A program made the translations under genes and the position numbers. This document shows positions 1 to 64,000 of a stretch of DNA of 64,000 nucleotides, piece by piece; the first letter of the stretch is position 1, and every line of letters starts with the position of its first letter. This stretch comes from a virus, in IMG/VR virus record IMGVR_UViG_3300047509_000156, positions 42,482 through 106,481 of that record. One strand, given 5' to 3'. Below the pieces are notes generated by a model that saw only the letters and a program-made list of their open reading frames with translations, was not told where the DNA came from and searched no databases.

Positions 1-150
1 AAGGACGAAGTTGGGACCGGCGATGGAGGTGGGGATGCCCTCGGTGTTGCTCATGTCGAGCAACTGGGCAGTTTCCTGCACGTTCCATTCCTGGGTCGCG
101 TACAGTGTTCCCGCGATGGTTATGCGGGCATCGACGGCACGGCGGCGCAT
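1..150 (-). CDS. Major tail (tube) protein candidate, N-terminal part
   Basis: Fifty codons from an ATG at 150, running off the left edge. An AGAAGAGG ribosome binding site precedes the ATG and matches the one before the capsid gene (16288). The visible residues read GTLYATQEWNVQETAQLLDM followed by a Ser-Asn-Thr-Glu-Gly segment. This resembles the start of tail-tube folds, where a short strand is followed by an acidic xDxTN-like turn. Position supports it: it follows the tail-completion candidate, as in siphovirus late operons. The assignment is inferred from order and weak motif likeness. Confidence 0.5.
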   Translation of the reverse strand, partial: MRRRAVDARITIAGTLYATQEWNVQETAQLLDMSNTEGIPTSIAGPNFVL

Positions 151-219
151 GGGATACCTCTTCTCTGGGGTGTTCCGGCCCCGCGCGAATCCTAGCAGAA
201 GAGGCGTATATGGGAACAG

Positions 220-741
220 TCAGCCCGTTCCCTGACAGGGTTCAACCACCTCGAAGGAGATGTGAAGCGCCGACACGTCGTAGTTCTCGTACCACGCCGG
301 CCTGTCGATGGGAGGGTCCTCGTCGTAGTTTACCTCGTAGAGTTCGCTGTACTGCCCTGTGACCGTAACCTCCGTTGGAGACCCGGCGACGGCGCGGACG
401 CAGATTTGCTGCCAGGAGAGGTAATCTGGAAGTCCTGCCGTGTTGTCGAGGTTTCCTGCTGCGATGCGGGTGAGTTCGACGATGTAGGTGTTCAGTTTCG
501 TGTTCAGGCCGTTGGCGCGGGGATCGGCTGTCGTGTTCCAGACGGAGCGGACTGGACGCCCTGAGCAGGTGACGTAGATGAGGGGAAGATTCTCAGGAAC
601 GATGTCGGCCTCTTTTTTCGGCACTTTTCCAGTTATAACCGTGACCGGCGTGCCATTCGTTGTCGCCAGGCTCAGGCCGCTGACGACGTTGTAGGTGCCA
701 ACGAGAAGATCATTCCAATTGGATACGGGTGTGGTAGGCAT
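220..741 (-). CDS. Tail completion / tail terminator candidate
   Basis: 173 aa, mixed alpha/beta, no membrane segment. It contains a long insertion-tolerant N-terminal half and the stretch LNTYIVELTRIAAGN, typical of small proteins that cap the tail. It lies between the neck-type gene (5797-6183) and the tail-tube candidate (1-150), the usual place for a tail-completion protein. No specific family was recognised, so the call rests on synteny. A GGGAAC/GTTCCC inverted repeat (212-232) lies at its 3' end. Confidence 0.45.
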   Translation of the reverse strand: MPTTPVSNWNDLLVGTYNVVSGLSLATTNGTPVTVITGKVPKKEADIVPENLPLIYVTCSGRPVRSVWNTTADPRANGLNTKLNTYIVELTRIAAGNLDNTAGLPDYLSWQQICVRAVAGSPTEVTVTGQYSELYEVNYDEDPPIDRPAWYENYDVSALHISFEVVEPCQGTG

Positions 742-745
742 GCCG

Positions 746-1522
746 CTATTCTAGCGGCGGCAGGCCGACAGCGGCGCGGCCATAGGCGATGCAGGCTTTC
801 GACAGATAGGCGTTGGCGTCGATAATCGAGTTGTACCGGCGGCGAAGAGGCTCTCGAAACCCATCTCTTTCGTCAACTTCTCCTTCCAAGAGGCCAGCAA
901 CGCCTTTCACAATCATGCTTCTGTCTTCAGGACTGACATATGGATACTCGCCAAGGTATTCAAGAATACTGCAATACCAGCGGTAGTATTCCCTTCCCTC
1001 GAAAATTGGTACTACTGTTGACGGCGCACGGTCGCGTAGTACGACCTCCTCGATGGGGTGTTTGCTGAAGATAATGTCGGCGTGCTTGAGGAACCGTTCC
1101 TGCGTCAGGGCGATCCGGGCGATGAATCCACGACGGAAGACGACGCTCATATCGCCGGGACGCATATCGCGATAGAGAGGTTCGCGGTTGTGCAGGCACT
1201 GTAGCGGCATGTCGCCTGTCATCTCTTCCCAGACGAGTGGAAAAAGTTCTAACTCGCGGTAGAGGATATCCCTGGTGTCCATGTCGTCGCAAGCACAAGT
1301 GCCGTTTGTGTGCTGCCCACCGCCACGCTTGCGGACACAGGAACCACAGGAGCATTTCTGACGCACCGGATCGAGCGTCAACTGGCCACGGATAAAATCG
1401 GCCAGGTTGTCGCGGCCGTTTTCCTCGAACCAGTCGGCCAGTGCCAGACGCGGTAGATCGTCTCGTGGGGATTCGAGGATAGAGTACATCAGGCTGACGC
1501 CGGTATCGACGGTCAATCGCAT
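746..1522 (-). CDS. TIGR02996-domain protein with Cys-rich insert
   Basis: 258 aa. The start at 1522 is chosen because CCAGGAGGAT precedes its ATG. Longer readings upstream lack a ribosome binding site. Residues 15-45 carry the TIGR02996 signature DDLPRLALADWFEENG, a domain largely confined to Gemmata-type planctomycetes. A Cys-rich loop (CSCGSC, CACDD) follows and may bind metal. The C-terminal two-thirds match the protein at 41743-42375: FLKHA followed by a xxPIxEVxLxD strand, and a terminal GRxxVGLPP. The molecular role of the domain is unknown. It may be a captured host module. Confidence 0.8.
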   Translation of the reverse strand: MRLTVDTGVSLMYSILESPRDDLPRLALADWFEENGRDNLADFIRGQLTLDPVRQKCSCGSCVRKRGGGQHTNGTCACDDMDTRDILYRELELFPLVWEEMTGDMPLQCLHNREPLYRDMRPGDMSVVFRRGFIARIALTQERFLKHADIIFSKHPIEEVVLRDRAPSTVVPIFEGREYYRWYCSILEYLGEYPYVSPEDRSMIVKGVAGLLEGEVDERDGFREPLRRRYNSIIDANAYLSKACIAYGRAAVGLPPLE

Positions 1523-1664
1523 ATCCTCCTGGCGATCGTGGTCCAGTATGCCAGTTTTTTGCGGAGTATCGGCGCACAGGTGATAACCGTGCCGTCCTTC
1601 ACGGTAAAGCCGGCACAAAGATAGGACGTGGTTACTTGATACAGGCCATCAGCAAGGTTTGTTT

Positions 1665-1820
1665 TCACAGCTTAACCACACTGCCGTCGCAAATTTCGTT
1701 CAGGAACGGATATTCGGCATTCTGCGGGTGATCGTAGTATTTCCTGCCGCAGTCCGAGCAGACGCAATCGCCACCGCAGCGGTCCCGGTCGAGGCGCGCC
1801 ACGTCCTTACATCGCAGCAC
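1665..1820 (-). CDS. Small zinc-ribbon protein
   Basis: 51 aa from a GTG at 1820, preceded by AAGGAC. It has six cysteines (RCKD, RCGGDCVCSDCG, EICDG), consistent with one or two zinc sites. It sits among similar mini zinc-ribbon genes on the same strand. The GTG start is the only plausible one in frame. No family recognised. Confidence 0.5.
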   Translation of the reverse strand: MLRCKDVARLDRDRCGGDCVCSDCGRKYYDHPQNAEYPFLNEICDGSVVKL

Positions 1821-1879
1821 CTCACGTGTCCTTGACGTGGCTACCTGTCGTCTCTCGACGGCGTGGAGCCAGCACAGAT

Positions 1880-1901
1880 GGGTGAGGCTATCGCCTCACC
1901 C
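1880..1901. repeat. Perfect 9-bp hairpin with GATA loop
   Basis: GGGTGAGGC and its complement GCCTCACCC flank a 4-nt loop (TATC on plus, GATA on minus). The stop codon of the small gene 1896-2003 lies inside the stem. No T-run follows on either strand, so it is not a classical terminator. It may stabilise the mRNA end or bind a protein. Confidence 0.6.
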
Positions 1902-2003
1902 AGATGGGTGGGTTACTGGCAGGCTGGCGTCGGGAACGCTATCGCAATACTCCGTCGCCTCGTCGCAGAAAGCACACGTCAGGGATACTTCGGCTGGTTT
2001 CAT
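1896..2003 (-). CDS. Tiny Cys-containing protein
   Basis: 35 aa. The ATG at 2003 overlaps the TGA of the upstream gene as ATGA, so translation is probably coupled. Residues LTCAFCDEATEYCD form a CxxC-plus-C cluster suggesting zinc binding. The stop is inside a strong hairpin. Too short for family assignment. Confidence 0.55.
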   Translation of the reverse strand: MKPAEVSLTCAFCDEATEYCDSVPDASLPVTHPSG

Positions 2004-2293
2004 CGACTGTCCTCGTAGTTGTTTCTCGTCAGATTACGGATCTCCGCATCAATTCCCTCGGAGTCGAGGGTAATGTGCGTTCTTGGTTTAGTGGCGAAGA
2101 ACTCCTCGATCTTCTGCCGCACTTCACCGGCTGTCATGGTGCCCGGCCAGGTGGTGCGGTATTCCTTGAACTCGCTGTAGCATTCTCCGCAGATGTAGTA
2201 GCCGCACAGAAGGCCGCAGTGGGGGCAGGGGAAGTTCACAACGTCGCACATACAGTTCCCGCAGCCGTACCGGTGGCAGGCAAGTACGCTCAT
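2000..2293 (-). CDS. Cys-rich zinc-binding protein
   Basis: 97 aa. The N-terminal 40 residues hold nine cysteines (CGNCMC, CPHCG, CGYYICGEC), fitting two zinc ribbons. The C-terminal half is charged and helical. The ATG overlaps the TGA of 2290-2730 as ATGA. The FPCPHCG core is shared with the protein at 2802-2987. Function unknown; nucleic-acid binding is possible. Confidence 0.7.
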   Translation of the reverse strand: MSVLACHRYGCGNCMCDVVNFPCPHCGLLCGYYICGECYSEFKEYRTTWPGTMTAGEVRQKIEEFFATKPRTHITLDSEGIDAEIRNLTRNNYEDSR

Positions 2294-2730
2294 TTATTCA
2301 TCTCCTCTTCCATCAACCCCGTCGCTTCGAGGAAGAACGCCGCGATACCTACGCGAAGCATATCCACGGGAGAAACTCCATTATCCTTGGCTGCCTTTAT
2401 CGTTGCGGCGGCAACGATGATCAGACTGTCGTCTTTCATGGCGCGGTGGATGTCGTTCTCGCTGAACCAGGATTCCCCCATGCACTCCAGTCGCCGCATC
2501 CGCCCAGGAGCGGGCGCCTTGAGTGTACCCTTCTCCACATTGACGCCAATATTAGCTTCGAGTAGTCCCAGAATGCCGACAACGAAGGCGTCCTTGACGA
2601 GCCTCTGCACGTCGGTGTCCTCCGGATCGAACGGATGCCGGCGGATCAGGTCCTCGATGCCTCCTCCACGGCGAAGGTTCTGCCAGAGAGCGTCGGCAAC
2701 GGCAGCGTGTTCTTCAGGTACGTCGGACAT
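2290..2730 (-). CDS. Conserved helical phage protein, unknown function
   Basis: 146 aa, mostly helical, no cysteine cluster. AGGAGAACACCC precedes the ATG at 2730. It is the first gene after the family promoter at 2759-2787 and leads a coupled run (2290-2730, 2000-2293, 1896-2003). No family recognised. Confidence 0.7.
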   Translation of the reverse strand: MSDVPEEHAAVADALWQNLRRGGGIEDLIRRHPFDPEDTDVQRLVKDAFVVGILGLLEANIGVNVEKGTLKAPAPGRMRRLECMGESWFSENDIHRAMKDDSLIIVAAATIKAAKDNGVSPVDMLRVGIAAFFLEATGLMEEEMNK

Positions 2731-2758
2731 GGGTGTTCTCCTGGGTGGGCGACTCTAT

Positions 2759-2787
2759 CCTATACGCGGCCGTCGCTATTGTGTGAC
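2759..2787 (-). promoter_or_regulatory. Phage promoter family member
   Basis: On minus: GTCACA, 17 bp, TATAGG, followed by GTCGCCCACC near the expected transcription start. Drives the coupled operon starting at 2730. Confidence 0.8.
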
Positions 2788-2801
2788 AGGAAACCCGGAC
2801 G

Positions 2802-2987
2802 TTACGGCGTCATCCCCATTCGATATGTCTTCTGTAGGCTCATCCGAGACTGCCAGGATTTACCCTTTTCCTGCCTCCAGATCCACAGGTAGCACAGCCT
2901 ATCGCACCAGACGCAGTAGACATCCCACGTCCCCCACGGATCGGCGACGGGGACAGGCTTGCCGCAGTGGGGGCAGGGGAAGTTCAC
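2802..2987 (-). CDS. Zinc-ribbon protein
   Basis: 61 aa from a GTG at 2987 that overlaps the TGA of 2984-3265 (GTGA coupling). CPHCG and CVWCDRLC give a four-cysteine zinc site. The N-terminus (VNFPCPHCGK) nearly repeats the motif in 2000-2293. The C-terminus is basic and aromatic. It probably binds nucleic acid, but no family was recognised. Confidence 0.65.
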   Translation of the reverse strand: MNFPCPHCGKPVPVADPWGTWDVYCVWCDRLCYLWIWRQEKGKSWQSRMSLQKTYRMGMTP

Positions 2988-3265
2988 GTCGTCCTCTCGG
3001 GGATTGCCGCGATGTCGAACTCGATGGGTTCGACTGGTTCTCCCTTGTCGTACCTGCTGATGAAATCCTGCAAGGCATCCGGTGTCAGGTGTCTTCCACC
3101 GCCAATACTGACGTGAAAGGGACTGACACTGACGTAGTTCGTCAGGAGCGGGTCGTACTGCTCGGGCCAGCCGAGTGTCCTGAGAATGCACAGCGACCCG
3201 GCGCACTTGCGGGCGTCGCTCCTGATGCCCCTGTCGATGTCTTCCTGCGTTATCTGGAATTTCAT
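2984..3265 (-). CDS. Hypothetical protein
   Basis: 93 aa starting MKFQITQEDIDRGI. The ATG overlaps the upstream TGA as ATGA, after GGAGAGACCC. The opening motif resembles small phage proteins that begin with a short strand and a QEDIDRG helix. No function can be given. Confidence 0.7.
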   Translation of the reverse strand: MKFQITQEDIDRGIRSDARKCAGSLCILRTLGWPEQYDPLLTNYVSVSPFHVSIGGGRHLTPDALQDFISRYDKGEPVEPIEFDIAAIPERTT

Positions 3266-3627
3266 GGGTCTCTCCTTCCGAATGTCTGCTTGACCGCCTC
3301 AATGATGGCAGAAACGTCCTCTTCCGTGCCGCGTTTCTTCGTGATGGGCAGGAAATACTTACCGCTCGACGGCCACCACTGAAATATCTGCGCCGAGCCT
3401 TCGTAGAGACAGACGTGAGGAACTTTGGCCGGTTGAATCATACTGATGCGGACCTCGATCCCCAGTGGCGTCATGGCGTCTGTTAGTTGTCGTAGAATGT
3501 CGGCGTAGTCACCCGTATCATCGGTGCCGACGCCAGAGTGTTCGCCACCGCCCATTCCACGTTGGCGTGGTCTCCTTCGCCTGCCTCCTCTTGGCTGTGT
3601 CATGTCGTTCTCTGGCTCCTGTGACAC
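3262..3627 (-). CDS. Hypothetical protein with basic N-terminus
   Basis: 121 aa from a GTG at 3627; an ATG at 3603 is a possible alternative. Residues 10-25 are very Arg-rich (RGGRRRRPRQRG), followed by a globular region. Coupled to 2984-3265 by ATGA overlap. The Arg-rich start suggests nucleic-acid contact, which is inference. Confidence 0.6.
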   Translation of the reverse strand: MSQEPENDMTQPRGGRRRRPRQRGMGGGEHSGVGTDDTGDYADILRQLTDAMTPLGIEVRISMIQPAKVPHVCLYEGSAQIFQWWPSSGKYFLPITKKRGTEEDVSAIIEAVKQTFGRRDP

Positions 3628-3705
3628 GTTTTCGCTCGTCCACCACTCCTCTTCGCCCGCCTCGCGGATTCGGCAAGGCAGTGCGTTATCCTCGCAGTAC
3701 CACTT

Positions 3706-4035
3706 TCACACTGTCTCCAGCGGTGAAAGAAGCGGCATGTCGAGCGTGACGACGAGTTCTCCTGTTTCTAGAGCGTTCTCGAATCGCGCCGAATCGTACT
3801 CGTCGAGTTCGATACCGCACACCGTTCGCGCCTCGGCTGTCGGCAGGGGAATGTCTCTCACCTTGTAGCGTTTCTGCGACTCGATCACCTTCTCGCGTCT
3901 TCGCCTCAGTTCTCCCGTGACGAATCGTCGCAGATCGTCTTCGAGCCAGTCCTGCCGATCCAGCCAGTCTAGGTAGCCAATCGGGATATCACTCCACCGC
4001 TTCCCGACGTACTTCCCGAACGGCATGACTCGCAT
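3706..4035 (-). CDS. DUF3820-like protein
   Basis: 109 aa. The start at 4035 follows GAGGGAAACTATT. The N-terminus MPFGKYVGKRWSDIP with GYLDWLDRQ matches the DUF3820 signature (MPFGKYKG, followed by IPxxYLxWL) found in small phage proteins and at the end of some exonucleases. The rest is charged and helical. Function unproven; family call fairly firm. Confidence 0.75.
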   Translation of the reverse strand: MRVMPFGKYVGKRWSDIPIGYLDWLDRQDWLEDDLRRFVTGELRRRREKVIESQKRYKVRDIPLPTAEARTVCGIELDEYDSARFENALETGELVVTLDMPLLSPLETV

Positions 4036-4633
4036 AATAGTTTCCCTCTGCGCAGACCTTCCCCCGGCACACTCCCTCACTCCCTCCTGGGTCCTGTAAG
4101 CCTTCGTGTCCTACCCTGCGTGGGAACAGCGATCATCTGCGTCGTGGCTTGTGCCGCGATCAGGATGCTCTTGTTCCCACTGCCGGATCGTTTGCGATTT
4201 TGACTGGGCGAGTGTCGTTTCGCGTTGGCTTTCTTACAGTCCCCTATCGGTCGTTCGGTCGTTTCGGTGTGTTCGGCGGCCTGGGCTATTGGCCATAACC
4301 GCCTCTCCGACACCGGCCACCCCTCGGAACGTCGCTTTCCGCTTGGAACCCGTAGGTCCTCTTCCCTAGCCCGCCAGGAACTACCCCCGGCCTGCTGGAC
4401 TACCGACTTGCTGGCGGGAATCGGCCTTTCGTGGGAAAGTGATCAGCAAGTACCACTTTCGCAGCCGACGCACCGGCGTTTCGTCTCCGGCGCTTCTCTT
4501 GTCGATGGGGTTCGTCTTGCGGCACTTGGAAGGGAATCCTAGAATTGCCTTCATGGTGACGCCGCCAAGCAGACACCATCGTGCCGAACTCGTTCTGGGT
4601 TCGGCATCGTTATTGATACAGTATCTCCCGCTT
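4036..4633. other. Region without a convincing gene
   Basis: About 600 bp between the sigma gene and the DUF3820-like gene. Open frames on both strands are short, basic and lack good ribosome binding sites. GTGGGAACA (4120-4128) pairs with TGTTCCCAC (4172-4180), a possible stem with a 43-nt loop. It may be a decayed gene or an RNA; nothing decisive is visible. Confidence 0.5.
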
Positions 4634-5470
4634 CTACGCAATCAGTCTTCCGAGAGTCAACTTGTCCGACAGGTCGATCTGCCGCTTCCGCCGATCCGCC
4701 TGGGCATAGAGTGCCCGCATGAATCCTGGGTGCGCACGCAACTTGTCCAACGCCCGCGCCACCAGTTGCCGCACCCTCTCCCTGGTAATTCCCAACTCGT
4801 TGCCGATATCCTGTAACGTCCTATCCTCGAAGACGTGCAGGCAAAGAAGACGGAAATCGCGGTCGCTGTCCACGGTGATTTTGAGCAGCAAGAGCAGTTG
4901 CTCTGGTAACTCTTTCTCGACTTCCTCGGTTTCCTCTCGGTCGAGAACCTCGAAGATGTGGTTCTCCTCGCGATGTGATGACGGGTTGCCGTGAGAGTCG
5001 CTTACTCGCTCCAGTTCGCTGAAATGGATGGGAATGCGGATTTGGTTCTTGCTTCCACTCCGGTACTGAGGCCCGACACGCAGATCAGCCGATTCGGCTG
5101 CGATGCCGATGTATGAGCGTATCCAGTGGTAGGCAAAAGAGGAAAACTTGGCGCCAGTTTCCTCATCCCACGGCAAATCGCTGTAGGGGTGCCATGCCCA
5201 CGGAGTAATGTACCGCTGGGCGGCAACAGATAGTCCTATCCAGCCGGCGTCGATCAGGTCGTCGAAGTATTGATCGGTGATGGCTTTGAAACCAACAACG
5301 GCCCAGCCATAGCGCCGACGTGCCAGGGCGCAGGCGATCCGCCGCGCCTCCTTCCATACCAGTCCCTGGTTGTCGGTAACGAGTTGTTGCTCCTCGGGAG
5401 TCAGTTTTCGCAGGGGTGCGTACTTGACCCTACCCGAAAGGTGCCCAAGATGATGATTGTCGGCGTCCAT
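4634..5470 (-). CDS. Phage-encoded sigma-70 family RNA polymerase sigma factor
   Basis: 278 aa. The start at 5470 follows GCGAAGGAGAAAC. Residues about 30-130 resemble sigma region 2: FDDLIDAGWIGLSVAAQRY, then AKFSSFAYHWIRSYI. A middle segment could be region 3. Residues about 220-265 form region 4, with the helix-turn-helix LQDIGNELGITRERVRQLVA. It lacks region 1.1, so it is an alternative factor that should redirect host polymerase. Its own promoter (5526-5554) belongs to the window-wide family, so either it autoregulates or it is an early gene read by host sigma. Confidence 0.92.
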   Translation of the reverse strand: MDADNHHLGHLSGRVKYAPLRKLTPEEQQLVTDNQGLVWKEARRIACALARRRYGWAVVGFKAITDQYFDDLIDAGWIGLSVAAQRYITPWAWHPYSDLPWDEETGAKFSSFAYHWIRSYIGIAAESADLRVGPQYRSGSKNQIRIPIHFSELERVSDSHGNPSSHREENHIFEVLDREETEEVEKELPEQLLLLLKITVDSDRDFRLLCLHVFEDRTLQDIGNELGITRERVRQLVARALDKLRAHPGFMRALYAQADRRKRQIDLSDKLTLGRLIA

Positions 5471-5525
5471 GTTTCTCCTTCGCTGACTGGCCACGGATGT
5501 TAGAAGCATCGCGTGGCCTTTCCCT

Positions 5526-5554
5526 TATATACGCTCAATCGGGCAACTTGTGAC
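5526..5554 (-). promoter_or_regulatory. Phage promoter family member (sigma gene)
   Basis: On minus: GTCACA, 17 bp, TATATA. It lies about 56 bp before the sigma ATG and overlaps the 3' end of 5535-5795. Confidence 0.85.
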
Positions 5555-5795
5555 AGACGTGATCGGGTTGCACGTCCTCACCGGCTGCCGGGATACCCAA
5601 CAGGGCAGCGGGGGCGCCGAAAGATTCGAGAACACCGTCGCGCATTTTCTCGTAGCCTTCGGCGTACTGTGCCGAACCGCACTCGTCCGTCATGTAGACG
5701 GGCAAGCCGCGATCGGGTGCCATGATCCATTCTTGTTGGGGCAGCATACCAAAGACGCTCCCCAGCGACACGATGATCGAGTCCTTCTCTTCCAT
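5535..5795 (-). CDS. Hypothetical protein
   Basis: 86 aa. The ATG at 5795 follows AGAAGAGAGTGTGAG at the end of 5797-6183, so it is part of the late operon. It has a Gly/Ala-rich C-terminus. The stop falls within the sigma promoter. No family recognised. Confidence 0.6.
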   Translation of the reverse strand: MEEKDSIIVSLGSVFGMLPQQEWIMAPDRGLPVYMTDECGSAQYAEGYEKMRDGVLESFGAPAALLGIPAAGEDVQPDHVCHKLPD

Positions 5796-5796
5796 C

Positions 5797-6183
5797 TCAC
5801 ACTCTCTTCTGTACGTAGGTATTGATCCTCTGATCGTTCAACCCGGTAGCCACCCCACCCATGCGGACGATGTTCCACGTCGTTCCATCGGCTAGAGTCC
5901 AGTAGTCGGCAATCTTCGGTTTCGGACATGGTGATGGAGTCGCGGCGGCAAGGATCTCGGCCCAGACTTCCACCATCTTCGTCGATTTGGCAAGCGTGGC
6001 GCCGACGTGGGATACCTCGATAGCCGTCAGGGGACGGGATTTCACGAACGGCATTCCGTATTTTACAAACACCCCGTCTGACACCTTGACGTTCAGGGTC
6101 ACTGTCTGATTGCTTTGTGCTTCCGGCTCGGTATTCGGTTCAGTCAGCCAATGAAAATCGCCTCCAAGGATGGCGTCGAGCAT
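5797..6183 (-). CDS. Neck / head-closure protein candidate
   Basis: 128 aa with alternating beta strands. The C-terminus YWTLADGTTWNIVRMGGVA, then RINTYVQKR, resembles small head-tail stopper proteins that end in a strand with a xWxIxxxxxxxxxxR pattern. It lies between the connector candidate (8113-9012) and the tail-completion candidate (220-741), where a stopper is expected. The call rests on synteny. Confidence 0.45.
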   Translation of the reverse strand: MLDAILGGDFHWLTEPNTEPEAQSNQTVTLNVKVSDGVFVKYGMPFVKSRPLTAIEVSHVGATLAKSTKMVEVWAEILAAATPSPCPKPKIADYWTLADGTTWNIVRMGGVATGLNDQRINTYVQKRV

Positions 6184-6227
6184 TTTCCTCTACCTCTCGT
6201 CTGCAAAGACTATAGGATAGATTGAAA

Positions 6228-6255
6228 GCCCTGGCGTGGTGTAAACACCCAGGGC
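6228..6255. repeat. Hairpin upstream of HNH gene
   Basis: GCCCTGG and CCAGGGC separated by 14 nt, between the divergent neck gene and HNH gene. No T-run. Possibly an operator or part of the intruding HNH unit. Confidence 0.5.
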
Positions 6256-6285
6256 ACGACACGAACCACCTTCAGGGAGATGGCC

Positions 6286-6900
6286 ATGTCCAGTCAGGAT
6301 ACTCCTTTTCGGCTAGCCAGGAAATGCCTTTGGTGCGGGACCGGCTTTGTCGCTAGGCTCTGTGACGTTGTCAGGGGAAGGGGGAACTTTTGCAGCCGCA
6401 CCTGTTCGTCAAGGTACAGGTGCGCAAACAGTAAATTTTCCACGACTGATCTGTTCTGGTTGAAGGTCGATAAGAATGGACCTGTGCAGGAGCATTGTCC
6501 AGAAATAGGACCATGCTGGGTGTGGACGGCCTGTAAGTTTCCCAACGGATACGGCAAGTTTCGTAGCGGGTCGGCCCACCGTGCCAGTTGGAAGATCAGC
6601 AATGGCGACATCCCAGAAGGCATTAGAGTTCTCCATCGCTGCGACAATCCTCCGTGCGTAAATCCATGCCACCTCTTTCTTGGGACCGACGCTGACAATA
6701 AGCAAGACGCGGTTGCCAAGTGTAGGCATTATTGCGGCGACGGCCACCATCTGGCGGTTCTGAACGAGGAAATCGTTCGCAAGGCGCGAGCGATGTACGA
6801 GAATGGTATGAGAGCCTGCGATGTTGCTCGTAGCCTCGATGCTCCTTATGGGCCGATACTGCAAGCCGTCACTAGGAGAACGTGGAAGCATGTCTCCTAG
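6286..6900 (+). CDS. HNH homing endonuclease with N-terminal zinc finger
   Basis: 204 aa. The second ATG (6286) is preferred because AGGGAG lies about 8 nt upstream. The N-terminal 40 residues form a zinc finger (CLWCG, FCSRTC). The HNH_3-type nuclease core (about residues 100-150) shows HRCDNPPCVNPCHLFLGT. The C-terminal HTH-like segment (MRACDVARSLDAPYG) probably gives DNA specificity. It is opposite to its neighbours inside the structural module, as expected for a free-standing homing gene. It overlaps the 3' end of 6897-7208. Confidence 0.9.
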   Translation: MSSQDTPFRLARKCLWCGTGFVARLCDVVRGRGNFCSRTCSSRYRCANSKFSTTDLFWLKVDKNGPVQEHCPEIGPCWVWTACKFPNGYGKFRSGSAHRASWKISNGDIPEGIRVLHRCDNPPCVNPCHLFLGTDADNKQDAVAKCRHYCGDGHHLAVLNEEIVRKARAMYENGMRACDVARSLDAPYGPILQAVTRRTWKHVS

Positions 6901-7208
6901 TCGCAGGTCGGGCAGCGGTATCCTTTGAGACGTTCGTGGACCATTATACCGCCGCACTTCGCACAGCGCCCGTCGTCGCGGCACAGCTTACCAATAGCCT
7001 CCTCTACGGCGGCGTCACGCTGTTCATCAGTCGAGCCGTTGAACGCCGACGCCACGAGTTTGTTGAGCGACTTCTTCGTGTCGTCTGGTATCCGCTTGTA
7101 CCAGCAGGAGGAGCAAATGCCACGCTCGCCCTCGTGGATCGAGTGCAGAACGCGGTTACAGCCTTCCACGGTACAGCGGTCGTGGACGGTGATTGTTCGG
7201 GTGGCCAT
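6897..7208 (-). CDS. Zinc-ribbon protein
   Basis: 103 aa with two CxxC pairs: an N-terminal CTVEGC with CSSC and a C-terminal CAKCGG with CPTCD. The last 25 residues (MVHERLKGYRCPTCD) resemble the end of 7450-7659 (MAHYRLYGYRC), so the two share a duplicated zinc-ribbon module. Good ribosome binding site (AAGGAGAAGA). Unknown function. Confidence 0.75.
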   Translation of the reverse strand: MATRTITVHDRCTVEGCNRVLHSIHEGERGICSSCWYKRIPDDTKKSLNKLVASAFNGSTDEQRDAAVEEAIGKLCRDDGRCAKCGGIMVHERLKGYRCPTCD

Positions 7209-7219
7209 TCTCTTCTCCT

Positions 7220-7453
7220 TCAGACTGCCTTCTTTCGCACCTTGACCGTGACGACTCCAGCGACTGGGCCGTCAAACCGCCCCAACTCTTCCAGTTCGGG
7301 GAACTTCGCCAGGAGTTTCCGGACATAGCGATCCGCCTTGCCTGGGTCGATGTCCGTGCAGAAGGCGATCACTCCACCATTCATGGCCTGCTGGCCGATG
7401 ATCGTGATGCGGTCATCCTCGGGCAGATCGGCAATGTCGGCGAAGGCGGTCAT
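7220..7453 (-). CDS. Hypothetical protein
   Basis: 77 aa. The start at 7453 overlaps the TGA of 7450-7659 (ATGA). Compact alpha/beta protein beginning MTAFADIADLPEDDRI. No family recognised. Confidence 0.65.
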   Translation of the reverse strand: MTAFADIADLPEDDRITIIGQQAMNGGVIAFCTDIDPGKADRYVRKLLAKFPELEELGRFDGPVAGVVTVKVRKKAV

Positions 7454-7659
7454 GATTGGCACCCCCGGATGCAGCGATAACCGTACAGACGATAATGGGC
7501 CATCTGTCCGCCACATTTGGGACAACAAAGGCCGGGGCCGTGTTGGACTTCTTCCTCATCCATCTCCTTGAGGATCGCGGCGGCCTTGGCACGGATCTCC
7601 TCGACGGTCAACTCGCGGCCCAGATCGGCGCCGCCGTCGCTTGGGTGGTACGGCCTCAT
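7450..7659 (-). CDS. Zinc-ribbon protein
   Basis: 69 aa. The N-terminal helix (LTVEEIRAKAAAILKEMDEE) is followed by CCPKCGGQ and RCIRGC. Coupled on both sides by ATGA overlaps. Similar C-terminus to 6897-7208. Confidence 0.7.
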   Translation of the reverse strand: MRPYHPSDGGADLGRELTVEEIRAKAAAILKEMDEEEVQHGPGLCCPKCGGQMAHYRLYGYRCIRGCQS

Positions 7660-8105
7660 ATTCCCCCTCCTATGTGCTTCTCTGCTTCCTTACGGCGTTT
7701 CTCTTCCCAGAGAGCCTGTGCTTCTTCCGGCGTCGCGCCGACGGGGATCACGCGGTCGCCGTTCGCCTCGACCCAGTAGAACGCGGCCTGCTTGTGCAGG
7801 ACCCTACCGCAGGCAATGTCGGCCGCGTCGAGCGGCGCTTCCACGTAACTGAACAGGTCGAAGTGCGTGCCGCAGTGGACGCACATCGTCCCGCCGTAGA
7901 ATTTCGGATTTCTGGCGTAGGTCTCGCACAGGGCGAGCCCCATGTGCGTGTCGCAACCGCACTTCATGTGCCGGTAGGAGCGGTAGACGGGCATGACAAA
8001 ACCCTTGGCGCGTTCCTCTTCGGAGAGGACGAGATACGCTACCTGTTGCCCGTCTGGTTGATGTTCTCGCAGTCGCGGGTCTTTCGGATCGGTTGTCAGT
8101 CCCAT
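7656..8105 (-). CDS. Zinc-binding protein
   Basis: 149 aa. KCGCDTH and MCVHCGTHFDLF form a likely zinc site in the middle. The C-terminal 40 residues are charged and helical (ATPEEAQALWEEKRRKEAEK). ATGA coupling to 7450-7659. Function unknown. Confidence 0.7.
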   Translation of the reverse strand: MGLTTDPKDPRLREHQPDGQQVAYLVLSEEERAKGFVMPVYRSYRHMKCGCDTHMGLALCETYARNPKFYGGTMCVHCGTHFDLFSYVEAPLDAADIACGRVLHKQAAFYWVEANGDRVIPVGATPEEAQALWEEKRRKEAEKHIGGGI

Positions 8106-8112
8106 CAGTACC

Positions 8113-9012
8113 TCAATTTGCGTTGACGTATGGCGCCAAGAGGCCCCCAGCTTCAGATGCCGTTATCGAATACTTGATCTGTTGCTGCATCATGGATAGC
8201 GCCGCGCCCTCATACGATAAATTTGAAAGCAGCGATCCAGCTCTTGTCGATGCCCTCAATTGCGCCACCATTCGCTCCGCTGCCAGGGTAATGTCGTAGG
8301 GTAGTTTATCCCAACCGGCACAGTACGTGACCATCAGGTTGCCCTGGCCGTTGATGGGCACCGTGGAGAGGTTGATCCCTGGCGCGTAATACTTGGTACT
8401 CCACGTCTGGTTAATCCGCCACAGACAACCGCAGCGCGAAGAAGAATCAGGCTGGTCCCTGTCGATCCAGTAGTCGTTGCCGTAGTAGAGTTGCGACGAT
8501 GGCGAAGAAAACGATCCCGGCACGCTGCCACCATATGACAGATCGTCCTGCACGATATTCGCCCCGAAGGAGAGCGTCGTCAACCCCGTCAACGCGGCAG
8601 CCTGCGACAGGGTGATCGTCCCCGTCCCCACCGTGGCAATCGTCGTCAGCGGCTGAATGGCAAACGAGCCGATACAGGATACCCCTTGGCCGGCGAAGAG
8701 GTACTTGGTACTGCTCATCCCCGTCACCACGCTCGATCCGGCGACCGTATTGCCCGTGTAGATGGGTGCCTGTACGGGCCGGTCGCGGAGGATAAGTGGC
8801 CCCTCCGAAGGTCCCGATCCCATCCAGGTGATCGGGTTGGCCGGGTTGGAGGCCAGCATTACCGTCCTTCCCAGGTGTTCCTGGATGGCTGCACTCACCT
8901 CGGCAATCAACTGGTTGAGGATGAAGTCGTAGAGCGTCTTGGAAGGCTGGATACCAAGGACGATCTTGACGGCCGGCAGGGAGGTACAGGGGTCTACGTT
9001 GGGGATGCTCAT
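8113..9012 (-). CDS. Head-tail connector (gp6-like) candidate with beta insert
   Basis: 299 aa. The first 45 residues and the last 60 (DITLAAERMVAQLRAS, then an Ala/Gln-rich helix) fit the helical gp6/gp15-type connector fold. The middle 150 residues are a Thr/Gly/Ser-rich beta region, an insertion compared with the usual 90-120 aa. It is the first connector-like gene after capsid and decoration genes. Connector role inferred from helix pattern and order. Confidence 0.55.
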   Translation of the reverse strand: MSIPNVDPCTSLPAVKIVLGIQPSKTLYDFILNQLIAEVSAAIQEHLGRTVMLASNPANPITWMGSGPSEGPLILRDRPVQAPIYTGNTVAGSSVVTGMSSTKYLFAGQGVSCIGSFAIQPLTTIATVGTGTITLSQAAALTGLTTLSFGANIVQDDLSYGGSVPGSFSSPSSQLYYGNDYWIDRDQPDSSSRCGCLWRINQTWSTKYYAPGINLSTVPINGQGNLMVTYCAGWDKLPYDITLAAERMVAQLRASTRAGSLLSNLSYEGAALSMMQQQIKYSITASEAGGLLAPYVNAN

Positions 9013-9332
9013 CAGGACGAACCCACTTTATCTTTGAGAATGTTGCCTATGTGCCAGCCTTTACAGTCAGGGCATTCGTAGGCTTGCAGGACAAAGCCGG
9101 GTCGCTTGCCCATGTGAGAGATAGCTTTTTCAGCCTTCTCTTTGGATCGGTAGCAGGTTTTTCGCACACATCGGTGGTAGATATGTTGTAGCCTGCCATT
9201 ACTTCCTGCTGTTTCTCTGTGGTTGCCGGACAGGTTCAATATATCTGATGCTTTTTCCACAGAGCCACAGATCGATGTCCCGTTCCAGTTCACGCCGCGA
9301 GAACGCCGACGTGGCGAAGACCCATTCGCCAT
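9012..9332 (-). CDS. Small zinc-ribbon protein, start uncertain
   Basis: The last 60 residues are convincing: HRCVRKTCYRSKEKAEKAI, then YECPDCKGWHIGN, a common mini zinc-ribbon pattern that resembles the last part of a ribosome-associated CxxC fold. The upstream 45 codons overlap 9199-9435 in another frame and may not be translated. GTG at 9260 or TTG at about 9239 are other possible starts. Confidence 0.55.
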   Translation of the reverse strand: MANGSSPRRRSRGVNWNGTSICGSVEKASDILNLSGNHRETAGSNGRLQHIYHRCVRKTCYRSKEKAEKAISHMGKRPGFVLQAYECPDCKGWHIGNILKDKVGSS

Positions 9333-9435
9333 TCGCCATCACCCCATCGTCGGATCGGAAAACATACCCAACCCATACTCGCAGTTCCGAGACGAGCGGA
9401 TGGCGCTGACAGCGGATCTGGGTGACGTGGCTCAC
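9199..9435 (-). CDS. Hypothetical protein
   Basis: 78 aa from a GTG at 9435 that overlaps the stop of the glycosyltransferase gene. Balanced composition with a WVFATSAFSRRELERDIDLW helix. Overlaps the questionable 5' part of 9012-9332. No family recognised. Confidence 0.55.
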   Translation of the reverse strand: MSHVTQIRCQRHPLVSELRVWVGYVFRSDDGVMANGEWVFATSAFSRRELERDIDLWLCGKSIRYIEPVRQPQRNSRK

Positions 9436-11270
9436 ACGGTTCTCTCAAAGGACATCGCCGGGCACTTCTCATCCTCTACTGCCATCGTATCGATGACGCC
9501 CTCGGGCAGGTCCTGCTTCCTACGGACAAACCACAGCGAATCAGGGCCGTGGCGCAGGACGCCGTACTTCCTCTGGAACCATGTCGAAGCGTAGCCTTCC
9601 GTCAGCGCTTTGTTGACACCTTCCGAGTAGGTGTCATGGCCGCACAGAATCCCTCCCGGCTTGACGTTGATCATCCATAAATCGATGTCCCGCTGCGCTG
9701 ACTCAAAGGCGTGGTCGCCGTCGATAAAGACGACATCCGCCGAGTCGGCAGCAAAGCGCGCCGCCGCCTGGAGCGACGTTGATAGCCACGATTCGATGGT
9801 TAGATCATGACGCAATCGTCGCAATTCGTCGCTCTGTGTTTGCCATGTCTTCATGGCCTCGGCGGGATCGAACTTTTCATTGTCGCCAATTCCCAGGAAG
9901 GGATCGACACAGATCAGTTTGCAGCCCGCAGGAAGGGCCAGGGCGACCGCCGAGGCGCTACGTCCCATCCAGGTGCCCACTTCAACCCAGACGCCTCCTG
10001 GGGCCAATTCTGACGCTCTCTTGGCCAGCCAGAGGAGTTCAGCGTGCGTCATCCATCCTGATACCGAGATGGCGTAGAGCGCTGCTACCTCGGGCGCGAA
10101 GGCGTTATGCTGTGGTTCCAGGGAAGCGTGCGGCACGACCTCAGTGGATCGCCTGGCGAACTCGTGGTTGGCCACCAGCATCTCGACCGCCTTGCCAGTC
10201 ATCGTCTTGCCATTGACGTTCTTCTGGATCTTGTCCAGCAATTCGCCGCCGGAGCGAAGGTTTTCCATTTGCGTTTGCAGGATCGCGCCTGGTGCCCTAT
10301 CTGTCCGGTCGCGGGGAACGCTGGCCTCGTTCCTTCTCAGCAACGGCGTTCCCGTCGCTGGGCACAGTGCGAAGTGCGTCCAATGCCCGGCACGGTCCAC
10401 GTAGGGCTTGAATTCCATCTCGCCATGTGAGGACCCGCACGCCTCGCAGTGCGGCACCAGCAGCGACACGATCCCCGCCTGCGACATCTTTGTCTTCCGT
10501 GCCGATGTGAGATCCGAGTGGATCTTCCGCTGGTGCTTGTGGAGATTGTCGAGTTGTTCGGGTGTGACGATGGCCGGCTTGCCAACCCAGTTGCTTTTGT
10601 GGTGCTGTGCCCAGTTGTCCCAGTCCACGTAGAGCGGCACGCCGGCAAAGAACAATTTGCGGTGGAAACAGCACTCCTCAGTCTCCAGAACCTCCGTCCC
10701 CTTGGCGTTGTAGGTGTAGTCGTACCAGGGCGGCTGGATGATATCGAAGCACTTCCCAGAGTAGGCAATACACCCAGTCCCGAGGTTGGCGACCCGCTCG
10801 ATCCCCGTCCGCCGCGCCGCATCCTCGCGCCCCACGTTGACGACAAGATGCGTCTGGTCCTGTGTCCACGAGTGGATCAGGTTGTTCTCATCAATCGTTG
10901 GGTTCGATGCCGAACCCCACTCGAAGACACAGACATTCTCCTGCACCCCACCCATACAGTAGGGCAATCCGATCACAGCCGGTCCCTGATGATTTAGAAG
11001 GAAGTCAACCATCCTCTCGAAGCATCCATCCTGCACCCACATATCGTCGTCGATCATGAAGACAACATCGGGCTTGATCTGTCTGAGCTGATCGGCGGCG
11101 AAGTTTCTTGCCACATTGGTGGGGAATCGCTTGACGGGCATGTAAACGAGTTCGCCCAGGTCCTCGCGGAGCCGGCAGGTGATCTCGGCATCGACGTGAA
11201 AGCGCGACACCTCTTCGCGATGACTGCCTGAACCCAAGGGTTTGACGAGAGCGATGGTGTACTTGGCCAA
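9432..11270 (-). CDS. Glycosyltransferase fused to class I SAM methyltransferase
   Basis: 612 aa with two enzymes. Residues 1-250 look like a GT-A glycosyltransferase: nucleotide-binding start, VVFMIDDDMWV as the DxD motif, and a Gly/Tyr-rich acceptor region. A short Cys-containing linker (PHCEACGS) follows. Residues about 400-600 match the Methyltransf_24 type: motif I VWVEVGTWMGRSA, then ICVDPF and VVFIDGDHAFESAQRDIDLW. It probably builds and methylates a glycan on the virion or host surface. It sits inside the structural operon, which favours virion decoration. The target is inferred. Confidence 0.85.
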   Translation of the reverse strand: MAKYTIALVKPLGSGSHREEVSRFHVDAEITCRLREDLGELVYMPVKRFPTNVARNFAADQLRQIKPDVVFMIDDDMWVQDGCFERMVDFLLNHQGPAVIGLPYCMGGVQENVCVFEWGSASNPTIDENNLIHSWTQDQTHLVVNVGREDAARRTGIERVANLGTGCIAYSGKCFDIIQPPWYDYTYNAKGTEVLETEECCFHRKLFFAGVPLYVDWDNWAQHHKSNWVGKPAIVTPEQLDNLHKHQRKIHSDLTSARKTKMSQAGIVSLLVPHCEACGSSHGEMEFKPYVDRAGHWTHFALCPATGTPLLRRNEASVPRDRTDRAPGAILQTQMENLRSGGELLDKIQKNVNGKTMTGKAVEMLVANHEFARRSTEVVPHASLEPQHNAFAPEVAALYAISVSGWMTHAELLWLAKRASELAPGGVWVEVGTWMGRSASAVALALPAGCKLICVDPFLGIGDNEKFDPAEAMKTWQTQSDELRRLRHDLTIESWLSTSLQAAARFAADSADVVFIDGDHAFESAQRDIDLWMINVKPGGILCGHDTYSEGVNKALTEGYASTWFQRKYGVLRHGPDSLWFVRRKQDLPEGVIDTMAVEDEKCPAMSFERTV

Positions 11271-11272
11271 GA

Positions 11273-11656
11273 CTATTCTCCCTTTGGATACTTCAACCGT
11301 TCAATCTTCCACTTCTCCATGCGGAATATCGTGCCTTCCTTTTCCATAACGCCTTCGCGTGTTCCCGGCTTGATCTTGATGGTGTGGACGGAGTAGTAGG
11401 ATTCATCCCTCAGAGGCATTATCGCCTCGCGGAACCACAGACGGCCGTTGCTGATGCCCCAGCGTCCGGCGTATCTGGTAGAGAGCCAGGAGGATTCGTA
11501 GTAGCCGTCCGCACGAAGAATGGCGTCGAACTTGTTTGTCCCCCATGTTATTTGCCAGTGGCCAGCAAACGCCGGAACCGTCAGCGGTACGGCAGGTGCA
11601 GGCCGAGGAAACGGCGCCGGTGCCGCGATGGCCAGGCAGAGGAGGAGATGGTTCAT
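11273..11656 (-). CDS. Exported protein, unknown function
   Basis: 127 aa. The start at 11656 gives a clear signal peptide (MNHLLLCLAIAAPAPFPRPA). The mature part has repeated Trp/Tyr strands (HWQITWGT, YYESSWLST, RWGISNGRLWF), consistent with a small lipocalin- or TIGR03067-like beta barrel common in planctomycetes. Possible host-derived cargo. Position may be off by one base. Confidence 0.65.
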   Translation of the reverse strand: MNHLLLCLAIAAPAPFPRPAPAVPLTVPAFAGHWQITWGTNKFDAILRADGYYESSWLSTRYAGRWGISNGRLWFREAIMPLRDESYYSVHTIKIKPGTREGVMEKEGTIFRMEKWKIERLKYPKGE

Positions 11657-11657
11657 G

Positions 11658-11957
11658 CTACTCCGGTATGACGATGACTTGTTTCGATGGCACCACGACG
11701 CCGCCTTCCGCCCATGCGCCGGGAAGATAACTGGCAGGCCAGCCGGGGAACTCCTTGATCCTCCAGGCACCGTCAGGATAGAGCGGCGACGGTTCGATAT
11801 AGGTGGCGCATTCTTTTGGGATGTGGCAAACTCTCAGCAACCGTCCGAATCCATCCTTGACGTTCCAGAGAAGCAGTTTGCCTGTCTGTTTTTCTTTCTC
11901 GGGAAATGCCCATCCAAAGAGACAGGCGATCGTCGATAGGAATACTCGTCTGATCAT
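11658..11957 (-). CDS. Exported protein, unknown function
   Basis: 99 aa. The ATG at 11957 follows AGGAGTCAAC. N-terminal signal MIRRVFLSTIACLFGWA has a Tat-like RR pair. The rest is a beta-rich small domain. Coupled to 11954-12175 by ATGA overlap and adjacent to another exported protein. Confidence 0.65.
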   Translation of the reverse strand: MIRRVFLSTIACLFGWAFPEKEKQTGKLLLWNVKDGFGRLLRVCHIPKECATYIEPSPLYPDGAWRIKEFPGWPASYLPGAWAEGGVVVPSKQVIVIPE

Positions 11958-12175
11958 GTTGACTCCTGCCAATGTTTGTCGATTGGTTTGAGTTTACGCA
12001 GGCGACGTATTTCATTGATGGTGAGCGGCCCCGTCTGAAGATCAGGAGCGAAACAGATCATCTTGGCGCATCGTCTGCTTGTTTGTCGTGGTTTCTTTGG
12101 CTGTGGCGTCTTCTTGACGAGGAGCGACAACCCGGTAAGGCCAATAAGAGAAGCAAGAAAGTTTCGCCGGATCAT
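11954..12175 (-). CDS. Exported protein with Tat-like signal
   Basis: 73 aa. MIRRNFLASLIGLTGLSLL is a twin-arginine-like signal (RRNFL) plus hydrophobic core. The mature part is short and basic. ATGA coupling to both neighbours. It forms an export cassette with 11658-11957 and 11273-11656. Confidence 0.65.
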   Translation of the reverse strand: MIRRNFLASLIGLTGLSLLVKKTPQPKKPRQTSRRCAKMICFAPDLQTGPLTINEIRRLRKLKPIDKHWQEST

Positions 12176-12378
12176 GCGTATTCCTCCACTTCCTGTCCGC
12201 CATCGGCGAAAGCGTTACCAATCTCCTTGACGGCGTCGTACATACCGCCAGTTGGTGGCCCCATGAGGAAACCACCGCCACGGTGAAGGAGTGCCTTGTA
12301 GAGATGCACGAAGACCCTGTCCTGGCATTCCGGTGGCAGTTTGTCGAACTTCTTCCGCAGGTATTCTCCCGTCGTCAT
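12172..12378 (-). CDS. Hypothetical protein
   Basis: 68 aa, helical N-terminus (MTTGEYLRKKFDKLPPE) and a Gly-rich middle. ATGA coupling to 11954-12175. No family recognised. Confidence 0.65.
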   Translation of the reverse strand: MTTGEYLRKKFDKLPPECQDRVFVHLYKALLHRGGGFLMGPPTGGMYDAVKEIGNAFADGGQEVEEYA

Positions 12379-12581
12379 CGCTTCCTCCGTCCGTAACTTA
12401 ACTCATTGAGTGCCGCTGAAATCTTCCTTGCCGCCTGACGCTCCGTCTGATCCATCTTGCCCCACGGGTCGCTCTGCGCCTCGTAGAGTCGTTCCATCTC
12501 CACCGTCTCGGCAGCATTTCCATCGGGGTCGATGTCGTTGAGTTGCAGGAGTATCGAGACATACTTGGCGAAGGGACTCAC
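12375..12581 (-). CDS. Hypothetical protein
   Basis: 68 aa from a GTG at 12581 preceded by GGAGCAACCACC. Helical and charged. Frame is open upstream to 12653, but those residues are Cys/Arg-rich and cross into a hairpin, so the shorter form is preferred. Confidence 0.6.
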   Translation of the reverse strand: MSPFAKYVSILLQLNDIDPDGNAAETVEMERLYEAQSDPWGKMDQTERQAARKISAALNELSYGRRKR

Positions 12582-12643
12582 GGTGGTTGCTCCGTGACGG
12601 GCTGCACGCCAGCATATACACTCGCCGCGTTCTCCACAATGAG

Positions 12644-12677
12644 ACACGGACACAGGTAGAGCATCCTGTGTCCGTGT
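12644..12677. repeat. 13-bp perfect inverted repeat
   Basis: ACACGGACACAGG and its exact complement, 8-nt loop, between 12375-12581 and 12712-12891. No U-tract on either side. Could act as a terminator-like stem or mRNA processing site. Confidence 0.7.
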
Positions 12678-12711
12678 GACCAGCGTGGAGAGATTGGCGA
12701 TGGGAGATTTC

Positions 12712-12891
12712 TCAGGCCGGCTTGTCCTGTGTACCCATTTGGGCCGTGAAGAGAGCGGCCATGTAGGCGTCGGCCGCAGCCACGGATTTCAGGCTCTCCG
12801 GTTTGCCCTGTGCGTTTGCCAGAGATGCTGCAAGGATCGAGGTTGCTGCGCCGATAAGTGTGTCATTGGCGGCTACGGTTGGTTTGCTCAT
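12712..12891 (-). CDS. Small Ala-rich phage protein
   Basis: 59 aa from an ATG at 12891 behind GAGGAGAAACA. Ala/Ser/Thr-rich helical protein (TSILAASLANAQG). It lies in the late operon near the decoration gene, so a minor virion role is possible. No family recognised. Confidence 0.65.
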   Translation of the reverse strand: MSKPTVAANDTLIGAATSILAASLANAQGKPESLKSVAAADAYMAALFTAQMGTQDKPA

Positions 12892-12912
12892 TGTTTCTCC
12901 TCAGAGTAAGAA

Positions 12913-13194
12913 TCAGATCGAACCGGAAGAATGCCGCGTGATCGTCAGTTCGCCCCTCTCGTCCACGGCGGCATCCTCAACGAAGTATGGCTCGGCGGCG
13001 CAACCTCCTGCAAGGGCGCTGGTAATCTCGGCCATCATGTCCTTGTCGGGATGCACACAGATGTACGCTTCCAGAATCTTGCCGCACTCGGCCACAAGGA
13101 CGATTTTCTTGGTTGGCAGCCTGATGCTCTGTTTGTGACCGATGCCCAGAGCGTTCAGAAAGGCGTCAACGGCGTCGATTCCTCGCATGGCCAT
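12913..13194 (-). CDS. Hypothetical protein
   Basis: 93 aa. The start at 13194 follows TCTGGAGACAAGTC. Alpha/beta pattern with a KKIVLVAECGKILEAYICVH core. No family recognised. Confidence 0.6.
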   Translation of the reverse strand: MAMRGIDAVDAFLNALGIGHKQSIRLPTKKIVLVAECGKILEAYICVHPDKDMMAEITSALAGGCAAEPYFVEDAAVDERGELTITRHSSGSI

Positions 13195-13253
13195 GACTTG
13201 TCTCCAGAGGCGGGCGGCACCGGCAGTATACAGCATGGCGGCGCGAGATCGTC

Positions 13254-13733
13254 TCAGACGGACGGACTTCTACTGAACCCGCCTTCACCAGTACCGAAAC
13301 CGGGCTGACGTTTCTTCCCGCTGATCAGGAACCCCGACAGCCCAAACGCCCCAGTCGCGGTCGTCGCCGCGAAGGTATTGGCGTTCATGCGGACGTACCG
13401 CTGCGTCCGCAGTCCCATGATGGCCTGGAACAAGTTGGCGCCTGCCGTCGTGGCCGTCACCGTGAGGATCATCTGCGTGATCCCGTAGTCCGCCGAATTG
13501 ACGCCGGAGATCACGGTCCACGACCCCGTGCCAGAGGGTGATTCCTCGGCCTGCACGACGAGGTTGGTTACGTTGGCCACTGTGGGTACGGAGGCGATCA
13601 GCTGCATGGCGATACTGAACTCGCCGTCGCCCGACGTGGCCCAATCAGCCGAAGCACCCTGCGACGTGGCGGCGAGGGTGACGTTGTTGAACTGGAAGGA
13701 GCGAAGCGTCTCATTGACGTAGTCCAGAAGCAT
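13254..13733 (-). CDS. Capsid decoration or minor virion protein candidate
   Basis: 159 aa from an ATG at 13733 (GAGGTGATTCC upstream). Nearly all beta, rich in Thr, Ala, Val and Gly, with the repeating look of surface virion proteins. It is the next virion-type gene after the capsid, interrupted only by the HNH gene on the other strand. Confidence 0.5.
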   Translation of the reverse strand: MLLDYVNETLRSFQFNNVTLAATSQGASADWATSGDGEFSIAMQLIASVPTVANVTNLVVQAEESPSGTGSWTVISGVNSADYGITQMILTVTATTAGANLFQAIMGLRTQRYVRMNANTFAATTATGAFGLSGFLISGKKRQPGFGTGEGGFSRSPSV

Positions 13734-13777
13734 CGGAATCACCTCATGGAAAATGGGTTACGACGAGTGGAATTGAG

Positions 13778-13806
13778 GTCACTCGCGATGGGTTTGGGCG
13801 TATAAT
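13778..13806 (+). promoter_or_regulatory. Phage promoter family member with consensus TATAAT
   Basis: GTCACT, 17 bp, TATAAT, with the same GCG before the -10 as other members. It serves the plus-strand HNH gene at 13886. A CACCG/CGGTG stem lies in the leader (13822-13840). Confidence 0.8.
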
Positions 13807-13885
13807 GAAGGCGGACCCGGCACCGTCCCTTAACGGTGTCAGGTCCTGACCGATCAAAGCACCCTTGACTAGAAAGGGCACCTCG

Positions 13886-14779
13886 ATGGCTACAGGACAG
13901 CGTATCAGGGATCTCGCCGGGCAGCGCTTCGAGCGGCTTCTCGTTCTCCGCTTCGACTCGATCAACCACAACAGCAAGGTTGTCTGGTGGTGCCGTTGCG
14001 ACTGCGGGACCGAGAAGGCGATCCTGGGCGCGCATATGACACGAACCACTGATCCGGTCGTCTCCTGTGGTTGCTGGCGACGGGAGATGCCGAAGATCCG
14101 CGACAGTAAACCGGGGCGACAGACGGACGGCAAGCGAGCGCCGGAATACACGGCATGGTGTGGCGCCAAGGATCGCTGCTGTCGAAAAGGCGCCAGGAGT
14201 TATCCCGATTACGGCGGGCGAGGCATCGTCATGTGCGACGAGTGGCGCGACAGTTTCGATGCCTTCCTGGCCGACATGGGAACCAAACCGGGTCCGGAAT
14301 ACTCTCTCGAAAGGCAGGACGTTAATGGGCCGTATGCGCCATGGAATTGTGTCTGGGCGCTGCCGGTTGAACAGGGCAACAACAAGAGGAACAACGTCCT
14401 GCTGACTTTCCAGGGACGGACGATGAGCGTTTCGCAGTGGGCGCGAGAGTTGGGGATGAAGGTACTTACGCTTTATCAGAGGATTCGTCGTGGCATGTCG
14501 ATTGAGGACGCTTTTACCGCTCCGCTTCGCCAGCAAGGAACACTGACTCCTGAAGAACGAAACAGGAGATACCTGGCTCGTTCCGCTATCAGAGATCGTG
14601 TTCGTCGCGGCAAGATGCCTCACGTTTCAACCCTCAAGTGTGTCTTTTGCGGTAAGCAAGCCGAGCATTACGACCACTACGCGGGCTACGATAGGGCTAA
14701 TCGGCTTACGGTTCGTCCTGTTTGCGAGCGGCATCACCTCTGGGAACATGGCTCTCTTTTGGTCGAGCCAAAAGACTGA
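13886..14779 (+). CDS. HNH/AP2-like homing endonuclease
   Basis: 297 aa from an ATG at 13886 behind AGAAAGGGCACC. The N-terminal third has CRCDCG and SCGC zinc ligands. The middle carries YGGRGIVMCDEWRDSFDAF and YSLERQDVNGPYAPWNC, a pattern common in AP2/HNH-type phage endonucleases. An HTH-like segment (MSVSQWARELGMKV) follows. The C-terminus (KCVFCGKQAEHYDHYAGYD, then PVCERHHLWEH) is HNH-like. It is opposite to flanking late genes and has its own promoter. Confidence 0.85.
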   Translation: MATGQRIRDLAGQRFERLLVLRFDSINHNSKVVWWCRCDCGTEKAILGAHMTRTTDPVVSCGCWRREMPKIRDSKPGRQTDGKRAPEYTAWCGAKDRCCRKGARSYPDYGGRGIVMCDEWRDSFDAFLADMGTKPGPEYSLERQDVNGPYAPWNCVWALPVEQGNNKRNNVLLTFQGRTMSVSQWARELGMKVLTLYQRIRRGMSIEDAFTAPLRQQGTLTPEERNRRYLARSAIRDRVRRGKMPHVSTLKCVFCGKQAEHYDHYAGYDRANRLTVRPVCERHHLWEHGSLLVEPKD

Positions 14780-14788
14780 CAAATCGCG

Positions 14789-16288
14789 TCATGGGCCGAC
14801 AGTGGCGCAGGAAATTGAATCGCAAAAAGCCACTGTTCCGGGGTGTCTTGGACCTCCGTCGCCCGTGAGCACGCACCTGACCGCGCATTGGTCGCTCGAC
14901 AGAAGTGTATAGCCCACATCGGTTTGTACGAACTCAATTGCGCCGAAGAGGCCCAAGAGGTAGTCCGCCCATCCCGAAAAAAGTACATACGTCGCGTTCG
15001 TCACTCCACCCCGATTGTTGACGACCTGCACCGTCTTCGTCACCGGGTAGCCCGCCAGGTGCGGAATCGCCTTGCCCTTCAAATCGCGCACCAGCTCGTA
15101 CACGAAGCCGCCCACTTGCCCGGCCCCGGAGTAAGGCGTCCACCGCGTCTGACTGAACGCATAACTCAACTGCGGCCTCATGATGAAGCCGCCGTTGTCC
15201 TGGTCGGGATTGCCATTGTTTTCCTCGACCACCATCGGGAAGGAGTAGGCGTCCTGCGGCGAGAGTTGGTTCGGTGAACCCGACGCTCCCGTCTGCGTCA
15301 CTAGCGCCAACCCGTATGGGTTGCCCGAAGCGCTGCCCATCGTGGCCAGTCCCAGCGGTTGTGTCTGAGAGCCGTTGCCCTGGAGGAGGTAGAAGTCCAA
15401 CTGCAAGGCGACACTCTTGAAGATGTCCGCCCTGATCAGGGCCTCGGTAGCCGGCGCCCCGTAGCGCAGCAACTCGTTGGGCAGCACCACCACGGTGATC
15501 ATCTTGCGGGCGTTGAGGTTCAGCGCCCCCGTCGTGACCGTGGTTGGGGTTGTCTGGTTATTTTCCAGTTGCCCCTGGCTGGCTGTGGGCGTGATGAGGC
15601 GGGGGTAGGTGATTCGGCCCGAAGGACCCAGCGGCACGACGGTGGCGCCGGCGTTGAGCAATGCCTCGCGATTTCTCAGGAGTTCGATGGGCGGCCCGAA
15701 GGTTGGGGGAGGGACAAAGGTGCCGCCGCCGGCCTGGTCGGTCCAACTCTGCGCGGGTAGCGCGGCTGCCTTGCCGCCGTAGCCGGAAAGATCGTCGCGC
15801 AGGCCCTTGTTGTCGTAGGCTTTCTTGTACCAGTGCTGGATCTCTTCGGGGTCGGCACGATCGACGCCATGCTGAAGGAGCGATTTCATCTCGTAGTAGT
15901 CATCGTTGCTCATCATCTCCGAGTTGAACCCATCGGGCCACAGAGGGGCGAAGCAGTGCCCCGCTCCGGCGAACTTCTGGAAGCCGCCGCCGGCCTGGAA
16001 GGTAGCGTTGCGGATCTTTTCGGAGAGCATTCCCTCGACCTTGCAGAACTCAGGAGGGATGTGGCCGCCCACCATGCCCAGCATCTTGCCGAAGTAGAAG
16101 CCGCGCGAGGTCATGATGTTTTCACCACGCCGGGCATAGGGCGCCGATCCTGCGGGGGCGCCGAGAACTGGCTGCGCCCCCGTGTCGCGGGCGGCGGCGA
16201 GGCGGGCGTCGGTCGTCTCGATCTTGTTGAGCCGGCTTTCCATGTTGGACAGGACCTTGAGGACCTGTTCAGTGGCGGATTCTGGCAT
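14789..16288 (-). CDS. Major capsid protein, HK97 fold
   Basis: 499 aa. Residues 1-60 form a coiled coil like the delta domain that is removed in HK97-type proheads. The remainder shows capsid features: a Gly/Phe-rich region, then SGRITYPRLITPTASQGQLE, a repeated-strand P-domain, and VALQLDFYLLQGNGSQTQPLG, typical of the A-domain helix and loop of HK97-like capsids. AAGAAGAGGTATCC precedes the ATG. The preceding gene may be its scaffold. No protease gene is evident in the window. Confidence 0.9.
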   Translation of the reverse strand: MPESATEQVLKVLSNMESRLNKIETTDARLAAARDTGAQPVLGAPAGSAPYARRGENIMTSRGFYFGKMLGMVGGHIPPEFCKVEGMLSEKIRNATFQAGGGFQKFAGAGHCFAPLWPDGFNSEMMSNDDYYEMKSLLQHGVDRADPEEIQHWYKKAYDNKGLRDDLSGYGGKAAALPAQSWTDQAGGGTFVPPPTFGPPIELLRNREALLNAGATVVPLGPSGRITYPRLITPTASQGQLENNQTTPTTVTTGALNLNARKMITVVVLPNELLRYGAPATEALIRADIFKSVALQLDFYLLQGNGSQTQPLGLATMGSASGNPYGLALVTQTGASGSPNQLSPQDAYSFPMVVEENNGNPDQDNGGFIMRPQLSYAFSQTRWTPYSGAGQVGGFVYELVRDLKGKAIPHLAGYPVTKTVQVVNNRGGVTNATYVLFSGWADYLLGLFGAIEFVQTDVGYTLLSSDQCAVRCVLTGDGGPRHPGTVAFCDSISCATVGP

Positions 16289-16312
16289 TGGATACCTCTT
16301 CTTGTTTTTGGC

Positions 16313-17131
16313 TCAACTCGCCGCTGTTCCGGAGCGGCGTGCCTCGATCGAGGCGAGTTTAGAATCGAGTTTCTGGATAAAGGGAACGATCCCCTTCATC
16401 TGGTGTTCATCCATCTCTTCCATCGGCGCCCCTTCGCCTTCCTCTCCTTCGCCCATGTCGTCCTTGGTACACATCTTCTGACAGTAGGCGCGGAGCGATT
16501 GGGCGTGCTGCATGTGCAGATCGCGCATCATCCTGTCGGGGTGCGTCTTGCCCTGGCTCTCCAGCCAGTCGGCGACGTGATGAATTGGTGAGAGCGTCTC
16601 GTTAACCGCATCGCCCGTGTGCATTCCCTTGCCCGTCATCGCCTTTCCACCCTTGCCGCCCTTCTCCTCCTCTTCCTTGGTGGGCGGCTTCTCTTCCTTC
16701 TTGGGCTTTTCCTCGTCCTTACCTTCCTCGCCGGGCTTCTCCTCGTCGGCCATCGGCTTCTTTTCCCGCTCGCCCTCGGCGGTTTCGGCTTCCTCGATGC
16801 GAGTCTCCCCTTCGGGTTTCTTGGCTGCCGGGTGGACTTCGGGCAACTCCTCGTAACCCCCTTCGATGTCGGGGTATTCCTTCTCGTGGATCGCCCTGGC
16901 CTCGTTGCCCGACTTGCCGAGCATCGTGGTCATCTTGTGGGCAAATTTGCGGACGGGAGGATGTTCGGACTTGTGGCCGCACTCCAGAGCATTCGTGTGC
17001 GCCAGTTTGATCGATTCGTGCAAATTGGCGAGGTGCTGGCAGGAGTAGGGGATCTCCAACTCCTCGTCGCGGTGTTCCGGTGTGGTAGGAGTGTTGGCCG
17101 CTGCTGCGTTTGCCTGCTCTTGTTCGGCCAT
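16313..17131 (-). CDS. Scaffold-like acidic/basic repeat protein
   Basis: 272 aa. Residues about 100-165 are an extremely charged Glu/Lys stretch (EEKPGEEGKDEEKPKKEEK and more). Flanking parts are helical, with His/Cys residues and a helical C-terminus (IVPFIQKLDSKLASIEARR). Location just upstream of the capsid gene and coiled-coil character suggest a scaffolding or prohead core protein. Family not recognised. Confidence 0.55.
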   Translation of the reverse strand: MAEQEQANAAAANTPTTPEHRDEELEIPYSCQHLANLHESIKLAHTNALECGHKSEHPPVRKFAHKMTTMLGKSGNEARAIHEKEYPDIEGGYEELPEVHPAAKKPEGETRIEEAETAEGEREKKPMADEEKPGEEGKDEEKPKKEEKPPTKEEEEKGGKGGKAMTGKGMHTGDAVNETLSPIHHVADWLESQGKTHPDRMMRDLHMQHAQSLRAYCQKMCTKDDMGEGEEGEGAPMEEMDEHQMKGIVPFIQKLDSKLASIEARRSGTAAS

Positions 17132-17302
17132 TGCGGTGTTCCGGGTAGAAATACTGGCTGTATACCCGGTGAATCGGACGGGTTGGATTATCCAGACATA
17201 ATCGCGGCAGTTGAGGCGTTCAAGGCAATTCGCGGAATAGGCGTAGACGCCATATACGCCAGGAGTCTAGGATTTTCGGTGGAACAGCGCGCATCCTGGC
17301 TT
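17132..17302. other. Intergenic region, no convincing gene
   Basis: Between the scaffold-like gene and two plus-strand terminators. A 60-codon plus frame with protein-like composition (YPDIIAAVEAFKAIRGIG) runs through, but it has no good start and reads into the first terminator. It may be a gene remnant. Confidence 0.4.
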
Positions 17303-17341
17303 CTCCCCCGGCGAGTGAATCCGCCGGGGGAGATTGCTTTT
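17303..17341 (+). terminator. Rho-independent terminator (first of two)
   Basis: CTCCCCCGGCG / CGCCGGGGGAG, 11-bp stem, then ATTGCTTTT on plus. No obvious plus gene ends here. Confidence 0.65.
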
Positions 17342-17410
17342 ATGGGAGGTGGCTAGTAGAGTTGGTGCCAGTAGGGAACCGCTCGTACCAAATACTTTAC
17401 GGGGGTGAGG

Positions 17411-17447
17411 CGCCGCCAGGCAGAGAAATCTGCCGGCGGCGTTTTTC
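17411..17447 (+). terminator. Rho-independent terminator (second of two)
   Basis: CGCCGCC-a-GGCAGA, GAAA loop, TCTGCC-g-GGCGGCG, then TTTTT on plus. It lies just before the promoter at 17451 and insulates it. The 70 nt between the two terminators could be a short RNA. Confidence 0.7.
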
Positions 17448-17450
17448 CTT

Positions 17451-17479
17451 GTCACACCCAATCAAAACAAGCGTATATG
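17451..17479 (+). promoter_or_regulatory. Phage promoter family member
   Basis: GTCACA, 17 bp, TATATG, then GGTCGCCCC. Drives 17509-17736. Confidence 0.85.
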
Positions 17480-17508
17480 GACACGGTCGCCCCACTACTA
17501 GGGAAACC

Positions 17509-17736
17509 ATGTCCACCATATCGCAGCAGAGAATCGCCTCGATCCGCGTCTGGGCCGCTGATGTTCGTGATCAGGCAGACGATACCAGTGTCAGTGAACT
17601 GGCGTCTTCTCTGTGCCACCTGATCGATTTACACGGCAGGATCGAGGCGGATAACGTCCGTCTTGGTATCGAGACGAGTATTGCACTTCTGATCGGTAAA
17701 CTGGCTTTAACCTGGGCCGGCTGGCCGGGTAAGTGA
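17509..17736 (+). CDS. Hypothetical protein
   Basis: 75 aa, helical, starting MSTISQQRIASIRVWAADV. AGGGAAACC precedes the ATG. A lone plus-strand gene with its own family promoter, convergent with 17737-18351. No family recognised. Confidence 0.75.
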   Translation: MSTISQQRIASIRVWAADVRDQADDTSVSELASSLCHLIDLHGRIEADNVRLGIETSIALLIGKLALTWAGWPGK

Positions 17737-18351
17737 TTATGTTGGTTGTTCCATGATGGCGTTACCAATGGCCGTGCCGCCGCCGAATTGTTCCTGCTGC
17801 ATCTTCCACGCTACCTCGGCACACCTCTTCCGCTCCATTGTTGTGCCGAAGTTCAGCCCATCGTTGATTCCCTTTTCGCGTCCCTTCTCGAATCCGTGCT
17901 GGTACTGGTCGAGCGACCCGTCCTCCCTGGAGTCGCGGAGCAGGCGGGTCAAAAAGTCGATGTGGGCGAAGAGGTCATTGACGCTGGCGAATACGTATTC
18001 TCGGCTCATGCGGATCGACCAACCACGGTCATTTTGTACGCGCACGTCGTCCTGCACCTTCTTCCACGCCAGCCGCGCCGATTCGAGCGCCTCGTCGGAA
18101 AGAGGATCGCCGGCCACGTCCAGCGACAGAGCGTCCTGCATACCCGCCTCGCGAGCCTCTTGGAGCAACGGCAGAACTTGACCGATCAGGCTTTCAGCCT
18201 CACCTCTGGCAATCGATTCAACCAGGAATGCCTTGATTTCAATGGCGCCGACGCGGATACCGTAAACATGATCCTGCTCGCCGCCGTTGGCCATACGGTC
18301 ACGACACTGTACCTTTACCATCTCCTGGGCGATCTGCTCGTTCGTCTTCAT
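17737..18351 (-). CDS. Hypothetical helical protein
   Basis: 204 aa. The C-terminal half has a Gly/Arg turn (YQHGFEKGREKGINDGL) followed by a helix with KRCAEVAWKM, similar to small phage proteins that carry this C-terminal motif. ATGA overlap with 18348-18632. No function known. Confidence 0.75.
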   Translation of the reverse strand: MKTNEQIAQEMVKVQCRDRMANGGEQDHVYGIRVGAIEIKAFLVESIARGEAESLIGQVLPLLQEAREAGMQDALSLDVAGDPLSDEALESARLAWKKVQDDVRVQNDRGWSIRMSREYVFASVNDLFAHIDFLTRLLRDSREDGSLDQYQHGFEKGREKGINDGLNFGTTMERKRCAEVAWKMQQEQFGGGTAIGNAIMEQPT

Positions 18352-18632
18352 GATCTATCTCCTCCGCTGGCAAGACAGCGGCGTATCGACTGGTACGACG
18401 TGTGGTACTTATTACCGATCGCCTCCAGCGTGGCACCTTGATCGCGCATAAGACGCATATCAGCCACGTCGGCAGGGGTGAATCGCGAGCGGCTCTTGTT
18501 GTTGCCGTCGCGAGCGCAGGCCGGCATGGTGGCGGCGCGATCGTCGTACTCTGACTGACAGCCGGCACAGATCCGCAGCGGTGCCGGGCAGATGCGTTTG
18601 CCGCACCATGTACACCCGTACGGTTCGTTCAT
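18348..18632 (-). CDS. Zinc finger plus HTH protein
   Basis: 94 aa. The N-terminal zinc site is CTWCGKRIC with CAGC. A C-terminal HTH (FTPADVADMRLMRDQGATLE, then AIGNKYHTSYQSIRRCL) resembles the DNA-binding part of phage HNH and resolvase-like proteins. Possibly a transcription regulator. Coupled on both sides by ATGA overlaps. Confidence 0.7.
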   Translation of the reverse strand: MNEPYGCTWCGKRICPAPLRICAGCQSEYDDRAATMPACARDGNNKSRSRFTPADVADMRLMRDQGATLEAIGNKYHTSYQSIRRCLASGGDRS

Positions 18633-18829
18633 GGCTTCCTCTCGGCTTTCCTTGAGAGCAGTTCGGACTGACGGAAGCAGCGTTCCGTCAACTCCTCGAC
18701 GAGTTTCTTGAGGCGGGTGTTCTCCTCGCAGACAGCAACGATCACCTTGGGCGGTGCGTACTGCCAACTGTGGCCGAGGCGTACTGCCTCTCTAGCGTCG
18801 ATCAGGAGTTCCTCGGTGGTACGTGTCAT
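18629..18829 (-). CDS. Small coiled-coil protein
   Basis: 66 aa from an ATG at 18829. Mostly one amphipathic helix (CEENTRLKKLVEELTERC). ATGA overlaps with both neighbours. No family recognised. Confidence 0.65.
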   Translation of the reverse strand: MTRTTEELLIDAREAVRLGHSWQYAPPKVIVAVCEENTRLKKLVEELTERCFRQSELLSRKAERKP

Positions 18830-19359
18830 AGGTCCGAGAGCCCTTTCTTGCGAAACTCTTCGATCCACCTCTGCCAGTCGTCGGCCAGGGCAAAGAGGCG
18901 ACGCCGAAGGTAGGAGACGTACTTTTTGTGGTAGAAGACGACTGTGGTGTCCTTCTCCGGGCGGACGGCGTAGTAGGCATAGGCTCCGATCAATCTTCTC
19001 TCTTCGTGGGTCGCTAGAGAGAATTCCTGTACGCTGGCGCGAAAGCCACCAATCATGACCGTACCAGGACCACTCACCTTCTCCTTATCGACCCGCAGCC
19101 ACAGGGATTTGGGCGTCCACCACGCCAATAGGGACATTCTCCAACCGTCGCCGTACTCTGTGTGGATCACAGTTCCAGGGCGGTGGCTAGTAACACGATC
19201 CGCCTTGCAGAACGCGACGATGGGCGTGGCGATCCTGGCGCGCCGACGCCAGGATTTCCGTATCTGCACCTCGCCGGGACAGTTCTCCTCCAGCCAGTCG
19301 GCAAAGGCCAGCCACGACACCGGGTCGAGTCCTCTCTGGAGATGCCGTGGCGGTTTCAC
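18826..19359 (-). CDS. TIGR02996-like protein
   Basis: 177 aa from a GTG at 19359 (GTGA overlap with 19356-19547). DPVSWLAFADWLEENCPGE near the N-terminus fits the TIGR02996 core. The rest has strands and basic helices. Same domain as 746-1522, 32998-33501 and others. Confidence 0.75.
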   Translation of the reverse strand: MKPPRHLQRGLDPVSWLAFADWLEENCPGEVQIRKSWRRRARIATPIVAFCKADRVTSHRPGTVIHTEYGDGWRMSLLAWWTPKSLWLRVDKEKVSGPGTVMIGGFRASVQEFSLATHEERRLIGAYAYYAVRPEKDTTVVFYHKKYVSYLRRRLFALADDWQRWIEEFRKKGLSDL

Positions 19360-19547
19360 GCTTCACCACCGCTTTCCTGCCAGTCGAGCCACCAGGGATG
19401 TTCCTCCTCGCACACGCTGTCGGTGTGAGCGTCATCATTGCGAGGCAGAAATCCGTATCCGTCGCAGTCGTGGCACACCGTATAGTCGTTCGTTGGCACC
19501 GGGAACCTATCGACGATTCCCTTACCGCCGCATCGTGTACAGATCAT
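19356..19547 (-). CDS. DnaJ-type zinc-finger protein
   Basis: 63 aa. CTRCGGKGIVD and CHDCDGYGF are two CxxCxGxG repeats as in the DnaJ zinc domain. The acidic C-terminus has a Trp pair. ATGA overlaps on both sides. Many phages encode such single-domain proteins; the role is unknown. Confidence 0.75.
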   Translation of the reverse strand: MICTRCGGKGIVDRFPVPTNDYTVCHDCDGYGFLPRNDDAHTDSVCEEEHPWWLDWQESGGEA

Positions 19548-19765
19548 AGCTTCTCCTTTTCTGCTTCGTGGCTTCTCTGCCGCAACGCCTCTGCCAGCGC
19601 ACGGGCGGTTTTCGGATCGAGACGCAAAACGGTGACGGGCTGGGCGAAAGCAACCACGACGCTTCCCTGGTGCGCCATGATGTTGACATCGACGTTGTGC
19701 GTCTCGGGCAGCGTCGCATCTTGGGGCGGCAAGTTTACTCGCGGCTCGAAGTCGTCGTTGGTCAT
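19544..19765 (-). CDS. Hypothetical protein
   Basis: 73 aa. An acidic N-terminus, two strands (VDVNIMAHQGSVVVAFA) and a C-terminal helix (DPKTARALAEALRQRSHEA). This resembles small immunity-type or DUF proteins with a DPxxARxLAxxL helix. Coupled to csrA and to 19356-19547. Confidence 0.7.
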   Translation of the reverse strand: MTNDDFEPRVNLPPQDATLPETHNVDVNIMAHQGSVVVAFAQPVTVLRLDPKTARALAEALRQRSHEAEKEKL

Positions 19766-19947
19766 CGCTTGCTCCTTTCCTTTTCCTCTTGCGACATCAA
19801 TTCCTCCCTGAGAACCGTAACCGTCCTGGGTGCCTCGACGCCCAGCCGGCAGCGGCCTCGATCCGTGTTGATGAGGGTAATCCAGATCGGCCCATCCGAT
19901 GTTTCCAGGTAGATCCGTTCACCCGTTTGTCGTCCCAGTACCAGCAT
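19762..19947 (-). CDS. csrA: CsrA-type translational regulator
   Basis: 61 aa, the usual CsrA length. It begins MLVLGRQTGERIYL, has the ITLINTDRGRCRLGVEAP core and ends in VLREEL plus a charged tail. These are the family's five strands and short helix; Arg in VLREEL is the usual RNA-contact residue. CsrA dimers bind GGA in leaders and alter translation or decay. A phage copy could retune host carbon or motility control, or phage mRNAs, whose leaders carry many GGAs. Coupled to 19544-19765. Confidence 0.92.
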   Translation of the reverse strand: MLVLGRQTGERIYLETSDGPIWITLINTDRGRCRLGVEAPRTVTVLREELMSQEEKERSKR

Positions 19948-20170
19948 CCTTCTTCCTCCTTCTGTGAGAACGGCTTTCCGTTTTTACCTTCGGCCTCTTC
20001 GGTTGTCCGGCGTCTAGTTCGTCCAGCACATGAACCAGACACTCGCCGCACACTCTGGTTATCAGCAGCGGCAAAAATCCCTCGTCTTCCCGGTAAACGA
20101 GATGATCTCCCACGCTATCGCAGCGGTAGCACAGGCGATTTGTCTCGATAGTGCGCGTCGAGTAGGGCAC
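19919..20170 (-). CDS. Zinc-binding protein with basic tail
   Basis: 83 aa. CYRCD and CGEC form a zinc site. The tail is strongly basic (KRPKVKTESRSHRRRKK). It overlaps the csrA start by 29 nt, so the two are co-transcribed. Likely RNA or DNA binding by composition. Confidence 0.65.
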   Translation of the reverse strand: MPYSTRTIETNRLCYRCDSVGDHLVYREDEGFLPLLITRVCGECLVHVLDELDAGQPKRPKVKTESRSHRRRKKDAGTGTTNG

Positions 20171-20183
20171 GGCAGCCTCCCGC

Positions 20184-20477
20184 TCACGAGACCTGCGGCA
20201 AGGGTCGGACGTGCCAGCGTCCCTTGACCTGGAAGCCCCAGAAGACGTTGGCGTCGTGCCATCCCTTCTGCCACTGCCGGTAACAGTGCCGGTCGTCGGC
20301 GTGACTGTAGGGGTTGTCCGACAGCCCCTTACCGGCGATGCGGTCGCTGGACCCGCGATTGAACGCTGTCGCCATCTGTTCGGTGAGCGTTTCCTTGTAC
20401 TCCTGTTTCAATCCGCCCCCCCGGTCATCCGAGGGGGAATTCTCGTCATAGCCTGGCATCTTCTCGTGGTCGATCAT
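20184..20477 (-). CDS. Ribosome modulation factor-like protein
   Basis: 97 aa. The C-terminal half shows the RMF/CrpP pattern: a G...AG.G...NPY segment followed by CYRQWQKGWHDAN. RMF dimerises and idles ribosomes. A phage form could slow host translation. The acidic N-terminus overlaps a GGATTGAAAC element (20405-20440). Family call by motif spacing, moderately sure. Confidence 0.65.
   Translation of the reverse strand: MIDHEKMPGYDENSPSDDRGGGLKQEYKETLTEQMATAFNRGSSDRIAGKGLSDNPYSHADDRHCYRQWQKGWHDANVFWGFQVKGRWHVRPLPQVS
20405..20440 (-). repeat. CRISPR-repeat-like solitary element
   Basis: On minus: a GGGGG...CCCCC-type hairpin followed by GCGGATTGAAACA. GTTTCAATCC is at 20405-20414 on plus. 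Lies within the coding region of the RMF-like gene. No second copy within 2 kb. Confidence 0.6.
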
Positions 20478-20740
20478 TCCTCTTCCTCCACTCGCTCCAC
20501 CTTGAATTCCGGTAGGCTGTCCACGTCGATCAGCCGCCGCATCGCCGCCCGCGCCTCACCAGCCGTCCACGCTTGGACGATGAAGTCGATCTCCGTTCCG
20601 GCCAGGCGCCACAGGGGAGTTGGTTTCTTGAGGTGGACGACGCGGGCACCTATTTCCTTGTTGATATTGGCAAACGCACGCCTCTTACTCTTGGCAGACT
20701 TCAGGGAGGCGATCTGTTCGCTGATGCTTACCCGGCGCAT
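20474..20740 (-). CDS. Hypothetical protein
   Basis: 88 aa. Basic helical N-terminus (KSAKSKRRAFANINKEIGAR) and an acidic tail of four Glu. Overlaps both neighbours slightly. No family recognised. Confidence 0.65.
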   Translation of the reverse strand: MRRVSISEQIASLKSAKSKRRAFANINKEIGARVVHLKKPTPLWRLAGTEIDFIVQAWTAGEARAAMRRLIDVDSLPEFKVERVEEEE

Positions 20741-21348
20741 ACTTCCTCCTCCGGATACTCGTTACCCCAGCCATCGAAACCCGATCGCCTCTTACGGGAG
20801 AATAGTTCCAGTCGCGGTTCTGGGCTGCACTTCTCGACCATCTCCATGAAGGAGTCTGGTTTGACGCTGTGCGGCAGGCGTTCGGAGAGAAATAGAGTTG
20901 GTATCGCCTCCTCGACTTCCAGACGAAGTTTTCCACGGACGGCGAATAGGCAATGTTCCGTGGCACTGCGGAACCAGTACCCCGTCTTGCACGACGGCTC
21001 GAAGGAAGCCTTGTCGGCCTTTCTTACCTTGCCCCAGGTGATGATCGTCTTGGGTTTGAATCCCCACGCCCTAGCGAGGTCGTGTGCTTCCTCCATGAAG
21101 GAGTTTGTCGTCCAAAGATAGAGGTGGGCGTCCTCCTGAACGAGAGACTGTACGCCCAGACGGATCAGATCGATCATGCTCATCGTCTCGTAGTGACTGC
21201 CAAGATCGGCCTGAATGATCTCTGCCGCCCTCCCCTCCTGGCTGCCCCTGCCGCCATTGCCGACGACGGCGCGTGGCGAGTGATAGGGCCACGGCGGGTC
21301 AGCCACGATGCAGCGGTAGTGCTTCGGAAGATCACTCAATTGTCGCAT
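20728..21348 (-). CDS. MT-A70 family adenine-N6 methyltransferase
   Basis: 206 aa. The catalytic DPPW is present (CIVADPPWPYHSP), followed by YLWTTNSFMEEA and GFKPKTIITWGK, the usual MT-A70 core. The SAM-binding end LELFSRKRRSGFDGWGNE is present. It probably methylates phage DNA to escape restriction. With the Dam-type gene at 23117 it makes two adenine methyltransferases in one operon. Confidence 0.9.
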   Translation of the reverse strand: MRQLSDLPKHYRCIVADPPWPYHSPRAVVGNGGRGSQEGRAAEIIQADLGSHYETMSMIDLIRLGVQSLVQEDAHLYLWTTNSFMEEAHDLARAWGFKPKTIITWGKVRKADKASFEPSCKTGYWFRSATEHCLFAVRGKLRLEVEEAIPTLFLSERLPHSVKPDSFMEMVEKCSPEPRLELFSRKRRSGFDGWGNEYPEEEVCAG

Positions 21349-21360
21349 TTCCGCTCCTTA

Positions 21361-21720
21361 TTAGATTTCCCAGAGAGTAACCACGATCTTGCCGCCCTTG
21401 CACACTTCCTTGCGGATGACATGTAGATCGTCGATATGTTCATCATCCTGATAAACTCCGGCCTTTTGCAGGGCGTCCAAAGTCGATTTGGCTAAGTTAT
21501 CGATATCGCGTCCTCGACGATCAGGAGGGAACACCTCGATAAGCACGCCGAGCCTGCCGTCCATTGGCTTCAGGCGAGCGATAACGCACATGATGCCGAC
21601 TGCTTCCCTGAACAGTTTACCTTCCTCGCTCACAAGAACCTTGATCCCCTTGGGGCAGGCTACATGGCGCCAGTAGTGGTTGACGCTTGGAGCGAAAGGG
21701 AGTTCGATTGTCTGCTTCAT
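21361..21720 (-). CDS. rusA: RusA-like Holliday junction resolvase
   Basis: 119 aa, normal for RusA. It begins with APSVNHYWR, shows RRGRDIDNLAKSTLDAL with the catalytic Asp pair, and ends with DDLHVIRKEVCKGGKIVVTL. RusA resolves branched DNA during recombination and packaging. The ATG at 21720 overlaps the stop of 21717-22061. It pairs functionally with the Rad52-like gene at 32360. Confidence 0.92.
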   Translation of the reverse strand: MKQTIELPFAPSVNHYWRHVACPKGIKVLVSEEGKLFREAVGIMCVIARLKPMDGRLGVLIEVFPPDRRGRDIDNLAKSTLDALQKAGVYQDDEHIDDLHVIRKEVCKGGKIVVTLWEI

Positions 21721-22061
21721 GTCGTCTCCTTGACCACCTCGTACTTTCTGCCGACCCTCTTGATGTACCCCGTAGCGATCAGCCCTCTGGCGCCGGCCAG
21801 ACAGGCGTAGACTCGCCGCGAGCAGGCTGAATCGCTCTCGGCTCCTATGAGTCCGAAATGCGTCTGGCTTTCTTCCCAGCAGGCCAGTATTAGCGTGGTG
21901 AGCGAGAAAGGTTGCTGGAGGTTTTCTGCCACACCGAGAAGCACCTCCACGGCTGATCCGGGTATGAGGATTTTCTTCTTGATGGCGTGTTTCTCGTCGT
22001 AGACGCGGTTCCACTCAGCCTCGTCGTGTGCCGCCAGTGCAGCAGGGGTGTCGTCGTTCAT
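21717..22061 (-). CDS. Hypothetical protein, winged-helix-like
   Basis: 114 aa. SLTTLILACWEESQTHFGL and a C-terminal ARGLIATGYIKRVGRKYEVV strand pair look like a winged-helix replication or regulatory domain common near RusA. ATGA coupling to rusA. The call is inferred from secondary structure. Confidence 0.6.
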   Translation of the reverse strand: MNDDTPAALAAHDEAEWNRVYDEKHAIKKKILIPGSAVEVLLGVAENLQQPFSLTTLILACWEESQTHFGLIGAESDSACSRRVYACLAGARGLIATGYIKRVGRKYEVVKETT

Positions 22062-22237
22062 TTATCTCTCCAAAGTCCCAAACGTCTCAGTTCTTCCTCG
22101 GCCTGCCGCGCCAGTTCCTCGATCCGCTCCTCGTGTCCTGGCGGATCGTGCAGGACGAGATCGCCGTGGTGGCGTCTCTGTCTCGTCTTGGTCATCGTCT
22201 CCGATGGCCGGCAGGCGTGAACGCTATTATTCTCCAT
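22058..22237 (-). CDS. Small helical protein
   Basis: 59 aa from an ATG at 22237 with GGAGGATTCTG upstream, overlapping the TGA of 22237-22653. Basic centre (TKTRQRRHHGD) and a C-terminal helix (EERIEELARQAEEELRRLGL). No family recognised. Confidence 0.6.
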   Translation of the reverse strand: MENNSVHACRPSETMTKTRQRRHHGDLVLHDPPGHEERIEELARQAEEELRRLGLWRDK

Positions 22238-22653
22238 CAGAATCCTCCGCCCTGCGAGATGTAACCGGCGACCTTCTCGGGCAACGGTTCCGGCTTCACA
22301 TCGGCCAAGTCCATGCGTCCGAGAAACTCGATGGCTAAAGCACGGACGCAAAATGAGTACACGCCCTTACACGTCTTGATCCAGGGATGTCCGCGTACCT
22401 GGCCGTCTGGTTTGCTCCAGGCTTCGAGGAACTTGCACACCAGTTTATCCAGCGGCGTGCCGTACTGGATCGCCGTCGAAAACAGGATGGCCCAGTCGTC
22501 GGCCACTAGGCGGATGTCACCGTTGCCGACGACGAGGAACACCTCCCCCAACTTGCCGTCCTCATAGAGGCCGCAAGTCAGAAACACGTCCGTGCCTCCG
22601 ATATCGACGGACCATGTGAAGGATTTGCGACGGTCGGGGAGTTTACGGTACAC
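22237..22653 (-). CDS. TSCPD-domain protein
   Basis: 138 aa. The features of TSCPD are visible: FLTCGLYEDGKLGEVFLVVG, then a GTPLDKLVCKFLEAW helix and a Pro-rich turn. TSCPD occurs at the end of B12-dependent ribonucleotide reductases and as a stand-alone phage and bacterial domain. It probably binds metal or nucleotide. No reductase gene is in this window. Confidence 0.75.
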   Translation of the reverse strand: MYRKLPDRRKSFTWSVDIGGTDVFLTCGLYEDGKLGEVFLVVGNGDIRLVADDWAILFSTAIQYGTPLDKLVCKFLEAWSKPDGQVRGHPWIKTCKGVYSFCVRALAIEFLGRMDLADVKPEPLPEKVAGYISQGGGF

Positions 22654-22945
22654 CTTGCATCTCCTTGGATTCTCTCTGTCTTTGAATCGTCACCGCACGC
22701 CACATGGCTTCCAGAGTTTCGTGGAGATCCTTCATCTGATCGGCCTTGCCGCGAACGCCGGCACAGAGCATCTTCTTGATGGCGTGCTGCCGCGCCGGGC
22801 AGGTTATTCCGAACGCCTCCAGTACGCAGTACACGTCAACGAGGATAGGCTTGCCGTTGTCGTCTGCCGGGTGGATCAGACGGAGATACTTGGAGCCGCT
22901 GTGGCTCTGTATTGGCCTCTCGTAAATAGACGGGTCTTTTTTCAT
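22643..22945 (-). CDS. Conserved phage protein, unknown function
   Basis: 100 aa from an ATG at 22945. VLEAFGITCPARQHAIKKML followed by a KADQMKDLHETLEAMWRA helix is a pattern seen repeatedly in phages near replication genes. No enzymatic motif. It follows the intergenic stretch with two CRISPR-repeat-like elements. Confidence 0.75.
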   Translation of the reverse strand: MKKDPSIYERPIQSHSGSKYLRLIHPADDNGKPILVDVYCVLEAFGITCPARQHAIKKMLCAGVRGKADQMKDLHETLEAMWRAVTIQRQRESKEMQGVP

Positions 22946-22991
22946 GGTTGTTTCCCAGGCAGCCGGCGGTTCTCCTTGCCCACTATCTCCA

Positions 22992-23030
22992 GTTTCAATC
23001 CACAGCCAGCCCAGCGGCCGGCTGCACCGT
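22992..23030 (-). repeat. CRISPR-repeat-like solitary element
   Basis: GTTTCAATCC (22992-23001 on plus). The adjacent CAGCC-A-GCC, loop CAGC, GGC-C-GGCTG forms an 8-bp hairpin with one mismatch. On minus this reads hairpin, GTGGATTGAAAC. Lies in the 170-bp gap before 22643-22945. Confidence 0.65.
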
Positions 23031-23054
23031 CTCATCAGTCCGATCAGATTGGTG

Positions 23055-23092
23055 GTTTCAATCCACGCCTAACCCACATGGCCAGGCGCACG
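23055..23092 (-). repeat. CRISPR-repeat-like solitary element
   Basis: GTTTCAATCCACGCC starts at 23055 on plus, with stem CGCCT / AGGCG. It is 63 nt from the element at 22992, close to a CRISPR repeat-spacer period, but the two hairpins differ, so this is not a normal array. Confidence 0.65.
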
Positions 23093-23116
23093 ATTCCGCC
23101 GGCTGCCTGTTGATCG

Positions 23117-23962
23117 TCAGTGGTCGCGAACCCACACTGTCTCGACCATGCGCCTCTTGGATTCTCCCGATGCGGCGTTGTTCGGCAGCGTCCATTCCTG
23201 CTGCGTTGTGTGCTTGTTCAGCATCCGGTCGTAGAGGTCGTTGCGGTATCCCGAGAGGATAAACTTCGACTTACCGCGAAGCAACTGCTCCAGAAGCCTC
23301 TCGTGCTGTTCGACCGTCATCTCGTGCTGGTAGTCGTCCGTGCTGGCGCGGGTCTCGGGCATGTAGCTTGGATCTAGGTACAGGAGCGTGTTCTCGCCGT
23401 CCTGCTCGCGGCACACGTCGATGCCGTCGTGGTTGAGGATGACGACTCTCTTCAAACGGGCGTGGACCTCTGGAAGTCCCTCGATGCACGTCAGCCACGC
23501 GGATGCCTGCTCGTTCTGTCCACGGCGTGTCCTGTTCCGCGACAGTGGGGCGAAGTGTTTCATTCGCCCAGCGAGCGATTGGCGGCAGCAGATAAAGAAA
23601 CTACAGGCGCGGAGAACACAGGCTGCTGTTCCTTGCGTGGTGATTTCGCTGGAATCTGGAACACCTTTCCACCCGATATTCCTCAGAATTCCGGCGGAAA
23701 CAGTCCACTCGAACTCGCTAAACGGTGTCGCTTCGATGACACGGAAGAACGCCTCGAACGTATGCGGGTGACGGATAACAGTCCAGAAGTTTGTCAGGTG
23801 GCGGTAGAGGTCGTTCGCAACCTCGCTGACACCTTCCGGGTTCTTGGCGAGCAGGACAGACAATCCGCCAGCGAACGGCTCGACGTAGTGCAGGTGCGGT
23901 ATCGAGTCGGTAATCTCGACGATCCTGGCGGCAAGGTATGATTTTCCGCCATTCAGTGCCAC
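23117..23962 (-). CDS. Dam-type DNA adenine methyltransferase (D12 class)
   Basis: 281 aa from a GTG at 23962. Motif I is seen as MALNGGKSYLAARIVEI with YVEPFAGGLSVLLAKNP; the catalytic motif IV is DPSYMPETR. Spacing and length fit Dam/DpnM enzymes. It modifies adenine, probably in GATC-like sites, shielding phage DNA. It slightly overlaps the stop of 23953-24255. Confidence 0.9.
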   Translation of the reverse strand: MALNGGKSYLAARIVEITDSIPHLHYVEPFAGGLSVLLAKNPEGVSEVANDLYRHLTNFWTVIRHPHTFEAFFRVIEATPFSEFEWTVSAGILRNIGWKGVPDSSEITTQGTAACVLRACSFFICCRQSLAGRMKHFAPLSRNRTRRGQNEQASAWLTCIEGLPEVHARLKRVVILNHDGIDVCREQDGENTLLYLDPSYMPETRASTDDYQHEMTVEQHERLLEQLLRGKSKFILSGYRNDLYDRMLNKHTTQQEWTLPNNAASGESKRRMVETVWVRDH

Positions 23963-24255
23963 TTCAAACAGGACGGCACAGGCCGAAACGTCGAAGCGGC
24001 ATTCCTCCTTTCACTGGTCATCTTGTCCCTCCTTTCCCGGTACTTCTCCAGGCATGGCTTGCACACCAGTCCGTAGCGCCAGATCCACCAAGCATCATCC
24101 AGAGGCTCGATCACCTCTTCGCATGTCCGACATGGGTACGCCTTGGTGACGAGGATCTTCTGGGCGCTACGCCGCGCAGGCAGACGCTCGACGGATGCGA
24201 GTTTGCCATGTTCGTCGCGATACTCTCTGTATTCAGGAGCCTGTTCCACACTCAT
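23953..24255 (-). CDS. Zinc-binding protein
   Basis: 100 aa from an ATG at 24255 with GGGAACTCCG upstream. CRTCEEV and CKPC form a zinc site flanked by Trp/Tyr. The C-terminal part is basic. Overlaps 24233-24715 by 23 nt. Confidence 0.65.
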   Translation of the reverse strand: MSVEQAPEYREYRDEHGKLASVERLPARRSAQKILVTKAYPCRTCEEVIEPLDDAWWIWRYGLVCKPCLEKYRERRDKMTSERRNAASTFRPVPSCLKWH

Positions 24256-24715
24256 CGGAGTTCCCTCCGTCGCGCCACTCGCAGAAAAAGCGCCATAGTT
24301 TACGCTGCATCCGCTCGATACTGCTGTCCTCGGCGGTGAAGCAGTGCCCGCAGGGAAGCACCGCCTTGCCCTCATGGCGTTGTTCCGGTGTCGCGTGATA
24401 GATCGAGGAGAAGTTCGTTCCGTCTGGCCATCTGAATGATTCTTCCGGCGCGGGGCGGTTTTGCCGCTCGACGAGCATCTTGGCCTTCCGCGCCTCAGCA
24501 CGCGCCTTGCGCTTCTCCTGCCGGCAACTGCCGCAATCCTCCTGGGCATAGGAGGCGACCGGGCGAACATGACCGCACTTGAATGCCACGTTCTCCGTCA
24601 GTTTGACGTGACACTTCGGCACCGGCAGGTCGTTGGAGATCTGCGGCTTGTCGGCCACGATGAGTCCCTTGGCCGCTTGTTTACTTCGCATTCGTTCGAG
24701 TCGATCCCCCATCAT
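24233..24715 (-). CDS. Zinc-ribbon protein with charged linker
   Basis: 160 aa from an ATG at 24715 preceded by GTGGAGGAA. FKCGHVRPV and CGSCRQEK, then LPCGHCF, give a possible paired zinc site around a long basic helix (KRKARAEARKAKMLVERQ). Role unknown. Confidence 0.7.
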   Translation of the reverse strand: MMGDRLERMRSKQAAKGLIVADKPQISNDLPVPKCHVKLTENVAFKCGHVRPVASYAQEDCGSCRQEKRKARAEARKAKMLVERQNRPAPEESFRWPDGTNFSSIYHATPEQRHEGKAVLPCGHCFTAEDSSIERMQRKLWRFFCEWRDGGNSDECGTGS

Positions 24716-24742
24716 TTCCTCCACCAGAGTAGTTCGTGCCAG

Positions 24743-24847
24743 TCAGGAAACTGAGCGGCCTTCGTCCCCGACTTTGAAGCCTTCCAGAACCGCCTCGGCG
24801 CGCCGCCAGAGAAAGACCACCAACCATAAGGCAATCCGTTGCAACAT
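24743..24847 (-). CDS. Small membrane peptide candidate
   Basis: 34 aa from an ATG at 24847 with GGAGGTTTACG upstream. LQRIALWLVVFLWRRAEAV is one hydrophobic helix capped by arginines. It directly follows a CRISPR-repeat-like element. Too short for homology; supported by ribosome binding site and composition. Confidence 0.5.
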   Translation of the reverse strand: MLQRIALWLVVFLWRRAEAVLEGFKVGDEGRSVS

Positions 24848-25186
24848 CGTAAACCTCCATGAGTTTCAATCCACAGCCAATATTGCGACCGGACGCATCG
24901 GAAAAATCGCCCGCCGCCGGGTTGGACTGCAAACGACAAAGGTCTGGCGCCTCTCCAACGAGGATCGGCACTCCCAGCGGCGGGCGAAGTCACGTCTTAG
25001 GCTTATAAGTCTTCAGAGTGCCGTACACTCCACATCACCTAGCCTTTCCTTGTTTTGTGCTCGCCGGAGCATAGAAGAGAACCCCCAACCACGAGCGTCC
25101 TTTACCACCCTCCGGCGAGCCTGGCCTCTCGGGTGGCCTCGCGATGACCCGCGCCGGCAACGAGCCGGATAGTCTCCCGAGAAGGA
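24848..25186. other. Intergenic region with long inverted repeat
   Basis: No gene seen in 339 bp. It contains the element at 24863-24893 and an 11-bp perfect inverted repeat, GCTCGCCGGAG (25059-25069) and CTCCGGCGAGC (25110-25120), around 40 nt. Confidence 0.6.
24863..24893 (-). repeat. CRISPR-repeat-like solitary element
   Basis: On minus: GTCGC, palindrome CAATATTG, GCTGTGGATTGAAAC. It shares GGCTGTGGATTGAAACT with the element at 22992. Hairpin potential is weaker here. Confidence 0.6.
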
Positions 25187-25486
25187 TCACGCTGTCCGCA
25201 TCGCTTCCGGTTTGCAGACGATAAGTTGCAGGACGGGCTGGATCGTAGCCACTTCTCTGTCCTCGAAGGAGATGACGCCCAGACGCCGTAATTTCCTGAC
25301 GATGTGGTGGACGTGATTGCTCGCCTTGAATCCGCATCTCTTGGCGACCGTGCGAATGGAGATCGGTTTGCGCTCCCGGTAGAGGTCGTAGATGGCGGCG
25401 ATCACCTTGACGTGACCTGGAGGCAGAACGTCGGAGCGGATGGATCGCGGCATGGTGTGGTAGATACTCGGTACTCTGAGAGACAT
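25187..25486 (-). CDS. LexA-type winged-helix DNA-binding protein
   Basis: 99 aa. The core VIAAIYDLYRERKPISIRTV, then AKRCGFKASNHVHHIVRKLR with a final LGVISFEDRE wing, follows the LexA N-terminal domain. There is no peptidase domain, so it cannot self-cleave. Likely a regulator. It is first after the family promoter at 25522-25550. Confidence 0.75.
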   Translation of the reverse strand: MSLRVPSIYHTMPRSIRSDVLPPGHVKVIAAIYDLYRERKPISIRTVAKRCGFKASNHVHHIVRKLRRLGVISFEDREVATIQPVLQLIVCKPEAMRTA

Positions 25487-25521
25487 GGTCCGTTCTCCGT
25501 TGTTTATGTCTTCCTCTGCAC

Positions 25522-25550
25522 TATATACGCTCCTGTCTCTTGCGTGTGAC
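25522..25550 (-). promoter_or_regulatory. Phage promoter family member
   Basis: On minus: GTCACA, 17 bp, TATATA. Serves 25187-25486. Confidence 0.85.
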
Positions 25551-25558
25551 AGGGAGAG

Positions 25559-25876
25559 TTATTTTTTCTGGCCATTGCCGTTGGTGTGCGTGCCATTCGT
25601 GCCGGCGGCGACGGCTATCTTGGGCTTTTCGGCAGGCTTTTCCTGGGGTCGCTCGGCGTCGAGGTGTTTCTGGTACTCGTCGATGATGAGACCGATCAAT
25701 CGGTCGGCCTCGCTCTTGGCCACGGCGGTGGTGACGTTTCCCAGCGTCTCGCGGTCTTCCATGTTCCCCGAGTGACAGGCACTCATCGTGGCGGCGCGGA
25801 AGGAAACCGTCCCCGAGAGGATAACACCCACGGTCAGGCCGTGGAGGCGTGCGATGGTGCGTTCGCGTGCGGTCAT
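25559..25876 (-). CDS. Hypothetical protein
   Basis: 105 aa. Helical with a low-complexity tail (GTNGTHTNGNGQKK). It follows the helicase gene in the same direction. The tail resembles those of flexible replication accessory proteins. No family recognised. Confidence 0.65.
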   Translation of the reverse strand: MTARERTIARLHGLTVGVILSGTVSFRAATMSACHSGNMEDRETLGNVTTAVAKSEADRLIGLIIDEYQKHLDAERPQEKPAEKPKIAVAAGTNGTHTNGNGQKK

Positions 25877-25894
25877 GGGTGACGCCTTTCGTGG

Positions 25895-28198
25895 CTAATC
25901 GGGGATTGGTTCGTCCGAGACGACGTAAACGTCTTCGTGTTGCGTTGGCGTACTGACCATTGACTGCGCCGCTCCCATAAGCGCCTTTTTGCGCTTGCCC
26001 TGCTGGGCAAGATGGTCCCAGCGCTCGCGGGGTAGGATGTTGTAGACGAGGGACAAATCAAGTCCGACAGCGTGCAGTTCATCCCTGTTTCTTGACTCGT
26101 TGATCCTTTTGAGACAATCGGCTTCAAAGACGGCAGGTTCCTTCCTGGCACCGATGACCAGGGAGGCGAGAAAACGCGACGATGCCTTGCTGGTGGCGAT
26201 GCCGAGATAGGCCATCAATTTGCATTGGCCGGGCGAAGGACCGCTCGCCTGCCAGGCATCCTCCTGAATGCCGCAGAGTGCAGCCACTCTGGCGGGGTCT
26301 GTCCGCAACCGCAAAAGTCCGATCATCCGGCCTGCCAATTTTCTGCTGGGCCGTGCCTCTAGTTTCATACCCAGCGAGTCGATGAATTTCATCTGACCAT
26401 CAGAGGCCAGGTTTGCCGGTGTTTCAAAAGGAGTGCTGTAGCCGATTTCGTTGACCGAGTAGCTGACCTCGGCGCCGGCACGGCTGCGCCGTTCAAACTC
26501 CTCGCGAGCCGCCTGTTCGGCTTCTTCGCGCTCAATACGGATACGCTCCTTGTCGACAGCATCCTGTCTCTTGGCCTCCTCGATGATTTCTTGAACGTCC
26601 ACAGAATCGTCCACGCCGGCAGCGGCGAGCAGCTTTTCCGCTTTCTCCTTGACCTCGTCCGGCAATCCCTCGGCGTAGATTTCAATGGTCGAAGCACAGT
26701 CGGCCAGGCCGGTTATGCCGACCAGATCGACGATGAGGGCGTTGGGCTTTTCGCTTGCCGCGATAGCCGCGCGCCGAGAGGTAGCGTCCGGGTACGTGTG
26801 TAGCTTCTTGGCGAGTGACCGCGCAGGTCGGCAGGCTCGTCCTTTCATTTGCTCGGCAAGAGAGGAGGCTTTTTTGCTGACGGGCCTGAGAACGGCGACA
26901 CAGGACACATCGGGGTCGTTGTAGCCCTCGCGACAAAGGCCGCAGACAGAGAGGAACTGAAACTGGCCGTTCTGGTGGCCTTCATAAACTTGCTTCCTCT
27001 CGTGGGGCGGCGAGGAGCCGTCGAGTTGTCGGGCGTTATCTCCCGACTTGGTGATACTTTCCTTTTCGATCATCTCGCCACACTTACAGACGGCGCCATC
27101 GCCGATCATGGCGGAGGGATACCATCGCGTCAGGCCACAGTCACAGCGAGCCTGGACGCGGGCGTTGATGTAGCGGGCGACGTTCTTCGACATTTCCACA
27201 CCGGGAGAAAAGATGAGCGTGCGCCGGTCTTCGACCAGATCGAGCAGCGGTTCCACCATTGCCGCCAGGTGTTCCTCCAGCGCTCTTTCCAGTGCCGCAT
27301 CGTCGTAGTCGCCATCAGTGCCAAAGAGTTCCGGGTTGCGAAAATCGACGCCGTCCACCTCGATGTAGCGCTGGATATAGGGCACAGCGTAGCCGTCCTT
27401 GACGGCACATCGTTTGACCGTACTGAAGAGGGGAAAGTCGATGGCGATGCCTGGGAATTGCTTGTGGCCGATGGACACTTGATCGAAGCGTTTGGGCGTT
27501 GCCGTCATGCCGAGGCGGCGATGGGAGGGGTTCTGGCTGAACCAGTCGGTAATGTGCCCCACCGAGGGTAATTTGTAGGCGTGCCGGTGTGCCTCGTCCC
27601 AGATGACCAGCCAGTCGAGTCGCCAGTCGAACTTATGCAGGCGGCTGACGATGTTGCCGCTCACTTCGGGCCGCTGCATCTTTTGCGTCATGTCTTCGAG
27701 GACGGCGGCGGTATCTCCTGCTTGCTCGATGTGCCGCAGATAGGTCTTGGCCATGCGTTTAGTCATGGCGCCAACCGAGGTGATGCCATACTTCGCCAAC
27801 TTGTCGAGTTGCTCTGGAGTGGGCGGTGATTCTCGCAAGAGGCTGGCGCGGCTGGCGACCACAATGCGCGGAACGTCGTCGTGGGGAACCTTTTCCGCCT
27901 CCATCTCGATGCCCGGCTCGATGCCGAGAAAGTCACGGATCTCCTGGGAAAACTGCCAGACAAGCTGTTTCTCGTAGGTGACGACGAAGATATGCGCCTT
28001 GTTGCTGCGGCGCATCCAGGTATCGCCAATGAGACAGGCGACGGGTGTTTTACCCGTGCCCGTGGCCATCCGCAACAGTACGCCTTCGATACCGCTGTCC
28101 CAGTGACGAAAAGCCACGTCGTGCGCTTCGGTCTGGTAGTCGCGCGGCGAGAGGCGAGTCGATTTGATGGACTTCTCAAACAGGTCTTGCTGTATCAC
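25895..28198 (-). CDS. SF2 DNA helicase with C-terminal zinc and helical regions
   Basis: 767 aa from a GTG at 28198 that shares a base with the TAG stop of the ParB-like gene. Walker A is MATGTGKTPVACLIG, Walker B is WLVIWDEAHRHAYK, motif III is LGMTATPKR, and CxC-type zinc ligands (CDCGLTRW, CKCGEM) interrupt the second RecA domain. Motifs V and VI follow (QFLSVCGLCREGYNDPDVSC, EQMKGRACRPARS). The last 250 residues are helical and Glu/Arg-rich. Similar to phage UvsW/RAD25-like enzymes that remodel replication forks. Confidence 0.9.
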   Translation of the reverse strand: MIQQDLFEKSIKSTRLSPRDYQTEAHDVAFRHWDSGIEGVLLRMATGTGKTPVACLIGDTWMRRSNKAHIFVVTYEKQLVWQFSQEIRDFLGIEPGIEMEAEKVPHDDVPRIVVASRASLLRESPPTPEQLDKLAKYGITSVGAMTKRMAKTYLRHIEQAGDTAAVLEDMTQKMQRPEVSGNIVSRLHKFDWRLDWLVIWDEAHRHAYKLPSVGHITDWFSQNPSHRRLGMTATPKRFDQVSIGHKQFPGIAIDFPLFSTVKRCAVKDGYAVPYIQRYIEVDGVDFRNPELFGTDGDYDDAALERALEEHLAAMVEPLLDLVEDRRTLIFSPGVEMSKNVARYINARVQARCDCGLTRWYPSAMIGDGAVCKCGEMIEKESITKSGDNARQLDGSSPPHERKQVYEGHQNGQFQFLSVCGLCREGYNDPDVSCVAVLRPVSKKASSLAEQMKGRACRPARSLAKKLHTYPDATSRRAAIAASEKPNALIVDLVGITGLADCASTIEIYAEGLPDEVKEKAEKLLAAAGVDDSVDVQEIIEEAKRQDAVDKERIRIEREEAEQAAREEFERRSRAGAEVSYSVNEIGYSTPFETPANLASDGQMKFIDSLGMKLEARPSRKLAGRMIGLLRLRTDPARVAALCGIQEDAWQASGPSPGQCKLMAYLGIATSKASSRFLASLVIGARKEPAVFEADCLKRINESRNRDELHAVGLDLSLVYNILPRERWDHLAQQGKRKKALMGAAQSMVSTPTQHEDVYVVSDEPIPD

Positions 28199-29238
28199 TA
28201 TTTGACCCCCATCTGATCGTAGGCGTAGCGCGTGACGCGGCCCGTCTTGTGGCATTGCTTGCAGCCTTCTCCCCGGCAGAGAGGACAGGCACAGTGGCAC
28301 TTGGCCGAGCGCACTGTCTCACAGACCGACTTGAGTTTGTTGATGGCGCTCTTGCGGCGGTCCATGTCAAGGAGCCAGGGATCGTCCGGCATCGTCTCGG
28401 TGAACTTCATGAGTTGCCGGCACCACGACTCCAGTTTACTGTTGAGCCGCTTGATCTGTTGTTCGGTCGTTTCATCTTCGGGCGCTTCCGGCTCCTGGTT
28501 CAAGTCTTCATCAGTCTGCTCGGATAGCGTCTTGCTCTTTTTTTTGCCGCTGCCCTTGCCGAGATTGCGCTTCCTTGCCTTTTTACGCTTGTCTTCACAG
28601 GAGGCACAACCGACCACGACGCCGTTCTTCTTACACTGCGGGCAGAGGATCGGTTTCCCACCACCGGAAATCTGAGCAATCGTCTGCCCTGACTGGCCGT
28701 TGAGGATGACGGAACGGGCGCCATCGCCTTGCTCGGCAGCGGCAGCATCGACGCCGGCAGCGAACTGAGTGGCGTTCTTGACTGTGCGCTCAGAAACGCC
28801 GTGCTCTGAGGCCAGTTCTGCCGCCGTTTTATTTCCTCCCTGTTGGGGAGGAATCGGGCAAAATTTGCCCGATTCCTCCCCAACAGGTGCGCTATTGCTA
28901 CTGCGCGTAAGTTCTCTCTCCTTACCGAGATAGTACAATTTTTGCTCTGGAGTCGCGTTTCGCCTTCCGAACTGGTTTTGGATAATCCAGAGCAATGCCG
29001 CTTCGCGTGAAGGTAGCTCGATTTTCCTTGTAGGAATTTTGAGATGCTTTTCCTCTGCAATATCGAACCGCGTGTGCCCGTCGCCAAGAATCGGTTCGTC
29101 TTCTCCTGGCAGTTGAAGGAGGACAAGCGGGTCGATGTGCTGGCTCTTTTCGATCTCAGCTTCCAGGGTGCTGCGCTCCTCTTTGGTCAGGGCGGGGAGA
29201 TAGGACTTGAACTCCTGATCGATCTTGAAGGATTGCAT
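28198..29238 (-). CDS. ParB-like protein with zinc motifs (first of two)
   Basis: 346 aa from an ATG at 29238 behind GAGGGCAAGAC. The N-terminal ParB/sulfiredoxin-like domain has PILGDGHTRFDIA and an HTH region with KTAAELASEHGVSERTVKNA. A zinc pair (CPQCKKNG, CASCEDK), a charged linker and a Cys-rich end (CHCACPLCRGEGCKQC) follow. It may act as a ParB-type nuclease or DNA binder next to the helicase. A structured leader (29274-29360) precedes it and matches the leader of 29410-30396. Confidence 0.8.
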   Translation of the reverse strand: MQSFKIDQEFKSYLPALTKEERSTLEAEIEKSQHIDPLVLLQLPGEDEPILGDGHTRFDIAEEKHLKIPTRKIELPSREAALLWIIQNQFGRRNATPEQKLYYLGKERELTRSSNSAPVGEESGKFCPIPPQQGGNKTAAELASEHGVSERTVKNATQFAAGVDAAAAEQGDGARSVILNGQSGQTIAQISGGGKPILCPQCKKNGVVVGCASCEDKRKKARKRNLGKGSGKKKSKTLSEQTDEDLNQEPEAPEDETTEQQIKRLNSKLESWCRQLMKFTETMPDDPWLLDMDRRKSAINKLKSVCETVRSAKCHCACPLCRGEGCKQCHKTGRVTRYAYDQMGVK

Positions 29239-29273
29239 GTCTTGCCCTCGACTATATAAGCACGCTATCCTCC

Positions 29274-29360
29274 GGAAAATCCCCTGGTCCGGCTGAAGAT
29301 GGCCGGGGAATAGCGTGTGGCTCAAGTTGTTCGGTTAGTGGCCCGGACCAGGGGTCACTG
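29274..29360 (-). promoter_or_regulatory. Structured leader element (copy 1)
   Basis: Just upstream of 28198-29238. CCCCTGGTCCGG (29281-29292) pairs exactly with CCGGACCAGGGG (29343-29354). Inside is a CCGGC/GCCGG hairpin and a conserved single-stranded stretch, GTTCGGTTAGTGGCC on plus. Copy 2 shares the layout. Confidence 0.65.
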
Positions 29361-29409
29361 AGAAAGCAGTTTATCCAGAGGCGATGTATCCGTCAACGAG
29401 AAAATCACG

Positions 29410-30396
29410 CTATTTCCCGGCCAGTGCAGGTACGCCAAGAATCTTTGTCTGCCAGGTTTCCCAGCACGTCATGAAGTGCGACAGATGATCGAGGCATGTG
29501 CGGTGTTCGAGGCTATTCTTCTCGTGCGGATAGGAGATAGTCAGTCCGTCTACCATGCCGACGAACTTGTCATACTCGGCCTTGACCGCCTTGAAATCGA
29601 ATAGGGGCTTGCCGTTGCGCTGGTGGCTTTCCTTATTGTCTTCAGGTTCGGAGTGGCCGTTCGTGGTGCCGTTGCGGGACGCCTTTCGCTTCTCGGCAGC
29701 GGCCTTCTTACGTGCTTCTTTGCACTTCTCGCAGTCCTTCACCTTGCCGACGCGCGTACATCGCTCGCAGTAGATCGTCGGTGTCTTGGTGGCGGACTGT
29801 GACCTGCCATCCCTGCCAGCGCGTGTCCTTGTGCCGCCTCCGGTGCCACGCTTTTTTCTGCCGCCGGGACCAGTATTTTTCTTTGAATCATCAGAATGTT
29901 CATCATCTTGTTCATGTTGAGTGGGAGAACTCCCACCTGACATCTCGGTGCGCTCTTTGCGCATCTCTCCAACAAGATGATTACTGACGCGGCATTGATC
30001 TGCGATCCATCGATCAGCCTTGCCGGACCACTCCGTATCGTCCAAAAGCGTGGCGACGGCGTTGCGGCGATCATCATAGGTTCGCCGCTTGCCGTGGGAG
30101 TCGTTGGCACCGCAGGCGTACAGGATCGCGTCCCTTACCGTTCCTTTCTTCACCGTGGCGTTGATTTTCTCCTTGCCGGCCCTCTTCGCGGCTGCCAGGC
30201 GAAAGTGCCCATCGGCGAGATATCGGCCTCCGTTGACGCCATCGCTCTCGAAAACGACGATGTCCGGCATGTCCTTGTCCATATTGGTGCGGTAGATTTC
30301 CGCGTACTCCTCGATGGTCGCCTCGTCCAGTTCGACGCGGATCTGCGTCCCCGCGTCGGTGATGATTGTGCTTACGTCAATAAATTCAGTTGCCAT
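29410..30396 (-). CDS. ParB-like protein with zinc motifs (second of two)
   Basis: 328 aa. The N-terminal ParB domain has GGRYLADGHFRLAAAKRAG, plus the segment RRNAVATLLDDTEWSGKADR and an HTH-like CRVSNHLVGEMR. A Gly/Lys/Arg linker and CERCTRVGKVKDCEKC zinc site follow. The C-terminal helix region contains HLSHFMTCWETW. It parallels 28198-29238 in layout. Leader copy 2 lies just upstream. Confidence 0.8.
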   Translation of the reverse strand: MATEFIDVSTIITDAGTQIRVELDEATIEEYAEIYRTNMDKDMPDIVVFESDGVNGGRYLADGHFRLAAAKRAGKEKINATVKKGTVRDAILYACGANDSHGKRRTYDDRRNAVATLLDDTEWSGKADRWIADQCRVSNHLVGEMRKERTEMSGGSSPTQHEQDDEHSDDSKKNTGPGGRKKRGTGGGTRTRAGRDGRSQSATKTPTIYCERCTRVGKVKDCEKCKEARKKAAAEKRKASRNGTTNGHSEPEDNKESHQRNGKPLFDFKAVKAEYDKFVGMVDGLTISYPHEKNSLEHRTCLDHLSHFMTCWETWQTKILGVPALAGK

Positions 30397-30420
30397 CCTG
30401 CCCTACGGAAAAAGGCGCGC

Positions 30421-30515
30421 CATCCCCGGAATTCACCTGGCTCGGCAAAAGAGTTGCCGGGGATCTGGTGCGTGGTTCGAGTTGATTCGGTAGTGGCCCG
30501 GTCCAGGTGTCACTG
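30421..30515 (-). promoter_or_regulatory. Structured leader element (copy 2)
   Basis: CACCTGG (30434-30440) pairs with CCAGGTG (30503-30509), with CGGCAA/TTGCCG hairpin inside and the conserved TTCGGTAGTGGCCCGG. Compared with copy 1, a C-G pair has become A-T on both sides, a compensatory change that favours an RNA or DNA structure under selection. Confidence 0.65.
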
Positions 30516-30646
30516 GTGCTGATCATAACCCTTGTTCGGTGGGAGTCAAGAAGATTTCTTCTCATCGAATTGTCTCCAGGAAACCCCTAGCTTCAGCTAT
30601 GGGGAGGAATGGAGACGCCTTCGCCCCCATTCCCGACCTACCAACC

Positions 30647-30675
30647 TTGTTTCGGACGTTTTTCTTCCGTACAAT
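30647..30675 (+). promoter_or_regulatory. Sigma-70-like promoter of tnpB
   Basis: TTGTTT, 17 bp, TACAAT, just before AGGAGC and the ATG at 30682. Not a member of the GTCACA family. Confidence 0.6.
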
Positions 30676-30681
30676 AGGAGC

Positions 30682-31788
30682 ATGAAACTGACCATTCAAC
30701 TCCAGTTGCTCCCGACACCCGAGCAAGCGGCCCTCTTGCTCGACACGATGGAGCGCGTCAACGAAGCCGCCACCTTCGCCGCCAGGCAGGGATTCGAGGC
30801 TGGAGTCTTTTCCCAACCCTCGATTCACAAACTGGCGTATCGCTCCATCAGGGATCGCTTCGGCCTGTCCGCCCAATTGGCCGTCCGCGCTATCGGCAAG
30901 GCGGTTGAGACGTTCCATCGCGACAAGACCATTTGCCCCGTCTTCAGGCCGCATGGGGCCATCACCTACGATCAGCGGAACCTGTCGTTCAAGGGACTCG
31001 ACAAGGTGAGCCTGGCAACGCTCACCGGCCGCGAGGTTGTCGCGCTGGTCTACGGCGAGTATCAGGCGGAGCGCTTTGACCGGATCAAGGGCCAGTGTGA
31101 TCTCGTCTACCGTGACGGCAAGTTTTTCCTGATGGCCACGGTGGAGTTGCCCGAGCCGCCGCCCGGCGAAGTCAAGGAGTTCCTGGGGATCGACCTTGGC
31201 ATCGTCAACATCGCCACCACGAGCGAGGGCGAGACGTTCAGCGGCGCGAACATCGACCGCAACCGCAAGCGCCGGGCCACCGCCCGCAAGCAGTATCAGC
31301 GAAAGGGGACGAAGAGCGCGAAGCGCAGATTGAAACGACTCGCGAAGTGCCAGGGGCGCTTTCAGAGGCATACCAACCACGAGATCAGTAAGCGACTCGT
31401 GGCAACGGCCAAGGCACTCGGTCTGGGGATCGCGATGGAGGACCTCACCCACATTCGCGGCAGAATCGAGCCAACAGTTTCGCGCCGGTTTCGACGAAGA
31501 TTCGGCAACTGGAGTTTCTCTCAACTCCGGGAATTTGTGAAGTATAAGGCATGTCTGGCAGGCGTACCGTTCGTGCTGGTGGACCCGCGCAACACCAGTC
31601 GGACTTGCTCGCAATGCGGATACTGCGACAAGGCCAACCGCAAGACTCAGGCTGAGTTCGTCTGCCTGCATTGCTCGTACTCCGCGAATGCCGACCGAAA
31701 CGCCGCCGAGAACATCTCTCGGCTTGGGCAAACCAGTAGACTTGCCCCAAAAGTAGCAGTCCTTGCGTCTTCTCTCAACGAAGGCTAG
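30682..31788 (+). CDS. tnpB: TnpB RNA-guided nuclease
   Basis: 368 aa, full length. The RuvC acidic residues are visible: FLGIDLGIVNIATT (Asp), LGIAMEDLTHIRG (Glu) and ANADRNAAENISR (Asp). The zinc finger is NTSRTCSQCGYCD with FVCLHCSY. TnpB uses an omegaRNA to cut DNA and keeps its element at its site. The reading frame is intact, so it may be active. In a phage it could also affect competing DNA. Convergent with 31822-32157. Confidence 0.93.
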   Translation: MKLTIQLQLLPTPEQAALLLDTMERVNEAATFAARQGFEAGVFSQPSIHKLAYRSIRDRFGLSAQLAVRAIGKAVETFHRDKTICPVFRPHGAITYDQRNLSFKGLDKVSLATLTGREVVALVYGEYQAERFDRIKGQCDLVYRDGKFFLMATVELPEPPPGEVKEFLGIDLGIVNIATTSEGETFSGANIDRNRKRRATARKQYQRKGTKSAKRRLKRLAKCQGRFQRHTNHEISKRLVATAKALGLGIAMEDLTHIRGRIEPTVSRRFRRRFGNWSFSQLREFVKYKACLAGVPFVLVDPRNTSRTCSQCGYCDKANRKTQAEFVCLHCSYSANADRNAAENISRLGQTSRLAPKVAVLASSLNEG

Positions 31789-31821
31789 CTGCAAAGCCCC
31801 CGGCTTTAGCCGTGGGGATGT

Positions 31822-32157
31822 TTACCCACTCTCTTCCTCCCTCCTCTGTTCCTTCGTCTGCCGCTGGAGTCGCTTCACCTCTGCCTCCAGTACCTCGGGC
31901 GTCTGCTTCTCGCGGGCGGCGACGATGGCCCACAGTTGCTCGATGTGGACCTCGCCATTATGGATCAGGCGATGACACTGGCAGGCCCAGTCGGCGCCTA
32001 ACGCCATGAGGTTCCAGGGGTGGTCAATTCGCATCGCCCCGCCAGCGCCACGGCCCCTAACATGGTGCGGTTCGCGTTTCTTGCAGAAACGACGGCACAG
32101 CTCGCAAAATCCAGGCGTGCGAAAAAGTTCGAGCGTTGGCTCATCGATCAGTTTCAT
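31822..32157 (-). CDS. HNH endonuclease-like protein
   Basis: 111 aa from an ATG at 32157. CELCRRFCKKREPHHVRGRG, then MRIDHPWNLMALG and CHRLIHNG, fits an HNH/recombination nuclease (His-His, Asn, His plus zinc cysteines). Coupled to the preceding gene by ATGA. It could act with the Rad52-like protein in recombination. Its 3' end touches the IS element. Confidence 0.75.
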   Translation of the reverse strand: MKLIDEPTLELFRTPGFCELCRRFCKKREPHHVRGRGAGGAMRIDHPWNLMALGADWACQCHRLIHNGEVHIEQLWAIVAAREKQTPEVLEAEVKRLQRQTKEQRREEESG

Positions 32158-32357
32158 GCCTTTGCCTTGGCCCGCGCCAGCAGTTCGTTCTCCAGTGCCC
32201 GCTGTGCCTGGATGATACAGGTGTAAGCCTTGCACAGATTGCAGGTGCAGTCGGTGGCGTGCTTTTCAGTACCGATCCGCTTATCTTCGTGTATCCAGCC
32301 GCTCGCTGACTGGAGACACTCCCTGGCGTCATTAAGAGTAATGGCAGTAATCTTCAC
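32154..32357 (-). CDS. Hypothetical Cys-containing protein
   Basis: 67 aa. HATDCTCNLCKAYTCIIQA suggests a small metal site. Coupled to the HNH gene. Confidence 0.6.
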   Translation of the reverse strand: MKITAITLNDARECLQSASGWIHEDKRIGTEKHATDCTCNLCKAYTCIIQAQRALENELLARAKAKA

Positions 32358-32359
32358 GC

Positions 32360-33001
32360 TTATCCCCCATACGTCTTGTTCGTCTCGTTAAAGACCCAAC
32401 CCTGGTTGGCGGCGTACTCGTTGATCATCTTCCAGACGATCTTCTTATCTTCCTTGGCCATGCCGGATAGCTGCTCCAGCTTGTCGTTGAAGTCGTCGCG
32501 CTTCGGTCCCAGGTGCAGATACTGCTCCCAATCGCGTACAGTTTGGCTGCGCGGGCAGGCCCAGTCCGGCAATGCTGGTTTTTTGACGAACTGGCGTTTC
32601 TGCGTGTCGTAGTCGCACCATTGCTTGGGCAGGTCGTACAAGTACCTGCCGATTCCCCACTTAACAGCCGTTCGCTTGATCGCGTCGGATACCGCTGCCT
32701 TCATCTTGTCGCCGCTATCTGGCTGTTCGCTTGGTCCGCCAACGTCCTGCTTGGGAATCCACTCGTCGCCGATCCGCAATGACAGGATACACTGTACGTT
32801 GCCATCGGAAAGAGCGGCGTACTCGTCCTTCCAGCCGTCGATCCCCATAACTTCGTCAAGTCTCTCCATGACGCATCTCGCGTCGATGTACGCGATGGCG
32901 AGGGCGCGGTTGCCGCTGACAGCCTGCGGCTTGAACGACACCTCGTCGATGGCGAACGGTTCTCGCAATTGACGAGCGATTAAGTCCGTTGGCTTGCTCA
33001 T
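32360..33001 (-). CDS. Rad52/Rad22-family single-strand annealing protein
   Basis: 213 aa. The fold signature is present: ALAIAYIDARCVMERLDEVM, GWKDEY, CILSLRI, then SDAIKRTAVKWGIGRYLYDL, which marks the family's central helix. These proteins form rings and anneal complementary strands in phage recombination. It starts at ATG 33001 within the stop region of 32998-33501. RusA (21361) and helicase (25895) complete the recombination set. Confidence 0.9.
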   Translation of the reverse strand: MSKPTDLIARQLREPFAIDEVSFKPQAVSGNRALAIAYIDARCVMERLDEVMGIDGWKDEYAALSDGNVQCILSLRIGDEWIPKQDVGGPSEQPDSGDKMKAAVSDAIKRTAVKWGIGRYLYDLPKQWCDYDTQKRQFVKKPALPDWACPRSQTVRDWEQYLHLGPKRDDFNDKLEQLSGMAKEDKKIVWKMINEYAANQGWVFNETNKTYGG

Positions 33002-33501
33002 GTCTTCTCCTTATTTGGCAAAGGTAATTGTTTCTTCGCTTGCTCTGTCTCGATACGCAGGGCGGCTTGCTCTAGGGCGTCCAGAACTTCAGGCGGAACT
33101 TCGCCCGACCGATCCCATCCATGATTGGCGGTAAAGGTCCATCGTGGCAGGGTGAGTGCATCAACCTCTAGGCTGCGACTGGTTAGCGCCATGTTCCACG
33201 ATGGGCATTCAATCGTTATGAACGTATCAGTGGTATGCTCGCCCTTGTACTTGTGGACCTTGACCGCGCTCGACCGGCATTTTCTATAGCGCCGGAAGAA
33301 CTCGCTCGGGTTCACCCTGCCGTCCAGCAGCAAGCCGCGCATTCGCTCTGACACGAGCGCCTGCCGCCGCCGCTTGACCGCCTCGCTCAACTTGCCGTCC
33401 TCCTCAAAGAGATCGGCCAGCGCCAGACAGTAGAGCGGATCGGGCAGTTCTCCCTGAACCAGTATCGTCAGCCGGACGTAGAGGTCGCCGCGTTCGCTCA
33501 T
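32998..33501 (-). CDS. TIGR02996-like protein
   Basis: 167 aa. PDPLYCLALADLFEEDGKLS matches the TIGR02996 core. The C-terminal half has strands (DTFITIECPSWNM) and a helical end. First gene after the family promoter at 33519-33547. Confidence 0.75.
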   Translation of the reverse strand: MSERGDLYVRLTILVQGELPDPLYCLALADLFEEDGKLSEAVKRRRQALVSERMRGLLLDGRVNPSEFFRRYRKCRSSAVKVHKYKGEHTTDTFITIECPSWNMALTSRSLEVDALTLPRWTFTANHGWDRSGEVPPEVLDALEQAALRIETEQAKKQLPLPNKEKT

Positions 33502-33518
33502 GATTCCTCCTTCGCCCT

Positions 33519-33547
33519 AATATACGCATCTTTCTCCTCGTTGTGAC
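33519..33547 (-). promoter_or_regulatory. Phage promoter family member
   Basis: On minus: GTCACA, 17 bp, TATATT. Divergent from the HTH gene at 33608. Confidence 0.85.
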
Positions 33548-33607
33548 AGGTTAGTTGCGGAATTCTTCGTCTTGCCACGTTCTCCGGCGTGTGATAGTCT
33601 CTTCCTT

Positions 33608-33856
33608 GTGAACGACGAGAAACCAGTTACCGACGAGTTTCTGCGGAAGCGTCTGGCTGCCCTCGTGCAGACATACGCGGGCGAGTACAACCGTGGCATC
33701 TCGGCCTTCGCCCGCGAGCATGGATTCCAGCCCAGTTTCATCAACGAGGTCCTTTCCGCGAAAAAACCTGTCTCCGAACGTCTGGCGCGTCTCGTCGGCT
33801 ATGTCAGAGAATCGAAGTGGGTCCGAATCAACGAGAAGAAAGAGGAAACACCGTGA
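33608..33856 (+). CDS. XRE-like HTH regulator
   Basis: 82 aa from a GTG at 33608 (no clear ribosome binding site; a TGATAGT -10-like box lies about 10 nt upstream, so the mRNA may be nearly leaderless). ISAFAREHGFQPSFINEVLS with SERLARLVGYV fits the five-helix XRE/Cro fold. It is divergent from a family promoter, as repressors often are. Possible lysogeny or timing regulator. Confidence 0.65.
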   Translation: MNDEKPVTDEFLRKRLAALVQTYAGEYNRGISAFAREHGFQPSFINEVLSAKKPVSERLARLVGYVRESKWVRINEKKEETP

Positions 33857-35136
33857 CCTGTACCATCAAGTCTCACCGTCTCATCCATCCATCCTTGCCG
33901 CTACCGGTGCCGCGATCACTGCCGGCAGTTGCCGCTGGAGGCATCCAGTGGCCATCCTTCACCGGGCAGGCGACGTTGGTGGGCACGTCTGCTGACGGTG
34001 GGACTACCGTCTACTACGACAGCAGCCTCGGTGCCGCTGGTCTGGCAAATGCGCAGGCGTTGGTGAGCGATGCGGCTCGCATCAACGCTCTCGATGATGG
34101 GTTCTTCGGCGTGAAGGGCGGACCAACAAACGTCATCATCTTCGCGCTGGGCGGCGCCACGGATGGAACTGGCGGCGCTGACCATGCTTCCTGTTCCTTT
34201 TCCACGGGTGCGAACATCGAGGTGTGTGCCGCGTTCGGTAAGGACGCGCGCTGCTCCGCACTGTACGAGGCAGAGCGCAGCGAGTGCCAGATGCGGAACA
34301 ACCTCTGTGGACTGTCCACGGGAGAGGCCCTGTCCCGTCTCTGTGCCGAGTACGGTATCTTTCCTTCTGGCCCCAATCCGCTCGCAGATTTTGCCAGTAC
34401 GCCGAGTTGGGTACAGGCTGGCTATCCCAACTGGGTGGATAAGACCCAGCCCAGCGACGGCGACTATCCGAGCATCGGTGCCGGAATGGCCTTCCTCTCA
34501 TGGCTGCGGGCGCAGAAGTTCACTATTGCCCAGATCGCGCAGGCGATGGTGTCTCTGGGAGATTCCGGCACGCTGTCGCAGCTTTACAGCAAACTCACCG
34601 GACACGTCGGCAGTCCCTGGAGCACCTTCCTCGCTGCTGCCAAGGCGCTGCCGGCAATCAAGGACGACGACCCATTCGCTGGGGCGACACCTCTTCCGGG
34701 TGGCAACACCGGCACGCTTACCGTCGGTACCGCCTTGCCCGCCGGCACGCTGCCGGTGAACGGTAACGCTGCCGCCCTGTCCATACCGCAAGGGCTGGCG
34801 ACGGGCACCTATCCTGTTGGCGGTACGGCTACGCCACCTCCGGGTGGACCAACTCTTGCCGCCGCCCAGAAGGCCGCCGCTGGTGCTGTGGACGCCTACG
34901 CGGCACATTACCCGCGATATTTTCGCCCCTACATCACCAATTGTGAACCAGGAGTCAAGGCAGCGCTGGCACAACTGTGGTCCAGCCCGCAGACCAGTTT
35001 CTCCCTGTCGCCACCCGCCGCACTGGCTCTGCCGGGATGGGCGAGTTATCTCGAACAGATCCTCCTGAAGTACGGCGAGCAGGCCCTGGAGCAGATCCTT
35101 CAGGATATCCTCGCTGGCAAGGTTCCGAAACCGTGA
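33853..35136 (+). CDS. Peptidase-like cargo protein
   Basis: 427 aa from a GTG at 33853 overlapping the preceding stop (GTGA). The first 350 residues form a globular region with GGADHASCSF, CAAFGKDARCSALYEAERSE and CQMRNNLCG, followed by a SIGAGMAFLSWLRAQKF helix region. This layout recalls a family of bacterial proteins with a His-containing active-site-like loop and a conserved ALYxAERSE helix. Pro/Gly repeats lead to a C-terminal helix. No signal peptide. Function inferred only. Confidence 0.6.
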   Translation: MTCTIKSHRLIHPSLPLPVPRSLPAVAAGGIQWPSFTGQATLVGTSADGGTTVYYDSSLGAAGLANAQALVSDAARINALDDGFFGVKGGPTNVIIFALGGATDGTGGADHASCSFSTGANIEVCAAFGKDARCSALYEAERSECQMRNNLCGLSTGEALSRLCAEYGIFPSGPNPLADFASTPSWVQAGYPNWVDKTQPSDGDYPSIGAGMAFLSWLRAQKFTIAQIAQAMVSLGDSGTLSQLYSKLTGHVGSPWSTFLAAAKALPAIKDDDPFAGATPLPGGNTGTLTVGTALPAGTLPVNGNAAALSIPQGLATGTYPVGGTATPPPGGPTLAAAQKAAAGAVDAYAAHYPRYFRPYITNCEPGVKAALAQLWSSPQTSFSLSPPAALALPGWASYLEQILLKYGEQALEQILQDILAGKVPKP

Positions 35137-35152
35137 TCACTGGAGTGAAGAG

Positions 35153-35260
35153 ATGAACCGCGACCTTGTTGGTTTGTGTGAGGCGATCCTTGCCGGCGAT
35201 CTGACGGCTATTACATCCCGCACCCCGACGAGGCCAAAAGAGTGCGATCGTACCTGCTGA
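35153..35260 (+). CDS. Small hypothetical protein
   Basis: 35 aa from an ATG behind GAGTGAAGAG. Helix LVGLCEAILAGDLTAITSR then a basic tail. It overlaps the next gene's start by 19 nt, which may couple them. Confidence 0.45.
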   Translation: MNRDLVGLCEAILAGDLTAITSRTPTRPKECDRTC

Positions 35261-36822
35261 TCACTCTGATCCTCCTCTTCGCCTCCTTTCTCCCTGCCGT
35301 CGATGCGGTGCCACAGCCAAGTCTACAACTGGCTGTGGCACTTGCTAAACTGGACGCCTCGCGCCTTCCTGAGAAGGTCCGCCTCACCTGCCGCTACTAC
35401 TACACGGAGAAACAGGGTAAGGACCTCGAAGAGATCCGCGTCGCGGCACGCTACCACTTCAACCTGCACAGCCACGTCAAGGAACCTGTCGATGTAGTCG
35501 AGATCACCCCCTGGTTGTGGCGCTTCGACTGGGCTGATGCACGCAGAAGGGGCGATCTTCAGATTCTGGCAACCCTGGAGACGGCGGCGACGCTCGATCA
35601 CTTCTTCCACGAACACACACCCACGAAGGTTGATGTGGTCGTTAATACCCTCTGGCCTGGAGGGGTCTTTGCCGGCGACGGAAAGTTCTACGAACGCGGA
35701 GAATCGCCTGTCAGGGTCCGCGCTGGCGGCATCGTCCATACGAGCGCTGCCTGGCCCCCTCTGAGTGATATCAAGGAACTGCGAGAGTTGCTCCAAAGCG
35801 AGGTGCCGATACTTCACTTCGGCTGGTTCATGGCGCAGACTTCCCGCCAGCGTCCCTACGGCCGCGCCAAACAGAACGGTCTAGGTTACTACAACCTCCA
35901 CGGATTAAAATCCAGGGACGATTATTTTAAGTTGATCAAACTGAATATAAAGGACTCCGAGGATATCGACGAGCATATCCGTGCTGCTCTGGAGAAGTCG
36001 GGCATCAACCCCAACGATGGGGCACGACAGATCGCTCGCTTCCAGGCGCTGACGGGCGGATCGTGGGGCACCTTCGACACGGACGACACGAGCAATGGCA
36101 ACAACGCCCTGGACAAGCCAGTCGTCGGCACTTTCAAGCACAACGCTGAGGAATGGTTTTCCCACCTGCCCAACAAGACACCCGTCACTCTGGCCTGTAA
36201 CGACAAGGGGGTGTTGCAGGAGTTCGCACCAACGGACAGTCACGGTTTCAACGACAGTTCGACTCTCAACGCCAGCCAGGACCCCCGCGTCCACGTCAAC
36301 CTGGCCTGCCTCCGCTGTCACTCGGCAGATATTTTGCAACCTATTCGCGATAGTTTTCGTGAGTCCTTCAAAGCGGGCGATTGGTTAGGATTAAGCGCCT
36401 ACAAGGATAGCGTGCGACGAGAACTAACTAGGCAATACCTCGGGAAAATCAACCCGCAAATAGAAGCAGACAATGCTGTTTATGCCGAGGGCATAAGACA
36501 GGCATCGATTACTTCTGCTTACCCGAAAGGATTGACCGTTACGCGCGCGGCTGCGTTGTACGCGCGAAGTTTTCACAATTACGTCGATACGCCTGTTACT
36601 CTTGAGCGTGCCGCAGCCGAACTGGGTTGCGCTCCGGTTGAGTTCCTTGATTCCTTGCGGTTCGCAGCGTCGCCACCTCCTGGCACTGTCGCTATTATTG
36701 ACCTGCCTTTGAGCAGGTTCCTCACGAGAAAGCCGCTGACAATTGGCAGACAGACGTGGGAAGGCCGCTTCGCAGCAGCAAACCAGGCGCTTGCGACTTG
36801 GAGGCTGTCGAGGAAGAGGTAG
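35242..36822 (+). CDS. Secreted cytochrome c-like protein
   Basis: 526 aa from a GTG at 35242. Signal peptide MRSYLLITLILLFASFLPAV. One CxxCH heme motif (NLACLRCHSADIL) at about residue 355. The rest is mixed, with several Trp/His residues that could serve as the distal ligand. Planctomycete genomes carry many such large cytochrome-like exported proteins. It is probably host-derived cargo. Redox activity is inferred from CxxCH alone. Confidence 0.75.
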   Translation: MRSYLLITLILLFASFLPAVDAVPQPSLQLAVALAKLDASRLPEKVRLTCRYYYTEKQGKDLEEIRVAARYHFNLHSHVKEPVDVVEITPWLWRFDWADARRRGDLQILATLETAATLDHFFHEHTPTKVDVVVNTLWPGGVFAGDGKFYERGESPVRVRAGGIVHTSAAWPPLSDIKELRELLQSEVPILHFGWFMAQTSRQRPYGRAKQNGLGYYNLHGLKSRDDYFKLIKLNIKDSEDIDEHIRAALEKSGINPNDGARQIARFQALTGGSWGTFDTDDTSNGNNALDKPVVGTFKHNAEEWFSHLPNKTPVTLACNDKGVLQEFAPTDSHGFNDSSTLNASQDPRVHVNLACLRCHSADILQPIRDSFRESFKAGDWLGLSAYKDSVRRELTRQYLGKINPQIEADNAVYAEGIRQASITSAYPKGLTVTRAAALYARSFHNYVDTPVTLERAAAELGCAPVEFLDSLRFAASPPPGTVAIIDLPLSRFLTRKPLTIGRQTWEGRFAAANQALATWRLSRKR

Positions 36823-36844
36823 AATAGAACCATGGTACTCCTCG

Positions 36845-37033
36845 GTGGCAGGCGCCTACGCGGCTGCGAACAACGACTACAATCTCGGCTTGTGGGATGC
36901 CTGTTACAACACCTGCGGAGAGGGAGACGCCGCCGACGCCAAGTTCACCGCTTGCTCGAAGGACTTCTCGCTCCAGGTAGGCATCATCATCGACACGCTG
37001 GGTTACATCGACGACATCCTGGCCAACTACTGA
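36845..37033 (+). CDS. Small hypothetical protein
   Basis: About 62 aa from a GTG at 36845. NNDYNLGLWDACYNTCGEGD, then CSKDFSLQVGIII. The three cysteines and acidic character look genuine. The start is uncertain because no strong ribosome binding site is present. A TAGAAT box lies at about 36821. Confidence 0.5.
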   Translation: MAGAYAAANNDYNLGLWDACYNTCGEGDAADAKFTACSKDFSLQVGIIIDTLGYIDDILANY

Positions 37034-37044
37034 AAAGGTGACGC

Positions 37045-37758
37045 ATGGTTCGCTATCTCGCTTTTGCCTCCCTGTCCGTGCTTCTCTGGCCTCTGCCACT
37101 GCTGGCTACCTGTCGCGCCCGCCGCGTCGTGGCGGTCAAGGAAGTGGTCGTCGTGAAGAAGAAGGTCGTTCCGGCAATCGTTTTGACGCCTCTGGCTGCC
37201 TACGTCCCAGGCTACCTCGTCGTCGGCAGCGTCTACACCGGCCCGGCTCCCGGTGTCTACGCACCGACTCCTGCACCTGTTCCTGTACCAACGCCAGCGG
37301 CCACGCCGGTACCGCGAACGACTACCAGTACGGAAACCAGTACGACAACCACGGTCTTCACCGAGGCACAAAAGGCGTGGCTGAGGAAGGAGATCCGCGC
37401 CGCCGTGGGCGATGCTGTCGGCAAGCCTTCGGTGAGGGAAGTTACTCCTGGTGCCACTGCCACTCCAGCGACACCAAAAGAGGAATCGCGGACGACGGAC
37501 GCGCCGGCTATATTCGCCAAGAATTGTGCAAAATGCCATACCGCTGGTCCCAGCCTGAACGCCAAGACGAGTTTCGAGATGTTCTCGGCGGACGGCAAGA
37601 TGAAGGATCTACCCGACAAGCAGTGGGCCAAGGTGGGGGCACGAGTCGCACTGGCGGAAATGCCGCCGCCGATCAAGGATGCTGCCGGTAAGGAATCTCC
37701 GGCGATGTCAGACGAGGACGCCGCCATCGTGGCGAACTACATCAAGAACCGCAAGTAA
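37045..37758 (+). CDS. Secreted cytochrome c with Pro/Thr linker
   Basis: 237 aa. Signal peptide (MVRYLAFASLSVLLWPLPLL), basic strand region, then a Pro/Thr/Val-rich linker of about 60 residues. A mono-heme cytochrome c domain follows: FAKNCAKCHTAGPS, a distal Met in LAEMPPP, and the closing helix DEDAAIVANYIKNRK. This is a complete class I cytochrome layout. Second CxxCH protein in the cluster. Probably acts in the periplasm. Confidence 0.88.
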   Translation: MVRYLAFASLSVLLWPLPLLATCRARRVVAVKEVVVVKKKVVPAIVLTPLAAYVPGYLVVGSVYTGPAPGVYAPTPAPVPVPTPAATPVPRTTTSTETSTTTTVFTEAQKAWLRKEIRAAVGDAVGKPSVREVTPGATATPATPKEESRTTDAPAIFAKNCAKCHTAGPSLNAKTSFEMFSADGKMKDLPDKQWAKVGARVALAEMPPPIKDAAGKESPAMSDEDAAIVANYIKNRK

Positions 37759-37811
37759 CGCCAGTTACCGCGTTACAATAGATACTGGGGAATCCAACAG
37801 AGGAGAGAATC

Positions 37812-38516
37812 ATGAAGAAACTGATCGTACTCGCCATCGTGGCAACCACCTTGGTCTGGACCTACGAAGCCTCAGCACAGCGCGGCGGGCGCGGGGGTGG
37901 TCGTGGTGTCGCCGGCCGAGGCGGGCGTATCGGCGGCGCCGGGCGTGGCGTGGCCCGTGCCGGTCGTGGTATCGCTCGTGGCGGGAGACTGGCCGGTCGA
38001 GCCGGGCGTGGCGTGGCCCGTGCCGGTCGTGGTATCGCTCGTGGCGGGAGACTGGCCGGTCGAGCCGGTCGCGGCGCTGTTCGGAATGGAGGCCGAGCGG
38101 CAATTGCTTCGGCCCGTCTGGCTCGCGCCGGCTTCCGTGGCAATGCTTTTCGCGGCAACTTCCGTGGGGCGAACTTCATCCGTAACCGCTTCGTGGGCAA
38201 TGCCTCTTTCCGCAACCGTGCGTTCTTCCTGAATAACTTCAACCGCTTCGGTTACGGCAACGCGGCCTTCCTTGGTCGTATCGGCTACGGTAGCGCCGGA
38301 TTCGTCTACCCGTCGCTGGTTGCCGGCTACACGGCACCGCTGGGATTTTCCGCAGCGTCTGGTTACTCCGGATATGCCGCCCCGCCTCTGCCGCCTCTGG
38401 CTCCAGCGGTTTCCGAGGCTGCACCGCCCTGCACGGGATTGCGTGCCGAAGCGGCAGCCACGTCATCGGTGACAACCACGGTAACGACCGTGACCACGAC
38501 AACCACGAATCAGTGA
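37812..38516 (+). CDS. Exported Gly/Arg-rich repeat protein
   Basis: 234 aa. Signal peptide MKKLIVLAIVATTLVW ending at EASAQ. Residues 23-105 are Gly/Arg/Ala repeats (GRGVARAGRGIARGGRLAGR twice), then an Asn/Phe/Arg/Gly region, and a Thr-rich end. Highly cationic and secreted, so it may bind DNA, RNA or envelope polymers. The preceding TACAAT (37774-37779) may be its -10. It is followed by a strong terminator. Confidence 0.7.
   Translation: MKKLIVLAIVATTLVWTYEASAQRGGRGGGRGVAGRGGRIGGAGRGVARAGRGIARGGRLAGRAGRGVARAGRGIARGGRLAGRAGRGAVRNGGRAAIASARLARAGFRGNAFRGNFRGANFIRNRFVGNASFRNRAFFLNNFNRFGYGNAAFLGRIGYGSAGFVYPSLVAGYTAPLGFSAASGYSGYAAPPLPPLAPAVSEAAPPCTGLRAEAAATSSVTTTVTTVTTTTTNQ
37941..38066 (+). 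repeat. Two exact 63-bp tandem repeats
   Basis: Copies at 37941-38003 and 38004-38066 are identical, inside the Gly/Arg-rich gene. The unit is 21 codons, so copy-number change keeps frame. Confidence 0.9.
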
Positions 38517-38540
38517 GAGTAGTACCTTGGCGGGTACTTT

Positions 38541-38595
38541 GGCCACGGAGGTGAAGTCATAGCCATCTCCGTGGCCGTTTTACTTTAGGAGGGCG
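38541..38595 (+). terminator. Rho-independent terminator
   Basis: GGCCACGGAG / CTCCGTGGCC, 10-bp stem, then GTTTTACTTT. Ends the cytochrome cargo operon. Confidence 0.8.
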
Positions 38596-38599
38596 AATC

Positions 38600-38788
38600 A
38601 TGCCGTTTTGGATGCTCGTTTTGGTCCTGGTTACGCTCATCGCCCTGTGTTGGGGTGGTGGGTATGGTTTCTATCGTAGCGCCCCCGACCGGCCGTTCGT
38701 CGGCGGACTTCTGGGCGTCCTGGGCCTGATCCTGTTCATCGTCCTAGTGATGGTGTTCATGCAGGGGCAACAGTTGCCTGGAAGGTGA
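38600..38788 (+). CDS. Small two-TM membrane protein
   Basis: 62 aa. TAGGAGGGCGAATC precedes the ATG. Two hydrophobic helices (MLVLVLVTLIALCWGGGYG and LLGVLGLILFIVLVMVFM). It resembles small holin-like or DUF3309-type proteins. Heads a run of membrane genes. Confidence 0.7.
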   Translation: MPFWMLVLVLVTLIALCWGGGYGFYRSAPDRPFVGGLLGVLGLILFIVLVMVFMQGQQLPGR

Positions 38789-38789
38789 C

Positions 38790-38870
38790 ATGGATCTCTA
38801 CAACGTCTTCTGCCTTGTCCTGATCACCCTTGTTAGCCTCGATGCCGTGGTACACGACGGGAGAACCTAG
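38790..38870 (+). CDS. Short membrane peptide
   Basis: 26 aa from an ATG behind GGAAGGTGAC. NVFCLVLITLVSLDAVV is one hydrophobic stretch. It lies between membrane genes and may be a regulator or part of a lysis set. Confidence 0.5.
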   Translation: MDLYNVFCLVLITLVSLDAVVHDGRT

Positions 38871-38884
38871 CCCCAAAGGACCAA

Positions 38885-39373
38885 ATGGACCACTTAGCCG
38901 CCCTCGTCTCGGCAATAACTGCCCTGGTCATTGCTGTAACCGGCCTGCTGGCAATGATCATCCGACTGTGGTTTCTCATGAAGAGAGGAGACGCCAAGAC
39001 CGACAAGCGCGTGGACCTCATCTGGTCGCGGGATATATCCCGTGGCGAGATGGCAGTCCAGAAGATCGACACGAGGTCGCTGGAGGCAGCCTTCGCCCCG
39101 ATTGCCCCGGCACTCAGGCGGATCAAGTACGACCTACCCGACGCCACTGCGGGAGAACTGGCCGAGGCCATCGAGGACCGGATGGGGGAATGGATTACCC
39201 GGCATATATGCGGACCCCTCCATGTGAAGGACTATATGTGTCTTGCCATCGCTCTCCAGGTGGCCAGCAGCGAGGGGCCAAGCGTCCGCAACCATAACTC
39301 ACCCTGGCGGCGAGTCAAGCCGGCGCCCATGACGGATATCGCGACACCGGCCAAAGAAGATACCGCGAAGTAA
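38885..39373 (+). CDS. N-terminally anchored membrane protein
   Basis: 162 aa. One N-terminal membrane helix (LVSAITALVIAVTGLLAMII) and a charged, helical soluble part. Topology resembles some phage holin- or spanin-associated proteins, but no family was recognised. Confidence 0.65.
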   Translation: MDHLAALVSAITALVIAVTGLLAMIIRLWFLMKRGDAKTDKRVDLIWSRDISRGEMAVQKIDTRSLEAAFAPIAPALRRIKYDLPDATAGELAEAIEDRMGEWITRHICGPLHVKDYMCLAIALQVASSEGPSVRNHNSPWRRVKPAPMTDIATPAKEDTAK

Positions 39374-39387
39374 CGTAGAGGTTCGCC

Positions 39388-40086
39388 ATGCCTACGGCTG
39401 ACAGGAGCGAACAACGGGAGCATCGGTTCGAGGGGGACATCCGTCCCATCCCCGATCCGACCGTGCTGACCACGCAGCAACTCGCCACTGCGATGACGAG
39501 CCTCAAGGAACTGATCGACGTGCGGTTCAACCAGGCGCACGATGAGGCGATACTGAGGAACGAGATCCTTGAGACTCGCCTGAAAGCGATGGACATGGCC
39601 ATCGCTCTCGTTCAGACCGCAGCCGACCGCATACCGGGCTACGTGGACGAGAAGATAAACTCCCTGCGTTCCGTCCATGAGGAGAGGTTCAACAGCATCC
39701 AGGTTCAGTTCAAGGAGCGAGACGTGCGTACGGAGCAGACCAGCAAGGACAGCAAAGTGGCCGTTGACGCGGCGCTTCAGGCCGCGAAGGAGGCGGTCAC
39801 AGAGCAAAATCGTTCGGCGGCGTTGGCGATTTCCAAGAGTGAGGCATCCACTATCAAGCAGATCGACCAGATGGGACTTCAGATCCAGACAGGGAACAAG
39901 TCAATGGACGACAAGTTCGGTGACATCAAAGAACGACTAACCCGAATCGAGGGCAAGGACGTGGGCCATACTGCCACCGTGGCGCAGCAGTCAACAGCGA
40001 GCAGTTTCATCCTCGCCATCGTGGTAGGCATCGCCGGCATTGTCATTGGCCTAGGGGCAATAGCCGTTTCCGTTCTGAAGCGCTGA
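39388..40086 (+). CDS. Coiled-coil protein with C-terminal TM
   Basis: 232 aa. Residues 30-190 are a long coiled coil; the end is one membrane helix (FILAIVVGIAGIVIGLGAIA). Phages often place such proteins next to lysis genes. Possibly a membrane-tethered tail or lysis accessory factor. Confidence 0.7.
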   Translation: MPTADRSEQREHRFEGDIRPIPDPTVLTTQQLATAMTSLKELIDVRFNQAHDEAILRNEILETRLKAMDMAIALVQTAADRIPGYVDEKINSLRSVHEERFNSIQVQFKERDVRTEQTSKDSKVAVDAALQAAKEAVTEQNRSAALAISKSEASTIKQIDQMGLQIQTGNKSMDDKFGDIKERLTRIEGKDVGHTATVAQQSTASSFILAIVVGIAGIVIGLGAIAVSVLKR

Positions 40087-40104
40087 GGAGGACAGAACAA
40101 AGCC

Positions 40105-40821
40105 ATGTCCGATGCTTTGCCAGTCAAGGTCTACATCTACGGGCTGTATGACGACACCGGCATTCGGTACGTCGGACAGGGCGCGGACCCAGACAAACGC
40201 CTCCGCGATCACATGCGGAGCAAAAAGAAGAACCACAAGACGAACTGGATTCAGAAACTGAAATCGGAAGAAAAGGCTCCGAAGGTGTGCATCCTAGAGG
40301 AAACCGACGAGGAGAACTTTGAAGAACGGGAACGGTTCTGGATCGCTTTCGGCCGCGAGAACGGCTGGAAGCTGACGAACGCAACGAACGGTGGTATCGG
40401 CACTCGCGGCTACAAGCACAGCAAGGAAGCCCGCCAAAAGATGGCGGACGCGAAGATCGGCAACACCTGGAATATCGGGCGCCTTGCCGGCAAGCCGAAG
40501 AGTGAAGAACAGAAACGGAAGATAGCCGCCACTCTGACAGGGAGGACTTTGAGCGACGAACACAAGCGAAAGATAAGTGAAGCCGGGAAAGGTAGAGTGC
40601 AGTCCACAGAGACACGAAAGAAGCTGTCGGATTTCCATCGTGGCAAAGTCGTGTCTGCCGAATCGCGGCGAAGGATGTCTGAAGCAAGGAAAGGCCGTGC
40701 GCCTTGGAACAAGGGACAAAAGTGCAACCCACCATCCGAAAGCACGCGAAAGTTGCTTTCAGAGGCGATGCGCGAGTACCGCCGCCGGAAGAAAGAGGCC
40801 GTCGCACTCATGAAGCGTTGA
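40105..40821 (+). CDS. GIY-YIG homing endonuclease with NUMOD repeats
   Basis: 238 aa. The GIY-YIG core is KVYIYGLYDDTGIRYVGQG with the catalytic Arg in DPDKRLRDHM and Glu in the NFEERERFW helix. Then NUMOD3-type repeats (HSKEARQKMADAKIG, SEEQKRKIAAT, SDEHKRKISEAGKGR) provide DNA contacts. A free-standing homing gene inserted in the membrane-protein run. Confidence 0.9.
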   Translation: MSDALPVKVYIYGLYDDTGIRYVGQGADPDKRLRDHMRSKKKNHKTNWIQKLKSEEKAPKVCILEETDEENFEERERFWIAFGRENGWKLTNATNGGIGTRGYKHSKEARQKMADAKIGNTWNIGRLAGKPKSEEQKRKIAATLTGRTLSDEHKRKISEAGKGRVQSTETRKKLSDFHRGKVVSAESRRRMSEARKGRAPWNKGQKCNPPSESTRKLLSEAMREYRRRKKEAVALMKR

Positions 40822-40831
40822 GGAGATCGAG

Positions 40832-40999
40832 ATGCCCGTAGACAAGGCGGAACTGGAACTGGCGGTAGAAAAGGTAAGAGAGGAACTCTCGCGTCAGATG
40901 GCGCAGGAGATCAGTGACATTCATCTCAGGATGGACGCCGCTCTTATGTACATGGATGAACGCCTGAAACGCCTCGAAGGCAAAGAAGCGCCGAGGTAG
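40832..40999 (+). CDS. Small coiled-coil protein
   Basis: 55 aa from an ATG behind TGAGGAGATCGAG. One continuous helix (KAELELAVEKVREELSRQM and onward). No family recognised. Confidence 0.6.
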   Translation: MPVDKAELELAVEKVREELSRQMAQEISDIHLRMDAALMYMDERLKRLEGKEAPR

Positions 41000-41001
41000 G
41001 T

Positions 41002-41253
41002 ATGGACTGGAAAACAATTTTCGCTTCGTTCTTCGCAGCCCTGATAGCCGCCCTGCCTGGTATCTTGGGTGCCATCAAGAACTGGCAGGACAACAAGGCG
41101 CTCAAGAAGGACCTAGAGAAGAACACCGAGTTGACGAGTACCACGCTGATGCAGGCCGTTGATACCGGCGACAAGGTAGCCGAGATCCACACCGCCACGG
41201 GCGCCCGATCATCCCCTCCACCTATTCCTGGCGATCCAAGGAGCCATCTATGA
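41002..41253 (+). CDS. Holin-like membrane protein candidate
   Basis: 83 aa. One N-terminal hydrophobic helix (IFASFFAALIAALPGILGAI) followed by a charged coiled coil and Pro-rich end. This is a class III holin-like layout. No lysis enzyme is recognisable next to it. Confidence 0.5.
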   Translation: MDWKTIFASFFAALIAALPGILGAIKNWQDNKALKKDLEKNTELTSTTLMQAVDTGDKVAEIHTATGARSSPPPIPGDPRSHL

Positions 41254-41429
41254 AACTTCCTGTGAAGATCAAGGCTCTAGTAGTCCCCACGGTGGACATT
41301 CTGGCCGCAATGGCTCAGAGTGACAAGTTGACCGAGGAGGTTCGGGCGACTATCGCCGACCTGTACAGTAAGTGGCTGAAGGAGTACCCCGAACTGGCAA
41401 GGGGCCACCAGATGGAGGAAGGGCCTTGA
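41250..41429 (+). CDS. Small hypothetical protein
   Basis: 59 aa. ATGA coupling to the preceding gene. Helical, charged (SDKLTEEVRATIADLYSKWL). No family recognised. Confidence 0.6.
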   Translation: MKLPVKIKALVVPTVDILAAMAQSDKLTEEVRATIADLYSKWLKEYPELARGHQMEEGP

Positions 41430-41524
41430 GTCTGCGGGGGGACTGGCTCTTTACCCTTCTCGTCGTCTGCCTCTTCCTGGCTGTCGCACTGATCGCTCTG
41501 GCTGAGTACCTGCGGAGAGGTTAG
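41426..41524 (+). CDS. Small membrane peptide
   Basis: 32 aa from a TTG overlapping the preceding TGA. LFTLLVVCLFLAVALIALAE is a single membrane helix. Convergent with 41521-41739. Possibly part of the lysis or envelope set. Confidence 0.45.
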   Translation: MSLRGDWLFTLLVVCLFLAVALIALAEYLRRG

Positions 41525-41739
41525 TGGCCCTCCAGTTCCGCCAGCTTGTCGATCGAGGGCGGGTCGCGTACTTCCAGAATCGTGCCTTCTTTATCGGCCA
41601 GATGGACAAGAGCAGCGGCCGGCTCCCATGATGCCTCTGGGTTGTTCGGGCGGAAATGAATGCCGACTATCTGTGCTGGGTTGACGAGCCAGTCTTGTGG
41701 CTTGTTGTCTATCCAACTATGGGCAAGCAGCCGTATCAT
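41521..41739 (-). CDS. Hypothetical protein
   Basis: 72 aa, beta-rich, beginning MIRLLAHSWIDNKPQDW. It follows 41743-42375 in the same direction. No family recognised. Confidence 0.6.
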   Translation of the reverse strand: MIRLLAHSWIDNKPQDWLVNPAQIVGIHFRPNNPEASWEPAAALVHLADKEGTILEVRDPPSIDKLAELEGH

Positions 41740-41742
41740 CTC

Positions 41743-42375
41743 TCATCCTCCCACTTGTGGCGGTTTGATCGGCGGCAAGCCAACGAGTTCTCTGCCCCAG
41801 GCGACACAGGCGACCGATAGCGCCCAGAAGGCAGCTTCCTCGCTGTCATGGCGCGGCTCTTTGTGGGCGCCGCGTTCGTTGAAACGAAGTCCAGGCAGTT
41901 TCATGCCGATATAGAGCGGTAAGATATCGCCAGTCCAGTAATGCCTTTGATTACCGCCGATCAGCCATCGCCAGACTTCTTTGCCTCTGGTTCTCCTGTT
42001 CTGAAGCCTCATCGGCTTCTTATCAGTCAGCCTAACTTCAGTGATCGGCTGCTCAGAGAACAGCGTTTCGGCGTGTTTGAGGAAGTCTTCACAACTCATC
42101 TCGACGCCAACCACAAAACCTCGATGGACGGTCCCCGAGGCGTTGAGGAACCTTCTCTTCTCCGGCGAGCGCCAAGACTCTGCTATACCGATAGCGCCGT
42201 CGAGTGTGCAGTGCAGTTGCCCGTATGGTTCCAGGACTCTCTCGCGGATGTACGCTGCACGCTCGATCTCGCCGGCCTCGTCGATGGCGTCGGCGTAGAC
42301 GAGACGAACGTCGTCCCTGTCTGGTTCTTCGAGGATGGCCCACAGGAGGCTATCGATGGTGGGCTGGGTGATCAT
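41743..42375 (-). CDS. TIGR02996-domain protein, paralog of 746-1522
   Basis: 210 aa. DDVRLVYADAIDEAGEIERA is the TIGR02996 core. The rest parallels 746-1522: HRGFVVGVEMSCEDFLKHAE, QPITEVRLTD and terminal GRELVGLPPIKPP. It lacks the Cys-rich insert of its paralog. ATGA coupling to the preceding gene. Confidence 0.8.
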   Translation of the reverse strand: MITQPTIDSLLWAILEEPDRDDVRLVYADAIDEAGEIERAAYIRERVLEPYGQLHCTLDGAIGIAESWRSPEKRRFLNASGTVHRGFVVGVEMSCEDFLKHAETLFSEQPITEVRLTDKKPMRLQNRRTRGKEVWRWLIGGNQRHYWTGDILPLYIGMKLPGLRFNERGAHKEPRHDSEEAAFWALSVACVAWGRELVGLPPIKPPQVGG

Positions 42376-43230
42376 GCTTCCTTCTCCAGTTGCGCTACCA
42401 CATCCAGTACCTGTTCGCGAGACAATTCCCAGCGGTCCTTGGGCAAGCCGTAGACTACCTTGAACTTGAACTCCTGGTAGAGCGCACAGGCTCGCTCGTC
42501 ATCGTTGAGGGCGTCGGCCAGGATCGCTAGGGCCAATTGAGAGGGGCCGCTCCCGGCGTAGCCCCATTCGTAGCCGGTTTGGCTGTGGTTGCGTAGATCG
42601 AGACGCGGCAGCAAGGCGTATCTGCGGTAAGCGTCCTCCACATCTATCATCACTCCATTACCGACGCGCAGGCCGTGGTAGCGTTCGGCTATGCGTACAT
42701 CCCACCACGCCAGACTGCCGGCCACGCTGATGTACTTTCCGTAGCCGGGCGAGAGGAGCATCTTGAAGATCGCATAGATAGCCGAGTAACCGAACAGCGT
42801 GATCGGCCGGCAGATTTCGCCGCGACGATTGGTCGTCAGTCTCTTCCGCGTACCTCTCTGGAGCGTGTGGCTTTCGTAGTCCGGCGTCCATCCAGGCACA
42901 GTGCGCCAGGATGGAGCGGTCAAAGCCAGGGGGGATGGGCGGCCATTCCGTGTAGGAGAGGGTGAACGCCGGTTTGCACTCGGGTTCCTCCAGCACCGCC
43001 AACCCCTGGGCATGGACCTTCTCCAGCCAGTCGCTGGCGATGACCAGATGAAGACGCTCGTGTGGCTCATACCTCTTCTCGCGGAAGTGATTCTGCCTCA
43101 ACTTGCTGGGTGAGCCGAAGAATAGCTCGATCTTCCAGTGCGGCGGGAAGAAGTGCAAGCCCTCGATCACCGTGAGGGTGTCGCGGTAGCGCTGGGCGAG
43201 GACGGATTGCTTGGCGGCGCGGGTGCTCAC
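42372..43230 (-). CDS. Frameshifted gene, DUF6166-like C-terminus
   Basis: The 5' part (43230 to about 42930, GTG start overlapping the upstream TGA) and the 3' part (to 42372) are in different frames. Both have good protein composition: QRYRDTLTVIEGLHFFPPHW in the first; YEWGYAGSGPSQLALAILAD with ALYQEFKFKVV in the second, a DUF6166-like ending. A G6 run at 42929-42934 lies at the likely shift. It could be a sequencing error, phase variation, programmed shift, or two overlapping genes. Confidence 0.55.
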
Positions 43231-43616
43231 GACGTTCGCCCTCCGAAGTCCCATTGGGTGAGCCGAGACTTGTTCGTCGGGCTGGCTAGCTCGGGCAGGT
43301 TCAGCGCCACAATCGCCTGCTGGTGTAACTCCTTGAGCGCCAACTCCGCACTCGACATGATACACTGCATCCCGCCCCAGCGCACGAGGCAGCTCGATGC
43401 TTTCTTGAAGGTCCCATCCGCCGAGCGGTGCGGGCCGCGAACGCACCTTGCGTGGAGGATTCGGTAAGCCGCATCGGCGCCGGGGCAGGGGACCGGATCG
43501 GCGTAGAGGACAAAGAGGTCCTCGCGCAGGGGAACTTGCCTGACCCGGGTGCGCAGGTCGGCGCCCTCAACGCCCCGGTCTACCTCATGGACGCCGCCGA
43601 AGAAGTGTCCGCGCAT
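43227..43616 (-). CDS. Hypothetical protein
   Basis: 129 aa. Mixed composition with a Cys pair and a helical C-terminal part (SSAELALKELHQQAIVALNL). GTGA coupling to the next gene. Its start overlaps 43585-43695. No family recognised. Confidence 0.55.
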   Translation of the reverse strand: MRGHFFGGVHEVDRGVEGADLRTRVRQVPLREDLFVLYADPVPCPGADAAYRILHARCVRGPHRSADGTFKKASSCLVRWGGMQCIMSSAELALKELHQQAIVALNLPELASPTNKSRLTQWDFGGRTS

Positions 43617-43695
43617 ACTCGCCGTGCTTGAGGCGTACCGTGCGAAACGTTGGCCTGTCTCGCACGTCCCATTCGTGCATGTCAGTGATTCTCAT
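43585..43695 (-). CDS. Small hypothetical protein
   Basis: 36 aa (MRITDMHEWDVRDRPTFRTV and onward) from an ATG overlapping the stop of 43692-43967. The basic C-terminus is RTLLRRRP. Confidence 0.5.
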   Translation of the reverse strand: MRITDMHEWDVRDRPTFRTVRLKHGEYARTLLRRRP

Positions 43696-43967
43696 GGTTC
43701 CTCTGGAATTGGATCGTAAGCGTGTTTGGCATACCCGCTTTCGTGGTAGTACGCTTCCGTATGACGCCACAACGTGAGAAGTTCGTCGGACCAGTGCGCG
43801 TTGCCGTGCGACAGCATTTGTGATACGTGTCTGCAAGCATTCGCCAGGTCTTCAGCGGTGTGCCAAGGACGTTTGTTCGTGCGGATCGCTTCTTCAAGTT
43901 CCGCTCGCTTCGTGCGCAGGAGCGTTTTCAACCGCTCCTCTTCACCCTTCAGGGAATCTTCGCTCAT
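43692..43967 (-). CDS. Helical hypothetical protein
   Basis: 91 aa from an ATG at 43967 with TGAGGACATC upstream. N-terminal coiled coil (GEEERLKTLLRTKRAELEEA). A longer form from 44057 would add a CGYC motif but lacks a ribosome binding site. Confidence 0.6.
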   Translation of the reverse strand: MSEDSLKGEEERLKTLLRTKRAELEEAIRTNKRPWHTAEDLANACRHVSQMLSHGNAHWSDELLTLWRHTEAYYHESGYAKHAYDPIPEEP

Positions 43968-44449
43968 GATGTCCTCACAATACCCACAAGCAAGGAATAG
44001 CCCGCGTTCGTCTGGAGGGAATTGCACCCTCTGGCCTTGACGTTCGCCAGTACGCATGAGTAGCGAACAACCTTGCTCGTAGGTGTCTCATCGCCGGCCC
44101 CGTCGCCGGCCCTTCTTGTGGTTGATCTTCTTGTACGAATGGCGGGGGCGGGGTGCTGGGCGGTCGATGCGGAGAAACGGCCCTGCGCCGACTGCCAGAA
44201 TCGGTGGATGATCGAGAGCCCCTCCTTCTCCACGGTCTGCCACCAGTCCTCGGGGAGGACAGCCTGGACGTGGAGGGTGTGTTCCCCGCACGACAGGATC
44301 ATGTCGGGAGAGCCCACGCTCACCTGGACACGCGCTTTCCAACTCGGGCCGCGCAAGGGCGCATCGATACCCACGAGTGCCGGCAGGCAGCTTTCCGCCC
44401 AGGTCTGGACCAGGCGGGTGGCCAGGGTGAGGTCGTGTTGCGAGGGCAT
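43964..44449 (-). CDS. Hypothetical protein, possibly frameshifted near 3' end
   Basis: 161 aa as read. The first 110 residues look coherent (LVQTWAESCLPALVGIDAPL, LPEDWWQTVEKEGLSIIHRF). After about 44145 another frame gives a natural basic tail (RHSYKKINHKKGRRRGRR) and a stop at 44088, suggesting a one-base shift in a C5 run. No family recognised. Confidence 0.5.
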   Translation of the reverse strand: MPSQHDLTLATRLVQTWAESCLPALVGIDAPLRGPSWKARVQVSVGSPDMILSCGEHTLHVQAVLPEDWWQTVEKEGLSIIHRFWQSAQGRFSASTAQHPAPAIRTRRSTTRRAGDGAGDETPTSKVVRYSCVLANVKARGCNSLQTNAGYSLLVGIVRTS

Positions 44450-44452
44450 GTG

Positions 44453-44668
44453 TCACTTTCCTGTCGTCTTGCGGCGGTATGCCTCTCTTTTCCAGGCGTT
44501 CACCCGGCGACGTCCTCTGGGCGTCTGCCGCAGTCGGGCGCTGTAGTCATTCATACAAGCCTTGCACCAGCTACGCGCCCTGCCGTTTTGGCGGTAGAAG
44601 TCGTCGAGTGGAAGGACTCGGAGGCAGTGCTTGCACTCCTTGGTCAGCGTCAATGTGTCGTCCCTCAT
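44453..44668 (-). CDS. HNH-type zinc-finger protein
   Basis: 71 aa. CKHCLRVLPLDDFYRQNGRA then CKACMNDYSARLR is the zinc-finger pattern found at the start of many HNH proteins. The catalytic His residues are missing, so it is probably only a DNA-binding fragment. Confidence 0.7.
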   Translation of the reverse strand: MRDDTLTLTKECKHCLRVLPLDDFYRQNGRARSWCKACMNDYSARLRQTPRGRRRVNAWKREAYRRKTTGK

Positions 44669-44684
44669 TGCTGTTTCTCCTTGG

Positions 44685-44915
44685 TTAGCGTCCGCGAATC
44701 TGGTCGCACAACTCGATCAATTCCTTCAGGCATGGCGTCTGAGCGGCATCTGAGCGCCGCAGAAAGTCGGCCACGGCACATGCCTTCTCGAAGAGGTCGT
44801 CGCGTTGGCTACTGGCGAAACTGATCGACACCTCGCGCAACTCCTTAGCCAACTTGTCGGCTCGGCTCGACAGAGAGGCCAGGTAGGTACAGGCGTTGCT
44901 GTAGGGGTTCTTCAC
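44685..44915 (-). CDS. Helical hypothetical protein
   Basis: 76 aa from a GTG at 44915, with TGGAG 7 nt upstream. A longer form from ATG 44987 would read through an 11-C tract and overlap the ParB-like gene. Helical and charged. Confidence 0.55.
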   Translation of the reverse strand: MKNPYSNACTYLASLSSRADKLAKELREVSISFASSQRDDLFEKACAVADFLRRSDAAQTPCLKELIELCDQIRGR

Positions 44916-44926
44916 GGGGTACTCCA

Positions 44927-44937
44927 GGGGGGGGGGG
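44927..44937. repeat. Homopolymer tract of 11 G (C on coding strand)
   Basis: Lies just upstream of the ribosome binding site of 44685-44915, downstream of the ParB-like gene. It is the longest mononucleotide run noticed and a candidate phase-variable tract. Confidence 0.85.
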
Positions 44938-44952
44938 ATGGGTGATGGTTTG

Positions 44953-45771
44953 CTACGCCGTGGCGATAGAGAGCGGCTTCTCTTCACCGGGAATCGGGAA
45001 CAGTTCCTGGTCGGTCGTCACCAGTTTGGTGAGCCTCTTCTGCTCCAGAAAAGCGACGAGTGCCGCCTCAGCCTGGCGGTAAAGTTCTCGCCGCGACCCT
45101 GATTGTTCTGGTAGGACTTCAAGGACGAAGTTTCTCAGGAGGATCGCCGCCTCGTCACCGGGGACCATCATGCCACTCTGGAGAACTTCGCCGAAGCGTT
45201 CCAGCATCTTCTTCTTGGCCTTGCCGATGGCAGCGCGGACCACGACGGCGCGAATCGAAGAAGAAACGAACTTGCCGCTGGGAAGAATCTTGTGCGCCAG
45301 TGATACCTGCTCGCCGTAAGTCTGCATGAACTCGTCCACTTCCTTGTCTGAGATCGCACAGAATCCCTTCATGGCCGGGCCGTAGAGGAGTCTGCGAACA
45401 GTGGGGCCACAGCCGCGCGGCCAGTCCTTGTCGGCGATGCGGAAGTTGTCGTCCGTCGAACGTCTCTGGCAGCCGTCGAGAACGAGGAAAGAATCCTTGG
45501 GCAGGCCGTGCATGACGACCGAGTCGAAGGAGACGCCAGCTCGGGAGCAGGCAGTCAGTCGTTTCTTGCCGTTGATCAGGTTGTGGTCCACGCCGAAGGA
45601 GATGGCCTGGTCGGACAACTCCCATCGGCCGTTCTCCATGTCGGACTGGTACTGCGCCACCTTGCCCTCGTTGAGCCGGCGGTTGCGCGGATGGTCCCGC
45701 GTCAGCCAGTTCTCGGCCATCTGTGGGGTGATGGTCATGATCTCTACCGTTGGTTGCTGCCGTCGCGTCAT
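44953..45771 (-). CDS. ParB-like nuclease domain protein (third)
   Basis: 272 aa from an ATG at 45771 with AGGAGAACCCGCT upstream. The region WELSDQAISFGVDHNLINGK, KRLTACSRAGVSF resembles the ParB/Srx catalytic pocket (ING then RLTA). A helical C-terminus follows. It differs from the two at 28198 and 29410 and lacks zinc motifs. First gene after 45821-45849. Confidence 0.75.
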   Translation of the reverse strand: MTRRQQPTVEIMTITPQMAENWLTRDHPRNRRLNEGKVAQYQSDMENGRWELSDQAISFGVDHNLINGKKRLTACSRAGVSFDSVVMHGLPKDSFLVLDGCQRRSTDDNFRIADKDWPRGCGPTVRRLLYGPAMKGFCAISDKEVDEFMQTYGEQVSLAHKILPSGKFVSSSIRAVVVRAAIGKAKKKMLERFGEVLQSGMMVPGDEAAILLRNFVLEVLPEQSGSRRELYRQAEAALVAFLEQKRLTKLVTTDQELFPIPGEEKPLSIATA

Positions 45772-45820
45772 AGCGGGTTCTCCTGGGAAAAACGGTTGCC
45801 TTGTTCTCTCTCGACGTTAT

Positions 45821-45849
45821 ACTATACGCAGTTGTCTCCTTCTTGTGAC
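45821..45849 (-). promoter_or_regulatory. Phage promoter family member
   Basis: On minus: GTCACA, 17 bp, TATAGT, then GTCGAG. Divergent from the promoter at 45880. Confidence 0.85.
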
Positions 45850-45879
45850 AGAGAGATCGGTAGAATCCAGAGAATATCG

Positions 45880-45908
45880 GTCACAGTCCGGATGAATCGG
45901 CGTATATC
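45880..45908 (+). promoter_or_regulatory. Phage promoter family member
   Basis: GTCACA, 17 bp, TATATC, then GTGTCGCC at the expected start. The CRISPR-repeat-like element begins there. Confidence 0.85.
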
Positions 45909-45912
45909 AAGT

Positions 45913-45955
45913 GTCGCCATTTTCCCCCGGCCAAAATCCGGGGGCGGATTGAAAC
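45913..45955 (+). repeat. CRISPR-repeat-like element at a promoter start
   Basis: GTCGCC, then the 7-bp hairpin CCCCCGG / CCGGGGG, then CGGATTGAAAC (45945-45955). It would be the first transcribed segment from the promoter at 45880. This is the closest of the seven to a type I-C repeat layout. Confidence 0.7.
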
Positions 45956-45977
45956 AAGAGAGAAAGGACGGTGAAAC

Positions 45978-46584
45978 GTGGAGACGGCAGAACCCAAGGA
46001 ATCCTGGCGGATTGTCTGGCGAGCGGCGGCGGATTTGATCTCTCTGGAGGAACTGCAATTTATTCAGGTGACATTGGCGAGCGATGATCCGAGATGGGTC
46101 CAGGGCGCCACGACCAGTCCTCCCCCCTTTGCAGGCTGTGGCAGATTGGCCCGTGGAAGCCGCCTGTCTGTTCGGCCTATGTGGAGTGTTCAGCGGCGGC
46201 GGTTGGGGAGAGGCAATCGTCTCGGACACTGAGGATCGGTTTGCGAGACTCTGTTTCGACGTGGACCAGAAACTAGGCGAGCCTGCCGGCGTGAGATTTT
46301 TGCTCAACTGGCATGATGAGGCGCCCCGTGAGGAGGTCCGCCAGTCCTTACTCACAGAGATTACGGACGCCATCTCCTCCCGACTGTCCTCCCTCCGCGA
46401 CCGTCTCGCCAATCTGGGCGGGCAGCGTATCCTCGCCGAGGTGGAGTTGCAGGACTTCCTCGCGGAAGGTGACACGGGACTCTCGCCGGACCCGTCCCGT
46501 GGCAAGGCGGCACAGGAACGCCTCGACACCATCAACGCCGAGTACGCACAGGTGCGCGAGGAATACGCTAGGGCTACGGCGTGA
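45978..46584 (+). CDS. Frameshifted accessory gene
   Basis: Starts with GTG at 45978. The first frame (WRIVWRAAADLISLEELQFI) ends early. The natural continuation, DWPVEAACLFGLCGVFSGGG through a C-terminal coiled coil, is one frame over, joined at a C6 run (46122-46127). One fewer C would give a single protein of about 200 aa. Function unknown. Downstream of the promoter and repeat-like element. Confidence 0.55.
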
Positions 46585-46590
46585 ATTGTT

Positions 46591-46619
46591 GTCACAACTA
46601 CGAGAATATGCCGTATATC
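46591..46619 (+). promoter_or_regulatory. Phage promoter family member
   Basis: GTCACA, 17 bp, TATATC, then GTGTCGCCC. Starts the coupled run 46653-48973. Confidence 0.85.
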
Positions 46620-46652
46620 AGGGTGTCGCCCGGAAGCGTAAGGAGAAGAACC

Positions 46653-46925
46653 GTGAGCAAGAAGACAGCGAAAGGTGTTCGCTCAAAGGTAACTCTCTAC
46701 ATCGACAGCGGCGCCGTGCAGGTCTTTGCTGGACAGTTGCATCCCGCCGTGTTCACCGAGGAGGAAGCCTGCCGCATTCTCCTAGCGCATAAGGATCTCC
46801 TTGCCGCGTGTCGCAGCGCCCTGACACTCGTTGCCACAATGCAGAGTATGCCGCCGTCTGTGGATTGCATTGAGAGCGTTCTCGAGCAACTCGAATCCGC
46901 CATCGCCAAGGGAGAATCGCCGTGA
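46653..46925 (+). CDS. Hypothetical protein
   Basis: 90 aa from a GTG at 46653 behind AAGGAGAAGAACC. A beta start (KVTLYIDSGAVQVFAGQL) and helical end. First gene of an overlapping operon. Confidence 0.65.
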   Translation: MSKKTAKGVRSKVTLYIDSGAVQVFAGQLHPAVFTEEEACRILLAHKDLLAACRSALTLVATMQSMPPSVDCIESVLEQLESAIAKGESP

Positions 46926-47146
46926 TCCAGACTGTGAATAAACTTGTCGGCAAGATCGCCGCCCGTGCCGCCGAGTTGGCCAACATGAAAATCAACCGGC
47001 TCCGTCTGGAGGCACCAGCCTACGAGGAGAGCGTCGCTGCTCATTTGAGGATCGCCAAGTTGGATTTCCCTGACCGAGGAAGACTCATCGAGGCGATTCT
47101 TCTGGAGGAGTTCAGCGAGGAGTTTGATCGGAGTATTGATCCATGA
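46922..47146 (+). CDS. Hypothetical protein
   Basis: 74 aa from a GTG overlapping the preceding TGA. Helical, with an acidic end. No family recognised. Confidence 0.6.
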   Translation: MIQTVNKLVGKIAARAAELANMKINRLRLEAPAYEESVAAHLRIAKLDFPDRGRLIEAILLEEFSEEFDRSIDP

Positions 47147-47454
47147 CACCCACCACCCCCATCCGTGGCCTCCACGATGTCACGCGAATCGCCAGTGGCT
47201 ACGGCATCCCCTGGCAGGTCGCCCTGACGCCCGAATGTTTCGAGAGGTGTATTCGCGTCGGCGTCTTCTGGAGCAAAGAAGAGGACCGCCTCGCCGACGT
47301 GATTTACGCCCTTGCCGTCGCCCTGAGAAGCTGCCGCTGGTGCTGGCGTATCTACGTACCCTCGGGGACACGAGTTCCCGACGTGGTTAAACTGCGGGCA
47401 CGGCGGGAGGAGAATAACGAGGAAGTACGAATTATCGTGGACCTGGAGGAGTGA
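47143..47454 (+). CDS. Hypothetical protein
   Basis: 103 aa. ATGA coupling. It has RSCRWCWRIYVPSGT and a charged end. No family recognised. Confidence 0.6.
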   Translation: MTPTTPIRGLHDVTRIASGYGIPWQVALTPECFERCIRVGVFWSKEEDRLADVIYALAVALRSCRWCWRIYVPSGTRVPDVVKLRARREENNEEVRIIVDLEE

Positions 47455-47651
47455 TGAACAAATACGAACTGGCAGCCAAGATCGGCGATCTGGCTGAAGA
47501 GGCTGGAGAATCCTACGCCGCCGTTGTCCTGCTCGCCCTGGCCGGAGCGGTAATGATTGGACTGGAGAGAGAGTTGGCCGATGTTTGTGTTCTCGTCTCG
47601 CAGAGACAGAAGGATTTCTGCGACAGAAGTCTCAAGGCAAAGGATAACTAG
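47454..47651 (+). CDS. Small membrane or helical protein
   Basis: 65 aa from an ATG overlapping TGATG. A hydrophobic helix (YAAVVLLALAGAVMIGL) is flanked by charged helices. Possibly peripheral to the membrane. Confidence 0.55.
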   Translation: MNKYELAAKIGDLAEEAGESYAAVVLLALAGAVMIGLERELADVCVLVSQRQKDFCDRSLKAKDN

Positions 47652-47652
47652 C

Positions 47653-48141
47653 ATGGGAGACCGTAGCCGCTTCCGACTGTTCGCTCAACTGATCGCCGAG
47701 AGGTTCCCTGACCGCAAGGCGCGAATCGCCGACGTGGCCTGTGGCAAGGGGCAACTGCACAGTGAGTTGCACCTCCTGGGTTATCGCAACGTCGTCTCCT
47801 GGGACAAGCGGAAGAGGAACCTGCGGCGACTTTCAGTGGGATTCCGCTACGAGTGGTTCGACTACCGAAACGCTCCCAGGGGTTACGATCTGGTGGTTGG
47901 GATGCACCCCGACGAGGGCACGGACCACATAATCCTGTACGCCGCCAAGCACAAGGTTCCTTTCCTCGTCTGCCCCTGCTGTGTGCTTCCAAGTGCTGCG
48001 GAGTACGGCGGGCAGCGTGCCTGCTACACGGACTGGATGCGTCATCTCGTCGGTTTGGCACGTTCCCGAAGGATGACGACCGACACCGTATCTTTGCCGA
48101 TGGATGGACGAAAACAGGTAATCGTGGGAGGCTGTCGATGA
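47653..48141 (+). CDS. SAM-dependent methyltransferase-like protein
   Basis: 162 aa. RKARIADVACGKGQLHSELH, then YRNVVSWDKRKR, is a Rossmann SAM-binding motif. YDLVVGMHPDEGTDHIILYA forms the later strand and FLVCPCCVLP the end. Target unknown. It could modify a nucleobase or protein. Shorter than typical DNA methyltransferases. Confidence 0.7.
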   Translation: MGDRSRFRLFAQLIAERFPDRKARIADVACGKGQLHSELHLLGYRNVVSWDKRKRNLRRLSVGFRYEWFDYRNAPRGYDLVVGMHPDEGTDHIILYAAKHKVPFLVCPCCVLPSAAEYGGQRACYTDWMRHLVGLARSRRMTTDTVSLPMDGRKQVIVGGCR

Positions 48142-48473
48142 GCGTCATGAACCTGCGCTGGCGTTCCGATTCCAAGGTGGAACTGACCCTGTGCTGGCCG
48201 GACGGTCGCAGTTTCGTTACCGTTGCCACGAGAAACGGTGATCACATTGACATCGACACGCCTTATTTCCCCGACAAAGGCGACATCGATTCAGTCGAGG
48301 CGATACGCGACGTGACGCAGTGGTTGGCGCTGGGAGCCTGCTGTGCCCAGATGCTTGTCGGGTTCGACCACGCCACACTGGAAGATCTCGTCGCCGGCAG
48401 GAAGATGCTCCAGATTCCCAACCCGATCATCTCCATCACAATCGGGGTGGTGGACGCTGTGGAGGATAAGTAA
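48138..48473 (+). CDS. Hypothetical protein
   Basis: 111 aa from an ATG overlapping the methyltransferase stop. Beta-rich with a Cys pair (GACCAQM). No family recognised. Confidence 0.6.
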   Translation: MSVMNLRWRSDSKVELTLCWPDGRSFVTVATRNGDHIDIDTPYFPDKGDIDSVEAIRDVTQWLALGACCAQMLVGFDHATLEDLVAGRKMLQIPNPIISITIGVVDAVEDK

Positions 48474-48973
48474 TGTCAGAACGATTCATGACGCCCGAGA
48501 ACGGGCTTTGCTCCTTTTTGCCGAAACGAAACGATTTGAGGTATTTAAGAGTAAAAAAGGAGCAAAGCCCCGAGAACGCCGACGCCTTCGTGGATTTTCC
48601 GCCCGCCCGCAAGGAATGCCCGAATCATCTTCCCGATGGGAGGCTTTGTGCCCGCTGCCACGGTTTCGGCGGCTGGAACCTGGAATTGAACGCCTACCCG
48701 AAAACGAAGGAGCAAGAAGATGCGATCCGCGACAACCTTCGCAGGTGTCCGGTGACGAACCTGCCCGGTCCCGACATGACGAACGCCGAGTTCCGGCATC
48801 ACTATGTCCACTTCCGCGCCAGTTGCTCCAACTGCAACGGCTGGGGTTGGGTCAAGAAGGAACAGGGCGATCATGTCCACGAGTGGGTGGAGAGCCGCAA
48901 TGTGGGGAAATGCCTGAACGAGTACACCTGTAAGACGTGCGGTGAAAGGCAGACGGTGGATTCGTCGGACTAG
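48473..48973 (+). CDS. Zinc-binding protein with in-frame mobile insertion
   Basis: 166 aa. CARCHGFGGW and CSNCNGWGWV are paired CxxCxGxG-like zinc motifs; TCKTCGER ends the protein. Residues about 8-32 come from a 75-bp inserted element (48494-48578), kept in frame. Confidence 0.7.
   Translation: MSERFMTPENGLCSFLPKRNDLRYLRVKKEQSPENADAFVDFPPARKECPNHLPDGRLCARCHGFGGWNLELNAYPKTKEQEDAIRDNLRRCPVTNLPGPDMTNAEFRHHYVHFRASCSNCNGWGWVKKEQGDHVHEWVESRNVGKCLNEYTCKTCGERQTVDSSD
48494..48578 (+). mobile_element. MITE-like palindromic insertion with target-site duplication
   Basis: CCCGAGAACG occurs at 48494-48503 and again at 48569-48578. Between them, GGGCTTTGCTCCTTTTT and its exact 17-nt complement flank an A/T-rich centre. 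This is the structure of a miniature inverted-repeat element with a duplicated target. Net gain is 75 bp, which preserves the frame. Confidence 0.8.
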
Positions 48974-49356
48974 CGGATGGTATTGCGCCCGGCCTGCTGG
49001 TCGGGTGTGGATTGAAACGCCTGAAGCGCCATGATCTCCTGTTGCTTCCTCTCGATCTCCCTGGCCTTCTCCTCGCTCTTGCGGAGTTCCGCTGCCTCGA
49101 TGGCGGCGGCCAGGTCATCGGCACAGTGCCCGATCAGTGCCTTGGCCTGGTCGATCGACAGGGTGATCTCTTCGTGGGTCGCCGTGGGTGTCGGTCCGGA
49201 GTGGTGCATAAGAGGAGGAAGGGGCCGGCGGATCTTGATGGACGTACCGGAGGCGAGGATCAAGATGGCGTCGGGAGGGAGGGCTTTCTTGGCCATGTGG
49301 GACAACCTTACGGGTGGGGGCGGAATCGGCTCTGGGAGGCGGTAAACGTGGTTCAT
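48970..49356 (-). CDS. Hypothetical protein with coiled coil
   Basis: 128 aa. Starts at ATG 49356 overlapping the next stop. An N-terminal Pro-rich part, then a long coiled coil (AAELRKSEEKAREIERKQQE). Its 3' end overlaps a CRISPR-repeat-like element on the other strand. Confidence 0.6.
   Translation of the reverse strand: MNHVYRLPEPIPPPPVRLSHMAKKALPPDAILILASGTSIKIRRPLPPLMHHSGPTPTATHEEITLSIDQAKALIGHCADDLAAAIEAAELRKSEEKAREIERKQQEIMALQAFQSTPDQQAGRNTIR
48985..49018 (+). repeat. CRISPR-repeat-like solitary element
   Basis: CCCGGCC, TGCT loop, GGTCGGG (7 bp with one G-U), then TGTGGATTGAAAC (ends 49018). Antisense to the end of 48970-49356. Confidence 0.65.
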
Positions 49357-49553
49357 TCCTTCGGCTTCATGATGTCGGCGTACATGGACTTGGCGTCCTC
49401 GTTGAGGGAGTCGGCCAGTGACTTACCGCCCTCGGCGCGACGCTGCTCGGAGTATCCAATTGCAACTGCTTGTGCTTCTGGTTTTCCCGCCCGGCGTTCC
49501 GTGGCGATGTTCTCGGATCGTGCTTCGTCCGAAGGGGAATGGTTAAGCGGCAT
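49353..49553 (-). CDS. Small conserved phage protein
   Basis: 66 aa from an ATG at 49553. MPLNHSPSDEARSENIATER with GKPEAQAVAIGYSEQRR is a motif common in phage genomes (S-x-A-R-S-E-N-I, then KPxxQAVAIAYS). Function unknown. Overlaps the groES stop. Confidence 0.7.
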   Translation of the reverse strand: MPLNHSPSDEARSENIATERRAGKPEAQAVAIGYSEQRRAEGGKSLADSLNEDAKSMYADIMKPKE

Positions 49554-49902
49554 GGCTGGCTCCCTCTTTCTCTGGGGCGACGACGGCGAGCAGGTGGCTC
49601 TCCGGCATGATAACCAATGTTTTGCCGTTATGCTCAACCTCGGAGCCCTGGTAGCGCGGGTAAAGGACGGTGTCGCCGACCTTAACCGTCAGAGGGTAGC
49701 GGCCTTCCGTCGCGTATCGCGTCTGGGTCTTGGCGGAGAGCATCTCGGGCACTACGAGTCCTGGCCCAACAGCAACCACGGTGCCGCGCTGCGGCTTATC
49801 CTTGGCCGTATCAGGGATGTACAGACCGCTCTTGGTCCGGTCGGGTGCCTCCAGAGGATCGATGACAACGCGGTCGTTCAGAGGAGAGATCGGGTAACTC
49901 AT
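49543..49902 (-). CDS. groES: GroES-like co-chaperonin
   Basis: 119 aa. ISPLNDRVVIDPLEAPDRTK, SGLYIPDTAK, RGTVVAVGPG, VGDTVLYPRYQGSEVE and a final LVIMPESHLLAVV cover the whole Cpn10 fold including the mobile loop. It should cap GroEL and help fold the capsid or other phage proteins, like T4 gp31. The usual long insertion after GPG is slightly extended. Confidence 0.93.
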   Translation of the reverse strand: MSYPISPLNDRVVIDPLEAPDRTKSGLYIPDTAKDKPQRGTVVAVGPGLVVPEMLSAKTQTRYATEGRYPLTVKVGDTVLYPRYQGSEVEHNGKTLVIMPESHLLAVVAPEKEGASHAA

Positions 49903-49923
49903 GGAATTACTCCTGGTTTCGTG

Positions 49924-49952
49924 GTCACAGGTTACTACGAGTAGCGTATATG
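49924..49952 (+). promoter_or_regulatory. Phage promoter family member
   Basis: GTCACA, 17 bp, TATATG, then TCGTCGCCCG. Serves 49985-50370. Confidence 0.85.
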
Positions 49953-49984
49953 ACTCGTCGCCCGTCAGCAACACGGAGAGAAAG

Positions 49985-50370
49985 ATGAATCACATTGAAG
50001 CCTTGCGGAATCTCCAGCAGGAGACTGGGCACCCCGGTCACGAACTGGGTACGTTCCTGCTCCAGAACAGCAACTCGCTGCCTTACCTCGCGGAGCAGTT
50101 GAAGTTTCAATCCCCTCCTTCGCGGGGCACTTCTGCGGACTCAAGGAGAAGAACGATCTGGACGCACACCGCTGGCGCGATTACGAATTGGTGGAAGTCG
50201 GATGGATTAACGGCGTGAATCCGAAGACGGCCCGCTCGCTTGTTGAGGCCGGCGTTCTGGTCGAGGACATGCCTTTCGATATGGACGCGAACACCAACTC
50301 CCATGTTCGCCTACCACGGCTGGAAGAGGTGTATCCGAGAATCGGCAAGCCGCTGATCGATGTTCTTTGA
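49985..50370 (+). CDS. Frame-interrupted phage gene
   Basis: ATG at 49985 begins a coherent frame (MNHIEALRNLQQETGH, then NSLPYLAEQLKF). After about 50104 a different frame continues naturally (CGLKEKNDLDAHRWRDYELV, then KTARSLVEAGVLV) to 50370. The join coincides with a CRISPR-repeat-like element (50104-50130). Either a one-base error, or an insertion that broke the gene. Function unknown. Confidence 0.55.
50104..50130 (-). repeat. CRISPR-repeat-like solitary element
   Basis: GTTTCAATCC at 50104-50113, with CCCC tccttcgc GGGG, then CAC on plus. On minus it reads GTGCCCC, loop, GGGGATTGAAAC. Lies exactly at the frame switch in 49985-50370. Confidence 0.6.
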
Positions 50371-50700
50371 CTACGGCAGACGAATCTGCCCGCCCAGTAA
50401 TCGCCTCAAGGCGTGAATAATCTCTGCCCGCCGGGAACGCCGGTTCTCGGCAGCCCTGGCGTCCACCCGCGATAAGAAAGCGAGGCTTATACTTCTGAAC
50501 GTGCATCCCAGCAGTCCCTCATTCTCCTCGCTGTCGAGGTCCACGACGGACAGCGGCGGCCGGTCGAGGTGGGACGCGACGGCAGCGAGGACGACGGCCT
50601 TGCGGGTTCTTCCCAGCCGGGCCGCTTCCCGATCAAGGCCGGCGACGATCCAGGAGGGGATCTCGACATAGAGCATCTTCAGGCAGGCTTCGCGTTGCAT
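50371..50700 (-). CDS. RHH-like small protein
   Basis: 109 aa from an ATG at 50700; an ATG at 50676 is another option. YVEIPSWIVAGLDREAARLG, RTRKAVVLAAVASHL looks like a ribbon-helix-helix-type DNA-binding start. The C-terminus is Arg-rich. Possible regulator. Confidence 0.55.
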   Translation of the reverse strand: MQREACLKMLYVEIPSWIVAGLDREAARLGRTRKAVVLAAVASHLDRPPLSVVDLDSEENEGLLGCTFRSISLAFLSRVDARAAENRRSRRAEIIHALRRLLGGQIRLP

Positions 50701-50747
50701 GAGTCCAGCATATACAAAGCGCCCGAACCCAAGAAGGAGAAATACCA

Positions 50748-50825
50748 ATGACAGCGACTCAGAAGATCCAGCGATTTCGCTCAAGATTGCCCTCAAAGAA
50801 GCCAAATAGCCATGACCATTACTGA
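50748..50825 (+). CDS. Very short ORF with good ribosome binding site
   Basis: 25 aa from an ATG behind AAGAAGGAGAAATACC. Basic (KIQRFRSRLPSKKP). It overlaps the start of 50812-51189 and may couple its translation. Confidence 0.45.
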   Translation: MTATQKIQRFRSRLPSKKPNSHDHY

Positions 50826-51189
50826 CCTGGAAAACCTGCTCGCCCTGGTCCTAGCGGACGGACCCGGCGCCGACGTGCAATTGATCGCTGCCGACGCGGC
50901 AGAGGACGCCGACCGTCCCTTCCTGGCTGAATGTCTGCGCTGGATGCACGCCGGCAAGAAGTGGCCAGATCATGGTGAACATTTGCCAGATGGAGCAACG
51001 TGGAGGTGGTATGAAAGCAGCGATCACCCCGAATCGTCGCGTCTCCCACAATGCGAGGGAGAGTTTGTTAAGTTCTGGCGTTCTTGGAAATGGCATGATT
51101 CGGTTGCTACTGCTATCCGTACCTTGTGGAGCGATTGGGAGACTGCCCGCAGGAGCGGATGGCAGCCGGAAAACCTGTCACAACCCTGA
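50812..51189 (+). CDS. TIGR02996-like short protein
   Basis: 125 aa. DVQLIAADAAEDADRPFLAE with LRWMHAGKKWP has a TIGR02996-like helix pair but lacks the full LALADW core. The C-terminus is Trp-rich. Weak family match. Confidence 0.55.
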   Translation: MTITDLENLLALVLADGPGADVQLIAADAAEDADRPFLAECLRWMHAGKKWPDHGEHLPDGATWRWYESSDHPESSRLPQCEGEFVKFWRSWKWHDSVATAIRTLWSDWETARRSGWQPENLSQP

Positions 51190-51205
51190 CCTTACGACGT
51201 ATCTC
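51177..51205 (+). promoter_or_regulatory. Phage promoter family member
   Basis: GTCACA, 17 bp, TATCTC, then TATCGCCCC. Overlaps the end of 50812-51189 and serves 51245-51544. Confidence 0.8.
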
Positions 51206-51244
51206 TAATATCGCCCCTAACCCGCCAAGAGGAGGGATGAGACG

Positions 51245-51544
51245 ATGACACCCACAGTTACGCGACAGACGATCCTGATTCGGCCGGTCGGCGGTAGTGA
51301 CGACACCGGCACCTGGGACGAGTTCCCGCTGGACGACCAGGCCGAGGCTCGCGTGTTGGATCGCTGGCCGGATGCCGAGATCCGGGGACAGGTCGCCATC
51401 AGCCGCGCGACCTACAAACAGGCTCCTTCGGTGATCGGTGCAGACCTGACACCGATCTGCCGCCAGCAGGTGGAGGGAGAGATCCGGTCGCGCATGAGTC
51501 AGCATCCGGTACAGGTCGCGTCGATCCGTAGCTACTACGTCTGA
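51245..51544 (+). CDS. Hypothetical protein
   Basis: 99 aa, beta-rich start (TRQTILIRPVGGSDD) and helical end. GAGGAGGGATGAGACG precedes the ATG. No family recognised. Confidence 0.65.
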   Translation: MTPTVTRQTILIRPVGGSDDTGTWDEFPLDDQAEARVLDRWPDAEIRGQVAISRATYKQAPSVIGADLTPICRQQVEGEIRSRMSQHPVQVASIRSYYV

Positions 51545-51608
51545 CCCCCACCCCCTCCGGCCAGCGGCACCGGCGGGGATAACGAGGCCGCTGAGGGAGG
51601 GGTGGGAG

Positions 51609-51848
51609 ATGGAAAAGTCAACGCAGTGTATGCACGGCCGTGCATATTGGTCACAGGGAGGGTGCGTAGTTCGCTCAATGCACTCTGAATCGAAAAGCGT
51701 GTACGAGTTCACCTTCGCTTCGGAAGCGGAGGCTCAACAGGCTGTCGAATCCAGGGGCCCCTATTCGACCTGGGGTGCATCGGCATTCACTGATGCACAC
51801 GACGGAGGCAGGGGGCCGCGTCCGCTTCGCGTCGAAAAGGTCAGCTAA
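51609..51848 (+). CDS. Hypothetical protein
   Basis: 79 aa. Short Cys/His start and a SVYEFTFASEAEAQQAVES strand-helix unit. GAGGGGTGGGAG precedes the ATG. No family recognised. Confidence 0.6.
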   Translation: MEKSTQCMHGRAYWSQGGCVVRSMHSESKSVYEFTFASEAEAQQAVESRGPYSTWGASAFTDAHDGGRGPRPLRVEKVS

Positions 51849-51895
51849 CCCCGCCCCTCGCCCCCGTGCGGCCTGGCCGCTGAGGAGGATCACCC

Positions 51896-52093
51896 GTGAA
51901 ACTCACCATGCGACTCTTGGAGGCGATCATCGAAATGGCGACTTGTGTCGAGGCCGGTAGCGTCGATGACTACCGTGGTGGTTCGGAGTCCGTGGCTGAC
52001 CGCAAGGCATACGAGGACGCAATCGACGCCGGTCTGTGGGCACGGCAGGAGAAGCGTCGGCGCGGGCAGCGAAGGATGGAGGCTCACCGATGA
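51896..52093 (+). CDS. Hypothetical protein
   Basis: 65 aa from a GTG at 51896 behind GAGGAGGATCACCC. Helical with a basic tail (RQEKRRRGQRRM). Coupled to the next gene by ATGA. Confidence 0.6.
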   Translation: MKLTMRLLEAIIEMATCVEAGSVDDYRGGSESVADRKAYEDAIDAGLWARQEKRRRGQRRMEAHR

Positions 52094-52350
52094 AGGAACT
52101 CAGTCTCAGACAGGCCCAGCGCTGCGAGGAAGCCCGCGAGCCGGTATGCAAGTGCCGGTGCGGTGGGAGACTGCACGGCGCCAAGAGGAACGGCGGCAGC
52201 GCGTCCTTCTTTGGCGAACTGCCCGAGGACGACCCGCACCATGTTGACACGCCCGCGCAAAAGCGCGAGAAGCGTAATGCGAAGAAGCGAGCGGAGACGG
52301 AAGCGCGATTTGAGGCGCGCATGAAGTACCTGGGAGGACTGACCAGTTAA
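52090..52350 (+). CDS. Zinc-binding protein with basic tail
   Basis: 86 aa. VCKCRCGGRLHG gives a short Cys/His site. The tail KREKRNAKKRAETEARFEAR is a charged helix. Possibly RNA binding. Confidence 0.6.
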   Translation: MKELSLRQAQRCEEAREPVCKCRCGGRLHGAKRNGGSASFFGELPEDDPHHVDTPAQKREKRNAKKRAETEARFEARMKYLGGLTS

Positions 52351-52405
52351 GGAGCTGCTTGACCTTGCCTCGTGGATCTCCCGCCACCCGCGATTCAGGA
52401 GCCTC

Positions 52406-52636
52406 TTGCGGTTCCTGCCGGGTGGGGGATTTGTGCGGATCACCGCCGGCCGTAATTGGCTGGACGTGGCAGATGCGGCCGGGGTGTTGCGGAGTGTGCT
52501 GATAAGCCGTACAGCCCGATCGCGCATCGCCCGCCTCTTCGAGAGCGAAGACTTGGGACCATCAACCCTCGCCGCCGCCACCCACGCCCTTCGCCAGCGT
52601 GCGGCACAGCTGCGACGTAGGTATCCCGAGGGGTAA
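52406..52636 (+). CDS. Hypothetical protein, start uncertain
   Basis: About 76 aa from a TTG at 52406. The frame is open back to 52351 (KELLDLASWISRHPRFRSLL), so a non-standard upstream start is possible. Basic helical C-terminus. Ends just before the promoter at 52643. Confidence 0.45.
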   Translation: MRFLPGGGFVRITAGRNWLDVADAAGVLRSVLISRTARSRIARLFESEDLGPSTLAAATHALRQRAAQLRRRYPEG

Positions 52637-52642
52637 TTTTCT

Positions 52643-52671
52643 GTCACAACGGCAGCGTTCGACCGTATATC
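52643..52671 (+). promoter_or_regulatory. Phage promoter family member
   Basis: GTCACA, 17 bp, TATATC, then TCGTCGCCC. First of the serial one-gene cassettes. Confidence 0.85.
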
Positions 52672-52705
52672 TGATCGTCGCCCTACCCGCCAAGGAGATA
52701 GAACA

Positions 52706-52933
52706 GTGGAGAATCACAGCAAATTCCTCGCCCGTGCCCTGTACTGGAGCGAGGGAAACAAGGAATTCCGCCGGCAGAATCAGTTCTGGGACTGGCGCCT
52801 TTCCGCCTGCCCGTATCCTGTCCTCTCGGAAGCCTGGGAGTGCTGGCGTACCGGCTGGCTCGCAGGGATGGAGGAAGCCAGGGGTGAGCGGTATAGCGAT
52901 ACACCGGATGGGGACGGCGACGTTCCTTTTTGA
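52706..52933 (+). CDS. Hypothetical protein, RMF-like helix
   Basis: 75 aa from a GTG at 52706 behind AAGGAGATAGAACA. The segment SEAWECWRTGWLAGMEEAR resembles the RMF/CrpP helix. Otherwise unassigned. Confidence 0.6.
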   Translation: MENHSKFLARALYWSEGNKEFRRQNQFWDWRLSACPYPVLSEAWECWRTGWLAGMEEARGERYSDTPDGDGDVPF

Positions 52934-52936
52934 TCG

Positions 52937-52965
52937 GTCACAATCGCCCGATGGTTGCGTATATA
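52937..52965 (+). promoter_or_regulatory. Phage promoter family member
   Basis: GTCACA, 17 bp, TATATA, then GTTCGCC. Begins 4 nt after the preceding stop. Confidence 0.85.
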
Positions 52966-52999
52966 AGTTGTTCGCCTCAAACAGCCAAGGGAGAGAAAC

Positions 53000-53563
53000 A
53001 TGACGACTGCACAAGAGATTGAAACACTGGCCGCGCAGATGGGGTTGAGCCTAAAGACGGAATTCGTGCCCTTCTCGCGGTCCCGTAACAAGGGCGAGAA
53101 ATCGCCTTCGCTCAACTGGAAGGTGACGCTATGGAAGGGACTGGCTGGGCCGGCTGTCCCGTTGCCTTCAATCGAAGCGCACGCCATCTTGACGACCGAC
53201 TACAGCGCCGGTTGCGCCCACTGTCCGAGTTACGAGCAGGGAAATAATAACGCCCCTCGCGCCGTGGCGGTCGATGCCGAGTGCGAGACCGGGTACGCTC
53301 ATAGCATCATGGGCATGAATACAAGGAAAACCGGCAAGCGGATTGCGCCGTCCTTCGCGGACGTGCTGTATTCGCTGGTGATGGATGCGGGCGTGATCGA
53401 CTACGGCAACTTTGAGGAGTGGGCCAGCGCTTTCGGCTGCGACATCGACAGTCGCACAGCGGAGCATACTTACCGCTCCTGCCTGGAAATCGCGCTCAAA
53501 CTGCGAAACGGCATCGGTGAGGAGGCATTGGCAAAACTCCGCGAAGCGTTCACCGACTACTAA
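53000..53563 (+). CDS. Conserved hypothetical phage protein
   Basis: 187 aa. IETLAAQMGLSLKTEFVPFS at the start, then a Cys-containing loop (CAHCPSYEQG) and a helical C-terminus (GCDIDSRTAEHTYRSCLEIA). The layout is common in environmental phages but has no known function. Its first 13 residues match the truncated ORF at 55998-56057. Confidence 0.7.
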   Translation: MTTAQEIETLAAQMGLSLKTEFVPFSRSRNKGEKSPSLNWKVTLWKGLAGPAVPLPSIEAHAILTTDYSAGCAHCPSYEQGNNNAPRAVAVDAECETGYAHSIMGMNTRKTGKRIAPSFADVLYSLVMDAGVIDYGNFEEWASAFGCDIDSRTAEHTYRSCLEIALKLRNGIGEEALAKLREAFTDY

Positions 53564-53565
53564 CC

Positions 53566-53594
53566 GTCACATTATCGCCCCTCTGTCGTATCTA
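53566..53594 (+). promoter_or_regulatory. Phage promoter family member
   Basis: GTCACA, 17 bp, TATCTA, then CTGTCGCCCC. Confidence 0.8.
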
Positions 53595-53624
53595 CCCTGT
53601 CGCCCCTTCTTTGGAGGAAAAGTC

Positions 53625-53801
53625 ATGTTTGAGGATTTGACAGCGGTAAAAGCCTGGCTGTTGTGGGCCGGACTCGGAAAGCAGATCGACACGCTATCCG
53701 AGGGCCTTTGCTACGAAGATGACGGCGATACTTATCGCCTGATCGGTAAATGCGAAGAGATGCGTGCCGCCCTACTTCCCTTGTGGGAAGGCAAACTGTA
53801 A
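53625..53801 (+). CDS. Small helical protein
   Basis: 58 aa. TTGGAGGAAAAGTC precedes the ATG. Trp-rich helix start (FEDLTAVKAWLLWAGLGKQI) and acidic middle. No family recognised. Confidence 0.6.
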   Translation: MFEDLTAVKAWLLWAGLGKQIDTLSEGLCYEDDGDTYRLIGKCEEMRAALLPLWEGKL

Positions 53802-53834
53802 CCCTATCGCCCCTTCTTAGGAGGTTGTGGAACC

Positions 53835-54047
53835 ATGCCGGAAACGATTGGCCCTGTACTGGTGGAAGCGGAATTGCTGGAGCAACTGGCAGCGAAGTGG
53901 GAAGATACGGCGGCTGAATTTCGCTACGAAATACACGGCACCAACGAGCAGACTCCTAGTTACGGATGGCTGCAAGGAAACGCCAGATCGTACCGTATGT
54001 GCGCCGAAGAACTCCGTGCCCTCATCGCCTCCAAGAAAGGACCGTAA
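53835..54047 (+). CDS. Small hypothetical protein
   Basis: 70 aa. TTAGGAGGTTGTGGAACC precedes the ATG. It shares the TCGCCCCTTCTT leader with 53625-53801 but has no promoter of its own, so it is read through. Helical. Confidence 0.6.
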   Translation: MPETIGPVLVEAELLEQLAAKWEDTAAEFRYEIHGTNEQTPSYGWLQGNARSYRMCAEELRALIASKKGP

Positions 54048-54055
54048 TCTAGGCT

Positions 54056-54084
54056 GTCACAAGGAAAAGATCCGGACGTATATG
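54056..54084 (+). promoter_or_regulatory. Phage promoter family member
   Basis: GTCACA, 17 bp, TATATG, then GTTGCCC. Confidence 0.8.
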
Positions 54085-54117
54085 AGTTGCCCACAACATC
54101 CCGCCAAGGAGAAAACC

Positions 54118-54660
54118 ATGAGCAAGAGAGAACTGCTTTCGATCCGTACCGCACTAATTCAGGACGACAATCCCGATCTGTCCTACCTCGGAAAGTGGGC
54201 CAGTCGGTCCAGGGGACAACACTGGATCGACCGCGACACGGGAACGCTCTACGACCCCGACGGCAACGAGATCGCCACGCACGAAGACGGTGGGGTGTTC
54301 TTGGACCGCAACGCCTTCGAGCTGTTCATCGTGGGCCAGTGGGCCGGTGATGAGAACGTGAAACTGTCCGATGCCATCGAGTACTCTTTCCGCGACTGGA
54401 AGCGCATGGAAGCCTTTAACGACAACGAATGGGAGATGTACGGCGTGGTGTGCCGGGCCAAGTGGAAGGATGAGGCGGGATACGAGCATACGATCGACTC
54501 GCCTGGACTGTGGAGAGTCGAATCGGACAGCGGCAAGGACTACTTCCGCGAGATAGCCGAAGATCAGGTGTCCGAGATCCGCGCCGATCTCGAAGCGTTG
54601 GGATTCTCCGAGGAGGAGGTAGCCGCTGCGATGGACCTGGAAACGATCGAGTCGGAATAA
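54118..54660 (+). CDS. Hypothetical acidic protein
   Basis: 180 aa. AAGGAGAAAACC precedes the ATG. DTGTLYDPDGNEIATHEDGG and a helical C-terminus (ADLEALGFSEEEVAAAMDLE). Acidic and soluble. No family recognised. Confidence 0.65.
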   Translation: MSKRELLSIRTALIQDDNPDLSYLGKWASRSRGQHWIDRDTGTLYDPDGNEIATHEDGGVFLDRNAFELFIVGQWAGDENVKLSDAIEYSFRDWKRMEAFNDNEWEMYGVVCRAKWKDEAGYEHTIDSPGLWRVESDSGKDYFREIAEDQVSEIRADLEALGFSEEEVAAAMDLETIESE

Positions 54661-54663
54661 CCT

Positions 54664-54692
54664 GTCACACCTTCGCCCGTTGTTCGTATCTC
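54664..54692 (+). promoter_or_regulatory. Phage promoter family member
   Basis: GTCACA, 17 bp, TATCTC, then TTCGTCGCCCC. Confidence 0.8.
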
Positions 54693-54720
54693 ATTCGTCG
54701 CCCCAATACGAGGACAGGCC

Positions 54721-54921
54721 ATGATTGCAACCATCAAAGAGGAATGCGCGTGTGCCTGGTGCAATTCGCCGCTCTATGTGGGCGACAGGGCCATATTCGA
54801 TGACGGCAAGGACGGCCTTTATCGCTGGTGCTGTAATCCCAGGTGCCGCGACCGCGCCCGCCGCAAAGCCGGCCTGCCCACACCGATGCCTGCCCCGGCG
54901 CCGGTTGTATGGGACGATTAA
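54721..54921 (+). CDS. Small zinc-ribbon protein
   Basis: 66 aa. CACAWCNSPL and WCCNPRCRD form a zinc site. Pro-rich tail. Family promoters on both sides make it a one-gene unit. Confidence 0.7.
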   Translation: MIATIKEECACAWCNSPLYVGDRAIFDDGKDGLYRWCCNPRCRDRARRKAGLPTPMPAPAPVVWDD

Positions 54922-54923
54922 CT

Positions 54924-54952
54924 GTCACACCTTCGCCCTTCAAGCGTATATC
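54924..54952 (+). promoter_or_regulatory. Phage promoter family member
   Basis: GTCACA, 17 bp, TATATC, then GTGTCGCCC. Confidence 0.85.
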
Positions 54953-54982
54953 CCGGTGTCGCCCGTTCCAGGGAGAAAGCCA

Positions 54983-55528
54983 GTGGACAAGATCAGCCAG
55001 ACCGCTACCATTGTGGACTACCACGCCATCCAAGAGGCCATCGACCGCGAACCGCTCGAAAGTTACCATCGGCTCGCCTTGGCTGATTGGGCGGAAGAAC
55101 ACGGCGACGCGATCACGGCCAAGAGGCAACGCGACATCGCAGTTGCCATCGAAGATCCCAGCAATTACGCCGTCGCCTACTGGCAGGGAAGCGAAGCGCT
55201 GGCGCACGCTAGGGGCAAGGAAAAGAAGCTGGCCGGCAACACCTACCTCTATCGCATCGACCGCGACCGGCTAGGAATCCGCCTGCACAATACTACCATC
55301 GTGGAGATTCACGCGGACGGTACTTTTACGCTCAATTCCGGCGGATGGTTGACGGCGGTAACGATGGATCGCATCAGCGAGAACAGTCCGGCCCGGTTGA
55401 CTGGTCGCAACGCACAGCGCCGCCGGAACAGCGAAGACATCGAAGGCGTCTGGTGGCTCCGCTTCGACGGCAAGGTCGTGCCTTTCTTCGACGGAATCAG
55501 GATCGACGCTTACGGATGGGTGATTTGA
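54983..55528 (+). CDS. TIGR02996-domain protein
   Basis: 181 aa from a GTG at 54983 behind GGGAGAAAGCCA. YHRLALADWAEEHGDAITAK is the domain core. The C-terminal half is beta-rich (HNTTIVEIHADGTFTLNSGG) and may be a small sensor-like domain, as in 58235-58741. Confidence 0.8.
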   Translation: MDKISQTATIVDYHAIQEAIDREPLESYHRLALADWAEEHGDAITAKRQRDIAVAIEDPSNYAVAYWQGSEALAHARGKEKKLAGNTYLYRIDRDRLGIRLHNTTIVEIHADGTFTLNSGGWLTAVTMDRISENSPARLTGRNAQRRRNSEDIEGVWWLRFDGKVVPFFDGIRIDAYGWVI

Positions 55529-55532
55529 TCCG

Positions 55533-55561
55533 GTCACAAAGCGCCACGGATGGCGTATTCC
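55533..55561 (+). promoter_or_regulatory. Phage promoter family member
   Basis: GTCACA, 17 bp, TATTCC, then TTCGCCCG. Confidence 0.75.
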
Positions 55562-55588
55562 CTTCGCCCGCATTCCTCTGGAGAGAAC

Positions 55589-55738
55589 ATGAGACAGCCA
55601 GTGTTGCTTGACCTGTTCTGTAAAGCCGGCGGAACGTCGCATGGCTACGCTCGCGCTGGATTCGACGTGATCGGCGTTGATATTGAACCGCAGCCAAACT
55701 ACCCGTTTAACCCCATCGTCCAGGCTGATGCGCTATAA
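55589..55738 (+). pseudogene. Truncated C5-methyltransferase-like gene
   Basis: 49 codons. [36 protein letters not shown] matches motif I and the following strand of DNA cytosine methyltransferase-like proteins (DLFCGAGG, then GVDIxPQPxYPF). Catalytic PC and later motifs are absent; a stop follows VQADAL. This looks like the 5' remnant of a methyltransferase left by deletion. Confidence 0.7.
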
Positions 55739-55930
55739 GTGCTTCGCGACCTGATCTCTGGTATCGGTATCCAGACGCGCGGCAGGATGCTGAAGCGCTA
55801 CCTGTTGGAGCGCTACCCTTATGGCTGGGGAAGCTACACTTTCCCCATTGAGCTAGGCAAAACAGCCGGCCAATCGTGGAGCGGTTCCGGCAACAGCATT
55901 TCCGCTCGCGATATTGATTCACGTTACTAG
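55739..55930 (+). CDS. Small ORF, possible gene remnant
   Basis: 63 aa from a GTG immediately after the truncated methyltransferase. RMLKRYLLERYPYGWGSYTF then a Gly/Ser-rich end. No ribosome binding site is visible, so it may be the 3' part of a deleted gene rather than an independent one. Confidence 0.4.
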   Translation: MLRDLISGIGIQTRGRMLKRYLLERYPYGWGSYTFPIELGKTAGQSWSGSGNSISARDIDSRY

Positions 55931-55939
55931 AGAACGTTG

Positions 55940-55968
55940 GTCACAACCATCTCGCCAGAGCGTATATG
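55940..55968 (+). promoter_or_regulatory. Phage promoter family member
   Basis: GTCACA, 17 bp, TATATG, then GGCATCGCC. Drives only the 19-codon remnant before the next promoter. Confidence 0.85.
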
Positions 55969-55997
55969 AGGCATCGCCACAAACAAGGGAGAAGACC

Positions 55998-56057
55998 ATG
56001 AAACAGGCAATCGAAACACTGGCCGGCGAGATGGGACTGACACAACCTCGCCCCTGA
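55998..56057 (+). pseudogene. 19-codon remnant of the 53000-type gene
   Basis: MKQAIETLAGEMGLTQPRP, with a good ribosome binding site (AAGGGAGAAGACC). Its first 13 residues match the N-terminus of 53000-53563 (IETLAAQMGL). The similarity ends where the next promoter begins, implying loss of the rest by recombination between promoter modules. Confidence 0.6.
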
Positions 56058-56067
56058 TGCGTATATG
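56039..56067 (+). promoter_or_regulatory. Phage promoter family member
   Basis: GACACA, 17 bp, TATATG, then GTTGTCGCC. The -35 overlaps the remnant ORF. Confidence 0.8.
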
Positions 56068-56103
56068 TGTTGTCGCCTTCAACCCGCCAAGAGGACAGAA
56101 GAC

Positions 56104-56721
56104 ATGAGCAATCACGGCATCGACTACGGCATGGGAACGACGAACATCGACCGCGAAACGGGCATCCGCTACGGGGTTATCTCCGTCCATGAGGTAACGC
56201 AAGCGTGGTGCGATTCGTCGGAAGCGGACTACGGCGAACCTCGTTGCCCTGAGTGCGGCAATGATGCGGTTGATGGGGATTCCGCTATCGACAATGACGG
56301 TATCTTGGACGATCTGCGGGAAGAGGGCACGTTCACGCCGGAAGAAATCGAAGACGGCGACAGGCAGTATCTCGGATGGAAGATCTTGCACCACGCTTGC
56401 GGCGACTACGCTTGCGATTCCTGTCGTCTGCTGTTCGACGGCGAAGACGCCTACGGTGACGAACCGCTCTCCTTCACCTTGGACGATGGGGAGTACAAGG
56501 CGGAACAGGGTAGCGACGGTGATATCTTCATCTTCTCCAGCCCGTACTACACCTACGCTCAGTTCTGCTCCCCCTGCGCTCCTGGCGCGTGCTACCTGAT
56601 GAATCCGACCGATACGGATGGACCGAAAGCGTACTGTTTCTCCCACGATTGGTTTGATGGAGGCAAGGCGCCGTATCCCGTGTACCGTGTCTCGGATGGA
56701 ACGCTGGTCGAGCCGGAATAA
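56104..56721 (+). CDS. Conserved zinc-containing phage protein
   Basis: 205 aa. NIDRETGIRYGVISVHEVTQ, AWCDSSEADYG, RCPECGND, then CGDYACDSC and AQFCSPCAPGACYL give several metal sites. This N-terminal motif recurs in phages and plasmids of diverse bacteria; no function is established. Own promoter. Confidence 0.75.
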   Translation: MSNHGIDYGMGTTNIDRETGIRYGVISVHEVTQAWCDSSEADYGEPRCPECGNDAVDGDSAIDNDGILDDLREEGTFTPEEIEDGDRQYLGWKILHHACGDYACDSCRLLFDGEDAYGDEPLSFTLDDGEYKAEQGSDGDIFIFSSPYYTYAQFCSPCAPGACYLMNPTDTDGPKAYCFSHDWFDGGKAPYPVYRVSDGTLVEPE

Positions 56722-56736
56722 CAACCGTCCGCGCTG

Positions 56737-56765
56737 GTCACAATGGGCCGGCGCGGACGTATCTT
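56737..56765 (+). promoter_or_regulatory. Phage promoter family member
   Basis: GTCACA, 17 bp, TATCTT, then GTCCACCCG. Confidence 0.75.
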
Positions 56766-56801
56766 GTCCACCCGAACAATCCTAGGCAAAGAGGTGATGC
56801 G

Positions 56802-57467
56802 ATGCGAGGAACAATGGACATTGACCGGATGGCGGAAGAGGCAATGGGTAACTGGCGCCGTTTCGAGTCATTCTGCTGGGATCGTGCTTACGAGTTAGAA
56901 GACGCCGATTCGTGGTGCATTGTCTACGGCGCCAACCGTGATAGCGGGCTACTTGACCAGAGTAACGCGGAGGCAACCGACAAGGCGCTTGAGTCGTTCA
57001 TGGATGGGGATAACCCCGATGTCCTCTCGGAACATCATGGACACTGGGGATGCGGATGGGTAGATGGATGGGCAATCCGCGTCCGCGACAGTCAAGGCGC
57101 CTTGACTCCGGCATTCCGCGCTTACTGTGAACTGCAAGAGGCGCTTGAGGATTACCCCGTTCTGGACGAGGAAGACTACTCCCGTCGCGAGTACGAAGCA
57201 ACCATTGAAAACCTGTCCGATGCGGCGCGTGGTCTCGACTACGAATTGCCAGAGGGGTGGGAAAGCGAAGTCTTTTCGTGGTTGTGGGATCATGGCAGCA
57301 TGCTGGAAGCGCTGGGGATTCCTCTGGAATGGTGCGATGAATGGGACGACTGTAGCGAGTGCAACGGACTACTTCGGCATCAACCCGATTCCTACGGATG
57401 GACACCTTCCTATTCGGAAGAACTCTTGCGGTCCGGCGAGATGGTTTGTCTAGAGTGCGCCGAATAG
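56802..57467 (+). CDS. Conserved acidic phage protein
   Basis: 221 aa. WGCGWVDGWAIRVRDSQGAL, PAFRAYCELQEALEDYPVLD and a closing Cys pair (CSECNG, CLEC) occur in a family of phage proteins of unknown role. One-gene cassette. Confidence 0.7.
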   Translation: MRGTMDIDRMAEEAMGNWRRFESFCWDRAYELEDADSWCIVYGANRDSGLLDQSNAEATDKALESFMDGDNPDVLSEHHGHWGCGWVDGWAIRVRDSQGALTPAFRAYCELQEALEDYPVLDEEDYSRREYEATIENLSDAARGLDYELPEGWESEVFSWLWDHGSMLEALGIPLEWCDEWDDCSECNGLLRHQPDSYGWTPSYSEELLRSGEMVCLECAE

Positions 57468-57496
57468 GTCATACCCCATCGCCCCGTCCGTATCTC
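57468..57496 (+). promoter_or_regulatory. Phage promoter family member
   Basis: GTCATA, 17 bp, TATCTC, then CTCGCCC. One base off in the -35. Confidence 0.7.
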
Positions 57497-57530
57497 ACTC
57501 GCCCAACATTCCCGCCAAGGGAGATAAGAG

Positions 57531-57749
57531 ATGTTCACACCGCGACACGTCGCCGGGCTGATCCGCCGGCTTCCCCGGAATGCCAGTGTATGCGTCCAGG
57601 TTGAGTTAGGCCGCACGAACGGCCGGATAACCGGCTCGTTGCTCCCCGTCCCGCGTATCGTCGCTCTACGTGCCATCCGGAGGCTCTACGGGACGGGGGC
57701 AAAGGTGGCGGTATCGGATTTCTGCGGGGATCTTGTGCTGGGAATGTAG
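57531..57749 (+). CDS. Small basic protein
   Basis: 72 aa. Basic, Val/Arg-rich (RHVAGLIRRLPRNASVCVQV), alpha/beta. AGGGAGATAAGAG precedes the ATG. No family recognised. Confidence 0.6.
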   Translation: MFTPRHVAGLIRRLPRNASVCVQVELGRTNGRITGSLLPVPRIVALRAIRRLYGTGAKVAVSDFCGDLVLGM

Positions 57750-57778
57750 GTCACAACGGCGCCGGATGAGCGTATTTG
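57750..57778 (+). promoter_or_regulatory. Phage promoter family member
   Basis: GTCACA, 17 bp, TATTTG, then AGTGCCC. Directly abuts the preceding stop. Confidence 0.75.
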
Positions 57779-57809
57779 AAGTGCCCAAAATCACCAAGAG
57801 GAATCGATC

Positions 57810-57983
57810 ATGCACGAGACGAACGCCACTATCCGCGATCGGGACGGGTTTCTGACGCGGGGCAACGTGTACCGGGAAACGGGACAAATCGGCCGGTACA
57901 TGGTGGAGCGCTTTTACGTTCTCCGTGGTTGCGCCGGACGTATGTACGTCAAGATGTTCAACGGTCGGTGGGTGGAAGCCTAG
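57810..57983 (+). CDS. Small hypothetical protein
   Basis: 57 aa. AAGAGGAATCGATC precedes the ATG. Basic, beta-rich (YMVERFYVLRGCAGRMYVKM). Its stop overlaps the next promoter region. Confidence 0.6.
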   Translation: MHETNATIRDRDGFLTRGNVYRETGQIGRYMVERFYVLRGCAGRMYVKMFNGRWVEA

Positions 57984-58009
57984 GTCACAAATATCGCTCC
58001 GCGTATCTT
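57984..58009 (+). promoter_or_regulatory. Phage promoter family member, short spacer
   Basis: GTCACA, 14 bp, TATCTT, then TTCATCGC. The only member without the 17-bp spacer, so possibly weak. Confidence 0.55.
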
Positions 58010-58036
58010 GTTCATCGCTAACCGGGAGGACGGATC

Positions 58037-58198
58037 ATGTGGATTCTGAGTTATCTGAGGCAGTATGGGAATCGGTTCACGGAGTTCCGTACAGAGTACA
58101 CCAGCATTGAAGCGCTCGAAAGCGCGATTGCCATGCTGAGCGGGCAAAGCGGTGTTTCGGCTATGAATGTCACATTCGACAACCGGGCGCATATCTGA
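58037..58198 (+). CDS. Small hypothetical protein
   Basis: 53 aa. GGGAGGACGGATC precedes the ATG. Helix region SIEALESAIAMLSGQSG. Its last codons form the promoter at 58169. Confidence 0.6.
   Translation: MWILSYLRQYGNRFTEFRTEYTSIEALESAIAMLSGQSGVSAMNVTFDNRAHI
58169..58197 (+). promoter_or_regulatory. Phage promoter family member inside a coding end
   Basis: GTCACA, 17 bp, TATCTG, lying wholly within the 3' codons of 58037-58198. Serves 58235-58741. Confidence 0.65.
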
Positions 58199-58234
58199 GG
58201 TAGAGAACACCAATCCGCCAAGAGGGAGAGAACA

Positions 58235-58741
58235 ATGCAGACAACGGAAACGGTCGAGAATCTCGCGAGTATGCTTGCCGCCGTCGAAAGTGCCCCGATG
58301 GACATTGACGCAAGGCGCATTCTCGCGGATGCCTACATGGACGCGCAGCAAGACGGCATGGCAGAACATCAGCGTAAGATCGTCGCCGGACTGGAGAAGG
58401 TCAAGGATTGGCGCGGCGCAACGATCGGCAAGGGACACGCGATCTATCGCACTCTTACCGATCGGCTCAAGTATCGGAAGAAGGAAGGGCGTGTTCACGT
58501 TGCCCTCTCCGTGAGCATCACGGGAACGTGGTGGGATGGTGGTTCTAGGTCGTCGTTCTACGCTCTGGATCTCACGACCGGCGCACTCTCCCCAATCGCC
58601 GGTCCACAATGGGGAGATGCAAAGCCTAGTATCGAGCATCCCATCCGCAAGGGAATTGCCATCGTGGAGTGCGGTACGTTCTGCGGTAAACCGGCGACGG
58701 CGCGAATCACTCTGCATCCCGATGACGCATGGCGAATCTAA
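58235..58741 (+). CDS. TIGR02996-like protein
   Basis: 168 aa. DARRILADAYMDAQQDGMAE resembles the TIGR02996 helix pair. The C-terminal half is beta-rich (HVALSVSITGTWWDGGSRSS). Layout parallels 54983-55528. Confidence 0.65.
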   Translation: MQTTETVENLASMLAAVESAPMDIDARRILADAYMDAQQDGMAEHQRKIVAGLEKVKDWRGATIGKGHAIYRTLTDRLKYRKKEGRVHVALSVSITGTWWDGGSRSSFYALDLTTGALSPIAGPQWGDAKPSIEHPIRKGIAIVECGTFCGKPATARITLHPDDAWRI

Positions 58742-58755
58742 CCTGTACGCTCCGC

Positions 58756-58784
58756 GTCACAACAGACGGCGCGGAGCGTATCTT
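58756..58784 (+). promoter_or_regulatory. Phage promoter family member
   Basis: GTCACA, 17 bp, TATCTT, then GATTGCCC. Confidence 0.8.
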
Positions 58785-58819
58785 GATTGCCCATAACCAC
58801 GAATGAGGGAGAAGGACCA

Positions 58820-59041
58820 ATGAAGGTTTGCGAAACATGCGGTAATGACATCGACGGCGCTCGCGATGGGGAGAATACCTGTCGTGATTGCGATGAATTT
58901 GCGACCATTGGCGTTGTCGGTGCGCTGCAAGCCGCAAAGCGCCGCAAGAGGAACGCTAGCAGACGGGCAAGGGAAAACGCTCTGCGGTCGTGCGGACTAG
59001 TCAAGGTGAGAGGTGCGCTTGGCGGGACGTATTGGGAGTAA
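58820..59041 (+). CDS. Zinc-ribbon protein with basic helix
   Basis: 73 aa. CETCGND and CRDCDEF form an FmdB-like zinc ribbon. The C-terminal AKRRKRNASRRARENALRSC segment and a small strand pair end it. Its end pattern (RSCGLVKVRGALGGTYWE) is seen in other phages. Confidence 0.7.
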   Translation: MKVCETCGNDIDGARDGENTCRDCDEFATIGVVGALQAAKRRKRNASRRARENALRSCGLVKVRGALGGTYWE

Positions 59042-59052
59042 CGTGTAGGACC

Positions 59053-59106
59053 GGCGAGCAACCACGCGAAAGAGCGTACAATAGTGGTTGCTCGCCGTTT
59101 CTCTTT
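59053..59106 (+). terminator. Rho-independent terminator
   Basis: GGCGAGCAACCAC / GTGGTTGCTCGCC, 13-bp stem, then GTTTCTCTTT. A TACAAT in the loop could also be a -10 for 59120. Ends the first stretch of serial cassettes. Confidence 0.8.
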
Positions 59107-59119
59107 AGGTAATCACCAT

Positions 59120-59641
59120 ATGTCGGCACGCGGAAGAGGCGGAATCACCCTGGAACAAGTCATGGTCCGCAGGCAGACGGCATGGCAACTGCGGTGCAAA
59201 GGTTTACCGTACCGCGACATTGCGAAGGAGATGGGGTTATCGTATCGCTCTGCTTTCCGGCATGTTGAGAAGATGCGCGAATGGTGTCTGAAGAACGCCA
59301 CGCAAGACTATGTTGCCCGTTTGCTGGAGAAGGAAGAACAATTCCTTGAGCTAGCCAACCTGGCAAGGACAGCATACGAGCGTAGCGTTGAACAGGGCAC
59401 ACCGGACGGCTCCTGGCTCGATCGTGCCGCTAACTATCTGGGGAAAGCCGCCGCCCTCTGGCAGCCAACGCAAGCAACGGCCAGTGTAACCGTCACCACG
59501 ACCACATCCGATGGAGATTCCGCCGCGCTTGCACGGTTCTTCGCTGGGGTATTCTCCCAGCAGAAGGCGCCTGAAGCGCTTCCAGCCGTCGTGGAAGTAG
59601 AGTCTCGGAAGTTAGAAGCCGAACCTACGGACGGGAAGTAG
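59120..59641 (+). CDS. HTH protein, terminase small subunit candidate
   Basis: 173 aa. QTAWQLRCKGLPYRDIAKEM, GLSYRSAFRHVEKM is a clear HTH. A long helix follows (EEQFLELANLARTAYERSVE), then Thr-rich and acidic parts. Terminase small subunits pair an N-terminal HTH with a helical oligomer domain, and terminase large is 4 kb downstream. A general regulator is also possible. Confidence 0.5.
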   Translation: MSARGRGGITLEQVMVRRQTAWQLRCKGLPYRDIAKEMGLSYRSAFRHVEKMREWCLKNATQDYVARLLEKEEQFLELANLARTAYERSVEQGTPDGSWLDRAANYLGKAAALWQPTQATASVTVTTTTSDGDSAALARFFAGVFSQQKAPEALPAVVEVESRKLEAEPTDGK

Positions 59642-59866
59642 TCTCACCTAATGCCCGCCAATCGTGATTAATGGCACCAAGGGCGCGAGCAAGGCGCATT
59701 CGGCCTACAGGTCGTCTTGCGGAACGATCGGCGTTTATACGCGATCCTGTACGTTCACTTTGGTTTACAAAGTGAACAGCACTTAAGTCCTTAAAAATTG
59801 CCGTGGTTACGTCGCGAACTCCGGGAATTCAAACGATCGTTTGAGGGGAAAACGGCCTTTTGCCCT
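59642..59866. other. Intergenic region with palindrome
   Basis: No gene seen. GTTCACTTTG (59753-59762) and CAAAGTGAAC (59768-59777) form a perfect 10-bp palindrome with a 5-nt centre, a possible operator or attachment-type site. Base composition is A/T-richer than neighbours. Confidence 0.55.
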
Positions 59867-59895
59867 GTCACAACCTGGAGAAGCGAGCGTATCTA
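59867..59895 (+). promoter_or_regulatory. Phage promoter family member
   Basis: GTCACA, 17 bp, TATCTA, then GTATCGCC. Confidence 0.8.
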
Positions 59896-59932
59896 TAGTA
59901 TCGCCTTCAACCTCAGACACGGGAGAACATCA

Positions 59933-60046
59933 ATGGCCGCTGTTGTTCGGTCCGCCCTCCGCGCTCTCTATGCTCGCCAGACGAGACGAGCTAATCTCCG
60001 TGCTCGCCGCATCCTGGCATGGCGCAGAGCACGCACCGCCAAGTAA
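59933..60046 (+). CDS. Very basic small protein
   Basis: 37 aa, one third Arg/Lys. GGGAGAACATCA precedes the ATG. RSALRALYARQTRRANLRAR is an amphipathic basic helix, likely nucleic-acid binding. Confidence 0.55.
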   Translation: MAAVVRSALRALYARQTRRANLRARRILAWRRARTAK

Positions 60047-60064
60047 CCCTATTACGCACGCGCC

Positions 60065-60093
60065 GTCACAACACGACGGCGCGTGCGTATCTC
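60065..60093 (+). promoter_or_regulatory. Phage promoter family member
   Basis: GTCACA, 17 bp, TATCTC. Confidence 0.8.
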
Positions 60094-60127
60094 TGTTAGT
60101 CCGTTCAACCCGCCAAGGAGACCGATC

Positions 60128-60655
60128 ATGCTTCATGACACTATCCACGCCAGCGATGACACCACGGCCATCGACGTTGTGCCGGCCCGCAAACCCCGCA
60201 GCCGCAAGCCGGCTCAGACGGTCAAGGCGCCGTCGGCTGCCGCAACCTCCCGTGCCTACGCTGCACAGCGTGCGGAGCGCTGGAGTCGGGCCTACACCTA
60301 CAGCGCCGTCGTCCTGTCGTCCGGCCTCAACGCCTACGCTGCCGCAACCGAGTCTCACGCCGTCAACCCGTACATGATGGCCGCATCCGCCCTGATCGGT
60401 GCCGTTATCCCCGTTCTCGTGTGGATGCTCGGCTCTGTCGTTGCTTGGAGCTACAAAGCCGGCCACCGCAGGCTGTCCTACGTCACCGGCGCCGTTGCCG
60501 GTTGCGTCCTTGCTCTGTCCGTCGTTCACGTCGCAGGCGCCCTTGGTGCTCTCACTGGCTCCGGAGTCATCCTCAGCGCCCTGCTCGCCATCGGCATCGA
60601 TTGCGGCCTGGTTGCGAGCGAAGCGACGGCCATCCTGGTTTCCGTTGCAGAGTAG
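60128..60655 (+). CDS. Multi-pass membrane protein
   Basis: 175 aa. A basic N-terminal region (KPRSRKPAQTVKAP), then about four membrane helices (YSAVVLSSGLNAYAAATES; MMAASALIGAVIPVLVWMLG; TGAVAGCVLALSVVHVAGAL; ALLAIGIDCGLVASEATAIL). It resembles DUF2637-like or small exclusion membrane proteins. Candidate superinfection factor, inferred. Confidence 0.6.
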   Translation: MLHDTIHASDDTTAIDVVPARKPRSRKPAQTVKAPSAAATSRAYAAQRAERWSRAYTYSAVVLSSGLNAYAAATESHAVNPYMMAASALIGAVIPVLVWMLGSVVAWSYKAGHRRLSYVTGAVAGCVLALSVVHVAGALGALTGSGVILSALLAIGIDCGLVASEATAILVSVAE

Positions 60656-60670
60656 CCCAATCCCGCCCCC

Positions 60671-60699
60671 GTCACAACCGACGACCGCCAGCGTATCTC
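60671..60699 (+). promoter_or_regulatory. Phage promoter family member
   Basis: GTCACA, 17 bp, TATCTC, then TGTGCCC. Last plus-strand member of the cassette run. Confidence 0.8.
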
Positions 60700-60733
60700 T
60701 TGTGCCCACCCTTCGCCCGCAAGGAGCATCCTA

Positions 60734-60922
60734 ATGTGTTACGACAATGGTTCTCGCGTCGCGATCGTCGTCCCCTTCGGCCCCAACGCGGGGCAGGTTT
60801 GTGGGCACGGTACCGTGATCGGGTTCATCACCAGCGGCATCGACGGGCGATGCTACTTCGTGCGGGAGGACGACGGCACGACAGTCCAGCACAGCGATTC
60901 GTGGATGCGCAAGGCGCGGTGA
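60734..60922 (+). CDS. Small beta-rich protein
   Basis: 62 aa. AAGGAGCATCCTA precedes the ATG. SRVAIVVPFGPNAGQVCGHG then a strand-rich end, similar to small SH3-like phage proteins. Own promoter. Confidence 0.6.
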   Translation: MCYDNGSRVAIVVPFGPNAGQVCGHGTVIGFITSGIDGRCYFVREDDGTTVQHSDSWMRKAR

Positions 60923-61118
60923 CGGCCAGCGGGGGAATCGCCCATCCCCGGTACTGGCGCTTCGCCGGAGGATTGCGGGGAGGGGGCGGTGGGTGTCCTT
61001 CTATGCCCATACCATTTCTCGTCACAACGTGGTGACAGGGTACGGTACTGGCGCTCGCAGCGATATTCGCTTCCTGCCCTCGATGGGTGTCTTCCCGTGC
61101 CTCCGACATTACCTGTCG

Positions 61119-61580
61119 CTACGCCGTGACGCCGGCCTCCACGAACGCCTTGCAGATTCGTCGAAGTCTCTTGACGACCCACTCCCAACTACTGTCGTAG
61201 AAGTGCGAGTAGTCGTCGTCCGGTTCCCACAATCGATCGCGATACCGGCTCTTGAAGATGTAGGCGGACATGACGTGCCGGCACGTTCCCATCGTGGGCG
61301 GGTTGGGGATAAACGACGCAATGACGCTGAACTTTGACCGGCGGGAGAGACAGATAATCGTCTTGTCCGTCTTTCGTGTCAGGTAAACCAACTCATCGGC
61401 CGTTTCAAAGGAATGGGCCAGATCGATCCACGAGCGAAGCAGTTTATCCCCCCACGAGGCCATCAGACGCCATACGGCACTCTCTGGATTGCCGCGTTCT
61501 TCGAGGAGATCGGCCATCGCTAACCATGCCAGTGGGGAGCGGTCGATAAGTATAGCCTTCTCCTGAGGTGTGTGTCTCAT
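61119..61580 (-). CDS. TIGR02996-like protein
   Basis: 153 aa. SPLAWLAMADLLEERGNPES is a TIGR02996 core. The middle has strands with TIICLSRRSKFSVIASFIP. Translation follows a 9-codon upstream ORF (61583-61612). Promoter at 61646-61674 on minus. Confidence 0.75.
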   Translation of the reverse strand: MRHTPQEKAILIDRSPLAWLAMADLLEERGNPESAVWRLMASWGDKLLRSWIDLAHSFETADELVYLTRKTDKTIICLSRRSKFSVIASFIPNPPTMGTCRHVMSAYIFKSRYRDRLWEPDDDYSHFYDSSWEWVVKRLRRICKAFVEAGVTA

Positions 61581-61582
61581 GA

Positions 61583-61612
61583 TTACTCCACGTTATAATC
61601 GACACCGGCCAT
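61583..61612 (-). CDS. Nine-codon leader ORF candidate
   Basis: ATG at 61612 behind AAAGGAGAAAGACGC encodes MAGVDYNVE, stopping 2 nt before the ATG of 61119-61580. A strong ribosome binding site on a tiny ORF suggests a leader peptide that couples or gates translation of the next gene. Confidence 0.45.
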   Translation of the reverse strand: MAGVDYNVE

Positions 61613-61645
61613 GCGTCTTTCTCCTTTCGGTGACAGTGATACTCT

Positions 61646-61674
61646 ACTATACGCCCCATTCCCCCATCCGTGAC
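61646..61674 (-). promoter_or_regulatory. Phage promoter family member
   Basis: On minus: GTCACG, 17 bp, TATAGT. Serves 61119-61580. Confidence 0.75.
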
Positions 61675-61741
61675 AGATATTCCACGGATTTTCCTTCTCC
61701 TGCTGGTGACAGTCGCGTAGAATACCACCAAAGGAGAAGCT

Positions 61742-62107
61742 ATGAGTCACCCGATCGAATCTTATACTGAAGGTTGGCAGAAAGTCCTGCGTGAATGGCT
61801 GGAGTACGCCTACAACCGTGGCCGTGAGGATGTCTGCCAGAATCCTATTAGAACGCCGCAAACCCCCATCTCGGCAGACGAGATGCGAGCGGCCCTGGTG
61901 GCTGCCTGGGATGCCCTCGACGAACGTATTCGTGCGAGAAACATCCAGGTTAATTTCCACGACCTGGCAACCGATCTGGCGCCTCTCATCAAACTTCCCT
62001 GTGCCGCACCCTATTCCGCTCCTTCCTGGGAAGAAGGCTTCGAGGCCGGCTTCAAGGCAGGATTCTCTTCCGGGCGCTCCGATTCAGTCATAACGCCGAA
62101 CCCATGA
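61742..62107 (+). CDS. Hypothetical protein
   Basis: 121 aa. AAAGGAGAAGCT precedes the ATG. Helical, with a repeated GFEAGFKAGFSSGR end. A TAGAATACC box (61717-61725) upstream resembles that of 63578-63772. Confidence 0.65.
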   Translation: MSHPIESYTEGWQKVLREWLEYAYNRGREDVCQNPIRTPQTPISADEMRAALVAAWDALDERIRARNIQVNFHDLATDLAPLIKLPCAAPYSAPSWEEGFEAGFKAGFSSGRSDSVITPNP

Positions 62108-62220
62108 AACTCCTGATCCTTGCCGACGCCTGCCTGATCTACCTCATCGCTCTGTCGCTCTACGGGCACACAGAGGCCAGGACCTATTTTAAGGAATGCC
62201 TGGAGGAATCCGATGGCTGA
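62104..62220 (+). CDS. Small membrane peptide
   Basis: 38 aa. ATGA coupling to the preceding gene. LLILADACLIYLIALSLYG is one membrane helix. Overlaps the start of 62213-62719. Confidence 0.55.
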   Translation: MKLLILADACLIYLIALSLYGHTEARTYFKECLEESDG

Positions 62221-62719
62221 TTCTGGTGGAACCCTGGGAAACCCATTCGTCCCGTCTTCAGAGACGATCGACTACTTCAACGATGAAGGTGTCTGGACGG
62301 AAGTCATCTCCAGCAACGTGACGCACTTCGCCTTCTTCTGGATGATCTCCCATGAGGGCAACAGGCGCCTCGTCACCGGGGTCCTGGGCGTCAAATACTG
62401 GTGGAAAGGCGCAGGGGCAACCTACCTCTACATGGGCGTTCCGAGGCACTACTTCGAGGCAGCCGTCAACACCTCCGGCGCCGGCACGTCGATCCACGGA
62501 CGGGGAGCCATCAAGAGTTTCTCCGAAGGCCGGAAGGTGGTCCGGGCGAGTAGGGCGGTGTCGAAGCACTTTCGCGTGACGCCCAGATTAGATAGGGGCG
62601 CATCAAATGTCCTTCCAAAGGGTATTTCGGAAGAAGGAACTGGCGGCAGCGCCGGCCCCGGCGGGTGGACCTGGAGAAATTTACGCCGTACCCACATACC
62701 CTATTCACACGTGTCCTGA
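62213..62719 (+). CDS. KTSC-domain protein
   Basis: 168 aa. SSNVTHFAFFWMI then GVLGVKYWWKGAGATYLYMG, VPRHYFEAAVNTSGAGTSIH follows the KTSC pattern (a YxYxxVP strand, then a helix and SxGxxxxxxIRG-like end). KTSC domains occur in phage and mobile-element proteins; role unknown. The last 40 residues may be out of the natural frame. Confidence 0.65.
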   Translation: MADSGGTLGNPFVPSSETIDYFNDEGVWTEVISSNVTHFAFFWMISHEGNRRLVTGVLGVKYWWKGAGATYLYMGVPRHYFEAAVNTSGAGTSIHGRGAIKSFSEGRKVVRASRAVSKHFRVTPRLDRGASNVLPKGISEEGTGGSAGPGGWTWRNLRRTHIPYSHVS

Positions 62720-62901
62720 GCAGGCAACTCCATCAGTCCGGAACGTTTTCCCTGTCCCTTCTCGGGTTTGAATGGATTCGCTGCAAACTCCCGCTCGCAG
62801 CCGCAGCAGAGGATCACATCAACCCCCTCCAACTTCTCGTCGGACTCGATCCAGTTAAACTCCCCGCAGTGCGGGCAGGCGAGCCGGTGCCAGGTCTCCA
62901 T
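62701..62901 (-). CDS. Small zinc-ribbon protein
   Basis: 66 aa. CPHCGEFNW and CCGCEREF form a four-Cys zinc site. The C-terminal half is basic and Pro-rich. Follows 62903-63493 in the same direction. Confidence 0.7.
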   Translation of the reverse strand: METWHRLACPHCGEFNWIESDEKLEGVDVILCCGCEREFAANPFKPEKGQGKRSGLMELPAQDTCE

Positions 62902-62902
62902 A

Positions 62903-63493
62903 TCATTCTCCTTCGAGGGCGGATTTGAGGATACTGATGGTTGCCGAGTGCGCCGTTGCGCTTGTCATTTTCTCTGCCAGGAACTTCGCCTTCTCGATCG
63001 CCGAACGCAGCCGATCGATCTCCTCCCTGGCCTTCGTTGGTGGTAGCGGTGGGCGATCGGAGAAGTCGGCTAGTTCGGCCAGGAGAGTCTTCTTGATTGT
63101 TTCCGCCGACAGAGAGAATGACAACGACCTGTCGATGGCCTTCTCGATCCGTCTCCGCAGATCCGCCGCCCCCTGGGCGTAGAGTTCGTGGTCCTGCTGG
63201 AGTATGTCGAGCAGGTTATCCCTGGCGTCGATCTCGGCAAGGAGGAAGCGAACATCATCAGCGTAAGGGCCAACATATCGGGCGCGGTCGTGTAGTTCTG
63301 TCGTTCTAACCATATCCCTGATCTTGGCCATCTTGACGCCGTTATCGGTCGCCGCCTTCGCCCTGTTATCCTCCAGTGCCGCGTCGATGGCCTTCTGGAT
63401 TTCCATTTCTACGGACCAGGATTCTTTGGACGATCCGCCTCCGCTGGTTATTTTTCGTGCGGCATTGTAGGCGTGCTGACTGATGTCGCTCAT
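62903..63493 (-). CDS. Coiled-coil protein
   Basis: 196 aa. Long helices (DDVRFLLAEIDARDNLLDIL; KAREEIDRLRSAIEKAKFLA). Similar patterns are common in large phages as replication-associated proteins. No family recognised. Confidence 0.65.
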   Translation of the reverse strand: MSDISQHAYNAARKITSGGGSSKESWSVEMEIQKAIDAALEDNRAKAATDNGVKMAKIRDMVRTTELHDRARYVGPYADDVRFLLAEIDARDNLLDILQQDHELYAQGAADLRRRIEKAIDRSLSFSLSAETIKKTLLAELADFSDRPPLPPTKAREEIDRLRSAIEKAKFLAEKMTSATAHSATISILKSALEGE

Positions 63494-63512
63494 TCCTTAT
63501 CTCCTTATCCTT

Positions 63513-63541
63513 CAGATACGCTCTCTTCTCGCCATTGTGAC
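63513..63541 (-). promoter_or_regulatory. Phage promoter family member
   Basis: On minus: GTCACA, 17 bp, TATCTG. Serves 62903-63493 and overlaps the plus-strand TAGAAT region of 63578-63772. Confidence 0.85.
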
Positions 63542-63577
63542 AGCGATTCCCTAGAATACCACCCAGGAGGCAATCCG

Positions 63578-63772
63578 ATGAAAACCGAATACTTCACGAT
63601 TCAGATGCGGCACGGCAACGAAATGCAGAACTGGCGTGCCCTGAAGGACGGCGCCGGCAACATCCGCCGCTTCTCCGAGACAGACGCCAAGGCCGAGAAA
63701 GACCGCCTGACCGCCCTGGACAACGGCCTGGCCATCGAGATGGTCAAGGTGACGGAGGAAGTCGTTGATTGA
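63578..63772 (+). CDS. Small hypothetical protein
   Basis: 64 aa. AGGAGGCAATCCG precedes the ATG. Beta start (TEYFTIQMRHGNEMQNW) and a helix. Its stop overlaps the terminase start. Confidence 0.7.
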   Translation: MKTEYFTIQMRHGNEMQNWRALKDGAGNIRRFSETDAKAEKDRLTALDNGLAIEMVKVTEEVVD

Positions 63773-64000
63773 CACTCTTTCGCCTCCTCTGGAATCTCTA
63801 CTCGCGGGCATGGCGCAACTCGCCGACCGGCCCGAGGCGATCCAACCCTATATCGATTCCCTTCCCGTCTGGACGCGCAAACAACTCGACGCCGTCAAGC
63901 GGGCCATGATCGGCAAGCCCCAACCACTCGACCGCTTCTGGCTCGACCCATCCCGCCTCATGTCGGACGCCGGCATGACACCCGATCCCTGGCAGATGGA
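63765..64000 (+). CDS. Terminase large subunit, N-terminal part
   Basis: 78 codons to the right edge, from a TTG at 63765 with GGAGGAAGTCG upstream; ATG 63810 is an alternative. The visible part is helical and ends MTPDPWQ, the conserved DPWQ motif before the ATPase Walker A of TerL. Plus strand, opposite to the structural genes at 1-17 kb. The catalytic motifs lie beyond the window. Confidence 0.8.
   Translation, partial: MIDTLSPPLESLLAGMAQLADRPEAIQPYIDSLPVWTRKQLDAVKRAMIGKPQPLDRFWLDPSRLMSDAGMTPDPWQM

Follow-up and report, generated by a model that had tools for sequence, protein, structure and literature searches.

The question posed by this stretch of phage DNA is why the motif GGATTGAAAC, which the first-pass annotation read as part of a mimicry of CRISPR repeats, should recur in it at so many scattered places, and what the sequences that carry it might do.

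The motif and its hairpins

In the window (the whole 64-kb stretch analysed), exact GGATTGAAAC occurs at seven sites, as against a mean of 0.06 in shuffled sequences, and none of 100 shuffles reached seven. The motif is absent from the other 42 kb of the 106,481-bp phage record, and the reversed pattern gave no matches. Six of the seven sites come after a hairpin, always in the same arrangement of stem, 1-nt linker and handle. With stems measured uninterrupted, G-U pairs allowed and the linker fixed at 1 nt, elements E1, E2, E3 and E6 have 9 bp, E5 has 7 bp, E4 has 6 bp and the copy at 50104 has none; at random positions, a stem of that kind would arise with a probability of 0.001-0.004 for each of E1, E2, E3, E5 and E6, and of 0.04 for E4. 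In the list that follows, E values come from a covariance model of genomic type I-C repeats, and stem-only figures give the share of random phage segments that were as I-C-like with the handle removed.

20405..20437, minus strand: E1, CCCCCTCGG-ATGA-CCGGGGGGG-C-GGATTGAAAC; model E=4e-4; stem-only 0/400
22992..23024, minus strand: E2, CAGCCGGCC-GCTG-GGCTGGCTG-T-GGATTGAAAC; model E=3e-9; second half of a doublet
23055..23088, minus strand: E3, CGCCTGGCC-ATGTG-GGTTAGGCG-T-GGATTGAAAC; model E=1e-3; first half of the doublet
24863..24895, minus strand: E4, weak or degenerate, tentative, CGTCCGGTC-GCAA-TATTGGCTG-T-GGATTGAAAC; model E=0.064; stem P=0.04
45924..45955, plus strand: E5, CCCCCGG-CCAAAAT-CCGGGGG-C-GGATTGAAAC; model E=6e-7
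48986..49018, plus strand: E6, CGCCCGGCC-TGCT-GGTCGGGTG-T-GGATTGAAAC; model E=7e-10
50104..50113, minus strand: seventh GGATTGAAAC, not a member of the set; no hairpin; model E=2; stem-only, 60% of random segments as good

The first-pass annotation had placed all seven copies correctly, on the right strands, and its statement that most of them follow a hairpin holds for the six. Of the stem sizes it gave, 7 bp stands for E5, whereas E6, also given as 7, has 9 bp with two G-U pairs, and E2, given as 8 bp with a mismatch, has 9 including one G-U. The copy at 50104, which it had counted with the others, has neither a hairpin nor any stem resemblance to type I-C and is probably a chance occurrence of the motif.

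The six units, diverged in their stems, occupy both strands across 29 kb and fall in several operons. E2 to E5 are intergenic, while E1 and E6 overlap predicted ORFs; E1 lies either within the ORF at 20184-20477 or 29 nt upstream of that ORF's alternative internal ATG. E1, E4, E5 and E6 are solitary, the next repeat lying more than about 100 bp away. The earlier remark that no copy is in an array is right in that there is no array of near-identical, regularly spaced repeats, but E2 and E3 form a doublet, 63 bp apart.

Type I-C resemblance of the elements

Genomic CRISPR repeats with the same stem, linker and handle adjoin genes for Cas5c, Cas7c, Cas8c and Cas1c, and the covariance model, trained solely on genomic I-C repeats with no phage sequences, recovers all six phage elements (E = 7e-10 to 0.064). 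With the handle removed, the stems of E1, E2, E3, E5 and E6 each surpass all 400 random phage segments in their resemblance to I-C repeats; that of the E4 stem is equalled by 7% of them. Motif count, stem probability and stem-only resemblance together reject a chance origin for those five; for E4 such an origin is unlikely, given the motif count, the stem probability and the stem-only result. On sequence grounds, then, five of these RNA elements appear to be type I-C CRISPR repeat units outside arrays, and the sixth probably is one as well. An Rfam search matched no family.

The proposed mimicry of CRISPR repeats is thus supported, and narrowed to type I-C. Matching repeats were sought in the host group, their absence having been named beforehand as grounds for giving the idea up, and the arms of E5 were found to match those of a planctomycete repeat, arrays of Singulisphaera GP187 carrying GTCTCCCCCGGCCTCCGGGCCGGGGGCGGATTGAAAC as compared with CCCCCGGCCAAAATCCGGGGGCGGATTGAAAC at E5. 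The nearest genomic repeat to E2 belongs to a Calditrichaeota I-C array (L062). Since the phage units fall into two stem/linker classes, it is plausible that they mimic several host repeats.

No type I cas protein was found among the phage proteins scanned (PADLOC, Pfam, PHROGs), as the first reading of the sequence had it, and only two TnpB-like proteins turned up. The elements do not adjoin the genes of these two proteins and have stems that match I-C repeats, and we reject a TnpB/omega-RNA origin. Nor do six diverged units, on both strands over 29 kb and with no type I cas genes found, constitute a type I-C array.

Base pairing in the stems

Standard pairs occupy 50 of the 52 stem positions in the phage units, although seven of nine stem positions vary. 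There are nine G-U pairs and no A-C, and none of 2000 shuffles equalled this pairing. That the differing stems still pair in this way, with G-U but not A-C, indicates selection on the RNA of the handle strand, and the same asymmetry disfavours a DNA-level palindrome serving as a protein-binding site.

The caged E3-E2 doublet

22956..23109, minus strand: caged doublet; E3 and E2 lie inside a perfect 14-bp inverted repeat (23096-23109 with 22956-22969)

The doublet is intergenic, with a D12 methyltransferase gene on one side and a 100-aa gene (22643-22945) on the other. Its fold z is -7.59, and none of 1000 random placements gave a helix reaching 12 bp. No enclosing helix of this kind was found at five other doublets. 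Between the two repeats lie 26-30 nt. This spacer is unmatched among 50,697 phage records, and a search of IMG/VR for exact 18-nt matches found none.

Possible functions

The reading we favour, and consider rather probable, is that these dispersed type I-C solitary repeat units act as RNA anti-CRISPR decoys for the Cas5c and Cas7 of the host. Cas5c is the nuclease that acts on I-C repeats. The elements would be carried in phage mRNAs, in 5' leaders, in the intergenic doublet and at a 3' end; host Cas5c would bind each hairpin, cleave at its base and remain on the 11-nt (U/C)GGAUUGAAAC handle, where with Cas7 it would form dead-end complexes, leaving the host with fewer working Cascades. Multiple copies would increase the dose and couple it to several transcription units, and divergence of the stems would prevent recombination among copies and may serve more than one host repeat type. 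Sequences downstream of the elements have no seed matches, which fits decoys and not guides. In earlier work the phage-borne I-C repeat RacrIC1 made a targeted phage infective again (PMC10651486), and other viral contigs also hold two to four I-C-like units each. Among 1,352 spacers from I-C arrays, none had a convincing protospacer in the phage by which to link it to a host, the best match being 18 of 35 nt. Searches with the capsid, helicase, methyltransferase and doublet-downstream proteins found only distant relatives, all without the elements, and the region around E1-E4 has no nucleotide relatives among public phages.

Similar solitary I-C-like units, of which the papers found give no description, are present in chromosomes of the Isosphaeraceae family (G058, G164, G165 and G126; also G152, of the same class). 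They are scattered, sometimes as doublets, and have the same stem class, C[C/T]CCCGG..CCGGG[G/A]G, with linker and handle. Unlike the phage set they belong to cellular genomes and are much sparser (few or none per millions of bases in genomes of the class, versus six in 106 kb of phage), and some occur in genomes without a Cas5c match. Their presence weakens the anti-CRISPR reading and, as they lie beside cellular genes, in four such genomes with no Cas5c detectable by our search, a decoy role is not the sole reason to carry such units.

The main rival to the decoy reading is therefore a cis-acting mRNA element, possible but in our judgement unlikely, in which hairpin and handle, in 5' leaders or between cistrons, would direct processing of the mRNA or control its translation, either as a cleavage site for Cas5c or a different RNase or as a site where a protein binds, and would be common to phage and Isosphaeraceae-family chromosomes, with any effect on CRISPR secondary. 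In G058, where no Cas5c was detected, solitary units sit between FHA, RRM, PMT, FAD-oxidoreductase, LysR and desaturase genes, and in G152, G165 and G126 the distance from the end of the handle to an ATG is 4, 1 and 0 nt, respectively. In the phage, E5 is the leader of a plus-strand operon, with a promoter-like site (45796-45823) about 100 nt upstream of it and a GTG start (45978) 22 nt downstream, and the caged doublet lies 10 nt before an ATG; promoter prediction gave none near E1-E4. Of 54 units, viral and cellular, 18 have a start codon no more than 30 nt downstream and 5 have one on the reverse side, but an ATG-led frame that close is found at 19-21% of random positions, which makes the bias moderate. 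E6, moreover, lies 12 nt beyond the stop codon of the gene (48473-48973) that closes the E5 operon and faces the 3' end of a convergent ORF (48970-49296), the downstream genes share no function, and the handle is exactly that of I-C arrays, though other leader sequences would do.

A more doubtful proposal would join the two ideas, with solitary I-C units as a leader element common to phages and Isosphaeraceae-family bacteria, at which Cas5c (or another RNase) would cut mRNAs just upstream of start codons. The CRISPR nuclease would then be a gene regulator that phages exploit and titrate, and the caged doublet a dedicated form of the element.

That the units are neutral remnants, scattered by recombination or array decay and functionless, seems highly improbable. 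The weakness of E4 would suit such an origin, as would the dispersed chromosomal units with their three A-C mismatches, but the phage units have stayed paired through changes on both sides, their number per 106 kb far exceeds that in class genomes, and the cage is far beyond chance. Least probable of all is a guide function for the E3-E2 doublet as a two-repeat gene, either CreA-like or in the manner of a viral mini-array, from which Cas5c would free a crRNA-like RNA whose 26-30 nt guide leads host Cascade to a target for repression or attack: the 63-bp spacing of the doublet is close to the roughly 72 of real I-C arrays in the genomes compared, and two diverged repeats around a short spacer are the usual creA architecture (PMC8501985), but TTC-PAM seed matches in the phage, local or genome-wide, do not exceed those in shuffled controls, the spacer is unmatched, creA as described there shows nothing like the 14-bp cage, and the other four units are left unexplained.

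Comparison with known systems

Viral CRISPR mini-arrays (reviewed in PMC11656645) resemble the E3-E2 doublet as short repeat-spacer-repeat units in a virus without cas genes. A mini-array should have repeats identical to those of its host and a spacer that matches a related virus, but E3 and E2 are unlike each other and no match to their spacer was found in phage or viral sequences, which makes that assignment very unlikely. CreA antitoxin RNAs and two-repeat creA genes (PMC8501985) have, like the doublet, a short spacer between two diverged repeats. The target of a CreA seed, flanked by a PAM, is typically the toxin promoter; the phage has no PAM-plus-seed target that we found and no toxin gene identified, and possesses the cage helix and four single units besides.

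The closest likeness is to the Racr solitary repeat units, and to RacrIC1 especially (PMC10651486), which are phage-borne and have the stem, linker and handle of a subtype with neither array nor cas genes. Type I-C members are known, of which one was tested; Racr units are intergenic, often downstream of a promoter. Here, unlike those, one phage carries six units on both strands and in several operons, with diverged stems and compensatory changes, a doublet inside a 14-bp helix and an overlap with predicted genes at two of the units. The published finder excludes any repeat that has a neighbour within 100 bp and looks in intergenic regions only (PMC10651486), so that much of the present set would escape it, and sets of this kind probably go unnoticed by it.

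The chromosomal units of the planctomycete family, several of them just upstream of start codons, raise the question of whether CRISPR processing nucleases also process cellular mRNAs. RNA anti-CRISPRs have so far been described as single repeat units, and a phage with six units that have diverged in sequence yet kept their structure, across several operons, suggests that decoys can be dosed and embedded in ordinary mRNAs. Single repeat decoys were already known; the scattered, sequence-varied set is new.

Repeat-like elements of the phage

The sequence GGATTGAAAC, the 3' end (handle) of a CRISPR-repeat-like unit, occurs at all seven of the places where the first-pass annotation had put it; dinucleotide shuffles of the window contain it 0.06 times on average, and seven copies were reached in 0 of 100. 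The window makes up the final 64 kb of a virus record 106,481 bp long, that of a tailed phage (judged by its HK97-type capsid) for which no close relatives were found, and the remaining 42 kb holds no copy. The hairpin said to precede most copies is present at six of the seven, at a fixed distance of 1 nt.

Handle copies in the window, with stem lengths and rough covariance-model E-values (short calibration)
20405 (-): E1; 9 bp; 4e-4; within predicted ORF 20184-20477, which has an alternative start 29 nt 3' of the handle
22992 (-): E2; 9 bp; 3e-9; lies 63 bp from E3 in a doublet that has a D12 methyltransferase gene on one side and a 100-aa gene on the other
23055 (-): E3; 9 bp; 1e-3
24863 (-): E4; 6 bp; 0.064
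45946 (+): E5; 7 bp; 6e-7; head of a plus-strand operon, 3' of a promoter-like site
49009 (+): E6; 9 bp; 7e-10; 12 nt past the final stop codon of the E5-led operon
50104 (-): no hairpin 1 nt before the handle

By chance, a random position would carry such a stem with probability 0.001-0.004 in the case of E1, E2, E3, E5 and E6, and 0.04 in that of E4. Aligned in the type I-C frame, which came from the repeat model and was not fitted to the scored pairs (save for one extra loop base allowed in E3 and three in E5), the elements have 52 cells, 50 of them standard pairs, a level equalled in 0 of 2000 shuffles, albeit in a small sample of six. The hairpins do differ in sequence, as proposed: seven of nine stem positions vary, including C-G, G-C, A-U and U-A exchanges. 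Nine wobbles are G-U and none A-C, a bias that fits handle-strand RNA and goes against a double-stranded palindrome.

Scanning public genomes for the geometry C...CC, 4-nt loop, GG...G, Y, GGATTGAAAC gave 98 stretches, for the most part CRISPR arrays with 37-nt repeats and spacers mostly of 34-36 nt. Type I-C genes adjoin all four arrays examined (Cas7c in each, plus Cas8c, Cas5c or Cas1c), and whole-genome searches found Cas5c in Singulisphaera, one Planctomycetaceae MAG and one Calditrichaeota MAG; no link to the phage was found among the spacers of the I-C arrays. A covariance model trained on 26 genomic I-C repeats and nothing else, with source patterns that included the handle, gave no further convincing match in the phage beyond E1-E6. 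Because the handle by itself is worth about 10 bits in this model (50104 scores 10.5), the 23-nt part 5' of it was tested separately, and for E1, E2, E3, E5 and E6 it lies nearer a genomic I-C repeat than do 400 of 400 random phage segments, with E4 at 7% and 50104 at 60%. Stem likeness upholds five of the seven elements first proposed, leaves E4 a tentative member and removes the hairpinless 50104. Both arms of E5 are common to the Singulisphaera GP187 repeat, the 5' arm of E2 to a Calditrichaeota repeat, and that of E6 to Thiobacillus and Imhoffiella repeats.

The first-pass annotation saw no cas gene, and no type I cas protein turned up in the phage proteins scanned. Cas12-like matches proved to be two TnpB-type (OrfB_IS605 / Cas12f1-like TNB) proteins, encoded at 30682-31788 (+) and, on another stretch of the same genome, at L009 13111-14511 (-). 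The ORF around E1 reads like an RMF-like (ribosome modulation factor) gene. The phage also encodes CsrA-like (19762-19947) and GroES-like (49543-49902) proteins, and a perfect inverted repeat of 24 bp around a single central nucleotide (28839-28887, within predicted ORF 28198-29238), possibly a partition or operator site, adjoins a ParB-like gene.

Solitary units in other genomes

Single I-C-like units are common among the viral contigs scanned, and several contigs carry two to four, solitary or in doublets, with differing stems (L270/L275, one 15.7-kb contig; L266, L271, L264, L274, L301, L302, L019); in some of these the handle is extended by (GATTGAAAC)n or (AAAC)n 5' of an ATG. One unit, identical at one site in three related viral contigs, precedes a gene that reads like a small terminase subunit. 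Another (L024 764-800, +) stands immediately 5' of a gene for a very acidic 60-aa protein, possibly an anti-CRISPR partner of the unit.

Among 149 genomes of the class of Singulisphaera, 25 have model matches, several of them arrays. G058, which belongs with Singulisphaera in the Isosphaeraceae, has about ten units, solitary or paired, amid ordinary cellular genes (L188-L194, L250), and one to four solitary units each lie in G164 (L244-L246), G165 (L247) and G126 (L249), of that family, and in G152 (L248), of the same class. A Cas5c search of G058, G152, G146 and G165, whose assemblies may be incomplete, gave no match. Several planctomycete solitary units lie just 5' of start codons (EF-G-like, McsA-like genes), the handle in G152 ending 4 nt before a gene whose product reads as elongation factor G-like. 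Across 54 solitary units, viral and cellular, a start codon is found no more than 30 nt away on the handle side in 18 and on the opposite side in five (a hand-calculated two-sided sign test gives about 0.01).

Possible function

E3 and E2 lie together inside a perfect inverted repeat of 14 bp; even 12 bp was reached in 0 of 1000 random placements, and against shuffles the doublet RNA has a fold better by 7.6 standard deviations. No such cage surrounds any of five other doublets examined, taken from viruses and one planctomycete genome. Guide-like readings of the doublet were rejected, since no seed target was found and its spacer had no match in phage records, nor an exact one of 18 nt in IMG/VR.

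Cas5c is said, after Nam and Garside in 2012, to cut at the hairpin base. In type I-C systems, repeat processing is the work of Cas5c, and Cascade assembly begins when Cas5c and a Cas7 clamp the 5' handle (PMC7684278). The main rival to decoys, that the units are cis-acting mRNA elements, is in our estimate rather unlikely. We favour decoys because Cas5c and Cas7 bind the handle of the I-C repeat and because a phage I-C unit, RacrIC1, is able to inhibit a type I-C system (PMC10651486); the units of the present phage would probably act as decoys for such a system.
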